Below, in pieces: positions 1-40,235 of a DNA stretch of 40,235 nucleotides. The notes below the pieces were generated by a model that was given only the letters and a program-made list of their open reading frames with translations, had not been told where the DNA came from and ran no database searches. The stretch lies in NCBI GenBank assembly GCA_012517875.1, contig JAAYUB010000153.1, positions 1 to 40,235 of the forward strand, in the 5' to 3' direction. The stretch's first letter is position 1. Each line of letters begins with the position of its first letter. The stretch comes from Acidobacteriota bacterium (GTDB lineage: Bacteria > Acidobacteriota > JAAYUB01). A program made the position numbers and the translations under genes.

Positions 1-3000
1 AGGTTGTCGTTGTCGTCGTAAGCGTACCGCGCCGCAAGGGGCACGTCGGGCAGGCCCGCCACGTCCGCGCCGGGCCAGTTCCATGACTCCTCGCTTATCC
101 GGTTGCGCCAATCGTAGGCCAGGGTACGCTCCCGCCCGGCCGGATCGGCCGCCGCCGCCAGGTTACCCACTGCGTCATAGGCGGACGCCCAGGCCGCCCC
201 GACAAACGGCACCGCCGGCCGGCCCGCCTCAAGGCCCGGGATCTCGCCCGCGACCCGATCCCACTGGCGATATGCGGTCATCCGGTCCCACGGGTCGTAA
301 ACCCGTTCCACCACGCGGCCGGCCGCGTCGATCTGGAACCGCACCGGTCCGGCCAAGTCGTAGATGTAGCGGGTCGCCGCCGTCACCGCGGCGCCGGCCT
401 CGGCCCCCTGCACCACTCCGGTGGGCCGGGACAGCTCGTCCCAGCCGTACAGCGTCCGGTGCCCCATGGGCGAAACAACCGCGCTCCGCCGGCCCAGGCC
501 GTCATACTCGGTTGTGGTCTGCAAGACATCGGCGTCGGTGGCGCTGACCTGTTCGTTGCGGCCGTTGTAATCGTAGGTCCAAGCCGGGCGCACGCCGTCC
601 CCGTACTTGGCGTCCAGCCGCGGGCTGTATTCCCGGATCCGGTTGCCGGCCGCGTCGAAGTCGTACCGCCACCGCGCCGTGGCCTCGGTTTCGGACGTCG
701 CGCCGGATTCGGCATCGGCCAGCCGCAACCCAGTGGTCGTCTCGACCTTGCGTCCGGCCGCGTCGTACGCATGCCGGATGGCGGCGTCGGTGGCGTCGCT
801 CTCCACCACCAGCCGATTGTCGGAATCGTACCAGCGTCGCCACAGCGTCATCTCATCGGCGATGCCGCCGTAGCCGGTCGCCGCGTCGTAGAGGGCCGCG
901 TCCACCGCACCGCGGCTGGCCGCGATCTCGCGGCCCAGCGGATCCAGCACGATCCGGGTGAGCCGATCCATGGCATCCCACTCGAGGCGCTGGAGCAAGT
1001 GGTCCAGGTAATCGATCCGGACCGGCCGCTCACTGCCCGCCGGCTGCGCCGCCCCGGCCTTGCCGCCCACCGGTCGCTGCTCCACGGCCTCGCGGAACTC
1101 GGTCATCCGGCCCAGCGCGTCATAGCCATAGCGGCTGACTACGCCGCGGCGGTTCATCTCCAGCACCTTCCGCCCGCCGCCGTCGAAGCCGAAGCGTTCC
1201 TCGCGCGGCAGGTCGCCATTTTCCGGGAACACCGTCAGGAATTCCCGGCCGGTGGCATCCAGCTCATGGCGGGTGATCCGTCCCATGGCGTCGGTGTCGG
1301 TCCACCAGGAGGCGCCGTCTCCGCCGGCGACGAATGGACTGTACTCGTACCGGTGCTCCTCGGTCCAGACGGATTGGCCATCAGCCTCCCGGTGCAACCG
1401 CTCGGTCACGGGTCGGCCCACCGGATCATACTGGAACTCCGTGAGCAGAACTCGACTCCCGGCCCGGTCCACCTGGACCGCGCGCCGGCGCACGACGCCC
1501 TCCCGAAAGAACTCCTGATCGATCCGGAACCCTTCCGGATCCTCCGTCCGGACCAGCCAGCCCGTGGGCGCATGCCAGAACCGGGTTTGCCGCCCCAGCG
1601 GGTCGGTCTCCTCCCGCCGGTGGCCGAAGGCGTCGTAGCGGACTTCGGTCACCAAGAGCAAGCCGTCGGGATCGATTTCGCGGCGATGGAGGCGGCCGTG
1701 GCCGTCGTGGAGCGTGCGGGTGCGCACGCCGGTCTGGACGTTGGTCTCCTCGCTCCACTGACCGGCACCGTCGGCGTAAGAGTAAGTCCAGTCGTAGGTG
1801 TCCCGCCCGTCGGCGTCACCCAGGGCGTTGCCGGCGGTGCCGAGCGTTTTCCGGAGGGGCCGCCCGGCCGCGTCATAGCGGAAACGCGTCCAGCGGCCGC
1901 GGGTCAGGTCCCGCTCCTCCACCAGATTCCCCGCCGGATCGTAGTCGGATTCCACCACCTGCCCCAGGGCGTTGGTGACGGCGATCCGCCGGCCCAGCGC
2001 ATCGTAGGCGTAGGCCATCACTCCCCCCGCGAAGTCCGACTCGGCCACCACCCGCCCCTCGGCGTCGTACTGCCAGAAGCGGGCCCAGCGCCCGGCCGCC
2101 TCCGGCGGCCGCGCCACCGGTTCGGCCGGCGCCCCGTCGTCCGGTCCCACCGGCCCGGCGATCTCCCAGGCCAGCCGGCCGTGGCCGTCGTAGAGGAAGC
2201 GCCGCAGCCGGCCGGCGGCGTCGCGTTCCCAGGCCTTCCGGCCGGCGATGTCCCAGCCCTGCCGGCGGACGATCCGCCCGTTGACCTGGTGCTCCCGCTC
2301 CAGTCCCCGCTCGTCGTAGAAGAAGGCGTGGTGCAGCGGCCGGCCGTCATCGGGCGTGACGGTCTCGGCCCGGGCGACCAGGTTGCCGTTGCGGTCATAG
2401 TCGCTGGTCTCCCGCAGGACGATCAGGCTGCCGTCAACCGGGTGGGGGAAGGTCACCTGGCGGCTCCGGACGCGATCCAGGCTGTCCAACTCCACCTGCT
2501 CATCCAGCCGAGCCAGCGGATTGCCGATCTCCTCCACCACCCGCGTCCGGACCTGGCCGCCGGGATAATAGCTGGTCGTTTCCAGATAGTCGGGCGTCGA
2601 CGCCCCGCCCAGGCCGTCGGTCACGCGCACGGCCACCGGCCGGTGATACGCGTCGAAGCGCCGGTGCTCTTCCCGGCCTTGGGGGCCGCACTCGTACGCG
2701 CACTCGCCCCAGTCGTTCCACTCGCGCCGGGTCACCCGGCCCGCCGGATCCACCGTCCGGGCGGGGCGCCCGTGCCGGTCGTGGTTTTCGAAGCGGGTGG
2801 CGCCGCCGCGGGGATCCACCGTTTCCACCAGGTTGCCGGTGGCGTCCCAGTGGAACCGGGTCTGCAGGTCCAGGCAGTCGTCGCCGCTCCGGAACTTGTG
2901 GGCCAGCCGGCTGAACGACCGGAGCCCCACGGGGAGCCCCTTCCCCAGCCCCTGGGCCGCTTCGGCCGGGACGTCCTCGCGCACGGCCGTCACCCGGCCG

Positions 3001-3900
3001 CGCTCGTCCAGGAGCCACCGGTGGATGGCGCCGGCGGGGGTGATCTCCAGGATCTTGCGGTTGAACGTCTCGTCGTAGAGGAATTCCCGTACGATCGGCT
3101 CGGCGCCGGCGACGGCCGGATGCTCGGTGACCCGGATCTCGTTGCCGCCGGCATCGTACTCGTGGCGCACCGTCCGTCCGTCGGGCAGCTCCTCGGACTC
3201 CTTCAGCAGTTCGCGCGCGCTTGTCCGCCAGGTCATGCGGGTGACGCTGACGACCGGCTCGGTCGCCTCCGGCTCGGACGGGTCCATCGTCACCGTCCAG
3301 CGGATCGACTCCGGCGCCCCGAAGTCGTTGAACGCGTATTCGGTCGGGTGACCTTCCGGATCCTGCACGGTGGTCCGCCGGCTGCGCCGCAGGCTGTCGT
3401 CACCCCACAGTTCGTAGACGTAGTCGTACGCCACCGCCCCGTCCACACCAAGGCGGAGGCGGGCCACCCTCTGGCCGTCGGAGTGGAAGAGCCCGTCCGG
3501 CAGGTATTCGATCTGCGTCCGGTTGTCCGGATTGGGGCCGAGGATCTCCAACAGTTTGCACCGCTGCCGGGCGTCCGCGTCGGCGCCGTACCGGTACTCG
3601 GTCACGATCGGTTCGACCTCCCCCCCCACACCTGTCAGCCGAACTTCGGCCAGGCGCTGGCAGGGATCATCGTAGGCATAGGTCGCCGTCACCCCGATCT
3701 GTCCGTCCCGGTTCACCAGGCGGGCTTCCGGCAGGCGATGGCCCAAGAACACGTCTTCCGCGTCGTAGGCGAACTCGATCCGGTTGCCGGAGCTGTGCTC
3801 GATCCGCCGCACCAGGCCGGGCTCCACAGCGTCGTAGATCCAGGTGAGCCGGTTCCCGTCCAGATCCTCGATGAAGCGGATGTTGGTGGTGCCCGCTAGA
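1..3900 (-). repeat. YD/RHS repeat shell region of the giant gene
   Basis: From about residue 3003 onward the protein carries many degenerate repeats of roughly 20 residues built on G-R/N and YD, for example FAYDAEDVF, FRYDAAGRPL, YAYDALGRRI, YDPAGNL and, at the window edge, YAYDDNDN. This is the established RHS/YD-repeat signature, which folds into a hollow beta cocoon. No RHS-core boundary motif or toxin tip is reached before position 1, so the tip type cannot be judged. Confidence 0.92.
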
Positions 3901-6900
3901 TAGCCGCTCTCCAGCGGCGAGAAGGGGTCCCGGAAATGGTACCGGACCCTGGTCTTGGTGTAAAAATCAAAACTGCCGTCCGGATTGGGCGTCAACTGGC
4001 AATGGAAGCCCCGCTGGGGCACCAGCCGGCCGTTGATCCGCCGGAAGCGGATCCCGGAAGCATCTCCCCCGTAGATGATGTAGTTCTCGGAGTCCTCCCG
4101 GACCAGGGCGATCCGGCTGGACATCTCCCAACCCGGGCCGGCGGTCCCCTTCGGATTGAAGGCGCCGCTGGCCCAGGTGCGCCGGAGCGACAGATCCAGG
4201 CCCTTGTCTTCCAGAAATAAATCCTGCCGGTCGTGCAGCAGGAAACCTTCCGACAGATCGACACCCTGGACAAAGGTCTTGCCCACGCTCAGGGACCGGG
4301 CCGAGTGATAGCCCACCCGCAGGAGACCGCTGAAGGTGTCCGTGACGGGCTGACCGCCGGCCATGAGGTTCAGGGCCTCGACTTCGAGCTCGAAGCGGTA
4401 GTCCCCCGGATCGGCGAACACGCTGGCATCAGGCATCTGCCCCGGCGGGAAGAGGCTCACCGACTGCAATTTGGTCAGTGTGTCCACGTTGTAGACCGTT
4501 CCGATGTGCCGCTGATAGATCTCGATCTCGGCGGCGTCCACCGTGCGGTACAGACGGGCCGTCTGCACCCGGATGGGAAAATTCGGAATGAAAAATATCG
4601 GCGGAACCTGTTCCCGCAGCTCGATGCCGCCGGTTTCCTCGAACAACTCCCGGGGCATGGCTTCGATGGAGTAGGCCAGGAAATGGGTCTTCAGTCTCAA
4701 CAACTCCTCGAAACCGACCTTGACCGGCGGGGATTCCAGTACCTGATCGGAGCCCTGGCCCATGATGCCGACGCCATCCAGTCGAACCCAACCGCTGAAA
4801 TCGGCTGGCAACTTCTCGGGCGGCAAGCCGCAGTGCCGGTCGATACTGCGCGGCTGGTAGGCGGTTCCGGCCGGGATCAGCACGCAGCGCAGATCCGGAA
4901 CGGCGGAGTCGACCTGGTGGAACTCAAAAGCGGCCTCCAGCGCTGACATCACGACGCTTTCCGTTTGCCCTGTAAACTGGGGCGGATTCACCTTGTAATA
5001 GAACCGAATGTCTGCAGGCACCTGATGTAGAATGATCTGACTGTCGTTGACATCCGCCCGTTTGATCACCGGCACCTTCAACGTGTACACCGGGGCTTGA
5101 GCATCCGCAAACCACTCCATGCCAATCAACTCGGGAACCAGATCCATCGCCACCAGCGCCACGCCCCCCTGCTGGCCGCATCCGGGCGCCGTGTAGATCA
5201 GTCCGCCATCGACAACCGCTCGACCCGGAATCAACCCGTCCACCGCGATGCGACGGGAGAGAACCGGTTGTCCGTCCCGAAAATCCGACAGCTGCATCCG
5301 GTACATGCCACCGGCGGCAAGCAGATACACGCCCGCCCGCCCCACCGCCAGATCTACCAGTCCGCCTTCGGGGACCGGTTCCGTCCGAAGATGGGTGAGG
5401 ACCAGGGCCTGCATCTTGATGGTCAGCCCGAACACGTTCAGCGTCAGCTGACCCTGGCTGGACAGGTTCAGTGACACCACCAGCGGAGTGCGCTGCGCGT
5501 CACCATGGGTGTCCACGTACGCGGACGGCGCGAAGACCCGCACATGCCGCGCCACGGGGACACCGGGCACCTCGGCCAGCAGCTTCACCCACGCCAGGCA
5601 CCCCGGCACCGTCTCCAGATCCCGCCGGCCGTCGTCTTCCAGAAAGGTCAACATGGAGCGCCGGGTGTCCTCGCTGTGACTGTCGGCCACCGCGACGATC
5701 CGCTGGAAACGGCCGCTGGTGTTCCCGTCGCCCGGCGGCCAGTCGAAGACATCCAGATCCATGCACAATCCCGGTGTCGGCAAGTTTTCCGACACCGACT
5801 CGTTGAGACCGCGCTCGGGCAACAGGCACTCGGCCAACGGCGGCAGGCCACGCCCGGCCGCATCCCTGGTGGCATCGATCAGCCGGTTCAGCGAAAATTT
5901 GAACACCCCGGCATTGACGACCGCGATATAGACGTCATCGCCCAGCCAGCGCATCCGTGCCGGAGACAACGCCGTCTGCGGCCGGGTCAGCGTGGCGGCG
6001 CCCATAAGCTTCAGGGCGTCGGGATGGCCTCGCAGCAAATCCTGGGTTGCCGCCGCATAGAACAGGAGGCCGGAGCTGAACGCCAGTCCGCCCGGCGTGG
6101 TGATGAGGCAGACGCCGAGCTGATCCCCCTTGTCGTCCAGCGGTTGGACCTGGAGATCCAGAACGTGGAGCGGAACCGGCTGGCGCACCCGCAAGGCGCC
6201 CCGAGTCGCGATGGAATAGTCGTAAATCTGCAGTTCGGAACGCTGCCAGGGATTCTCGCTGCCCGTATCGGCCACAACGAAGACCAGCGGCCCCAGCTTC
6301 TGAATCAACGTGGAATACGGCGGCCCGGCCTGCCCCTCATCCACCACTTGCGGTTTAAACGTGCGGAAGGGGATGCGACAGACGCCGTCGGCGGTGTACG
6401 TGTCGATCAGCCGGGCCTGACGGCCCTCCGTGTCCACGAGAAAGGAGCCGCACTCGATAATCAGGCTGTATGCGGTATCCGGCTTCAGCGGTTCTCTGGG
6501 AATCAGACGGACACCGGCATGATATGTCTGGGCGCCCACAGGGTAACTATCCAGCCAGATTCGATCGAGCGGAACGGAAGCCTGTGCATCGCCCTGTTCC
6601 TCGATCCGGATCCGCTGCCAGGACGGCGGCGCACATGCCTCCAGGGTCACCGGCTCGGAAAACAGCAATTCGAACATGGCATGGCAGGACGTGAACCGAT
6701 ACTCCGGCGAGGGCACCACCCGGATGAGTTGAGGATCCGCGCCCGGGATCGGTTGGGTATTGCCGGTCGCTTCGGACGCCACCACCAGGACATGCTCATC
6801 CCGGGCGGTGGAGTTCCCGCTCAGGTCCTTGACCACGATCCGGATCCGATGCGCACCCAGGATGCTCATCAATTGGAAATCGGACGTAAAACCGCCGGCC

Positions 6901-9900
6901 GGATTGCCATCGACCTGAATCTGCCGGTCATCGATCTGAACGCTGATCTCGGCCAATGGTTCGTTGACCGTCAGGGTGACCCGCAGATACAAACCCTGCT
7001 GGATCAGATGCAGTCGGTTGACCGTGTCGGACCATTCGGCATCCGGCACGAACTTTCCGTCCGCAAGCTTGTTCGCCGCCTTGAGGGCCAACGACTCCAC
7101 CACCGGCGGCACCTGTTCAACGCCGGCTTCACTGCTGAGATAGACTCGGCACGAATACCCGTTGGCCGGGAGATATGCTCCAAGCCAATCGAATGCTCCG
7201 GGCAAGATCCGGGTAGCCGGCGCCTGACCGGACCAGCCGGTCTCCGGATCGACCGCGATCACACGGGGAAAGGGCTCAGCGAGCAAGCCGATCAGGGCGA
7301 ACGATCCATCCTCTTGGGTGCTGGCCGTGTATCCATACTGATCGCAGGAGGGCCCGAATACCACCGTGGCGCCCACGACGGGCTTCTCCTCGAGCTCACC
7401 AAGAGTGTTCGGGATTTCCGCAAGCACGTGCCCGACAACGACAGCCATCTGGACGGGGTCGTAGCGATAATACTCAATCACTCCCTGCAGAACGCACAAA
7501 CCCGAGAACGGCGGACAATCATGCACCAGTCGGCCGCCGCGGACCGTGGCCGTACCCAATACCTGGTGCATAGCCACACCCGCGGCCGTCGTCCCCCGAG
7601 TCAAGAGACAGCGGCCGCCGTCGGCTAGTCCGGAGGCCGGGAATGAGACGTTGATTTCCCGCGCGGTTTTGCCTGAGAAATCGCTCTCTAAAACCACCGC
7701 CCCGATATAGCTCAGATCCCCCTGAATCGGCCAGTGAGGTTGGGTCGGCGACTCCAACCGGGTCTTGAGCCGCACGCGGTACGGAAGGGCGGCAGTGGGG
7801 ATCTCGAGGATCAGGCCTCCCGGGCCGGCCACGGTGCCGCCATCGGGGCCGACGTAGTAGAAACCGGCGGTATCGGTGATGACCGGATTGCGGATGACAG
7901 TCTGGGCGCCATCGGCAGTCTCGATCACCACCCGCACATCATCGTAGGGTGAGCCGGTGATGGTCACGGACAGAACGCCGCCTGCGCAGCCGGTGAACAC
8001 GCGCACCTCGCCGGTGGTCTGGTTGATCACCGTGAGCCGGCCACCTGGTGGGATGGGGCAGCCCGGCGCGGATACGGTCAGCGTGCCGGCAGCCGGATCA
8101 GCGGTGATGGTCACGCCGGGCACGGCGCCGCCACTGCCGCCGGCGGCGGCGGTGAAGGCGAACGCGTGGGCCGCAGCCATGGTCCGGCCCCAGCGGTTGG
8201 CCACTTCCGGTCCGATGATGACAGTGTGAGCTGCGCCGGATGCGAAGGGTACAACCGGGGTGGCCACGACGGTCCGGCCATCGTCGCGCAGGCTGACCAC
8301 GCCGGTCAGGGGCACTCCGTCGATCACGACGTCGGCAGCGGATACGCTCACCGCATCGAGGACGTCGTCGAAGGTGATCCGGATCTCGACGTCGGCCGGT
8401 ACGTCGATCTGGCCGTCGAATGGGCTGGTGGCCGCGACCGCCGGCCGGCAGGGCTCCAGCACCAGGTCCAACCGAACGGCGCCCCAGGGTGCCGGCCCGG
8501 TCAACACGGTCTCAGCCTGAGCTCCGACGACATCGTCAACAGCCGTCACGTCCACCATCTCGCCCGGATCGGCGAAGGTCTGCAGGAAATAGCTGCCGGC
8601 GGCATCCGGTGCGGCCACCACCGGCGTCGCGGCTGAGACGACCAATGTTGGATCCGGCGTTCCCGGCGGCGGCAGACCGTCCGCGCGGGTGATGAATCCG
8701 ACGGCGAACACCGGCGGTCGGTCAAGCCGGCAGAGGACATAGTCCCCCCCGGCGACCAGTCCGGGCGCAGGAGTGCCCCCGGGGAGCACCGGCAGGGTGA
8801 CCACCCGGCCGCCCTCCCGCTCGGCCGGACAAGCATAGGTGTAGTGGATCGCCGGGCCGCGGCGGATCAGCCGGTACAGGGACAGGAGATCTCCCGCAGC
8901 GGCGGGAGCATCCAGCTCCACCCGCGCCTCCGGTGGGAGTGGCGTGCTGGCGGCCAGGTGAAAGGCGGTCAGCGGTTCCAGCGCTTCGTCGCCGGGTGGC
9001 GGCACATCCAACGGGTCGAGTGGATGGAAATCGATCCAGGTGCCGTCCGGGAGTTCCGTGGTGAAGATGATCCGGTTGCCACGCTCGTCGATGAGTTCGC
9101 TGGCCGGACCGTCCAGGACTACTCCAGCGGTCGACTCACGCCGATTCATGACATCGACATCGATCCGGCCCTCGACCAGCAGGGCCGGCGGGAACTCCTC
9201 GATTGGACAGATTGGGAATGCCGCCCGGAGTTCCCCGCCGGTTGCGCCGTCGGCCGGCCGGTATAGGACCACGTCCTGGACGTAGCGTTGGCCCTGCACG
9301 GTGGCACCAGAGGTCTGTGCGTACTCCTGACTGAATGCGGCGACCACCGCCGTCCCCGACGGCAAGGGCACGTCGCCCTGTACCCGCAGCTCGGCCATGG
9401 CCACCAGGCCGGTCCCGGCGGGGACCGCCTCGGGATGGACATCGCCACTGCCCTCGGCCAGTCGCTCGCCCAGTTCTTCAGCCAGTGGATCCAACCAATC
9501 GCCAACAGCCGGCCTGGCGGCCGGCGCAGTGGGCGGCGGATCGGCCACCGCCAAAAGGTACTGGCCGCCCCGGTCGATGTCAACGGCCATGCCGTCGGGA
9601 CCCGTGACCAGATTCAGCGGTTCCAGTCGCTGCCAGAGGCCGTTGGACGGATCGCACCGCAGCAGCATCCAATCCCGTCCGGCCTCAGGCAGCTTCCACC
9701 TTGTCTCAAGCCGGGCGGTCGGTTGGAAGATCAGGTCCCATGGGTGCACATCCAGGGCGCCCCAAGGCGCCCAGCCGGGGCTCAGCAACTGGGCCAGGCA
9801 CTGGTCACCGACAGCGGTGACGGACACATCGGTGGGACCGGCCAAGGTGCCGGCGGGCACGACCAAACGGGCACTCCCGGCGTCTGCGGGCACCTCGCCG

Positions 9901-12900
9901 CCGGATGCGTTCACCGCAACTGCGACGGCACGCAGGGCTAACCGAGCGTCGAGAACCACCGTGCCGATGCCATCAGCCGAATCGGCGGCGCGGAATACCG
10001 GCAGGGCGCCATCAGTGTCCAGTCGCACGGTCACCGAGCCCGGCTCGACTGGCAACGCCCAGCCTCCCCGGGCATCGGTCACGGCGGTGGACGACTTGTC
10101 CAGCCGGCTGACCCGGACAGCATCCAGCGGCAATCCGGTGTCGCCGCTGTAGACCTCGCCCAGGAGCCAGGCGCCGGTGGCCATCGGGTCCACTACCGGG
10201 ACCGATCCAGTAACTGCCGCCGTATGGCCGGCCGGATCGATCGCCCGCAACCGGAACGTCAACTCCGCCGGTGCGTCCTCTGGAACCCCCACCGGGACCG
10301 CCCAACGGACAAAGAAACCTGGCTCGATCATTGAAGGCTGTTCGGGCAGCTCCGGCGGTATCGGCAGCCCGTCCACCTCCAGCGCCACCTCGGCCACGTC
10401 CACCGCATCGGTTACCGTGATCCAGGCGGTGAATACCCCGCCCCGAACCGCTGTCGACGGCAGTTGCAGAGACAGCCGCGGCTCGGTCAGGTCCACCGGA
10501 ACGCTCACCGCAGTCTGGATGGCGGCGGCGCCGCGCTCCCCGACTGCAGTGATGGTCCGCTCATAGCCTTCCGGCAGTGCGACGGCTGCGGTGAACCGGT
10601 TGTCCGTGATTGCCGCCGGGCGACCATTGACGGTGACCAGTTCCACCGACGGTGTGCACGTCCCCGTCACCACCACAGGTAGTTCGGTGATCCACTCATT
10701 CGGCGGCGGTGCGGTGATCGTCACCCCCAATGACACATCCACCTGCACCGTGACGGTGTCCGAAATCGTCGCCCAGGGACAGCCGGCAACAGCGGTTATG
10801 GAATTCACTCCATCCACAAGTGCCACTGCAGGACATCGGAACATGCCGTTGTCCATCACGGTGGTGATGCCATTGACCGTGACCCAATCCGCCCACGTGG
10901 AAACGGTTCCCGTCACATCTATGGATGATTCAAACAGCTCGGCGCCATCCTCGGGCGAATCGATCCGCACTTCCAGCGGCGGGTGAAAGTGCACGATCAC
11001 CGAATCTTCGGCGCTTCCACCATCGGCCGTAACCGCCCGGGCGACCAGGGTGTTGGCCCCAGGCGCCAGTGGGACCACGGCCTGGAATGCCGCACCGTCG
11101 AGCACCGCATCAATTCCGTTCACGGTCACCGTGACCACCGATCCTGCGATCACCCCGGCAACTGTCACCGGTGATTCGAACAGGGTCGCGCCGTCGGCAG
11201 GCGACTGGATGGTCACACGGATCGCCTCCGTCACGCTGAACACAGAGCCCACCGCTTCACATTCACCCATCCGGACAATCACCCGTCCGGTACGAGCACT
11301 CTCCGGCACGCAAGCCACGACGAGCCCCGCCGAGACCGACACAAGTTCCAGAGCCGTTTCGCCAAGTCCGATCCAGTGCCGTTCGGGGTGTCCGGGATCG
11401 AACCCCCGGCCATAGACAGTCATCCGGGTACCCGGCGGACCGGCACGTGGATCCACCGCGTCGATGAACGGTCCCAGGGAGCAGTCTTTGCCATCGGCCG
11501 GCCAGTCCTGTCCTTCCGGCAGCGGCGGCACGGCGCTGTAGAGATCGCCACGTTCGCGGCCGAACATCATGAAAGTGAATAGCGGTCCATCGGACTCAAC
11601 CCGGATGAATCCGCCCAGATGTTGCACGACATCAAAAAATTCGGTAACCAGGTGGGCCGCTCGGCTGAACGGTGCCAGATCGACCTCTGTCGCGGCCACT
11701 TGCCGTCCGTCCTCAGAATACAGCGCCATCAGGACATGCGTCGGATCGGCAAAAGCATTCACCAGAGTCACGCCGGTCACCCAACCCAGGCCCGCCGCCA
11801 CATGGCTGAAAAACGCCGACTGGGACGGTCCAGTCAATGCCGGCATCACGGAAGCCGACCCGCCACTGTGCCGGATCACCGCGGCGGCATAAATGTTCCC
11901 CTCCAGAGCATCGCTGCCAAGGACCAGGTAACCCGAGGCCAGTTGATCCGGGGGTAATCTCCATTCCGGTCCGACGTCGAACTGCCGGCACGTAAACGGA
12001 TCCAAGATCACGGTCGCATGAAGCCGTTCATCCGCACTTCGACCATCCGGCTGAGCGGTTATCGCCATACTGACAGGCCGGCTGCCGGGATTGATCAGGT
12101 ACAGGGCGGTCCCGTAGCCATCCCCACACGCATAGTGGGGTACCATCAATCGCTGCGCAGCTTTCAGCGGATCCATCAACCCCGCAACCACCAACTGATC
12201 CGCGCCGTCAACGGCCAGAGATCCGGTGAACGGAAAACTGCCTGACAGGCGAAGATAGCCGCCTGCGTTTCCGGGGAAAATGTCAGCCAGTCTCAGGAGG
12301 GCGCATCCATGCGCGGGCAAGACAAGGTTATACGACGGAGAGGGCTCCTTTCCCGCTCCTTCCCATGATAAAGCGATTGTGTTTTCAGCCTGGCTCGGAT
12401 TCACCAGCCCCAACCAGTGGCTTTCGTCCGGCTTCCCCGGAATCGGCACAAAGAACTCATTGGCTGGCTGACGGAGCAGATTGATGCCATCGCACCGGCT
12501 CAAAGATGAATCGTGGATTTGAAAAAAGGCATAGACATCGCCGGTGGATTCCAACCTGACCGAGGATACGGCGCCATTCCATCCCGGGCCAAAGAGATCG
12601 TGGAGATATCGGGGGTACTGAACGCCGGGTGTCAATTCCAATTCCACCGGGTTGACTAGACCAGGCCCTGTCCTGGGTTGTCCTTGCTCATCCAACAGTG
12701 TCAGGCTGACCGAACGGGTTCGCACCGACGGATTGAACAAGGCCAATCCGGTTTGCAAGTCGGGAGGAACCGGAGCCAAATACTGCTCCCGAGTCACGCC
12801 GGCAGAATAGGCCCACATCCAACAGCAGCCAATCCACACCCATAACGCGCGCCCCAAAGCACATCTTCTGCGGCTTGTAGCTATCCGGCGCTGCATTCGT

Positions 12901-12911
12901 CTGGTCATCAT
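1..12911 (-). CDS. Giant secreted YD/RHS-repeat protein with Ig-like N-terminal stalk (3' end outside window)
   Basis: One open frame of about 4303 codons runs from the start near 12911 off the left edge, so the C-terminal tip is not seen. The frame was checked at both ends and at several internal points. In order: an arginine-rich N-terminus with a hydrophobic stretch at residues 22-37 (signal peptide-like); four LVNP-type beta repeats (about 55-460); an IPT/TIG-like domain with YGRGFDPG (about 475-560); three glucodextranase-B-like Ig repeats (about 565-810); carboxypeptidase-regulatory-like and ZU5-like parts (about 900-1120); a Big_5/SbsA-like domain (about 1487-1573); a propeller-like region (about 2300-2640); a DUF6531-like entry domain (about 2860-3000); then dense YD repeats such as DLDGNRLTWIYD to the window edge. 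RHS/YD proteins usually form a shell around a variable C-terminal toxin or adhesive tip. ATG 12911 is preferred because GGGGA lies 6 nt upstream; an in-frame ATG at 12959 is possible. The family call is firm; the role is unknown. Confidence 0.9.
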   Translation of the reverse strand, partial: MMTRRMQRRIATSRRRCALGRALWVWIGCCWMWAYSAGVTREQYLAPVPPDLQTGLALFNPSVRTRSVSLTLLDEQGQPRTGPGLVNPVELELTPGVQYPRYLHDLFGPGWNGAVSSVRLESTGDVYAFFQIHDSSLSRCDGINLLRQPANEFFVPIPGKPDESHWLGLVNPSQAENTIALSWEGAGKEPSPSYNLVLPAHGCALLRLADIFPGNAGGYLRLSGSFPFTGSLAVDGADQLVVAGLMDPLKAAQRLMVPHYACGDGYGTALYLINPGSRPVSMAITAQPDGRSADERLHATVILDPFTCRQFDVGPEWRLPPDQLASGYLVLGSDALEGNIYAAAVIRHSGGSASVMPALTGPSQSAFFSHVAAGLGWVTGVTLVNAFADPTHVLMALYSEDGRQVAATEVDLAPFSRAAHLVTEFFDVVQHLGGFIRVESDGPLFTFMMFGRERGDLYSAVPPLPEGQDWPADGKDCSLGPFIDAVDPRAGPPGTRMTVYGRGFDPGHPERHWIGLGETALELVSVSAGLVVACVPESARTGRVIVRMGECEAVGSVFSVTEAIRVTIQSPADGATLFESPVTVAGVIAGSVVTVTVNGIDAVLDGAAFQAVVPLAPGANTLVARAVTADGGSAEDSVIVHFHPPLEVRIDSPEDGAELFESSIDVTGTVSTWADWVTVNGITTVMDNGMFRCPAVALVDGVNSITAVAGCPWATISDTVTVQVDVSLGVTITAPPPNEWITELPVVVTGTCTPSVELVTVNGRPAAITDNRFTAAVALPEGYERTITAVGERGAAAIQTAVSVPVDLTEPRLSLQLPSTAVRGGVFTAWITVTDAVDVAEVALEVDGLPIPPELPEQPSMIEPGFFVRWAVPVGVPEDAPAELTFRLRAIDPAGHTAAVTGSVPVVDPMATGAWLLGEVYSGDTGLPLDAVRVSRLDKSSTAVTDARGGWALPVEPGSVTVRLDTDGALPVFRAADSADGIGTVVLDARLALRAVAVAVNASGGEVPADAGSARLVVPAGTLAGPTDVSVTAVGDQCLAQLLSPGWAPWGALDVHPWDLIFQPTARLETRWKLPEAGRDWMLLRCDPSNGLWQRLEPLNLVTGPDGMAVDIDRGGQYLLAVADPPPTAPAARPAVGDWLDPLAEELGERLAEGSGDVHPEAVPAGTGLVAMAELRVQGDVPLPSGTAVVAAFSQEYAQTSGATVQGQRYVQDVVLYRPADGATGGELRAAFPICPIEEFPPALLVEGRIDVDVMNRRESTAGVVLDGPASELIDERGNRIIFTTELPDGTWIDFHPLDPLDVPPPGDEALEPLTAFHLAASTPLPPEARVELDAPAAAGDLLSLYRLIRRGPAIHYTYACPAEREGGRVVTLPVLPGGTPAPGLVAGGDYVLCRLDRPPVFAVGFITRADGLPPPGTPDPTLVVSAATPVVAAPDAAGSYFLQTFADPGEMVDVTAVDDVVGAQAETVLTGPAPWGAVRLDLVLEPCRPAVAATSPFDGQIDVPADVEIRITFDDVLDAVSVSAADVVIDGVPLTGVVSLRDDGRTVVATPVVPFASGAAHTVIIGPEVANRWGRTMAAAHAFAFTAAAGGSGGAVPGVTITADPAAGTLTVSAPGCPIPPGGRLTVINQTTGEVRVFTGCAGGVLSVTITGSPYDDVRVVIETADGAQTVIRNPVITDTAGFYYVGPDGGTVAGPGGLILEIPTAALPYRVRLKTRLESPTQPHWPIQGDLSYIGAVVLESDFSGKTAREINVSFPASGLADGGRCLLTRGTTAAGVAMHQVLGTATVRGGRLVHDCPPFSGLCVLQGVIEYYRYDPVQMAVVVGHVLAEIPNTLGELEEKPVVGATVVFGPSCDQYGYTASTQEDGSFALIGLLAEPFPRVIAVDPETGWSGQAPATRILPGAFDWLGAYLPANGYSCRVYLSSEAGVEQVPPVVESLALKAANKLADGKFVPDAEWSDTVNRLHLIQQGLYLRVTLTVNEPLAEISVQIDDRQIQVDGNPAGGFTSDFQLMSILGAHRIRIVVKDLSGNSTARDEHVLVVASEATGNTQPIPGADPQLIRVVPSPEYRFTSCHAMFELLFSEPVTLEACAPPSWQRIRIEEQGDAQASVPLDRIWLDSYPVGAQTYHAGVRLIPREPLKPDTAYSLIIECGSFLVDTEGRQARLIDTYTADGVCRIPFRTFKPQVVDEGQAGPPYSTLIQKLGPLVFVVADTGSENPWQRSELQIYDYSIATRGALRVRQPVPLHVLDLQVQPLDDKGDQLGVCLITTPGGLAFSSGLLFYAAATQDLLRGHPDALKLMGAATLTRPQTALSPARMRWLGDDVYIAVVNAGVFKFSLNRLIDATRDAAGRGLPPLAECLLPERGLNESVSENLPTPGLCMDLDVFDWPPGDGNTSGRFQRIVAVADSHSEDTRRSMLTFLEDDGRRDLETVPGCLAWVKLLAEVPGVPVARHVRVFAPSAYVDTHGDAQRTPLVVSLNLSSQGQLTLNVFGLTIKMQALVLTHLRTEPVPEGGLVDLAVGRAGVYLLAAGGMYRMQLSDFRDGQPVLSRRIAVDGLIPGRAVVDGGLIYTAPGCGQQGGVALVAMDLVPELIGMEWFADAQAPVYTLKVPVIKRADVNDSQIILHQVPADIRFYYKVNPPQFTGQTESVVMSALEAAFEFHQVDSAVPDLRCVLIPAGTAYQPRSIDRHCGLPPEKLPADFSGWVRLDGVGIMGQGSDQVLESPPVKVGFEELLRLKTHFLAYSIEAMPRELFEETGGIELREQVPPIFFIPNFPIRVQTARLYRTVDAAEIEIYQRHIGTVYNVDTLTKLQSVSLFPPGQMPDASVFADPGDYRFELEVEALNLMAGGQPVTDTFSGLLRVGYHSARSLSVGKTFVQGVDLSEGFLLHDRQDLFLEDKGLDLSLRRTWASGAFNPKGTAGPGWEMSSRIALVREDSENYIIYGGDASGIRFRRINGRLVPQRGFHCQLTPNPDGSFDFYTKTRVRYHFRDPFSPLESGYLAGTTNIRFIEDLDGNRLTWIYDAVEPGLVRRIEHSSGNRIEFAYDAEDVFLGHRLPEARLVNRDGQIGVTATYAYDDPCQRLAEVRLTGVGGEVEPIVTEYRYGADADARQRCKLLEILGPNPDNRTQIEYLPDGLFHSDGQRVARLRLGVDGAVAYDYVYELWGDDSLRRSRRTTVQDPEGHPTEYAFNDFGAPESIRWTVTMDPSEPEATEPVVSVTRMTWRTSARELLKESEELPDGRTVRHEYDAGGNEIRVTEHPAVAGAEPIVREFLYDETFNRKILEITPAGAIHRWLLDERGRVTAVREDVPAEAAQGLGKGLPVGLRSFSRLAHKFRSGDDCLDLQTRFHWDATGNLVETVDPRGGATRFENHDRHGRPARTVDPAGRVTRREWNDWGECAYECGPQGREEHRRFDAYHRPVAVRVTDGLGGASTPDYLETTSYYPGGQVRTRVVEEIGNPLARLDEQVELDSLDRVRSRQVTFPHPVDGSLIVLRETSDYDRNGNLVARAETVTPDDGRPLHHAFFYDERGLEREHQVNGRIVRRQGWDIAGRKAWERDAAGRLRRFLYDGHGRLAWEIAGPVGPDDGAPAEPVARPPEAAGRWARFWQYDAEGRVVAESDFAGGVMAYAYDALGRRIAVTNALGQVVESDYDPAGNLVEERDLTRGRWTRFRYDAAGRPLRKTLGTAGNALGDADGRDTYDWTYSYADGAGQWSEETNVQTGVRTRTLHDGHGRLHRREIDPDGLLLVTEVRYDAFGHRREETDPLGRQTRFWHAPTGWLVRTEDPEGFRIDQEFFREGVVRRRAVQVDRAGSRVLLTEFQYDPVGRPVTERLHREADGQSVWTEEHRYEYSPFVAGGDGASWWTDTDAMGRITRHELDATGREFLTVFPENGDLPREERFGFDGGGRKVLEMNRRGVVSRYGYDALGRMTEFREAVEQRPVGGKAGAAQPAGSERPVRIDYLDHLLQRLEWDAMDRLTRIVLDPLGREIAASRGAVDAALYDAATGYGGIADEMTLWRRWYDSDNRLVVESDATDAAIRHAYDAAGRKVETTTGLRLADAESGATSETEATARWRYDFDAAGNRIREYSPRLDAKYGDGVRPAWTYDYNGRNEQVSATDADVLQTTTEYDGLGRRSAVVSPMGHRTLYGWDELSRPTGVVQGAEAGAAVTAATRYIYDLAGPVRFQIDAAGRVVERVYDPWDRMTAYRQWDRVAGEIPGLEAGRPAVPFVGAAWASAYDAVGNLAAAADPAGRERTLAYDWRNRISEESWNWPGADVAGLPDVPLAARYAYDDNDN
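10490..11220 (-). repeat. Three tandem glucodextranase-B-like Ig repeats
   Basis: Three successive units of about 80 residues open with SPADGATLFESPVTVAG, SPEDGAELFESSIDVTG and a diverged APPPNEWITELPVVVTG. Each continues with a VTVNG strand and a second strand ending in an N-T/S-hydrophobic-TAV pattern. This is the pattern of bacterial Ig-like domains such as glucodextranase domain B, which act as spacers or adhesin stalk modules. The first two units are closest in sequence. Confidence 0.7.
11530..12760 (-). repeat. Four tandem ~110-residue LVNP beta repeats at the N-terminus
   Basis: Four units spaced about 110 codons apart open with GLALFNPS, WLGLVNPS, ALYLINPG and GVTLVNAF. Each opening is followed by a strand, a turn (EQG, PDG or EDG type) and, in most units, a later G-G/S-hydrophobic-RL/RV strand. 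I do not recognise a named family; I infer an all-beta sandwich. They sit directly behind the signal sequence, where a cell-proximal stalk would be expected. Confidence 0.6.
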
Positions 12912-12963
12912 TCCAGTTCCCCAATCCCCTGGATAATCAGATATTCCGCCGGACAACATGCCG

Positions 12964-15900
12964 TCACGGCTTGCAGGGATTCCCGTCCTCTGATTCTCCG
13001 ACTGTCACCACCTGCTCCACCAGCACATCACCCAGACGTATGTACACATACCCGTCGTCCAACACCTGCAAATATTCCGGCGTCTCGGGATTACCTCTGT
13101 AGATCCAAATCCAGTAAGCGCCCGGAGGCAACGCACACAGGCGGACCAGACCACCGGCATCCGATTGACCGCTCAGCGCCCAGGGTTCCAACTCGTTGGT
13201 GTCACCGATCTCGGCGTAGACTCCCGCCAGCGGTTGTCCATCGATATCCTGCAATCGAAGGTGCAATTCAGCGCACGTTGGGCTGCACGGTGCAAGCGTC
13301 ACATTGTCTGCGGTCAGCACGCCATCGGGCAGAACCAGCGTCGCGCAGTAGAATCGGCGCTCCCGGTCCCAGGCATACACGTCATAGGCGGTCTCCGGAG
13401 CCACACCCAACGCCTGCCAGACACCCGCAGGCAGTTCAGCCACATCGAGCAGAGCCGGCGGCAGATCCGGGTCGGCCGGGACGAGATCCAGGTCGGTCAC
13501 CGCCGACACCAGCTCACCGGCACCATCCATTACGGCTCCACTGACCACCGACCATCCGGTCATCATATCGCCCAGATCGGTTTCCGGCCCTGTCAGGGTG
13601 ATCTCCCAGGTTTCGCTGCCGTCTCCCTGGCTCGGCGGTCCATCTAGAATCAGGCGCGCCCGGCCGGTCGGAAAATAGCCGAATCCATAGAACCGGCCGG
13701 TGTCCTCACATGCCGACCAGCCGTAACTGACATATTCGCCGCTGGCCAGCTGGCGTTCCCACCGCACGAACGCACTTTCAGGTAGCGGTCTCAGAAATGC
13801 CGCCGACCACAGGCGTCCAGTGACCATATATTCAGAACGCGGCGGGATCTGCACGTCGTCCAGTATTAATTCACCGGCCGGGAAGTTGATATCCGTCCTG
13901 TGATAACCACCGGTTTCATCCAGCGCCTCGAGCTGATACCCCTCCCCCGGCTTCATGCCCAGCACCGTAAACCGACCGAGCGCCACGAGAACCTGATTCG
14001 GGTTTGAATAGTAGAAGAGGTTCGACCCATCCGGCTGATGGGCGTAAACATTCACCCACAGTGGAATGCTCTCGATCGGCAGTCCAGTTTCTTCCGCAAC
14101 ATCACCAGAAACGGCGGTCACCCCGGTTTCCAACGGGATGGCGGCGCCACCGGCGGCCGCAACATCCACCAGGATTTCATCCTGCCCGTCACCTTGTGAT
14201 TCCGGCCATGGCACCACCAGGAGCGCCCGGCCGGTGGGCAGATGGTTGGAACCGAAATCAAAGTACCCTTCCTCAACCGTGCAGGCACTCCCCAGAGGAT
14301 AGAACTCGCCCGATACCGACTCCGCCCAAAGTTCCACTGGCCATTGGATCAAAGCGGCCCTGGCGCCGGCCGAGAACGCATTACCGTAGACAGCATACAA
14401 GTTCACCGGCAGGAGATGGATATCGGTGAGCACCAGTTGATGAGCCGGGAGCGTGACGGTGGCCCCGTAAGCGTTTCCGCCCGCATCCCAGGCAATCACA
14501 TCGTAAGTCACCCCGGGTTTCGCTCCCCGGATGAACCAGTTGCCGGAGGATTGGTTGGCAGTTGGCTCGCTAAGATCCGATTCATGCGGCCGGACCTGCA
14601 ATCCGACCAACCCGGTGACAGGAGCACCGCCCGCGTCGCGAGCGTCACCGCGTATCAGGCTGATCCGTGTTTCGAGCAATACAGTGGTCTGACCCGCCGC
14701 AGCATCCAGATCGGTCCAATCCTCTCCTTCCCCCTGGCTGCGGGGCCAGCGTGAAAGAATCCGCGCCCGACCCGTGGGCAGGAACGCATTGTTGAACCTG
14801 AAGGCGCCGTCGTAGCCGGAACTGATTGTCTGCGTGAGCACATATCTCCCGGCCGCTTCTTCCCGCAGGAGTTCCACGCTTTGATCCGCCAGCCTGGTGA
14901 TTCCATCAGCGGCTCTCACGATGCCGGTGACGGTGTATTGGCCGAATGCGCTGGATATCACAATCAGCCGATGCACACCGGGTTCGAGCACCAGCGGTAC
15001 TGCCGGTGTGCCTCGTCCGTCTACCTGGGCTGTATACTGAAGGTCCATGTCAGCCGGCAGGCCCGGGAACAACGCCTCGCCATCATCCCCAGTCCTGTGT
15101 GCCCAATTTAGAAACGCCGGAAATTGCGTCGAACGGACCTGAACTTCGGAATCCGCGATCGGCACACCTGCCTGGATTTCTGTGCGAACAGTCAGATCGG
15201 CACCGCCCCGATCCAGTACCAACGCGTGCAGGTCCAGGCTTTCGTCTGCCGGCACCCGAATCAGCGTCTCGAACAGCCATCGGCCGTCTGGGTGCTTGGC
15301 CAGGATTTCCAGATCGATTTCTCGGAGCGGATCCAGGTACACAAACCGCCCGTCGGCATCCGTGGTGCCGGCATTAACAGTCTCACTGTAACTGTTCCGC
15401 CTGAATATTAAAATGGATACACCTGTCTGGCCGATGCCCAGGTGGTCCACCACGCGGCCAGTCAGGTAATCTTGTTCTAGAACCATAGTGACGGCCGTTG
15501 TACGAGCCGCCGTCACCGTGACCGGTTGGGTGGCAGTACCAAATAGGGAGGTCACCGTCAGCAGGTAATCACCGGGCAAGACACCCGGAATCAGTCCGCC
15601 GCCACGTGACACCCGGCCGTGCCGGACACAAGCATCACCTGCCCGTTCCAATCGGAGGGTGCCATCAGGAAGCGGGTCGCCGGTGCTCAGGGTTACTGTC
15701 ACGGCTACCGCACCGCTATCGGACAAGACAAGCAGCTGGTCAACAGCCACCGGCTCGTCTGCGGTAAGCAGCACCTGGCTTATCGTCAACCAGCCACACT
15801 CCGGCGATCCGAAGATAATATCCGTCAGGCCCAATGGCAAAGAACGCGGCGGCGACGTCGGCAGAGATTGGAAAACACCCTGCCAGTCTGTATCGGCGAC

Positions 15901-18900
15901 CCGGCAACGGCGATATGGCACCGCTTCGCCGCGCAACAGCAAGGATTGCCCGGCCAATGGGTGTTCGTCTGGTGTAGCGTCCAGCAGCCGGCCGGAAACA
16001 CCGCCCACCAATGACGGGAGTTCGGGTGACGAGGGATCCGCCCCGCCAGCCCAGTTCAGATTGAGCACTTCGCGCCACCGTTCGTCCGGCACCCCGGCTA
16101 AAATCTCGGCCGGACAGGCGGCCAGGCGTTCCAGCGTCTCCACCGCATCGGATCGTGTCGGCTGCGCGGTCACACCCACGGCCAGGCCCAGCCGGCCGGG
16201 CATGCCGGGGGCGCCTGCCGGAATGACCAGATCGGTCCATCGCATGACCAATTGGCCGGCAGCGATCTCGACTGCCGACGGTGCCCGTGCCGTCTCCGCT
16301 TCGGCGAACACGACGCCCAGCGTGGGCATATTGGGCTCCATGGCGTCGTCCTTGTCCGCATCGTCGTCCAGCACCAGCCAGCGGTCCGTACCCCCGGAAT
16401 CGACGACGGCATCTCCACTGGATGTGGCGACCACATCCCAGTTCAACGCCTCCGGCAGCCGGAACGTCATCTCGATTGCAACCGGCACCGGAGTCAGTGC
16501 CGTATTACCCAACCACTCGACTACGCGTGCAAAATAACCGTCTGGCGGAACGAATATCCGTTTTTCCCAGCTTAGATCGTCCGAACCCAGATCCCCGGTC
16601 AGGCGGATTTCATGACCGTTCACGGCCAGCATCCCCTCCGGCTGTGCCGGCATGACGTGGGACATCCCGTCCACCCAGACCGTCACTTCCGGAACCAGGA
16701 CATCGGTCATCGGCTGGATCAGCGGATCCCACTCCAATCCGCCGTCTGTCTGGATGCGGAAACTGTAGTCATTGCCGTCTTTGACCGTATGCGGCAGAGC
16801 GACAGTTCGGACCACCTGGAATGTACCGTTGTACCGGGCGACGTTGCCGAGGGAATCGGTCACTGCCACACTCCAGACGTTGTCGCCGACGGCCAGCATG
16901 TCGTGATCCCACGGAACTTCGATGTAGATCCGGCCGTCATCGAGTACGAATTCAGTCCGGGTGCTCCCGTTGACGGTGACCACGAGACTGTCCGCATCCA
17001 AGTCGCAATTGTCCGTTACGTTGATGTCGAAGACGACCGTATCGGCCACGATACCCGCCCCCGCTGCCGGACTGGTCACGGTAATGATCGGCTGAGCTCC
17101 GTCCAGGGTGAATTCACTCAGGGCTTCCGCGATGTGGCCGGCGGCATCGGAGACCTTCATGTGAATGGTGTGGCCGCCGCCGACCAGCGGATCGGCGCCG
17201 GCGGGCGGATTCCAGACGCCTCCGGACGGGGTCAACTCAAATTCGGCCGTCCGGTCAACTGCATCGACTGTCACCCGGATGCCGGCCACATCGACGCCGG
17301 TGCCGTTGTCGCCGCAGGTAAATGCCAGCGGCGGCAGCGGATTGCAGAAATCTCCGGGACCTGGCAACTGCAGGGTCAGGTCAGGCGGCTGGCCGTCCCA
17401 GACAAAGTTGAAGCCGTAAGCAGGCGCGGTCCAATGGTAGATGTCGGTCATCGTGGCGGCGACATCGACTGGGCCGTCGCCTGCTGGCGCAAACGTTCCA
17501 TCAAGACGCCACATGCCACCGCCCTCGTCGACCAGGGTGGTGTCAGGACAGAGCGCCCCGGCGGCGGTCAGTGTCCCGGCGGCCACCGGATGGGCCGATT
17601 GGAACCGGACGCTCAGTCCGACCGGGATGACATCCACCACCAGTGCCGCGGCCGGCTGGTGCTCCAGCCAGGTGACGGCCGACCGGCGCACGGTGAAGTC
17701 GCCGGACCAATCGGCATAGTTGCCGACGAGGTCGGCCACTTGAACGTTAAGAGTCCAGCTACCGTCAGGCAGCTCGTCGATGGGCCCACAGGCGGCGCCG
17801 GACGCACTGAGCTGGAAGATCTCCAATGCCCGGCCGACTCCGCCTGCATCGGTCAGAGTCAACTGCACCGATTCTGGATCGACGCCGCGCAGAGCGTCGG
17901 CAAACGTCACCGCCAGCTCGGGTCGGGGAACCGGAAACATCTGGCCGGACCAGGCTGCGGTGACCACCGGCGGCTGAGTATCCTGCGTGTCGAAGGTCCA
18001 TCCATACGGCGCCGGCATGGCGTTACCGGCCACATCGCGCCAGCCATCGAGGACCACCCCATAACAGGCATCCGACTGCATACCGCCGTCCGGCAGGATA
18101 TTCAAAATGTGGCCGTCAGGCGACCATTCCAAGGAAGCTGCCGCCGGCACGCCGTCGCGACTCCAGGCGACGATGCCACTATTCGGAACAATGGGTTCGC
18201 TGAAGGTGACCTGAACCGGCCCGGTCGGATCCACCTGGATGGCCCCTGCTGGCGGGGTTACCGTCGACACCGCCGGCGGCGTCAGATCCACGGTTCGGAA
18301 GACCAGCTCCACCACCGCGCCCAAGGGATTGCCATTGGCGTCGGGAACGTCAGCTTCAATCACCAGTCGATAAGCACGAGAGTCGGCCAGCCCCGCCGGA
18401 ATTCCCTCGAAGACGATAGCGTCGACCGATGGCAGCACCGTCAGTCCGACCGGCCGCCAGACGGCGCCGTCGTAACTCTCTAACCGGATCCAACCGGGAT
18501 GGCCGGTCAGCCACTCGGCTTCCAGAGCCTCGCTGAAGGTGACGATCAAATGAGCGTCCAGCGGCACGGCCGTCTCCGGCCAGGTGGTGCCACCAGACCA
18601 GTAGGAGACTGCGTCGACGAACGGCGGGGTCCGGTCCAAAGTCAGGATGCCCAGGTCAACCCATGCCTCGTCGTCCACACCGGCCACCGACACGGCCAGT
18701 TGCAGCCGGCCACCGAACGGATCGACCACCTGCAACCGGCCGGGCAGGACCGGCAGATGTTCGAAGACGAAGATCCCGCTGTCACCGGTGGTGGCCAGCC
18801 GTTCCACCTCGCGCCCGTCCGGCCGCCGGCCCAGCCAGCGCACCGTCAGGTGGGAGGCCGCGGCGCCGTCGTCGGTCCATAGCACACCTCGCAGGCAGAA

Positions 18901-21900
18901 GGCCGGCTCCAGAGCCACCACCAAGCCTTCAATCCGTTCCCCGTCGGCCAGGTCGCCTTCGGCGGTTCCCTCCAAGGCGTGGTGGCGGTCCTCGGCCACC
19001 AGACGGAAATGGCCGGCCGGCACCTCGGGGAAGAAGAAGGCCCCCTCGTTGTCGCAAGCGGTTTCCGTCCGGAATTCGGGCACTTCGGTCTCGAGCCGTA
19101 GCACCGCCCCGCTCACCGGGTGGGTGCCGGCCTGGTTCCAGACCGCGCCACCCAGGGCGCCCACCCCGCTGAGCACCATCACCACGTCGTCATCGGCAGG
19201 CACATTGATCGGCTGAGAAATCCGGTTGACGCCCGATCCGGTCCAGGCGGCCAGGGTGTAGTCACCGAACAAGACGGAAGCGAACCGGAAGGTCCCTGTG
19301 GCGGTGGCGATCTGGCGATAGCTCCGCCCTTCGGCCAATGGAAGCAGTTCGATCCGCGCGTACGCAGCGCCGCTGCCGTCGGCGGACTGGATGGTTCCAG
19401 CCAAAGTCGCCATCGGCGCCAGGGGCACTACCAGGCAGGCCGTCTCGCCCGGCTCGAGCATGGCCTCAGCATAACCGGCCACCCCGGACGGATCGGCCAC
19501 CCGCACATCCACGCGGCCGCCGGGAACACCCGGAACGTAAAACCGTCCATCGGGACCGGTGGTTGTCTCAATGTCCCGCTCGGAATATGGCGAACCAGCA
19601 CACGGATGGATTCCGATCGTGACCCGGCGGGCGCTCAGTGACGATGAATCGGTGCAGACGACCGCGGCCGGATCGCCGTCCACCACCACCCCTTCCACCC
19701 CTCCCAAGGGATCGAGGACCAGTTCCATCGATTGCGGATCGTACTCGACGGATGGGATATCCACCTCGAGAACCGCCCGGCGGCCGGTGGCAAAGTCCTC
19801 CGCCCGGAGGATGTATTGTCCGACGGCCACCGCCGGCAGGACGAAGGCACCCAGGTCAGCCATTTCGGAATCGGTCACGGTGGCTGCCACGAGTTGGCCG
19901 GCCGCGCTGCGCAGGGTGATTTCCGCCCCTGGCACAGGCGCCCCGTCCGGCGGAGCGCCGTCGCGAACGACGCCGTGGAGAGTGACCACCGGGGTCATCA
20001 CCAGGTTGACGGTGAACATGCCACCGTCGCCCAGAATCTCGACGCCGCCGGTCGACGTCCGGACAGTCTCGCCGATCAAAACAACAGCGGACACCGTATA
20101 GGAACCTTCCCAGACAGCGTTGAATTGGAAGTATCCTGGATCGTCCGGTGCCCCGGTATAATCGGTGTCCCAAATGCTCTCGGCCCGGGCGCTCCAGGCG
20201 GGTTGTCCCTGCCGACTGACGGTCAACCAGGCATCCTGGAGCCGTTCTCCGTTGGCATGGAACAGGTGCACCTGAAGGGTGTTCTGCCCCAGCATGCTCA
20301 AGGTGACATCCATGTCGCCGTCGGCAGCGAAATAGAGTTCCCTCCACGCCCTGTCTCCGGTGTAGCCATCTTCAGCTTTGAGCACGTAGGCGCCAGCCGG
20401 CAGAGGTCCGGAAATGGCGAACCGTCCGTCCGCGTCAGTCCGGCAATCCCAGCACCGCCCGCCATGACCGGTCAGGGTCAGGGGAATGCCCGGCCGAACG
20501 GGTGTCACGCCGTCTCGTGCGTATAAGGTGCCGGTCAGGGTGCCGACCCCATCGGTGACGCCCAGCACCAGATCCACGCCGGCCAGGTCGGTTCCGGTGG
20601 CCAGGCCGCGCACTACCGCCGGCGGATAGAAGATATTGCCGGTGAACCGGATCGTGAAGGGACCGTCCCAGACATCGGTAAAGGCAAAGGTGCCGTCGGG
20701 GGCCGTCATTGTCCGGAACCGATCGGTCCAGTAGACCATCTCTCCGGTGGTTGCGCGGTCCAATCCGTCCAGGATCAAGGGCACACGGACTCCCTGGCCG
20801 GAAGCGTCCCGCACCTGGCCGGCCACTGTCCGACGGCCGCGCAAGCGAATCACCAGCGAGGTGCCTTCGGCCGGAACATCCACCGCTCCCGATTCCACCT
20901 CGCCGTCACACGCAGCCTGATACCGGTTGAGGCCCTGAGTCAGCCAGACCAGAAATCGGCCGTCAGCATCAGCAATTTCCGTGATACCGCTCAACCGGAC
21001 GGTGGCTCCGGCCGCTGCGGCTTTATCGGCTCGGATGACGCGACCCTGGACTGGGGCCAGGGCGGCCAGAACTAATTGGACCTGATGGGCGCCGGCTGTG
21101 ATCCAGACATGCTCCGTTACGCTGTCCCAATAACCAGGCCGAACGGCGGTCAACCGGTAGTGGCCGAACGGGATCGGCTGGACCCGGAATCGCCCGTCGC
21201 TGTCGGTTTCGAGATCGAGCTGGACTGTTTCCCATTCATCGGCCAGCTCCAAATGGACCGGCGCAAACGGGACGGCGTCCCAGGCTCCTCCGAAACCGGG
21301 TGTAACCACCCGGCCTTCGAGCGTGCTACCACCGGCAAACAGCACCTGCACCTCGGCAGTGCCGCCCGGCGCGACCGCGCCTTCGGCGGTGGCTACCGCC
21401 CCGCCGCTCGGGTGGATGCAGCGGATACGGAAAGAACCCCAAGGCACGGCAGTGAACGCGAATGCTCCGTCGCCGTCAGTCCACCCCTCGGTACTCCAAG
21501 CGGCACCGGGCACGCTGAGCGTCAGCCGGGCATAGGGGACGCCTCGTGCGCCGTTTGGCCCATCTTCCATGACCTGGCCTGTGACGCCTGCTCCGCCTGC
21601 CACCAGCAGTACCACTGCCGTGTCGTTGGGGCCAGCGATGTATCCGGCGCCTTCGATCCGCCGTCCGTCCCTGAGCCGGGCTTCAGCCCGGAACGGGCCC
21701 ACGGTGACGTCGTCGGCATGGAAACGTCCGTCCCCATCCAACAGCGCTGGCTGGCATCTGCCGTCACCACTACTGTGGATTCGAACGCCGAGGATGCTGT
21801 CGATGGGTGTCCCGAGCTCGTCCACCACCTGGCCCACCACCGCCCCTGAACCGTACAGGATGATCTGGGGATGGAGCACCTGGCCATCCGCCTGGAACAT

Positions 21901-24729
21901 CAGCGGCTCCCGCCGGCGGGAGCCTGTTGCCGGATCTCCAACTATCAGAAACAAGCCTGCCGGATATATGTGGATGAAATCCAGTTGAAACGTGCCGTCG
22001 TCGTTTCCGTCGAAACGGCTGAGACAGACATCCTGAATCCCCAGACCAGACCTGGTGACGGCCCACAACTCCACCGACGGTCTGACCACTCCCCGGCCAT
22101 CGGGGTAGCGTACGCGTCCCTCGACGCGGCCACCGGCCTCGTACGGTGAATCCGGATTGAGAATCCCCACCGGCCGGGTGTCCGCGACGACTGCTCCGTC
22201 GAGGCTCTTCACCTGTCCGATGGCCAACTCCGTCGTCACAAACTTGCCTACTGGCCGGTTCACGGCAACGCCGACAGTGCGTCCAGAACCGATCGGTGCT
22301 GCCAGCAGCACCTCGTTGTCGATGCATTCGAAGTATCCCAACGCCTCACCGGCCCGAAACCCGACCGGCCGGTTGAACAAGACCAGCACCCCGCGTCCGA
22401 ACTCGTCGGCACCGTGGAAAAGTTCCGGAGTCAGTTTCAGCACACACTCCACAACAAAGGGTGCCAGGGGCAGCAGGTGCTGGTCCAGTGGCGGCACAGC
22501 AGCCACGTTGTTACTGCCTTGTTGGATCTCAACGGCGACAGAAGTCCCTTGCAACAACATCGATGGAATCACCACCTGTTGACCCGGTGCGAGTTGGAAA
22601 GAGTACTTGAGGCTCTGGCACGTCTCCGATGACGCTGGACGGATGATCTCCAGCTCGACTGTTCCGCCGCCGGTCAGGGTGACTGAATCCCCATCCAGAG
22701 GGATCAGGCAAAGGAATTCCGGTCCGTCGCTGACGCGGACGACTCTCCCCCAATCGGATGCTGGCGTCAGTGCGGTCCGCAGAAGCGCAAAATCACCGCT
22801 GTATCCGGCGTGGAGAACGAGCGTGGCCGCCATGCTTGCCGGTTGGCCGGCTGGATCCAGGACAGCGGCGAGCGCCGCCATGAACTCAGCACCTCGGGGA
22901 CTCGATTCCAGGGTATGGTGGAAGCCCTCGTCGTTCCAGGCGATCTTCGCCAGATCTTCGGTGAACGAAGCGGCAACAGCCACCGGATTCCGGCCAGCGG
23001 CGGTGGCGAGCCCCGCTTCAGTGACGGCCCGCGCGAGCCCCTCAACCGATGATCTCTTAACGGTTCGGAATGCAGAGGGCAACAGCAAGGGTTGGGTTCG
23101 GCTCAGCGTGTGGCACAAACCCAGGAACGCCAGCGCTCGGCCGTAGAGAGGTTCTCCGAGCCGCGCCGCCACGGGGGGCAGCACCAGTCGGTCCGGATTC
23201 ATGGGTTGGCCAGCGGTGTCCACGCCGAACACCAACCGGGCGCCCACTTCCAGTCCGGCTGAATCGCCGGTGCCGTAATTGGCAGTCACCATGCCTGAGC
23301 GCAGCGCCCGAAAGCGGTAGCTCAGCACCACCGTCTCGCCCGGCGCCAGCACCGGGCGGCAGTAGATGGATGGATCGGCCGGACACGTGTCGTCCGTCGG
23401 GTAATCGGCGCCCAGCCATTCGACCCCGGTTATTGAGTCGGGGGCCAGACTCAACCGGAACCCGTTGGCGGGCACGTCCGACACGTTGGTCACATGGGCC
23501 TGGACGGAGTACGCGGCGCCGCGTTCGACCCGGTCGGGATGGATGAAGCTCAGCGAGAACCGCGGATTGTCGCGCACCGCCACTCCGCCCCGGGCCCGCC
23601 CCTCGATGGGCCAGCTCGGTTCGCCGGAGGCGGGCTCCAGGCGGCCGGCGATGTGGATGTCGAACTCGTGGTAGCCGACCTCGTGGCCCACCACGATCCA
23701 GCCCGCCGCGCCGGCGGCGCCGGGGGCGATCACCGGACCGGTGGCGCCGACGACGTCCTGGACCGCGGTGTTGGCATCGTCGGCGACCGGGGCCAGGCTC
23801 AGGGGGTCGCCCGGCTGCCAGTCCGTGCTCGCGGGGAGCGCCGCCTCCGCCGTCAGGTCGGCCAGGCGGTAGCCGCTCGCCGGCGGCAGGGCGTTGCAGA
23901 GGACCAGTTGGACGCTGAAGTGCCCGTTGAGGAACCCCACCGAGCCGGGGATGAGGATGAGACCGGGGAGGCGCACGTCGGCCGGCGGCAGGCCCGGCAC
24001 CGCCACCCCCGAGATGTCCAGGTCCACCGCGCCGATGGCGCAGTCCCCCTGCCCCACGTCCAGCAGCCCGCCGAATTCGGCGGGCGTCACGGGGACGGCC
24101 GGCGACGCGTGGATCACGGGGAACGCGTACTCCACCACCTGCCCCTCGAGCTCGAACCCCACGACGAACTGATAGTTCTGGTAGGCGCTCTCGTCGAAGA
24201 CGACGCCGGCGGCAAGCATCTCGGCCATCGTCATGGGCTCGGCGGTGACCCAGGCGATGAACAGGTCGCCGCCCACGTCCACGGCGGCGGTGTCGGGCGC
24301 GGCGTAGAGGAAGTCGCGCCCCGTGGCGAGGTTGACCAGCCGGATGTTGCGCAGGTGGTAGCGGCCCGGCGCGGTGAGGCCGTCCAGGAGGAACTCGCCG
24401 CCCACCGGGCACGCCAGCGCCCGCGGGAAACCCGGCGCGGCGGCCGGCGCGTACAACTCGGCGCGGACCTCGTAGCGGGACGCCAGGTACTCCCGGACGG
24501 CGCCGGCGTAGCCGGCGGCCGGATCGGCCAGCTCGATCCGGGTCCGGAGGCGCGCGGGCACGCCGGGCGGCACCACCTGCGCCACCGGCTCCACCTGCAG
24601 GCGGAACGCGGTGACCGGCACCTCGAAGCGGTGCAGCCGTCCGCCGCGGCCCTGCGCCATGGCGGCGGACGCCAGCAGGGCAAGGCCGACGCACGCGGCC
24701 AGGAGGCGCCGCGCGACGCATTCCGTCAT
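12964..24729 (-). CDS. Giant secreted protein of carboxypeptidase-regulatory-like and Ig-like modules, 3921 aa
   Basis: The start is placed at ATG 24729 because it begins a clear signal peptide (MTECVARR, a hydrophobic core, then cleavage near AMAQG). The frame stays open up to a GTG at 24927, but that codon overlaps the proposed promoter. Modules in order: an N-terminal beta domain (about 25-470); a short helical part (about 554-650); a long run of carboxypeptidase-regulatory-like repeats with GxVxGxV, DGxF and GxYxL patterns (about 862-2030); two Big_5-like domains beginning TPPFVDAVS and TPPAVSTVTP (about 2037-2255); Ig-like repeats (to about 2650); and a second regulatory-like run including three long PTGRAR repeats (about 2914-3810). 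No enzyme motif was seen. It ends 52 nt before the YD-repeat giant, so the two are probably cotranscribed. The likely role is a surface-attached or released stalk or adhesin; partner and ligand are unknown. Confidence 0.9.
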   Translation of the reverse strand: MTECVARRLLAACVGLALLASAAMAQGRGGRLHRFEVPVTAFRLQVEPVAQVVPPGVPARLRTRIELADPAAGYAGAVREYLASRYEVRAELYAPAAAPGFPRALACPVGGEFLLDGLTAPGRYHLRNIRLVNLATGRDFLYAAPDTAAVDVGGDLFIAWVTAEPMTMAEMLAAGVVFDESAYQNYQFVVGFELEGQVVEYAFPVIHASPAVPVTPAEFGGLLDVGQGDCAIGAVDLDISGVAVPGLPPADVRLPGLILIPGSVGFLNGHFSVQLVLCNALPPASGYRLADLTAEAALPASTDWQPGDPLSLAPVADDANTAVQDVVGATGPVIAPGAAGAAGWIVVGHEVGYHEFDIHIAGRLEPASGEPSWPIEGRARGGVAVRDNPRFSLSFIHPDRVERGAAYSVQAHVTNVSDVPANGFRLSLAPDSITGVEWLGADYPTDDTCPADPSIYCRPVLAPGETVVLSYRFRALRSGMVTANYGTGDSAGLEVGARLVFGVDTAGQPMNPDRLVLPPVAARLGEPLYGRALAFLGLCHTLSRTQPLLLPSAFRTVKRSSVEGLARAVTEAGLATAAGRNPVAVAASFTEDLAKIAWNDEGFHHTLESSPRGAEFMAALAAVLDPAGQPASMAATLVLHAGYSGDFALLRTALTPASDWGRVVRVSDGPEFLCLIPLDGDSVTLTGGGTVELEIIRPASSETCQSLKYSFQLAPGQQVVIPSMLLQGTSVAVEIQQGSNNVAAVPPLDQHLLPLAPFVVECVLKLTPELFHGADEFGRGVLVLFNRPVGFRAGEALGYFECIDNEVLLAAPIGSGRTVGVAVNRPVGKFVTTELAIGQVKSLDGAVVADTRPVGILNPDSPYEAGGRVEGRVRYPDGRGVVRPSVELWAVTRSGLGIQDVCLSRFDGNDDGTFQLDFIHIYPAGLFLIVGDPATGSRRREPLMFQADGQVLHPQIILYGSGAVVGQVVDELGTPIDSILGVRIHSSGDGRCQPALLDGDGRFHADDVTVGPFRAEARLRDGRRIEGAGYIAGPNDTAVVLLVAGGAGVTGQVMEDGPNGARGVPYARLTLSVPGAAWSTEGWTDGDGAFAFTAVPWGSFRIRCIHPSGGAVATAEGAVAPGGTAEVQVLFAGGSTLEGRVVTPGFGGAWDAVPFAPVHLELADEWETVQLDLETDSDGRFRVQPIPFGHYRLTAVRPGYWDSVTEHVWITAGAHQVQLVLAALAPVQGRVIRADKAAAAGATVRLSGITEIADADGRFLVWLTQGLNRYQAACDGEVESGAVDVPAEGTSLVIRLRGRRTVAGQVRDASGQGVRVPLILDGLDRATTGEMVYWTDRFRTMTAPDGTFAFTDVWDGPFTIRFTGNIFYPPAVVRGLATGTDLAGVDLVLGVTDGVGTLTGTLYARDGVTPVRPGIPLTLTGHGGRCWDCRTDADGRFAISGPLPAGAYVLKAEDGYTGDRAWRELYFAADGDMDVTLSMLGQNTLQVHLFHANGERLQDAWLTVSRQGQPAWSARAESIWDTDYTGAPDDPGYFQFNAVWEGSYTVSAVVLIGETVRTSTGGVEILGDGGMFTVNLVMTPVVTLHGVVRDGAPPDGAPVPGAEITLRSAAGQLVAATVTDSEMADLGAFVLPAVAVGQYILRAEDFATGRRAVLEVDIPSVEYDPQSMELVLDPLGGVEGVVVDGDPAAVVCTDSSSLSARRVTIGIHPCAGSPYSERDIETTTGPDGRFYVPGVPGGRVDVRVADPSGVAGYAEAMLEPGETACLVVPLAPMATLAGTIQSADGSGAAYARIELLPLAEGRSYRQIATATGTFRFASVLFGDYTLAAWTGSGVNRISQPINVPADDDVVMVLSGVGALGGAVWNQAGTHPVSGAVLRLETEVPEFRTETACDNEGAFFFPEVPAGHFRLVAEDRHHALEGTAEGDLADGERIEGLVVALEPAFCLRGVLWTDDGAAASHLTVRWLGRRPDGREVERLATTGDSGIFVFEHLPVLPGRLQVVDPFGGRLQLAVSVAGVDDEAWVDLGILTLDRTPPFVDAVSYWSGGTTWPETAVPLDAHLIVTFSEALEAEWLTGHPGWIRLESYDGAVWRPVGLTVLPSVDAIVFEGIPAGLADSRAYRLVIEADVPDANGNPLGAVVELVFRTVDLTPPAVSTVTPPAGAIQVDPTGPVQVTFSEPIVPNSGIVAWSRDGVPAAASLEWSPDGHILNILPDGGMQSDACYGVVLDGWRDVAGNAMPAPYGWTFDTQDTQPPVVTAAWSGQMFPVPRPELAVTFADALRGVDPESVQLTLTDAGGVGRALEIFQLSASGAACGPIDELPDGSWTLNVQVADLVGNYADWSGDFTVRRSAVTWLEHQPAAALVVDVIPVGLSVRFQSAHPVAAGTLTAAGALCPDTTLVDEGGGMWRLDGTFAPAGDGPVDVAATMTDIYHWTAPAYGFNFVWDGQPPDLTLQLPGPGDFCNPLPPLAFTCGDNGTGVDVAGIRVTVDAVDRTAEFELTPSGGVWNPPAGADPLVGGGHTIHMKVSDAAGHIAEALSEFTLDGAQPIITVTSPAAGAGIVADTVVFDINVTDNCDLDADSLVVTVNGSTRTEFVLDDGRIYIEVPWDHDMLAVGDNVWSVAVTDSLGNVARYNGTFQVVRTVALPHTVKDGNDYSFRIQTDGGLEWDPLIQPMTDVLVPEVTVWVDGMSHVMPAQPEGMLAVNGHEIRLTGDLGSDDLSWEKRIFVPPDGYFARVVEWLGNTALTPVPVAIEMTFRLPEALNWDVVATSSGDAVVDSGGTDRWLVLDDDADKDDAMEPNMPTLGVVFAEAETARAPSAVEIAAGQLVMRWTDLVIPAGAPGMPGRLGLAVGVTAQPTRSDAVETLERLAACPAEILAGVPDERWREVLNLNWAGGADPSSPELPSLVGGVSGRLLDATPDEHPLAGQSLLLRGEAVPYRRCRVADTDWQGVFQSLPTSPPRSLPLGLTDIIFGSPECGWLTISQVLLTADEPVAVDQLLVLSDSGAVAVTVTLSTGDPLPDGTLRLERAGDACVRHGRVSRGGGLIPGVLPGDYLLTVTSLFGTATQPVTVTAARTTAVTMVLEQDYLTGRVVDHLGIGQTGVSILIFRRNSYSETVNAGTTDADGRFVYLDPLREIDLEILAKHPDGRWLFETLIRVPADESLDLHALVLDRGGADLTVRTEIQAGVPIADSEVQVRSTQFPAFLNWAHRTGDDGEALFPGLPADMDLQYTAQVDGRGTPAVPLVLEPGVHRLIVISSAFGQYTVTGIVRAADGITRLADQSVELLREEAAGRYVLTQTISSGYDGAFRFNNAFLPTGRARILSRWPRSQGEGEDWTDLDAAAGQTTVLLETRISLIRGDARDAGGAPVTGLVGLQVRPHESDLSEPTANQSSGNWFIRGAKPGVTYDVIAWDAGGNAYGATVTLPAHQLVLTDIHLLPVNLYAVYGNAFSAGARAALIQWPVELWAESVSGEFYPLGSACTVEEGYFDFGSNHLPTGRALLVVPWPESQGDGQDEILVDVAAAGGAAIPLETGVTAVSGDVAEETGLPIESIPLWVNVYAHQPDGSNLFYYSNPNQVLVALGRFTVLGMKPGEGYQLEALDETGGYHRTDINFPAGELILDDVQIPPRSEYMVTGRLWSAAFLRPLPESAFVRWERQLASGEYVSYGWSACEDTGRFYGFGYFPTGRARLILDGPPSQGDGSETWEITLTGPETDLGDMMTGWSVVSGAVMDGAGELVSAVTDLDLVPADPDLPPALLDVAELPAGVWQALGVAPETAYDVYAWDRERRFYCATLVLPDGVLTADNVTLAPCSPTCAELHLRLQDIDGQPLAGVYAEIGDTNELEPWALSGQSDAGGLVRLCALPPGAYWIWIYRGNPETPEYLQVLDDGYVYIRLGDVLVEQVVTVGESEDGNPCKP
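13290..14940 (-). repeat. Three tandem ~180-190 residue repeats with PTGRAR and SQGxG motifs
   Basis: Three diverged units lie near the C-terminus of the 3921-aa protein. Their anchor motifs are LPTGRAR (14761-14781), LPTGRAL (14221-14241) and FPTGRARL (13651-13674), spaced 180 and 189 codons. Each anchor is followed by a Pro-x-SQG-(E/D)G segment (WPRSQGEGED, WPESQGDGQD, PPSQGDGS). Later come a KPG/APE-xxYxxxAxD segment and an LPxxxLxxxDxxLxP segment. Each unit opens with Y-x-V-x-G, as in carboxypeptidase-regulatory-like domains, so each probably contains two such folds. Confidence 0.8.
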
Positions 24730-24902
24730 CCGTTGTCGGCGTTCACCGCCGATCCGGCGCGGATGTCGCGGCATCCGCGCAACGTGGCGGCTCCGGCTTG
24801 CGCCGGCCCTCCCAAACACCCGTACCCTCCCCGGCCGGCCGGTACCCATCCGGCCCTGCCCGCCCGAAGGCTCACACTCCCAATCCGAGGTAAATTGCCC
24901 GG

Positions 24903-24931
24903 ATTCTACCCAACCACATCCGGCCACGCAA
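24903..24931 (-). promoter_or_regulatory. Candidate sigma-70 promoter for the giant gene pair
   Basis: On the minus strand TTGCGT (24926-24931) is followed after 17 nt by TAGAAT (24903-24908). The -10 matches the consensus at five positions; the -35 is weak. It would give a leader of about 165 nt before ATG 24729. The box lies in the only AT-rich stretch upstream of the giant genes. Confidence 0.4.
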
Positions 24932-25529
24932 GAAAAAATGTCAGCTTCGCGAAAATTTTATCCCGGCCATTCAATATATATAACGGATGAAAGCAGCGGG
25001 TGTCCGAAACAAATTGTCGGAGGGGACGGGTGAATGAGGGCGGATAGCATTCATCGATCAGCTTTCATTGGTCATTGGTCATGGATCAATTTCCATTTGT
25101 CATTGAGCATTTCAGATTATTGGTGATTGGTGATTGCTTAATTGTGATTGGCTATTTGGAGGCGAGGTGGATCATCTTTCATTGATCATTTTTCATCGGT
25201 CAATTTTCATTTGTCATTGGGTGTTTGGAGCGTTGAATGGGTGAATCGGTGAATGGGCATAATAATCCGGGTTCCGTGATCCAGGGCCCAGGTCCGATCT
25301 CCGATATCCAATTTTCTGCAGTCCGATGTCATCGGGCATTTGGGAGCGGTGACGAGGTGAATGAGTCAAGCGGAATCGGCAACTATTTCGGAACTCCTGC
25401 GGATGGGCGCTGTCTAACGGATTGAGAACGGTTCGACCCGCCAGGCCTGGTCGAGGTCAGCCTGCTCCAAAATCCCCGCGACGACCGCCGGTCGCCGCCA
25501 GCGGCCGCGACGGTCGGGAGGAGGTTGAC
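24932..25529. other. Gene-free spacer between giant gene pair and tonB
   Basis: This ~600-bp spacer separates a divergent pair of transcription units. It is much richer in A+T than the flanking genes, and its centre (about 25052-25254) is a degenerate heptanucleotide array. A small open frame at 25237-25425 is low-complexity and has no ribosome site, so I do not call it a gene. No convincing tonB promoter, RNA gene or terminator was found. Confidence 0.6.
25052..25254. repeat. Degenerate heptanucleotide tandem repeat array
   Basis: From 25052 to 25156 the sequence divides into fifteen consecutive 7-nt units in one register, starting CATCGAT, CAGCTTT, CATTGGT, CATTGGT, CATGGAT and ending with GGTGATT, GGTGATT, GCTTAAT, TGTGATT, GGCTATT. 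After a 16-nt GC-rich interruption a second block (25173-25221) has seven units from CATCTTT to CATTGGG. A third short block (25234-25254) reads TGAATGG, GTGAATC, GGTGAAT. The consensus is close to CATTGGT. It resembles the short tandemly repeated heptamers known from intergenic regions of cyanobacteria and some other bacteria. Confidence 0.75.
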
Positions 25530-26327
25530 ATGTTCCAGACGCTCGCGACCACACCCGCAAGCACCGTCCAGTACCGGCTGCCCCTCACCCTCATGGCGGC
25601 CACCGTCGTGCACGCGGCGCTCGTGACAGCGCTCATGATCTTCCCCCTGCTCTTCCCGAACCGCGTGCCGGACAGCCTGAGCCAGCTCCTGATCGTCCTG
25701 CCCCAGGGGGACATGGTCTTTCCGCCCGCGGCGCCGCCCGTGGCCTCCCCGCCGGAAGACGCCACGCCCCGCGGCACGCCAGCGGCCCCGCTGGACATCA
25801 AACCCGACGTGATGTACAGCCCGGCCACGATCGCGGACACGATTCCGCCCGACACCGACATCGGCGATCTCATCGGCCAAGCCGGCGCCGGCGCGCCGAG
25901 ACCCGATTTCCACGGCGGGATCCCGGGCGCCGGCATCGCCGGCCCCGGCTACGGCCTGCCCGGCATGGCCCCGACGGTGGGCGGATACCACCCGCCGGAG
26001 CCCCCGCCGCCACCCCCGCGCCAGCCCGCGGAGCGCCGGGCGCCGCTGCCGCCGCGGGTGCTGGCCGCGCGGTTGCTGCACGCCGAGCCGCCGGCGTACC
26101 CGGTCATCGCCCAGGCGAGCCGCACCGAAGGGGACGTGGAGCTGAAGGTCACCGTGGACGAGCACGGCCGGGTGACCGAGGTCACGGTCCTGGGCGGACA
26201 CCCGCTGCTGGTGCCGGCGGCGGTGGCGGCCGTCCGCGGCTGGGTGTACCAGCCCACGCGGGTCAACGACCAGCCGGTGCCGGTGGAGGGCTACATCGTG
26301 GTGAAGTTCCGGCTGGGCCGCCGGTGA
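25530..26327 (+). CDS. tonB: Energy transducer TonB family protein
   Basis: This 265-aa protein couples the inner-membrane proton gradient to outer-membrane TonB-dependent receptors. ATG 25530 is chosen because GGAGG lies about 6 nt upstream; the longer open frame (from TTG at 25422) has no comparable site. A single membrane segment lies at about residues 17-43. A long Pro/Ala/Gly-rich periplasmic linker follows, including a PPEPPPPPP run. The C-terminal TonB domain (about 180-265) has AYPVIAQASRTEGDVELKV, a DEHGRVTEV turn, and the late YQPT and VKF strands. No exbB or exbD gene lies next to it, so energising partners must be encoded elsewhere. It is convergent with manC, with 41 nt between the stops and no clear terminator. 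Confidence 0.92.
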   Translation: MFQTLATTPASTVQYRLPLTLMAATVVHAALVTALMIFPLLFPNRVPDSLSQLLIVLPQGDMVFPPAAPPVASPPEDATPRGTPAAPLDIKPDVMYSPATIADTIPPDTDIGDLIGQAGAGAPRPDFHGGIPGAGIAGPGYGLPGMAPTVGGYHPPEPPPPPPRQPAERRAPLPPRVLAARLLHAEPPAYPVIAQASRTEGDVELKVTVDEHGRVTEVTVLGGHPLLVPAAVAAVRGWVYQPTRVNDQPVPVEGYIVVKFRLGRR

Positions 26328-26368
26328 CGGATCGCGGCGACCGCCCCACGGCTGTCGGTGCAGTTTGT

Positions 26369-27451
26369 TTACAGGTATTCGTCCTGGCCGTCCGCTTCCA
26401 GCTTCTGGACCACCTGGCGGACTTCCTGCGCTTTGTCCTTGTGCGCCACCAGCACCGCGTCGCGGGTGGCCACCACCACCAGGTCCTCGACGCCCACGCA
26501 GGCCACGAGGCGGTCGCGGGCGCACACCACGCAGCGGCGGGTGTCCACCAGGATCATGGGGGCGCCGATGGTCACGTTGGAGTTGTCCACCGCCAGCACG
26601 TCCTCCAGGGAATCCCAGCTGCCCAGATCGCTCAAGCCGAAATCGCCCCGGGCCAGGACGATGCGCCGCGATTTCTCCATGATGCTGTAGTCGATGGAAA
26701 TGGACGGCAGGCCCTGAAAGACGCGCTCCAACTCGGCATCGCCGGTGCGCAGGTGGTCGCCGGCCTCCGCCAACTCCGCCAGGGGGCGGATGATCTCCGG
26801 GGCGTACTGGCGCAGCTCCTCGATGATGACCCGGGCTTTCCACACGAACATGCCGCTGTTCCAGTAGTAGTTGCCCTGGGTGACATACTCCTCGGCTAGC
26901 GAGCGGTGGGGCTTTTCAACGAACTGGTCCACGTTGAGCAGGGCCACCCCGTCGGCGCTGCTCACGATCTCCGACGCCTGAACGTAGCCGTAGCCGGTGT
27001 GCGGGTGCGTGGGGATGATGCCGAAGGTGATGAGGCGGTCGTTGGCCTCGGCGCTCTTGAACACGCTGTCGAGGAGCTGCTGGAAGCGGGCCGGCTCCTT
27101 GACGTGGTGGTCGGCCGGCAGCACGCAAAGCGTGCCCTCCGGGTCCCGGTGCTGGACCACCAGGGCCGCCAGGGCGATGCACGGCGCCGTGTTCCGGGCC
27201 ACGGGCTCGCCGATGATGTTCTCGGCAGACAGCTCCGGGGCCAGCCGGCGGACCAGGTCCACGTGGTCCCGGTTGCAGATCACCAGCGTGCGCTCCGGCG
27301 GCACCAGCGGGCGGACGCGCTCCAGCGTCAGCTCAAAGAGCGACCGGTCGCACCCTCCCAGCGTCAGGAACTGCTTGGGCAGCTGGCGGCGGCTCCACGG
27401 CCAGAAGCGGGTGCCCGAACCGCCCGCCATGATCACAGCATGTCGTGCCAT
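26369..27451 (-). CDS. manC: Mannose-1-phosphate guanylyltransferase
   Basis: A 360-aa nucleotidyltransferase that makes GDP-mannose from mannose 1-phosphate and GTP for polysaccharide or glycolipid synthesis. The signature loop GGSGTRFWPWSR (about residues 10-21) with the downstream LPKQF lysine binds nucleotide. PADHH, FVEKP, YYWNSGMFVW, SIDYSIME and GSWDSLEDV are the characteristic GMP motifs in their usual order. The length matches the monofunctional enzyme: there is no C-terminal phosphomannose isomerase cupin domain. ATG 27451 follows AGGGGG at about 7 nt. A strong promoter lies just upstream, and hom diverges from the same 148-bp spacer. With ugd and the glycosyltransferase nearby, a role in surface polysaccharide is likely. 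Related hexose-1-phosphate guanylyltransferases cannot be excluded. Confidence 0.93.
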   Translation of the reverse strand: MARHAVIMAGGSGTRFWPWSRRQLPKQFLTLGGCDRSLFELTLERVRPLVPPERTLVICNRDHVDLVRRLAPELSAENIIGEPVARNTAPCIALAALVVQHRDPEGTLCVLPADHHVKEPARFQQLLDSVFKSAEANDRLITFGIIPTHPHTGYGYVQASEIVSSADGVALLNVDQFVEKPHRSLAEEYVTQGNYYWNSGMFVWKARVIIEELRQYAPEIIRPLAELAEAGDHLRTGDAELERVFQGLPSISIDYSIMEKSRRIVLARGDFGLSDLGSWDSLEDVLAVDNSNVTIGAPMILVDTRRCVVCARDRLVACVGVEDLVVVATRDAVLVAHKDKAQEVRQVVQKLEADGQDEYL

Positions 27452-27477
27452 ACGAATACCCCCTGAATGACAGTCGC

Positions 27478-27505
27478 ATTATACAGAGTCCGCGCCAATT
27501 TGCAA
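27478..27505 (-). promoter_or_regulatory. Sigma-70 promoter for manC
   Basis: On the minus strand TTGCAA (27500-27505) and a perfect TATAAT (27478-27483) are separated by 16 nt. This places the transcription start near 27471, about 20 nt before ATG 27451, which leaves just enough room for the AGGGGG ribosome site. Confidence 0.75.
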
Positions 27506-27544
27506 GCCGGCCGCGGCGCGGGGGGCGGCGCCGCGCAATGGGTG

Positions 27545-27573
27545 TTGAATTCACCTGCCGAACGGGATACATT
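27545..27573 (+). promoter_or_regulatory. Candidate promoter for hom
   Basis: TTGAAT (27545-27550) and TACATT (27568-27573) are 17 nt apart on the plus strand, with ATG 27600 about 27 nt beyond the -10. The spacing is ideal; the -10 is moderate. Confidence 0.5.
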
Positions 27574-27599
27574 GGACGCATCAACCGCAGGAGAGCCAC

Positions 27600-28649
27600 A
27601 TGAAGAGCGTCCGGATCGGAATTATCGGGTTCGGCAAGGTCATCCGCGCCTTCCTGGAACTGCTCCCCGACAAGCGCGACTGGATCAAGACCCGCTACCA
27701 GCAGGATCTGCAGATCGTCGCCATCTGCGACAGCACCGAGTACATGCACAACCCGGACGGATTCGACCCCGGCGAGCTCCTCGCCTACAAGCTGGAGAAG
27801 ATCGCCTCGGACAAGCGGGGCCGCCCCCTGGACCAGTCGGAGGTGGGGTACGTGGTCAACTCGTTCCTCGAGATGGGCGTCAACGTGGCGGTCGAGGCGC
27901 TGCCGCCCACCCGAGAGACGGGTGAGCCGGCGCAATCGTACCTCCTCGCGTTTCTCAACGCCAAGGTCCCCGTGGTGACCGTCAACAAGTCCCCTCTCGT
28001 CTACGGCTACCAAACGCTCTACATGGCCGCCCGGAAGCAGCACGTCGCCTTCAAGTTCAGCGGGACCACCGGCGCCGCGCTGCCCACCACCGATACCGTC
28101 GCCACCGCCCTGGCCGGCGCCGAGTTGTACGGATTCGAGGCCATCCTGAACGGCACCACCAACTTCCTGCTCACCGAGATGATCAAGAACCAATCGGACC
28201 TGGCCACGGAGCTGGAAATCGCCCAGGAGCTCAAGATCTGCGAACCGGACCCGTCGCTGGACATCAACGGCTGGGACACCGCCTTCAAGACCCTCATCCT
28301 GGCCAAGGCGTTCATCGACCCGTACGTCGAATTGCCCGACGTGCAGGTCCAGGGCATCCAGTCGCTCACTTACGCCGACATCGAACCGGTGATCCAGGCG
28401 GGCAACACGCTGAAGCTGCTGGGCAAAGCGGGCTTCGAAAACGACCGATTGCGCCTCCGGGTCAAGCCCTCAATCATCACCCCGGAGCACCCGTTCTTCC
28501 ACGTCGACGGGACGACCAAGGCCATCACTCTGTTCACAGACACCATGGGGCGCCTCACCATGATCGGCGGTTCATCCGGACTGAAGGAGACCGCCGCCAC
28601 CATCCTCAAGGACCTCGTGAACACGCACCGGGATTTCAGCCGGATCTAA
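27600..28649 (+). CDS. hom: Homoserine dehydrogenase
   Basis: This 349-aa oxidoreductase reduces aspartate semialdehyde to homoserine with NAD(P)H, the branch step to threonine and methionine. The N-terminal Rossmann motif is GIIGFGKV. The central part has TVNKSPLV with the nucleotide/substrate-site lysine, FSGTTGAALPT, and the family signature ILNGTTNFLL. The acidic stretch EPDPSLDINGWDTAFK carries the catalytic Asp/Lys region. The protein ends soon after the catalytic domain and has no C-terminal ACT domain, so classical threonine feedback control is not expected. The start has AGGAG about 7 nt upstream. It is a single-gene unit, convergent with the glycosyltransferase gene; no other threonine-pathway gene is adjacent. 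Confidence 0.92.
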   Translation: MKSVRIGIIGFGKVIRAFLELLPDKRDWIKTRYQQDLQIVAICDSTEYMHNPDGFDPGELLAYKLEKIASDKRGRPLDQSEVGYVVNSFLEMGVNVAVEALPPTRETGEPAQSYLLAFLNAKVPVVTVNKSPLVYGYQTLYMAARKQHVAFKFSGTTGAALPTTDTVATALAGAELYGFEAILNGTTNFLLTEMIKNQSDLATELEIAQELKICEPDPSLDINGWDTAFKTLILAKAFIDPYVELPDVQVQGIQSLTYADIEPVIQAGNTLKLLGKAGFENDRLRLRVKPSIITPEHPFFHVDGTTKAITLFTDTMGRLTMIGGSSGLKETAATILKDLVNTHRDFSRI

Positions 28650-28689
28650 GCGGACGGCCGCTCGGGGTGGACGGGCCGCCGGCAGGAGC

Positions 28690-29676
28690 TCACCCGCGCA
28701 GCGCAGCCATCAACCGGCGGAAGGAGATCACCCGGTTTCCCTGGACAATCCGCCGCTTGCGCCACATGGCCCGCAGACCGCGGATCGCATCCCAGTGAGC
28801 CCTCAGGAACAGGACCAGGCGCCCGTGCACGAGATGGTACATGAGGCTGCGCACCAGTTCCGCTGCCAGCAGCGGCACCGCCAACCAGAAATAGCTCCCT
28901 GGACAGTTCTTAACCAGAAAGAACACCCGGTTGCGTACCAGCAAGAAGTTTTTGCTCTTATAGTCCCTATTTTTATAGATTTCTGAATCATACCGCCCCA
29001 CACTTCCCCCCTCGTGGTGGAACACCGTCCACTCAGGCAGAAGGCACCCCTGAGCGCCGCCCAGAAAGGCCCGGAAGAACAGATCAACATCCTCGTAGTA
29101 CATGAAGAAATCTTCGTCAAATGCCCCATATTGATCGAAAAATTCGCGTCGGAACAGCACTGCGGAACAGGAGGCGGACGTAAGCAACCTCCGGCCGGCC
29201 CCGCGGGGCTTGTCCGCCGGCAGTCCACAGCATCGCTTGAAGGGCATGAGGCGCAGATTGACGCCGTCGCCCGCGCTGTCTACGATCCCTCGATCGCCGT
29301 AGCGCAGCACCAGCGGGGCGGCGAAGTCGTAGGCCGGCTGGGCTTCCAGAAACCGCTGGCAGCCGTCGAGCCAGTCGCCGGGCCAGGCGGTGTCGTTGTT
29401 GATCACGGCGATGTAGCGCCCCGCTGCGGCGTGGAGCCCCTGGTTGACCGCGCGGGCGAAGCCGGCGTTGGCGGCGTTTGCGATGACCCGGACCCGCGGG
29501 TGCAGCGCGCGGGCCAGCTCCGCCGAGCCGTCCGAGGAGCCGTTGTCCACCACGAGGATCTCCATGCGGGCGGCCGAATCCCCCGCACCGAGGCACGCCA
29601 GCACCTCGCGCAGGAACGCGGCGCCGTTCCAGTTCGGAATGATCACACTGAGTTCGGGATCGGACCGTGAGTCCAC
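28690..29676 (-). CDS. Family 2 glycosyltransferase, rhamnosyltransferase-like
   Basis: A 328-aa GT-A fold enzyme that probably adds a sugar to a growing surface polysaccharide. SVIIPNWNG opens the fold near residue 10. The nucleotide-sugar site has DNGSSDGS and NNDTAWPGDWL (metal-binding DxD position), and the acceptor side has FFMYYEDVDLFFRA and HHEGGSVGR. The C-terminus is basic with a hydrophobic patch that could touch the membrane. The start is GTG 29676, 13 nt after the ugd stop: no ATG precedes the SVIIPNWNG strand, and GGCGGG lies 6 nt upstream. It is the second gene of the ugd operon. A local AT-rich patch with AAA, AAT, TCA and AGG codons lies at about 28940-29000. Donor and acceptor cannot be told from sequence. 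Confidence 0.9.
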   Translation of the reverse strand: MDSRSDPELSVIIPNWNGAAFLREVLACLGAGDSAARMEILVVDNGSSDGSAELARALHPRVRVIANAANAGFARAVNQGLHAAAGRYIAVINNDTAWPGDWLDGCQRFLEAQPAYDFAAPLVLRYGDRGIVDSAGDGVNLRLMPFKRCCGLPADKPRGAGRRLLTSASCSAVLFRREFFDQYGAFDEDFFMYYEDVDLFFRAFLGGAQGCLLPEWTVFHHEGGSVGRYDSEIYKNRDYKSKNFLLVRNRVFFLVKNCPGSYFWLAVPLLAAELVRSLMYHLVHGRLVLFLRAHWDAIRGLRAMWRKRRIVQGNRVISFRRLMAALRG

Positions 29677-29689
29677 GCAGCGCCCGCCG

Positions 29690-31018
29690 TCAGGCTTCGG
29701 CCGGTGGGTCCGTCGGGACCAGGCGGCCGATGCCGTAGTAGCTGAAGCCCAACTGGACCACCTCGTGAGGATTATAGACGTTTCGGCCGTCGAAGATGAC
29801 CGGGGTGCGCATCAACGTTTTCATCCGCTGGAAATCGGGAAACCGGTAGTCGTTCCATTCGGTGACCACCACCAGGGCATCGGCCCCGGGCAGCGCGTCA
29901 TAGTTATTGGCGCAGAATTCGATGGCGTCGCCGAACGTGCCCCGGGCGACATCCATGGCGATGGGGTCGTGGGCGCTGATCGCCGCGCCCTTGTCCAGCA
30001 GGTTCCGGATGATGGTGATGGACGGGGCCTCGCGCATGTCATCGGTCTTCGGTTTGAAGGACAGGCCCCACACCGCGATCTTGCGGCCCGCCATGTCGCC
30101 GCCGAAATGCTCGATCACCCGCTCGGCCAGAAGGGCCTTCTGCCGGTTGTTGACGGCTTCCACCGCCTCGAGCACCGGCATGGCGAAGCCGGCTTTGTGG
30201 GCCATCCGGATCACCGCCTGGACGTCCTTGGGAAAGCAGGAGCCGCCGTAGCCCACGCCGGCGAACAGGAACCGCTTGCCGATGCGGGAATCGGAGCCGA
30301 TGCCGGTCCGGACGGCGTCGATGTCGGCGCCCATCCGCTCGCAGAACCCGGCGAACTCGTTCATGAAGCTGATTCGCGTGGCCAGCATGGCGTTGGCTGC
30401 GTATTTGGTGGTCTCGGATGACCGGACGTCCAGCACGTAGATGGGATTGCCGGTCCGCACGAACGGCGCGTAGAGCGCCTTCATGATCTCGGCGGTGCGG
30501 ATGTTGTCGGTACCCACGATGATCCGCTCGGGCATCAGACAGTCCTCGACCGCCGTGCCCTCCTTGAGGAATTCGGGATTGGAGACGACGTCGAAATCGT
30601 GGCTCGTGGCCGCGCGGATCGCCTCGCGGACCCGGTCGCAGGTCCCCACGGGGACTGTGCTCTTGACCACCACCACCTTGTAGCCGTTGATGTGTTCGCC
30701 GATGGTCCGGGCCACCGTCAGAACGTGGGTCAGGTCGGCCGAGCCGTCTTCGCCGGGCGGCGTGCCCACGGCGATGAACAGGAACAGCGATTCATGGATG
30801 GCGGCGACGGCGTCGGTGACGAAGCGGAGGCGACCGCTCTCGGTGTTCTTGCGGATGAGCTCGTCCAGGCCGGGCTCATAGATGGGGCTGATCCCGTCGT
30901 TGAGCTTGCGGATCTTCTCGGCGTCGATGTCCACGCAGATGACATCGTGGCCCGTGTCCGCAAAGCACGTCCCGGTGACCAGGCCCACATAGCCGGTTCC
31001 GAACACTGCAATCTTCAT
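29690..31018 (-). CDS. ugd: UDP-glucose 6-dehydrogenase
   Basis: A 442-aa enzyme that oxidises UDP-glucose twice to UDP-glucuronate, a precursor of capsules and other acidic polysaccharides. The N-terminal NAD site is FGTGYVGL. Further signatures are GTPPGEDGSAD, STVPVGT, NPEFLKEGTA and GVGYGGSCFPKD, which holds the catalytic cysteine (Cys261). AVWGLSFKPKTDDMREAPS lies in the UDP-binding C-terminal domain. I start at ATG 31018, with GAGG about 7 nt upstream, rather than at the in-frame GTG two codons earlier. The gene leads a two-gene operon with the glycosyltransferase downstream and has its own strong promoter overlapping the end of the HAD gene. Confidence 0.95.
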   Translation of the reverse strand: MKIAVFGTGYVGLVTGTCFADTGHDVICVDIDAEKIRKLNDGISPIYEPGLDELIRKNTESGRLRFVTDAVAAIHESLFLFIAVGTPPGEDGSADLTHVLTVARTIGEHINGYKVVVVKSTVPVGTCDRVREAIRAATSHDFDVVSNPEFLKEGTAVEDCLMPERIIVGTDNIRTAEIMKALYAPFVRTGNPIYVLDVRSSETTKYAANAMLATRISFMNEFAGFCERMGADIDAVRTGIGSDSRIGKRFLFAGVGYGGSCFPKDVQAVIRMAHKAGFAMPVLEAVEAVNNRQKALLAERVIEHFGGDMAGRKIAVWGLSFKPKTDDMREAPSITIIRNLLDKGAAISAHDPIAMDVARGTFGDAIEFCANNYDALPGADALVVVTEWNDYRFPDFQRMKTLMRTPVIFDGRNVYNPHEVVQLGFSYYGIGRLVPTDPPAEA

Positions 31019-31051
31019 GCCCACACCTCAGTCGATTGGATCAAATGCGGC

Positions 31052-31080
31052 ACTATAGCGGATTCAATCGCCACTTTCAA
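31052..31080 (-). promoter_or_regulatory. Strong sigma-70 promoter for ugd operon
   Basis: TTGAAA (31075-31080) and TATAGT (31052-31057) on the minus strand are separated by exactly 17 nt. The -35 overlaps the TGA stop of the upstream HAD gene (31077-31079), so ugd can be expressed independently of it. The leader would be about 25-30 nt. Confidence 0.7.
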
Positions 31081-32000
31081 ACCAAATCGCCCGCCCCGGA
31101 TTCGTTCGGATCGGCCAGCGACGGCAGCCAGCAGGTGGGTCGGACGGGCCAGGTGCGCGGATCATCCGGACGGGTCACGCCGGATCCCACCAGCGCCGCG
31201 TCGATCCCGAAATCGATCGCCCCGCGGATGTCGGTTTCGAGCTGGTCGCCGATCATGACCATCCGTCCGCCGCCGGCCCGCCGGGCGGCTTCGGCGAACA
31301 TCTCCGGGTGGGGCTTGCCCAGCCGTCGGAAGGCCGGTGCCGCGGGCCCGTCGTGCCGGAGCTGGAGCGCCGCTTCCAAACACAGGGCGATGCTGCCGGC
31401 CGTTAGGCCGTAGCGGCCGCCGCCCTTCGGGAAAATCAGATCCGGGTTGGGGAGCAGCAGGTGGATCTCGCGTCGGCGGTCCAGCGCCCGCCACACGAGG
31501 CTCAGGGCCGCATCCACAGTCTCCAGAAAGGGATAGCCGGTCTCGTCGCACACCACCAACACCTCGGCGTCGGCGTCCGCGGTGACGTCCACCGGCACAC
31601 CGCCGGCCGCCGCCACGTTGTGTCGGGAACCCGCGGGGCCGAGGACGGCACAGCGGCGGCCCGCCAGCGCGTGCCGGTCAAAGTAACCGGGCAGGAGCGA
31701 ACCGGATGTGATGATGCGGGCCGCAGGGATGTCCAACCCCTTGCGGCGGTAGGCCGCCTCCGTCTCGGGTACCGTCCGCGACGCGTCGTTGGTCAGGATG
31801 TAATACTCGCGGCCAGCCGCCCGCAGGTCCGCCAGCAGGTCCGCCGCACCCGGCAGGGGGCCGTCGGCGTCGAGAAGCACGCCGTACGCGTCGAGCAGCA
31901 GCACGTCGTACGCCGCGATCAGCTCGCGCCGGGTGATGCGCCGCAGCCCGCAGCCGGGTGCGGCGCCCGCGGAGGTTCCGCCGTGTGGTGAACCATGCAT
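31077..32000 (-). CDS. HAD superfamily class IIA hydrolase with altered nucleophile motif
   Basis: A 307-aa protein of the NagD-like HAD-IIA group, which dephosphorylate small phosphometabolites. Motif I is DVLLLDAYGVLLDADG: the nucleophile Asp37 is present, but the usual second Asp two residues later is Tyr39. Motif II is ILTNDAS, the motif III lysine is in LGKPHPEMF, and motif IV is MIGDQLETDIRGA. The middle part fits the C2 cap. A HAD-IIA subgroup with Trp at the same position (DxWGV) is known, so the change may be a subfamily trait rather than inactivation. ATG 32000 is used because the longer frame (ATG 32072) starts inside the promoter -10 box. No partner gene suggests a substrate. Confidence 0.85.
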   Translation of the reverse strand: MHGSPHGGTSAGAAPGCGLRRITRRELIAAYDVLLLDAYGVLLDADGPLPGAADLLADLRAAGREYYILTNDASRTVPETEAAYRRKGLDIPAARIITSGSLLPGYFDRHALAGRRCAVLGPAGSRHNVAAAGGVPVDVTADADAEVLVVCDETGYPFLETVDAALSLVWRALDRRREIHLLLPNPDLIFPKGGGRYGLTAGSIALCLEAALQLRHDGPAAPAFRRLGKPHPEMFAEAARRAGGGRMVMIGDQLETDIRGAIDFGIDAALVGSGVTRPDDPRTWPVRPTCWLPSLADPNESGAGDLV

Positions 32001-32067
32001 TGGTCCGTTCGTCCTTTCATCTTGAGGTCCGCCGGGTTGGCCCGAGCGCTTGTCATCACCAGCCCCA

Positions 32068-32095
32068 ATCATAAAGAATTATCCGGAAGATGCAA
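32068..32095 (-). promoter_or_regulatory. Candidate promoter for the HAD hydrolase gene
   Basis: On the minus strand TTGCAT (32090-32095) and TATGAT (32068-32073) are 16 nt apart. The -10 matches consensus at five of six positions. Transcription would begin near 32061, so translation from an ATG at 32072 is excluded and the start near 32000 is supported. Confidence 0.5.
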
Positions 32096-32112
32096 GTCGG
32101 GCCTTGGAGAAT

Positions 32113-32142
32113 AAAAAAATCGTAACTCTTGCGAGTTACGAT
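32113..32142 (-). terminator. Intrinsic terminator-like hairpin, minus strand
   Basis: A perfect 10-bp stem (ATCGTAACTC at 32119-32128 with GAGTTACGAT at 32133-32142) closes a 4-nt loop. On the minus strand it is followed by a seven-T tract (A-run at 32113-32119 on the plus strand). It lies just upstream of the HAD promoter, so it could block antisense or read-through transcription arriving from the tupA side. The stem is only moderately GC-rich. Confidence 0.6.
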
Positions 32143-32206
32143 CTGATCGGTTTTGGGGAGGGTATCTTTGATATGAGGTGATTATAAATCAGCGAATACG
32201 AATGGG

Positions 32207-32222
32207 TGTGACCTTCGTCACG
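32207..32222. promoter_or_regulatory. CRP/FNR-like operator upstream of tupA
   Basis: TGTGA-N6-TCACG at 32207-32222 nearly matches the CRP consensus TGTGA-N6-TCACA. Its core, GTGACCTTCGTCAC, is a perfect inverted repeat around a short centre. It is centred about 74 nt upstream of the predicted tupA start site, close to a class I activator position. The family match is by motif only. Confidence 0.45.
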
Positions 32223-32252
32223 CAAGTAAACAAAATGTTAATCCGATCCTAT

Positions 32253-32282
32253 TTGAAAACAATGCGGCGGACACGCTATATT
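32253..32282 (+). promoter_or_regulatory. Sigma-70 promoter for tupA
   Basis: TTGAAA (32253-32258) and TATATT (32277-32282) are 18 nt apart. Transcription would start near 32289, giving a leader of about 65 nt before ATG 32355. Confidence 0.65.
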
Positions 32283-32354
32283 AAACAAGGCGTGAACCGC
32301 CGCCGGCTGCCCGCAACTCAATCCCCAGGCCGGCTGATACTTCGAGGAGATGTC

Positions 32355-33176
32355 ATGAAGAGAGGGTGGCTGTTTCTGGCAGGTTTCACCCTGCTGGCAT
32401 GCGCGCGGACCGGGTCGGCACCGGCCGAGGCGCCCATTCTCCGCCTGGCCACCACCACCAGCACGGACAACACCGGGCTGCTGGACCACATCCTGCCCGT
32501 CTTCGAAAAGGCGACCGGCGCCCGGGTCCACGTGATCGCCGTGGGCACCGGCAAGGCCCTCAAGCTCGGTGAAAACGGCGACGTCGACGTCCTGCTCGTG
32601 CACGATCCCGAGCTGGAGGCGCAATTCCTCCACTACGGCTACGGACTGTACCGCCGGCCTGTCATGTACAACGATTTCATCATCGCCGGCGCCGCCGCGG
32701 ATCCGGCCCGGATCAGGGGTTCGGCGACCGCGGCGGATGCCTTCCGGAAAATGGGCGGCGGTGCGGCCCGGTTCGTCTCGCGGGGCGACGAGTCGGGCAC
32801 CCACCAGATGGAAAAGCGTCTGTGGCAACAGGCCGGGATCACGCCCGCCGGCCGGTGGTACGTCGAAGCCGGCCAGGGGATGGGCCCCGTCCTCCTCATG
32901 GCGGACAGTCTGCAGGCCTACGTGCTGACCGACCGGGCTTCCTACCTCAAGTTGAAAAACAAGCTCAGCCTGGCGATACTGTTCGAAGGGGATCCGGCGT
33001 TGTTCAACCAGTACAGCGTCATCCCGGTTAACCCGGCCCGTCATCCCGGCATCCGCGGCGGGCTGGCGGAACGCTTCGCCCGGTGGCTGGCGGAACCCGC
33101 CACGCAGGCGCTGATCGGTAATTTCGGACGCTCGGAGTTCGGCGTGTCCCTGTTCTTGCCCAACGCCACGCCGTGA
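32355..33176 (+). CDS. tupA: Tungstate-type ABC transporter substrate-binding lipoprotein
   Basis: A 273-aa periplasmic binding protein anchored as a lipoprotein: the signal sequence ends in LLAC, with Cys16 as the lipidation site. The mature N-terminus has RLATTTSTDNTGLLDHILP; the TTTS motif is the oxyanion-binding hallmark of TupA-type tungstate receptors. GTGKALKLGENGDVDVLLVHDP, RRPVMYNDFIIAG and FVSRGDESGTHQMEKRLW follow in the order usual for this family. GAGGAG lies about 5 nt before ATG 32355, whereas the longer frame to 32178 has no ribosome site. No tupB permease or tupC ATPase is adjacent: the next gene is convergent one base away. It is thus an orphan receptor, or shares a transporter encoded elsewhere. 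Molybdate or another oxyanion as ligand cannot be ruled out. Confidence 0.85.
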   Translation: MKRGWLFLAGFTLLACARTGSAPAEAPILRLATTTSTDNTGLLDHILPVFEKATGARVHVIAVGTGKALKLGENGDVDVLLVHDPELEAQFLHYGYGLYRRPVMYNDFIIAGAAADPARIRGSATAADAFRKMGGGAARFVSRGDESGTHQMEKRLWQQAGITPAGRWYVEAGQGMGPVLLMADSLQAYVLTDRASYLKLKNKLSLAILFEGDPALFNQYSVIPVNPARHPGIRGGLAERFARWLAEPATQALIGNFGRSEFGVSLFLPNATP

Positions 33177-33177
33177 A

Positions 33178-36100
33178 TCACGCCGGGCCGCTTTCCCCAT
33201 GCCTGTCAGCGGCATGGGGATCCGCCGCCGGGCCGGAGTCGGCGCCCGGACCCGGAAGATCGATCTCCACGAACTTCAGGCCCTGGGGCGTCCGGCGCGG
33301 ATCGCGCATCAACGCACGCAGAATGTCCGGCTCGCTCACGTCCGACAGCGGCTCATCGCTCCGGATCAAGCCGCACGCGCGGGCCCGACCGGTATTCTTG
33401 GCGACGTACAACAGCGCGTCCACCAGGTCGACGATCCGTCCCCAGTCTTCACGGCTCACTCCGTCCGCTCGGCCCAGCGGGTAGAAGCAGAAACCGAGTG
33501 AGGCCGTCACCCGGACGGGCTGGCCCTGCCGGCCCGGCACGGTGACATCGGCCACGGTCCGCATCAGCTTTGTCACCAGTCCCTTCAGCCCCCGGCTCTT
33601 AACATCCCGGGCGACGACCAGGATCTCTTCCCCGCCCCATCGCACCACCAGGTCGATGCCCCGGACCGCGGACCGAAGGGCGGCGGCGATCCGCTCCAGG
33701 AGGATGTCGCCGGTTTCATGCCCGTGGGTGTCGTTGACGTGCTTGAAATGGTCCAGGTCCAGCATGACGATCGCCAGGCAGCGCTCCTCGATGGTGGCCG
33801 GCACCTGCCGGACCACCCGCTGAAGGTGGGCGATCTCCTCGGGAAGCATCTCCGCCAGCGCCCGCCGGTTGGCGAGCCCCGTCAGGGGGTCGGTCCGCAC
33901 CATCTCCTCGAGCTTGATGTTCTGGGCCGAGATCACCTGATTGGCCCGCGCCAGATCCGCAGTCCGCTCGGCGACGACCCGCTCCAACTCCTGCCGGCGG
34001 TGACGTTCCGCCAGCACGCGGAATCCGACCACCGAGGCGGACAACACCGCCACGCTCGCCAGGATCAGCAGGCGGAACCACACCGTGGCATACCACGGCG
34101 GGTGGATCCGCACCGCCAGCTTGAGGGGTTCGGGCGCCCAGACACCGTCGCAATTCTCCGCCTGGAGCAGGAACATGTAGTCACCCGGCGGTACCCGCCG
34201 GTAGACCGCCCGGCTTTCCGGACCAGGCGCGGTCCAACCCCGGTCGTGGTTGACCAGCTGCCAGCGGAACTTCACTCGCTCTGGCCAGATGAAGCTCAGC
34301 GCCGTGAATTCAAAGCGCAGATCGTTTTCGTCCGGCCCCAGATCGAACTGCGGGACGGGCCGATCCGCGGCGGCGTCCAGCTGTTGAAACCCTTCGAGCG
34401 GCCGGTCGTTGACCAACACGTTTTCTAAAACCAGCGTCGGCGGCTGCATGTTTGTGCGCAGCATGTCTGGTTCGGCCACGGTGACGCCGCTGATCATGCC
34501 CATCCAGAGCCGGTTGTGGCTGTCGCGGAAGGCGGCGTTCTGGGCCGCCTCGATGTGGGACAGGCCGCTGGCGTCGGTGTACACCCGGTCCACCCGCCCG
34601 TCGGGGCTGACCAGGGCGACTCCGCGGGTGGTGCCCGCCCAGATGCGGTGATAGAGATCCTCGACGAGGAACCAGACGCTCTTGCTGGGGAGGCCGCCGC
34701 GGGTCGTGACGGTGAAATCGCCCGAACCGTCTATCGGATGCACCCAGATCCCAGTGTCCGTCCCCGCCCATACCCGGTTCTGCTCGTCCACCCGGATGCA
34801 CCACACGCGGTCGTCCGGCAGCCCCTGGCGGGTTGTCCACGTCTGGAAACCGGTGCCGGAGAATCGGACGACGCCGCCGCCGTACGTAGCCATCCAGACG
34901 GCCCCGGCGCTGTCCTCGGCGAGGCTCATGACATGCAGGCCGGGGATCTCGGCACCGGACGCCCAGGTGGTCCAGGCATCGTCGCGGAATCGGCTCACCC
35001 CGTCCTCGGTAGCCACCCAGACCGCGCCGTCTCTGGCTCGCAGGATCGCGAACACCGAATTGGGGGAGACCCCCTCCCCCGACCGCCAAACCCGGATTCG
35101 CCGACGGTCCCGGTCCACCCGTGCCACGCCGTCACTCGTTCCCACCCACAGGTTGTTGCCGTCCGCCGTCAGGCAGATCACCCGGTCGCTTGGCAGTCCG
35201 TTTGCGGCCGTCAGTCGCGGCCCCCATTGGCCGTCGCACCATGAGGCGACCCCGGCTCCCAACGTGGCCATCCAGATGCACCCATCCGGTGTTTCCGCAA
35301 AATTCAGCACCAGCGGCGTCGGCAGGCCCGATTCGGCCGTCAGCAATCGAAACGCGCCACGGACGGCTTGATAGAGTCCATCCCCGTTCGTACCCACCCA
35401 CAGGTTGCCCTCCCGATCCTCGAAAAGCACCCGCACGTCATCGGTCGCCCCGGAGCGCAGGGGCTGATGCACCACCTCGCCTTCTTCAATGCTGAACAAC
35501 CCCTGGCTGGTTCCCACCCATATCTCACCCAGGCGGGTCACCCGCAGCACGCGGGCCCGCGGCAGGCCCCCGGTGAACGGCACGGCTTCCACCGATCCGT
35601 CGAGATGGCGACGCCACATCCGGCCGTCCTCGTCGATCACCCACAGCGTGTCGTCATCCCCGAAGACGGCGGCGGCCACGCGGCCGGTCTCGCCGGCGGG
35701 GCGAACGGTGATTTCCTCGACGCGATCCCCACGGACGCGCCAGAGCCCTCCGGCGCTCAGGACCGCCACCTCGCCGCTGCGGGGAGCGGTGAACAGGCCA
35801 TCCACGGCCAGGGGCGCGAGCAGCGCGCAGCCCGAACCGTCGGAGCGGAACAAGCCTTCCCGGTAGCCGATCCAGAGGTCTCCGCCCCGATCCACAGCCA
35901 AGGCACGAATCCGGCTGACGGGCAGGCCCCGCTCCGCCAGGGGGTGGCTGAGGCGGTTCCGGTCCCAGCGCGCCACGCCGCCCCGGTCGGTGCCCACCCA
36001 GACGCCGCCGTCAGCAGTCGGTGCCAGGGACCAGACGAAATCGTCGGTCAATCCGTCTTCTTTGGTGAAGATCAGAAATCGTCGCCCGTCGTACCGGGAC

Positions 36101-36300
36101 ACTCCCCCGCTCGTCCCCACCCACAGATAACCCAGCGCGTCCTGGGTGACGGCCCGCACCTGCGACTGGGCCAGCCCCTCTTTGACCGACACGTGGCGCA
36201 TGGACAACTGCTGGCCCGAAACCCAGCCGGCCAGACAAAACACCACCAATGTCCCGCACGCACGGCCCAGAGCGGTGTCGACCCGGCGGACAGCCCTCAT
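33178..36300 (-). CDS. Sensor diguanylate cyclase: double propeller, Y_Y_Y, transmembrane, GGDEF
   Basis: A 1040-aa membrane receptor that should make cyclic di-GMP in response to an external ligand. A signal peptide (about 1-30) precedes about 13 propeller repeats such as LWVGTSGGVSRYDG, VWVGTDRGGVARWD and VWVATEDGVSRFRD, which together suggest two seven-bladed propellers in the periplasm (about 40-640). The Y_Y_Y domain (about 652-735), one membrane segment (about 742-766) and a coiled coil with VVAERTADL follow. The GGDEF domain (about 790-980) has DPLTGLANRR, LDLDHFKHVNDTHGH and an active-site GGEEI near residue 887. RGID, five residues ahead of GGEEI, is a conserved inhibitory site, so product feedback is expected. 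The C-terminal tail is Pro/Gly-rich. It lies 30 nt behind the phosphoesterase gene, probably in one operon, and converges on tupA with one base between the stops. Confidence 0.93.
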   Translation of the reverse strand: MRAVRRVDTALGRACGTLVVFCLAGWVSGQQLSMRHVSVKEGLAQSQVRAVTQDALGYLWVGTSGGVSRYDGRRFLIFTKEDGLTDDFVWSLAPTADGGVWVGTDRGGVARWDRNRLSHPLAERGLPVSRIRALAVDRGGDLWIGYREGLFRSDGSGCALLAPLAVDGLFTAPRSGEVAVLSAGGLWRVRGDRVEEITVRPAGETGRVAAAVFGDDDTLWVIDEDGRMWRRHLDGSVEAVPFTGGLPRARVLRVTRLGEIWVGTSQGLFSIEEGEVVHQPLRSGATDDVRVLFEDREGNLWVGTNGDGLYQAVRGAFRLLTAESGLPTPLVLNFAETPDGCIWMATLGAGVASWCDGQWGPRLTAANGLPSDRVICLTADGNNLWVGTSDGVARVDRDRRRIRVWRSGEGVSPNSVFAILRARDGAVWVATEDGVSRFRDDAWTTWASGAEIPGLHVMSLAEDSAGAVWMATYGGGVVRFSGTGFQTWTTRQGLPDDRVWCIRVDEQNRVWAGTDTGIWVHPIDGSGDFTVTTRGGLPSKSVWFLVEDLYHRIWAGTTRGVALVSPDGRVDRVYTDASGLSHIEAAQNAAFRDSHNRLWMGMISGVTVAEPDMLRTNMQPPTLVLENVLVNDRPLEGFQQLDAAADRPVPQFDLGPDENDLRFEFTALSFIWPERVKFRWQLVNHDRGWTAPGPESRAVYRRVPPGDYMFLLQAENCDGVWAPEPLKLAVRIHPPWYATVWFRLLILASVAVLSASVVGFRVLAERHRRQELERVVAERTADLARANQVISAQNIKLEEMVRTDPLTGLANRRALAEMLPEEIAHLQRVVRQVPATIEERCLAIVMLDLDHFKHVNDTHGHETGDILLERIAAALRSAVRGIDLVVRWGGEEILVVARDVKSRGLKGLVTKLMRTVADVTVPGRQGQPVRVTASLGFCFYPLGRADGVSREDWGRIVDLVDALLYVAKNTGRARACGLIRSDEPLSDVSEPDILRALMRDPRRTPQGLKFVEIDLPGPGADSGPAADPHAADRHGESGPA
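33194..33220. terminator. Strong hairpin at tupA/cyclase convergent junction
   Basis: A perfect 10-bp stem (TCCCCATGCC with GGCATGGGGA) closes a 7-nt loop, starting 18 nt past the tupA stop and inside the last codons of the cyclase gene. Neither strand has a following T-tract. It may slow polymerase or protect tupA mRNA ends rather than act as a classic intrinsic terminator. Confidence 0.4.
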
Positions 36301-36330
36301 AACACCTTCAGCCGCAAACAGTGACTGTGT

Positions 36331-37098
36331 TTATTGTAATGGCCGGGGATACGCTTTGCAATTGAATTTGAGTCGGACCGGGGTAACGAATGCTTCAAAC
36401 GTATGCAGCCGGCAAACCCCGGCCCGGGTGTCCAGAGAAAGGTATTCCAGCGGGCCCTCGACACAGGCGCCGCTGTTCGCGTACAGGCGCTGCCGCCAGT
36501 CGACGCGGCCGATGTGCGTATGGCCGGTGATCACCGCATCGCAACCGCGGGCGGCGGCCATGGCGAGCGCCCAGCGCTGGAAGCGACAGCGATCGGGTGC
36601 AGCGGATGCACCCCGGATCGCCCGGTCCGCCGCGGCGAACAGCCGGTGGAGGCGTTGCAGGCCCAGCCGCTGGATGTGGCAGCCGAGACAGACCAGGAAT
36701 TCGGACGTGCGCCGCGCCCGGCGGAAGATCCAGTCATACGGGTGACCGTGCAGGAACAGCAGGCGCATGCCGTCCATTCGCAGCTCCAACTCGGCGGGAG
36801 CGCCCACGAGCGGGCCGGCCACCCAATCGTGGTTGCCGTGTAAATAGGTATACGCGGGTCGCTCGAAAAACCGTCGGGCGACTGCGTGATGTGCGGCGCC
36901 ACAGACCGCAAACTCCTCGCGCTGATTGCCCCACCCTGCGCCGGTCAGTGTCTCGAAGATGTCGCCCAACAGAATGATGCGCTCGAAGCTGCGCTCAAGA
37001 TGATCGAGGAACCGGATCAGCTCGGCGTCGCGTCCCCGGAACGGGTCGATCCGGTCTCCCCGTCCCAGGTGCAGATCTGAAATGACTGCGATCTCCAT
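36331..37098 (-). CDS. Calcineurin-like metallophosphoesterase, LpxH-like
   Basis: A 255-aa two-metal phosphoesterase. All metal-site motifs are present: SDLHLG (Asp8, His10), GD (Asp46), GNHD (88-91), LFLHGHPYD (His117) and TGHTHIG (192-198). The order and spacing fit the group that contains UDP-2,3-diacylglucosamine diphosphatase (LpxH) of lipid A synthesis. A cytosolic location fits the absence of a signal peptide. An insert rich in Arg and Cys between the HGH and GHTH motifs may hold substrate contacts. It is the first gene of a likely operon with the sensor diguanylate cyclase. No lipid A gene lies nearby, so the LpxH role is a guess; a broader phosphodiesterase or nucleotidase is possible. 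ATG 37098 has GGGAG about 9 nt upstream. Confidence 0.85.
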   Translation of the reverse strand: MEIAVISDLHLGRGDRIDPFRGRDAELIRFLDHLERSFERIILLGDIFETLTGAGWGNQREEFAVCGAAHHAVARRFFERPAYTYLHGNHDWVAGPLVGAPAELELRMDGMRLLFLHGHPYDWIFRRARRTSEFLVCLGCHIQRLGLQRLHRLFAAADRAIRGASAAPDRCRFQRWALAMAAARGCDAVITGHTHIGRVDWRQRLYANSGACVEGPLEYLSLDTRAGVCRLHTFEAFVTPVRLKFNCKAYPRPLQ

Positions 37099-37239
37099 GG
37101 CCGACTGCTCCCGCTGTCTTCGCGCACAGAGTAGCCGGACACCATGAATTCTCGATCAACCGTCGGTTAGAACTGGGTGAATTTTTCGAGCGCCGTCCCG
37201 TGCCATCCGGGCGCCGGCTTCCCGGTGCCGCCGGCCGGT

Positions 37240-37518
37240 TTACTGGTACAGACAGAGGTAGGCCACCGGCCGCTTGGCGGTCACCGTGAACTTCGTGTCC
37301 CGAGGCACCTGAAAGGACTGACCCTTGCGATATGAGTCGCGGCGGCCGTCATGGTGAACGATGTCCATCTCGCCATAGATGACTTCCATGATCTCCAGCG
37401 TCTGGGTTCCGAACGTGTACTCGCCGGGCTCGATGATCCCCACCGTGAACCGCTGGCCCGCCAGCTCCTGGCCCAGGCTCTTGACCCGACCGTCGAAGTA
37501 CTCACTCACCTTGATCAT
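37240..37518 (-). CDS. ppnP: Pyrimidine/purine nucleoside phosphorylase (DUF1255 cupin)
   Basis: A 92-aa single-domain cupin matching the usual length of PpnP, which splits nucleosides with phosphate into base and ribose 1-phosphate. The sequence MIKVSEYFDGRVKSL at the start, VGIIEPGEYTFGTQTLEIMEV in the first cupin motif, GQSFQVPRDTKF in the second, and the AYLCLYQ end are typical. ATG 37518 is taken because AAGGAG lies 8 nt upstream and a promoter sits directly behind it; the longer frame to 37629 crosses that promoter. It is likely a monocistronic unit between pit and the phosphoesterase operon. Confidence 0.93.
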   Translation of the reverse strand: MIKVSEYFDGRVKSLGQELAGQRFTVGIIEPGEYTFGTQTLEIMEVIYGEMDIVHHDGRRDSYRKGQSFQVPRDTKFTVTAKRPVAYLCLYQ

Positions 37519-37552
37519 GGCCACACTCCTTGGATATGGATACGGTTCGCCC

Positions 37553-37581
37553 ACTCTATCATCCGCCGCAGGGAGAGTCAA
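37553..37581 (-). promoter_or_regulatory. Sigma-70 promoter for ppnP
   Basis: TTGACT (37576-37581) and TAGAGT (37553-37558) on the minus strand are separated by 17 nt. The -35 matches consensus at five positions. The expected leader is about 28 nt. Confidence 0.6.
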
Positions 37582-37634
37582 AGCCGGTTTGGCACCGCGC
37601 CGCGCATTCCACCGGCTGATCATCGGCATGCCGT

Positions 37635-37658
37635 CCGGCCTTCCCGAAGACGGGCCGG
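37635..37658 (-). terminator. GC-rich hairpin downstream of pit
   Basis: CCGGCC (37635-37640) and GGCCGG (37653-37658) pair, with a small inner CCG/CGG stem, about 35 nt past the pit stop. There is no T-tract, so termination there is only a possibility. Confidence 0.3.
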
Positions 37659-37691
37659 CGATTGGATCCGATGGCGCGGCGAGCGTTCAAA

Positions 37692-38678
37692 TCAGCGGAT
37701 CAGGGTGTACAGATACCAGAGCAGGCCGGCAAACAGGGCGGCCGAGGGGATAGTGAGCACCCAGGCCCAGATGATCTTGTAGGCGATGCCCCAGCGGATG
37801 GCCGAGAACTTGGTGGTGGCGCCCACCCCGATGATGGCGCCGGTGATGGTGTGGGTGGTGGAGACCGGCGCGCCCAACAACGAGGAGAAGATGATGGAAC
37901 TAGCCGCGGCCGTTTCGGCGCAGAAACCATGGACCGGTTTCAGCTTCGTCATGCGCATCCCAAGAGTCTTGATGACACGCCAGCCGCCGAGCAGTGTCCC
38001 CAGTCCGATGGCCGAGTAACAGGCGATCACTACCCATAACGGCACATAGAACTCGCTGCCCAGATGGCCGGTGCTGAACAGCAACACCGCGATGATGCCC
38101 ATGGTCTTCTGGGCATCGTTGGTGCCGTGGCCGACGCTGTAGAGTGCGGCCGATACCAGCTGAAGTCTGCGGAACCAGCGATCGGTGTGCCTCGGCGAGC
38201 AGTGCTGGAAAACCCGGTAAACCAACACCATGAAGAGATACCCCAACACGCACCCCAGTAGCGGTGACAGCACGATGAACAGAACGACCTTGGCGATGCC
38301 GCCGACGACCACCACACCGAATCCCGCCTTGGCGACGCCTGATCCGACCAGGCCACCCACCAGGGCGTGGGAAACGCTGATGGGGAAACCCATTTGCGTG
38401 CAGAGATGGGTCCAGACGATGGCGCTGACCAGCGTGGTGAGCACGAGGGGCACGTCGATGACCCCTACGTCCACGATCCCTTTTCCCACGGTGGTGGCAA
38501 CATGTACGCCGAACAGAAACACCGCCACGAAGTTGAAGAAGGCCGCCCAGACCACCGCCTGGCGCGGCGACAGCACCCGCGTGGAGACGATGGTGGCCAC
38601 CGAGTTGGCCGCGTCGTTCATCCCGTTGAGAAAGTCGAACAGGAGAGCCAGGACGATGGCGATGATCAGCAGGGTCAT
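37692..38678 (-). CDS. pit: Inorganic phosphate transporter, PiT family
   Basis: A 328-aa inner-membrane symporter taking up phosphate, usually as a metal-phosphate complex driven by protons or cations. The two inverted PiT signatures are present: FLNGMNDAANSVAT near residues 16-29 and VGHGTNDAQKTMGI near the middle. Also typical are GFPISVSHALVGGLVGSG and GAPVSTTHTITGAIIGVG. About ten hydrophobic segments are visible. The length is that of a compact bacterial PiT without a large cytoplasmic loop. It starts 18 nt after the stop of the DUF47 gene, a well-known operon partner that modulates PiT transport. No PstSCAB or PhoBR gene is in the window. Confidence 0.94.
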   Translation of the reverse strand: MTLLIIAIVLALLFDFLNGMNDAANSVATIVSTRVLSPRQAVVWAAFFNFVAVFLFGVHVATTVGKGIVDVGVIDVPLVLTTLVSAIVWTHLCTQMGFPISVSHALVGGLVGSGVAKAGFGVVVVGGIAKVVLFIVLSPLLGCVLGYLFMVLVYRVFQHCSPRHTDRWFRRLQLVSAALYSVGHGTNDAQKTMGIIAVLLFSTGHLGSEFYVPLWVVIACYSAIGLGTLLGGWRVIKTLGMRMTKLKPVHGFCAETAAASSIIFSSLLGAPVSTTHTITGAIIGVGATTKFSAIRWGIAYKIIWAWVLTIPSAALFAGLLWYLYTLIR

Positions 38679-38696
38679 GGTGGAATCCGCTCGGCT

Positions 38697-39326
38697 CTAA
38701 GTGTTCTCGAGAACGATCCCCTCGACGATGTTGCCCACGTCTTCGCAGCGGTCGGTGGCCTTCTCCACATAGGCGAGGATATCCTTCCACTTGACCAGTT
38801 CCACAACATCCTGCTCCTCGCGGAAGAGCCGGGCCAGCGTGGTCCGGCGGATGTAGTCGGCCTCGCTCTCCAGCCGGTTGATTTCCACCACCAGCGCCAT
38901 GATCCGATCGTAGTTCTCGCGGAGCGTGCGAATTTTAGCAATCATCTCCTGGATGATCTTGGCGCTCTCCAGCAGGACGTTGACCAGACCCTTCATCTCG
39001 GGCGGCATGGTTTTGGGCCGGTACATCTCGATGGTGGATCCGGACAGATGCGCCAGGTCGAGGATATCGTCCAGGCGGACCAGCAACTGGTGGATCTGCT
39101 CCCGGTCCAGCGGTGTGACAAACGTTTTATGCAGGTGAGACAGCGTCTTATGGATGATCTCGTCCGTCTCGTGCTCGATGGTTTTCAGCTGCTGCGCGAG
39201 GGCCTGCAAGTCGTTTTGGCTATCGGTCATCCGATGCAGCAGCACGACGCCTTCGACAATGTTGGCCGTGATTTGATCAAACATATCGTAGAACATCTCG
39301 TTGCGCGGAACCAATTTTTTAAACAT
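38697..39326 (-). CDS. DUF47/PhoU-like regulator of PiT transporter
   Basis: A 209-aa, nearly all-helical protein of the DUF47 (TIGR00153) family, distantly related to PhoU. The start MFKKLVPRNEMFYDMFDQ and the downstream RLDDILDLAH and KATDRCEDVGNIVEGIV stretches are characteristic, with the E/D-x-x-x-D metal-binding pattern of PhoU-like bundles. It is thought to gate or assist the neighbouring PiT transporter on the cytoplasmic side. ATG 39326 has AGGGG about 7 nt upstream; an in-frame ATG at 39362 would add 12 basic residues and lacks such a site. It leads the two-gene operon with pit. Confidence 0.9.
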   Translation of the reverse strand: MFKKLVPRNEMFYDMFDQITANIVEGVVLLHRMTDSQNDLQALAQQLKTIEHETDEIIHKTLSHLHKTFVTPLDREQIHQLLVRLDDILDLAHLSGSTIEMYRPKTMPPEMKGLVNVLLESAKIIQEMIAKIRTLRENYDRIMALVVEINRLESEADYIRRTTLARLFREEQDVVELVKWKDILAYVEKATDRCEDVGNIVEGIVLENT

Positions 39327-39385
39327 TTTTCGCCCCTTACCCCGTACGCGGGCACCATTCATGATTGGACTGAGGTGACTTCCAG

Positions 39386-39427
39386 TGAACGAAAGGCAAA
39401 CGGATTTTTAACACAATCTGAACGAAA
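39386..39427. repeat. 9-bp direct repeats 33 bp apart upstream of DUF47-pit
   Basis: TGAACGAAA occurs at 39386-39394 and again at 39419-39427. The 33-bp offset equals about three helical turns, placing both copies on the same DNA face. The right copy lies in the spacer of the candidate promoter and the left copy just past its start site. This could be an operator for a repressor of phosphate uptake. It is not a canonical Pho box. Confidence 0.4.
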
Positions 39428-39433
39428 ACACAA
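39405..39433 (-). promoter_or_regulatory. Candidate promoter for DUF47-pit operon
   Basis: On the minus strand TTGTGT (39428-39433) and TAAAAA (39405-39410) are 17 nt apart, giving a leader of about 70 nt before ATG 39326. Both boxes are moderate matches. Confidence 0.4.
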
Positions 39434-39514
39434 TGCGCGTCTGCGGCATGCGTCCGGAGGCCAGCCTCAAACCGCCGCCGGGCGGATCATGCGAGCGACG
39501 GGTCGAACAAGAAG

Positions 39515-40235
39515 CTACCGCGTGACTTCCCAGCTCAGGGTGAAGCGGTACAAATCGTCGCCGGAGCCCGGATCCGCGATGCGGATGCGGGCGGTCCAGC
39601 CGTTGGCCGCGCTGGGCGCTTCGAGCAGCCTGATATCGCCCCGCCCTTCCCACCGCTTGAGATCGAACGACGCCGGACGGGCGGGGAGCGTCTGGCTGAA
39701 GGCACACTTCGGCTGTTTGACGAAATCGCCCGAGATCACCTGAAGGTTCGCCCGCCCGCCGCGCAGCCAGAGCTCAACGGTGCCGTCCACCCGCGCCTGA
39801 AAATCGAAGAAACCCTCCGCGCCGCCGGCTGCCTGACTGCCCCCCTCCATCGACACCGGCAGCGCGATGCCCGGCAGCTCCGCGGCGCGCTCCGCCGTTG
39901 CCGGCCCGCCGCCTTCGCCGCCGGGCGTGACGGCTCCGGCAACCCAGCTCAAACGGACATGGTACCGGTCGCTGCCTTTCTTCGAATCCTCGATGCGCAG
40001 CGTGGCGGTGAAGCCGTTGGCGGCCGAAGGCGGCTCCAGCAGCCGGACATCGCCACGACCGTCCAGCGTGTCCAGGCGGAATCCCGTCGGAGCGTGCGGC
40101 GGCAAGGGCGCGGAGCACGCCGTGCCCTGGTCCAGGGCGGGCCGCCCCTTCTCCGCCACGCACCGCACCGTGTCGTCCTGAACCCGCACGATCACGATCT
40201 CATCGGCTTCCAGCCTGATGTCGAATTGTTCCCGA
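39515..40235 (-). CDS. Repeat protein with duplicated ~138-residue beta domain (5' end outside window)
   Basis: The frame is open from the right edge to a TAG stop at 39515; about 239 residues are visible. I recognise no named family. Two copies of one domain are seen, 138 residues apart: GRGDVRLLEPPSAANGF near 40060-40010 and GRGDIRLLEAPSAANGW near 39646-39596. They are identical at 14 of 17 positions. Each is preceded by an FD(F/I) strand and a single cysteine (CSAPLPP, CAFSQTLP), and followed by a charged hairpin ending DRYHVRLSW or DLYRFTLSW. A Gly/Ala-rich linker joins them. The alternating strands suggest a secreted all-beta protein; the signal peptide would lie outside the window. A GTG at 40195 is not a likely start, because the first repeat begins upstream of it. 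It is transcribed toward the DUF47-pit promoter, with about 80 nt between. Confidence 0.75.
   Translation of the reverse strand, partial: REQFDIRLEADEIVIVRVQDDTVRCVAEKGRPALDQGTACSAPLPPHAPTGFRLDTLDGRGDVRLLEPPSAANGFTATLRIEDSKKGSDRYHVRLSWVAGAVTPGGEGGGPATAERAAELPGIALPVSMEGGSQAAGGAEGFFDFQARVDGTVELWLRGGRANLQVISGDFVKQPKCAFSQTLPARPASFDLKRWEGRGDIRLLEAPSAANGWTARIRIADPGSGDDLYRFTLSWEVTR

What the first reader, a model, noticed from the sequence alone, without database searches (positions are those of the whole stretch)
1..24729. Tandem pair of giant secreted genes: modular stalk protein followed by YD/RHS shell protein
Two adjacent same-strand genes encode 3921 and more than 4300 residues, both with signal-peptide-like N-termini and 52 nt apart. 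RHS/YD proteins are established as toxin or adhesin shells. A dedicated giant partner built only of carboxypeptidase-regulatory-like and Ig-like modules is not a standard RHS companion such as VgrG, an immunity gene or a Tc subunit. I infer a two-part surface or secreted assembly, with the first protein as scaffold.
Basis: partly seen in the sequence, partly recalled or inferred. Interest (0 to 1): 0.62.

Follow-up and report, generated by a model that had tools for sequence, protein, structure and literature searches.

The report
Giant stalk–toxin gene pair in Acidobacteriota
Two neighbouring giant genes, one for a long beaded surface-type protein and one for a toxin carried in a protein shell, travel together across a whole bacterial phylum, which suggests that the first is a dedicated, previously undescribed partner for presenting or delivering the second's interchangeable toxin.

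Summary
A 3921-aa 'stalk' gene (24729-12964, minus strand) is followed after 4-52 nt by a giant YD/RHS gene (open at the contig end). The pair is not private to this genome. Congeners G001 and G002 carry complete versions (RHS 5486 and 5471 aa). Across 396 Acidobacteriota genomes the stalk's unnamed N-terminal domain occurs in 40 and the partner's pre-core module in 35. 34 genomes have both, in 22 families. In 29 of 33 informative loci the two giants are neighbours on one strand. 15 of those partners have a YD/RHS shell; eight complete ones lack it.

The RHS member is a polymorphic toxin. The congeners' proteins match up to an abrupt C-terminal switch. Tips elsewhere include HINT+GHH, WHH, Ntox47 and deaminase. 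A small immunity-like gene (two match Imm11 and SUKH-4) abuts the toxin in 8 of 11 complete cases. The window's own tip and immunity gene lie beyond the contig end.

That the stalk physically scaffolds, anchors or exports the toxin is inference. The nearest described system, bacterial teneurin-like toxins, has no known delivery machinery or such partner.

The parts
12964..24729 (-). Stalk gene, 3921 aa: signal peptide, unnamed ~650-aa N-terminal domain, carboxypeptidase-regulatory-like and Ig-like modules
   Evidence: ORF and translation; Pfam; orthologues in G001, G002 at 84-87% aa identity
24655..24729 (-). Predicted Sec signal peptide of the stalk (MTECVARRLLAACVGLALLASAAMA|Q)
   Evidence: sequence reading; hydrophobic N-terminus recurs in most stalk loci
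22717..24666 (-). Family-defining N-terminal domain of the stalk (profile A1)
   Evidence: 763 bits to A1; alignment with 23 invariant columns; no Pfam/NCBIfam match in this member and no PDB match
18418..21927 (-). Part of the stalk rich in carboxypeptidase-regulatory-like (TTR-fold) modules; bounds approximate, residues about 1001-2170 of P0002
   Evidence: CarboxypepD_reg E=6.8e-66, 11 stretches in the protein, best at residues 1203-1282
17986..18285 (-). Big_5 Ig-like domain of the stalk (best of two)
   Evidence: Pfam residues 2215-2314
12912..12963 (-). Junction between the two genes; only 12960-12963 is non-coding if the upstream ATG at 12959 is used
   Evidence: no terminator-like or promoter-like site found at 12700-13200
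1..12911 (-). YD/RHS gene, 4303 aa (4319 from ATG 12959), truncated by the contig start; complete relatives have 5471-5486 aa
10992..11216 (-). Glucodextran_B Ig-like domain of the RHS protein (best of three)
   Evidence: Pfam residues 582-656
8127..10271 (-). Pre-core module of the RHS protein (profile A3), shared with YD-plus and YD-minus partners
   Evidence: 827 bits to A3; BLAST to partner proteins
4047..4262 (-). DUF6531, start of the RHS core
   Evidence: Pfam E=2.2e-5 and 8.4e-6
93..2879 (-). RHS/YD repeats
   Evidence: PF05593 matches over the cut-off at 93-179, 408-506, 729-830, 1530-1637, 1845-1943, 1908-2006 and 2802-2879
25188..25217 (-). Weak sigma-70-like promoter match upstream of the stalk, 9 of 12; at chance level
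   Evidence: 1 found, 0.3 expected

Best explanation
This is a conserved two-gene polymorphic-toxin unit of Acidobacteriota. Gene 2 encodes a Sec-exported giant protein: a long Ig/TTR-type pre-core, then a YD/RHS shell expected to enclose a variable C-terminal effector, with a cognate immunity gene just downstream; in the window the tip and the immunity gene lie off the contig. Gene 1 encodes a Sec-exported bead-on-string protein whose own ~650-aa N-terminal domain marks a family that travels with the pre-core of gene 2. Most likely the stalk docks to that pre-core and holds the toxin at, or extends it from, the cell surface, so that the shell is presented to a neighbouring cell and the tip is released there. 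Shown by sequence: the pairing, the co-occurrence, the interchangeable tips, the immunity-like genes and the export signals. Inferred: physical docking, surface location, contact delivery and an antibacterial target.
For: Adjacent same-strand giants in 29 of 33 informative loci, often overlapping or a few nt apart. Stalk domain A1 and partner module A3 both strong in 34 genomes, 6 stalk only, 1 partner only, 355 neither; 22 families with both. Two pairs are kept although the genes are unlinked (G033, G220). Congener RHS proteins switch abruptly to unrelated C-termini with different abutting small ORFs. Tips of linked partners match PT-HINT, Tox-GHH, WHH, XOO_2897-deam, Ntox47; downstream ORFs match Imm11 and SUKH-4. 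Rhs_assc_core over cut-off in 5 of 5 partners tested. Hydrophobic N-terminal export signals in most stalks and partners. An OmpA-domain gene between the pair in G043 and G339.
Against: No structure, binding, localisation or expression data. The structure prediction of the stalk N-domain failed. Five loci have the reverse order, and eight complete partners have no YD shell, so the stalk is not tied to the shell itself. G000 also holds short RHS genes with no stalk beside them, so a stalk is not needed for every RHS protein. No dedicated outer-membrane exporter was found. Co-occurrence was not corrected for shared ancestry.
Confidence: 0.55

Rival explanations
1. Co-regulated but independent: the stalk is an adhesin or biofilm protein that brings cells together, and the toxin acts on its own. 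They share an operon because both are needed at cell contact, without a complex.
For: The stalk has only adhesin-type repeat modules besides its N-domain; G033 and G220 keep the two genes apart in the genome.
Against: The co-occurrence is with one carrier module (34 of 35 genomes), not with YD shells in general, and it persists when the YD shell is absent; that is tighter than expected from shared ecology alone.
Confidence: 0.27
2. The stalk is a dedicated export factor: it helps the giant partner cross the outer membrane, as a new kind of two-partner secretion.
For: Strict partnership and Sec-type signals on both proteins; no T6SS sheath in 5 of 12 pair-bearing genomes.
Against: No beta-barrel or TpsB/ShlB-like domain in the stalk; ShlB matched in only 1 of 12 genomes and far from the pair.
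Confidence: 0.1
3. T6SS-delivered Rhs toxin with an unrelated large neighbour.
For: This genome and six others of the 12 tested have a VipB sheath gene.
Against: The RHS protein begins with a signal peptide and ~2850 residues of Ig/TTR-type modules, with no PAAR match; five pair-bearing genomes have no sheath match.
Confidence: 0.03
4. Tandem duplicates: stalk and partner are two copies of a generic Ig/TTR repeat surface protein, and adjacency is only a leftover of duplication.
For: Both share Big_5 and carboxypeptidase-regulatory-like modules; A3 hits those modules in some stalks.
Against: The defining domains differ: A1 is confined to stalks, and A3 hits in stalks are piecemeal, mostly the Big_5 end of the model; order differs between lineages; unlinked pairs still co-occur.
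Confidence: 0.05

Closest known systems
Bacterial teneurin-like proteins (TLPs; PMC13018210)
   Same: YD-shell toxins with adhesion-type N-terminal modules, signal peptides, polymorphic C-terminal toxins including HINT and nucleases, and an immunity gene immediately downstream; known in Acidobacteriota. One A3 member matches the teneurin TTR-like domain PF25020.
   Different: No FN-plug or NHL match before the core. The paper describes an immunity gene but, in the parts I read, no giant partner gene. Partners here can lack the YD shell.
Rhs/YD polymorphic toxins with immunity genes and orphan C-terminal cassettes (PMC3482391)
   Same: RHS core, Rhs_assc_core, interchangeable tips, immunity genes downstream and orphan RHS ends.
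   Different: Very long Ig/TTR pre-core and a dedicated giant stalk gene; not tied to VgrG or PAAR.
CDI / two-partner secretion (CdiB-CdiA)
   Same: Works-like only: a two-gene unit with a giant exoprotein, exchangeable toxin tip and immunity gene (general knowledge).
   Different: No ShlB/CdiB-like exporter by the pair, and none in 11 of 12 genomes; the partner gene is itself a giant repeat protein, not a barrel.
Tc (ABC) toxin complexes
   Same: A giant RHS shell that works with another giant protein (general knowledge).
   Different: No Tc-specific domain in either protein in the Pfam scan.

Membership tests
Rhs/YD polymorphic toxins | RHS/YD repeat core with Rhs-associated core end | tested here: met
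   RHS_repeat and DUF6531 in the window protein; TIGR03696 over cut-off in congeners and three distant partners; the window's own core end is off the contig
Rhs/YD polymorphic toxins | Variable C-terminal toxin domain after a conserved core | tested here: met
   G001 and G002 identical up to an abrupt switch; several toxin Pfams in relatives. Not testable in the window itself
Rhs/YD polymorphic toxins | Cognate immunity gene just downstream | tested here: met
   small ORF within -10 to +13 nt in 8 of 11 complete YD partners; Imm11 and SUKH-4 matches. Function not tested
Bacterial teneurin-like proteins | FN-plug and NHL propeller directly before the YD shell | tested here: inconclusive
   no Pfam teneurin NHL match in seven ~1000-aa stretches before or at the core; one weak LVIVD hit below cut-off; the published HMMs were not available
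Bacterial teneurin-like proteins | Teneurin TTR-like domain | tested here: inconclusive
   PF25020 matched 1 of 17 pre-core sequences, E=5.8e-5, not the window's
T6SS Rhs effectors | PAAR or VgrG N-terminus and a T6SS | tested here: not met
   signal peptide and no PAAR match; 5 of 12 pair-bearing genomes without a VipB match, though this genome has one
Two-partner secretion / CDI | ShlB/CdiB-type outer-membrane exporter | tested here: not met
   PF03865 in 1 of 12 genomes, not at the pair
Tc toxins | TcA and TcB-specific domains | tested here: not met
   no such Pfam match in either window protein

The most novel reading that the evidence does not exclude
The stalk family is the missing delivery or presentation component of Sec-exported YD-shell (teneurin-like) toxins in Acidobacteriota: a new two-protein contact-delivery device in which one giant scaffold docks a giant carrier whose end is exchangeable between shell-enclosed nucleases or deaminases and shell-less enzymes such as cell-wall peptidases.
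Probability: 0.3. Interest if true: 0.82.

Novelty: new variant of a known kind. Interest (0 to 1): 0.62.

Why it matters
How YD-shell toxins of the teneurin-like kind reach and enter their targets is stated to be open (PMC13018210). A partner gene found in 34 of the 35 genomes that hold one carrier module gives a concrete candidate to delete, tag or solve. It also points to an undescribed ~650-aa domain family and shows that the carrier's pre-core, not the YD shell, is the conserved element, so shells and tips look like exchangeable payloads.

Tried and rejected
The A1 profile found no PDB sequence relative. The genome-contig scan found only the congener. The plasmid tblastn found one partial relative. 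A search for a conserved third gene around the pair gave only scattered clusters. T6SS, two-partner secretion and Tc membership were tested and not met. The missing RHS end was not found as a near-identical piece in other contigs of G000; only short RHS genes at 52-63% identity appeared. Literature searches in the open-access library found no report of this pair.

Full report
What is there. The window is a whole contig (G000:C153, 40,235 bases) of a 4.02-Mb genome. The one relative named in the annotated collection is an Acidobacteriota MAG. On the minus strand lies a 3921-aa ORF (24729-12964), followed 4 nt later by a frame that runs off the contig at position 1. The first protein has a Sec-type signal peptide, 11 carboxypeptidase-regulatory-like stretches and Ig-like domains. 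The second has Glucodextran_B, Big_5, DUF6531 and RHS repeats. dN/dS between congeners is 0.23-0.27 for the stalk and 0.24-0.38 for RHS, so both are maintained proteins.

Complete versions. G001:C180 (same length as JAKQOW010000126.1) and G002:C145 carry the same pair with the RHS gene complete (5486 and 5471 aa). Over the last part of the core and ~140 residues beyond it the two RHS proteins are nearly identical; they then become unrelated. Each is followed at 2 or 13 nt by a different small ORF (149 and 246 aa). Both contig edges then hold a fragment of a further RHS ORF; in G002 it is a second RHS core end. The two congener tips have no Pfam match; to my eye they carry nuclease-like motifs, which is a reading and not a test.

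Polymorphic toxins across the phylum. Tips of other linked partners match PT-HINT + Tox-GHH (G053), WHH/Colicin-DNase (G333), XOO_2897-type deaminase (G367), PT-HINT + Ntox47 (G367) and HINT + an AHH hit below cut-off (G371). The YD protein of G068, separated from its stalk by other genes, ends in a Tle1-like lipase. Downstream ORFs match Imm11 and SUKH-4 in two cases. Partners without a YD shell end in a VanY-type peptidase (G043), a phosphodiesterase-type domain (G067) or, by eye, a lytic-transglycosylase-like region (G114). Rhs_assc_core (TIGR03696) is above its cut-off in all five partners tested.

The stalk family. The first ~650 residues of the stalk align with 12 relatives at 21-90% identity with 23 invariant columns. 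The window member has no Pfam or NCBIfam match; other members have only weak hits such as CARDB, and there is no PDB match. In 396 Acidobacteriota genomes this domain (A1) is strong (E<1e-45) in 40, nearly always near the start of a giant ORF. Two other stalks have the same carboxypeptidase-regulatory-like/Ig-like make-up. Outside the phylum, a partial relative (E=4e-36) sits in a row of three large genes on a Thiodictyon plasmid.

The pairing. I fetched the neighbourhoods and called ORFs. In 33 loci with a strong A1 domain the stalk's 3' end is on the contig. In 29 of these a giant same-strand partner is adjacent: 21 directly, 8 with one smaller ORF between. The stalk comes first in 24 and the partner in 5 (G056 twice, G268 twice, G347). 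Exceptions are G033, G220, the apparently frameshifted G334, and G068 where other genes intervene. 15 of the 29 partners have YD repeats, 8 complete ones have none, and 6 are truncated. All but G197_C10 and G371_C7, recognised by their YD repeats, have a BLAST match to the pre-core of the window's RHS protein, YD or not; G197_C10 has a weaker A3 match. Profile A3 of that region is strong in 35 genomes, of which 34 also have A1 (Fisher p about 1e-41 by genome and 1e-19 by family, not corrected for ancestry). In G033 and G220 stalk and partner are on different contigs, yet both are present.

How it probably works. Shown by sequence: most stalks and partners start with a hydrophobic export-type signal; the genes overlap or lie a few nt apart in most directly adjacent loci, and no terminator-like site lies between them in the window; the RHS protein has the anatomy of a polymorphic toxin. 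Inferred: the stalk docks the partner's pre-core and displays the payload on the surface, and the shell opens at a target cell. In two loci (G043, G339) an OmpA-domain gene sits between the pair, a hint of envelope anchoring. Delivery by T6SS is unlikely: there is no PAAR match, and 5 of 12 pair-bearing genomes have no sheath match, although this genome has one. Two-partner secretion is not met. An independent adhesin plus toxin remains the main rival.

Known relatives. Bacterial teneurin-like proteins are the closest: YD-shell toxins with adhesion modules and immunity genes, with no obvious delivery machinery (PMC13018210). Their NHL domain was not recognised here with Pfam, so membership is open. 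The general polymorphic-toxin survey (PMC3482391) covers acidobacterial toxins; the passages I searched mention no such partner. I did not read either paper in full.

Limits. The statistics are not corrected for shared descent. Genomes are drafts, ORFs were called mechanically and some are split. The strong/weak threshold (E<1e-45) was set after seeing the lists, and the family count assumes the 87 family labels shown. No structure, expression or binding data were obtained. The window does not contain its own toxin tip or immunity gene.

Noticed in passing
L181:4237-6921 (G000:C93) and L182:5483-8389 (G000:C176): Two short RHS genes (894 and 968 aa) with similar signal-peptide-like starts and different ends, no stalk beside them; look like compact Sec-exported RHS toxins.
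   Followed up: partly
L183:107-9243 (G000:C107) and L186 (G002:C102): Further giant RHS ORFs (3045 aa and 2831 aa, both cut by contig ends) in this genome and a congener.
   Followed up: no
L188:2676-5654 (G053:C40): A 992-aa RHS-end ORF with another tip downstream of the main toxin gene, like an orphan cassette.
   Followed up: no
L180:11569-28331 (Candidatus Thiodictyon syntrophicum plasmid pTs417): A1-type domain (E=4e-36) in a row of three large genes: carboxypeptidase-regulatory-like, S8 peptidase and Ig-like protein; no YD repeats and no A3 match.
   Followed up: partly
L050:17045-18352 (G043) and L161:3645-4907 (G339): OmpA-domain gene between stalk and partner, a possible envelope anchor in that family.
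   Followed up: partly
G000:C104:82000-82899 and G000:C127:3130-3681: T6SS sheath (VipB) matches in this genome, one strong and one weak; not linked to the window.
   Followed up: no
window 33178-36300 (-): 1040-aa ORF that by eye has sensor beta-propeller repeats and a C-terminal GGDEF-like domain; no link to the finding shown.
   Followed up: no
L185:6859-19998 (G010:C204): A 4185-aa RHS gene preceded by what seems only a short remnant of a stalk (A1 positions 7-125), possibly stalk decay with the toxin kept or a sequencing frameshift.
   Followed up: no

What the first reader, a model, noticed from the sequence alone, without database searches (positions are those of the whole stretch)
25052..25254. 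Heptanucleotide array in the longest intergenic region
Twenty-five heptamers in three blocks keep a strict 7-nt register despite base changes. Within the first block the consensus shifts from CATTGGT to GGTGATT while length is kept. Such arrays point to slippage or templated expansion and may act as a protein-binding or nucleoid site. It lies between the giant genes and tonB, the only long AT-rich spacer in the window.
Basis: partly seen in the sequence, partly recalled or inferred. Interest (0 to 1): 0.5.

Follow-up and report, generated by a model that had tools for sequence, protein, structure and literature searches.

The report
Dispersed seven-base repeat between genes
The array is one full and one partial copy of a short, decayed repeat scattered between genes in this bacterium and its two nearest relatives; it looks more like slippage-grown filler DNA, lying where gene order has changed, than like a switch for its neighbours.

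Summary
The array is real. Lag-7 identity in 25052-25254 is 0.52 against 0.29 in shuffles (0 of 2000 reach it). It is not one array in strict register but two copies of a dispersed ~140-bp family: a full copy (25047-25174) of TCATTNN heptads plus a non-tandem tail, and a heptad-only copy (25171-25220) in another register. The 'shift' to GGTGATT is the family's conserved tail (42 of 69 profile matches reach it), not local drift. The family occurs in 3 of 3 genomes of the genus; 2 of 393 other genomes of the phylum gave a match, both short and heptad-only. 0 of 69 matches are mostly coding, no gene orientation clearly dominates, and no fold is conserved. Most same-site copies are less alike than their flanks, though not at the window locus. 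In 20 kb compared with sister G001, the one change of gene partner falls at the array. Best reading: a genus-specific variant of the known intergenic heptanucleotide repeats, grown by slippage, spread early, mostly inherited in place, passive substrate for rearrangement. Protein binding and templated expansion found no support.

The parts
25047..25174 (+). Full copy of the dispersed ~140-bp family: TCATTNN heptads at 25051-25113, non-tandem tail at about 25114-25170
   Evidence: Profile match of model positions 4-124, 94.4 bits; alignment of 37 near-full copies; phases
25171..25220 (+). Second, heptad-only copy, in another phase
   Evidence: Profile match of model positions 14-63, 29.1 bits; 25161-25257 is 79.8% identical to the array beside the giant gene in G001
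25234..25257 (+). Three copies of an octamer unit (TGAATGGG), a word that also forms many arrays elsewhere in the genus
   Evidence: Tandem Repeats Finder; GGTGAATN x3 occurs 89 times in G000, 80 in G002, 67 in G001, 0 in three other genomes of the order, reversed control 0
12964..24729 (-). Left neighbour: giant gene with CarboxypepD_reg and Big_5 domains; start inferred at 24729
   Evidence: ORF list, Pfam, sequence
25390..25417 (+). GGAACT - 17 nt - TCTAA, inside a stretch conserved in three species; looks like an ECF-sigma promoter of tonB (consensus recalled, not from a call)
   Evidence: Sequence, three-species alignment
25530..26327 (+). Right neighbour: tonB; ATG at 25530 after GGAGG, in frame with ORF 25422-26327
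   Evidence: TonB_C, 60.5 bits; sequence

Best explanation
The array is one full and one partial copy of a dispersed, intergenic, genus-specific repeat family: a short run of degenerate TCATTNN heptads joined to a non-tandem tail. Shown here: the family, its spread, its absence from mostly coding DNA, and its place at a junction where gene partners differ between species. Inferred: the heptads grew and change by replication slippage in 7-nt steps and decay by point mutation; the unit spread in the ancestor of the genus and is now mostly inherited in place, with some gene conversion between close copies; it has no sequence-specific job and serves only as scattered homology at which gene order is sometimes broken.
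For: Dispersed family: 72 BLAST matches at E up to 10 in the own genome, 69 profile matches in 82 fetched stretches. Genus-restricted composite. 0 of 69 matches more than half coding, gene contexts mixed. No conserved fold in 25 copies. Eight loci hold the element or its heptads at the same place with both flanks collinear between species. Period 7, 14 or 21 in 24 of 37 intergenic tandem-repeat rows of 20 sampled stretches against 12 of 95 coding rows. 7 nt is the commonest gap longer than 1 nt (6 of 33). In 14 of 20 same-site or same-flank pairs that I kept, the element is less alike than each flank available. Two G001 copies are 98.4% alike while their G002 counterparts are 91.5% alike, which suggests gene conversion.
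Against: The tail is non-tandem and well kept (positions 60 onward carry more information than the heptads), which slippage alone does not make. In 5 of the 20 kept pairs the element is more alike than the flanks and in 1 it lies between; 3 of the 5 pairs that involve the window are among those higher ones. Four of the six 7-nt gaps involve the window and are not independent, one comes from a doubtful pairing. In G001 and G002 the reversed control pattern is also frequent (10 and 10 against 33 and 14). How the unit spread was not seen.
Confidence: 0.58

Rival explanations
1. A non-autonomous mobile element: the ~140-bp unit was moved as a piece by a transposase supplied elsewhere, for instance a Y1 (IS200/REP-type) transposase of the genus.
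For: Dispersed unit with a conserved non-tandem tail. Absent at C82 in G001 where G000 has it. Y1_Tnp genes in 3 of 3 genus genomes, 17 matches; a copy lies within the fetched flank of 3 of 10 such genes.
Against: Two of those three are one orthologous pair; 7 of 10 loci hold no clear copy. No fold or paired ends. Ends are ragged. No match in phage, plasmid or viral collections.
Confidence: 0.2
2. A protein-binding or regulatory site, for tonB or for nucleoid organisation.
For: It lies 170-340 bp upstream of a conserved, promoter-like stretch of tonB, and the tail is present before tonB in three species. At the window locus the element is not less alike than its flanks in 3 of 5 pairs.
Against: Block 2 is replaced in both sisters, and G001 has the tail without the heptads. 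Copies face genes in all four arrangements (-- 22, +- 17, ++ 14, -+ 12, 4 undetermined).
Confidence: 0.1
3. The junction giant gene - array - tonB is partly an assembly error made at repeats, so the break of gene order is not real, although the array is.
For: G000 has 182 contigs; octamer arrays run to within a few bases of contig ends C82, C86, C128 and C161. No reads could be checked.
Against: Copies of the family are mostly 79-85% alike within a genome (medians), poor material for a misjoin. In G001 the giant gene is linked through an array to another gene inside a 49-kb contig.
Confidence: 0.1
4. RNA-templated or enzyme-templated expansion of heptads.
Against: No RVT_1 match in 3 of 3 genus genomes; the control finds it in 3 of 14 named genomes. 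The register breaks between blocks.
Confidence: 0.02

Closest known systems
Intergenic heptanucleotide simple sequence repeats of bacteria (GGGAATC in Xanthomonas, GGGGA(C/T)T in Nostoc; PMC4692102, passages read)
   Same: Unit of 7, dispersed and intergenic, partly degenerate units, length and sequence variation between close species.
   Different: Other unit, no G-quadruplex motif, and here heptads are joined to a conserved non-tandem tail.
TAACTGA direct repeats of Beggiatoaceae, Cyanobacteria and Bacteroidetes (PMC4679880, abstract and sections 3, 10, 23 read)
   Same: Intergenic heptamers with patchy distribution; mixed heptamer assemblages and a possible role in rearrangement are discussed there.
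   Different: In the orange Guaymas genome they sit just before start codons in one orientation; here there is no such placement.
STRR heptamers of heterocystous cyanobacteria (name recalled; listings only)
   Same: Heptamer arrays between genes. TCATTNN arrays do occur in Nostoc and relatives.
   Different: No shared composite unit; other heptad words are not shared beyond chance in the sample tested.
REP/BIME elements and their Y1 transposases (recalled)
   Same: Short dispersed intergenic repeat; a Y1_Tnp gene lies beside one copy in two species.
   Different: No hairpin in the family; the hairpins that flank the C125 transposase are another sequence.

Membership tests
Intergenic heptanucleotide simple sequence repeats | Tandem period of 7 above chance | tested here: met
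   0 of 2000 shuffles
Intergenic heptanucleotide simple sequence repeats | Many copies, intergenic | tested here: met
   0 of 69 matches more than half coding, 9 with a smaller overlap
Intergenic heptanucleotide simple sequence repeats | Length change in steps of 7 | tested here: inconclusive
   6 of 33 gaps are 7 nt; pairs not independent
TAACTGA-type translational repeats | Placed just upstream of start codons, one orientation | tested here: not met
   Mixed contexts and distances
REP/BIME elements | Conserved hairpin | tested here: not met
   0 predicted pairs on 25 copies
REP/BIME elements | Copies flank the transposase gene | tested here: inconclusive
   3 of 10 fetched Y1_Tnp loci hold a clear copy, two of them orthologous
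MITE-type mobile element | Inverted ends and target-site duplication | tested here: inconclusive
   No pairing in the consensus and ragged ends; target duplications were looked for only by eye in the few alignments
Protein-binding or nucleoid site | Bound protein | not testable with these tools
   Needs footprinting or pull-down

The most novel reading that the evidence does not exclude
The heptad elements and the other short-unit arrays around them are the main places where gene order is reshuffled in this genus: arrays change partners between unlinked loci by recombination, so that intergenic repeats steer genome rearrangement while the genes beside them stay about 85-95% alike.
Probability: 0.2. 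Interest if true: 0.55.

Novelty: new variant of a known kind. Interest (0 to 1): 0.36.

Why it matters
Heptamers are described as over-represented among bacterial simple repeats, with polymerase slippage offered as a possible reason (PMC4692102 and PMC4679880, both citing Mrazek and others 2007, which I did not read). Related genomes with part-decayed copies at the same sites would let growth, spread and rearrangement be separated. For the window itself the message is sober: the array should not be read as a regulatory site of tonB without further proof.

Tried and rejected
Conserved fold of the family: 0 pairs predicted on 25 copies. Rfam on the window at gathering scores: 0 matches. tRNA: 0. 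Viral, phage or plasmid origin: no match, but one search used one exact 27-base pattern and one 120-base copy. Heptad words shared with other phyla: of 38 and 88 non-TCATT words 4 are shared, 2.6 expected, 135 of 500 shuffles as high (which used 80 of the 115 stretches), so rejected. Reverse transcriptase: none. Y1 transposase as mover: kept as a weak rival. Outgroup gene order in G003: not settled; my tonB translation was out of frame, and the other proteins tested gave no match in the two G003 stretches. Paper searches. One search looked for six array strings and listed 7 papers, none about such arrays by title and start of abstract; no listing of the six described this family.

BLAST counts rest on 40 scored candidates a genome and on at most 2, so they are lower bounds. 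The 20 stretches were picked by contig number, not drawn at random; the other stretches were mostly fetched because they hold arrays, so profile counts are not genome totals. For the comparison of element and flank (26 pairs) I dropped 6: one window copy against the other, one 14-base overlap, two pairs that look mismatched or within one genome at shared flanks, and two paralogous pairs. The gap count of 33 uses all 26.

Full report
Observation. In 25052-25254 the identity between bases 7 apart is 0.520. Dinucleotide shuffles give 0.289 on average (sd 0.034, maximum 0.403; 0 of 2000 reach 0.520), and no shuffle reaches it at any lag from 4 to 29. Sliding 203-base windows peak here. The heptads keep phase inside a block but not between blocks: the starts 25051, 25117 and 25172 are three phases; 8 of 9 and 7 of 7 units match TCATT at four or more of five positions in blocks 1 and 2.

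Anatomy. The spacer between the giant gene and tonB is 800 bp (24730-25529, gene starts set by hand), against 152 bp for the next longest gap between my gene calls. From left to right it holds nine heptads, a non-tandem tail, seven more heptads, three octamers, a stretch of CCAGGTCC-like sequence, and then a stretch conserved in three species with GGAACT, 17 bases, TCTAA, and the tonB start ATG at 25530. The promoter type is recalled knowledge of ECF sigma consensus, not a call.

A dispersed family. BLAST of 25030-25270 gives 72 matches at E up to 10 in the own genome, and at E up to 0.001 61 in G000, 52 in G002 and 46 in G001, the three genomes held of the genus. These include octamer arrays and rest on 40 scored candidates a genome. 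An iterated profile search over 82 sequences (61 stretches of G000, 20 of G001 and G002, and the window) gave 69 matches, 42 of them reaching model position 114 or beyond, that is, the tail; in the alignment of the round before, 37 of 67 copies are near full. Most stretches were fetched because they hold arrays; the 20 that were picked by contig number (267,974 bases) gave none. The core of the consensus is TCATTGATCATT-TTTCATTGGTCATTTGTCATTGG-TCATTTCGGATTATTGGTTATTGGTGATTGCTTATATTTTATTGGCTATTTGGAG in outline, with ragged ends.

Distribution. Exact TCATTNN x3 is found in 11 of 60 genomes, G000 included: G000 20, G001 33, G002 14, with the reversed control at 1, 10 and 10, so the contrast is weak in G001 and G002; G003 (same family) and G004-G005 (same order) have 0. 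One near-consensus copy searched against 396 genomes of the phylum matches 5: the three of the genus, and G029 and G187 with 40-43 bases of heptads only. In named genomes TCATTNN x4 occurs in Cyanobacteria, Bacteroidota, Verrucomicrobia, Chloroflexi, Acidobacteria and others by record title; that scan stopped at 115 stretches. The heptad core is thus widespread while the composite unit was found in this genus only. The organism could not be named.

Genome habit. In the 20 sampled stretches 24 of 37 intergenic tandem-repeat rows have period 7, 14 or 21, against 12 of 95 coding rows (rows overlap, gene calls are home-made). Around the arrays many other units occur, such as ACCTGGG, AGCCTCG and AACCATC. 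In the sample tested they are not shared with other phyla beyond chance.

Function. By home-made codon-usage gene calls, 0 of 69 matches are more than half coding and 9 overlap a call to a smaller degree, although 86% of the fetched G000 DNA is called coding; contexts in element orientation are -- 22, +- 17, ++ 14, -+ 12, with 4 undetermined. 25 aligned copies share no fold. Of 20 same-site or same-flank pairs that I kept, the element is less alike than each flank available in 14, between the flanks in 1 and more alike in 5; 3 of those 5 involve the window. The flanks are largely coding, so this is a mild argument for weak constraint, and at the window it does not hold. Before tonB the tail is kept in three species, G001 lacks the heptads, and block 2 is replaced in both sisters by GGGACCTG-like units. 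Block 2 does have a relative, 79.8% over 99 bases, in the array beside the giant gene of G001.

Origin and change. Eight loci have the element or its heptads at the same place with both flanks collinear in two or three species. Gaps between compared copies: 11 of 1 nt, 6 of 7 nt, 5 of 3 nt and 11 of other lengths, 33 in all; four of the 7-nt gaps involve the window and one comes from a doubtful pairing. Two G001 copies in one contig are 98.4% alike, their G002 counterparts 91.5%, which suggests gene conversion. At C82 the G000 copy is absent from G001, and at two C167 places G000 lacks the tail that the sisters have.

Gene order. Over window 18000-37999, G001 matches 18002-25105 on contig C180 and 25281-37999, with gaps, on C93; the one change of partner is at the array. 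On C180 the giant gene is followed by an array, a gene X with a signal-peptide-like start, a second array and gene Y; in G002 a relative of X stands at the array before tonB; in G000 contig C77 a relative of X, a shorter array and Y are neighbours. The X genes are 73-78% alike in DNA, so they may be paralogues. At C14 the two flanks lie in opposite relative orientation in G002. With the eight collinear loci, C82 and C77, that makes 2 of 12 loci broken, without a baseline. A further change of contig in G001 at 15321-15477 of L069 falls at another multi-copy stretch that is not heptad-like. The giant-gene contig of G002 ends before the array and the tonB contig of G001 ends just beyond it, so those junctions are unknown. 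No reads could be checked.

Literature. PMC4679880: abstract and sections 3, 10 and 23 read. It cites Mrazek and others 2007 for heptamers as the most abundant long simple repeats in most genomes, and suggests rearrangement for some arrays. PMC4692102: passages read; it describes heterogeneous GGGANTN heptads that vary between close species. Both describe this kind of thing with other units.

Verdict. Real, dispersed, genus-restricted in its composite form as far as searched, most likely slippage-grown and without a specific job; of moderate interest for the heptamer question and for the gene-order break.

Noticed in passing
window 25374-25530: The 5' leader of tonB is strongly conserved in three species and holds GGAACT-17 nt-TCTAA, like an ECF-sigma promoter (consensus recalled).
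   Followed up: partly
L042 (G000:C125) about 1670-2480: A Y1_Tnp gene (157-aa frame) between two GC-rich hairpins that are inverted copies of each other, next to a copy of the element; resembles a REP-transposase unit, and G001 has the same locus.
   Followed up: partly
L235, L237, L046 and the end of G000:C82: GGTGAATC octamer arrays run to within a few bases of contig ends C86, C128, C161 and C82, so they probably break the assembly.
   Followed up: no
window 3-12959 and 12964-24729, minus strand: Two giant genes side by side: one with RHS repeats, Glucodextran_B, Big_5 and DUF6531, one with CarboxypepD_reg and Big_5 domains.
   Followed up: no
L265 1601-2812, L263 2515-3555, L067 1803-2924: Gene X, a family with a signal-peptide-like start, lies beside arrays in three species, next to different neighbours.
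   Followed up: partly
L069 (G000:C82) 15323-15491: Another multi-copy stretch of about 170 bp, not heptad-like, at a change of contig in G001.
   Followed up: no
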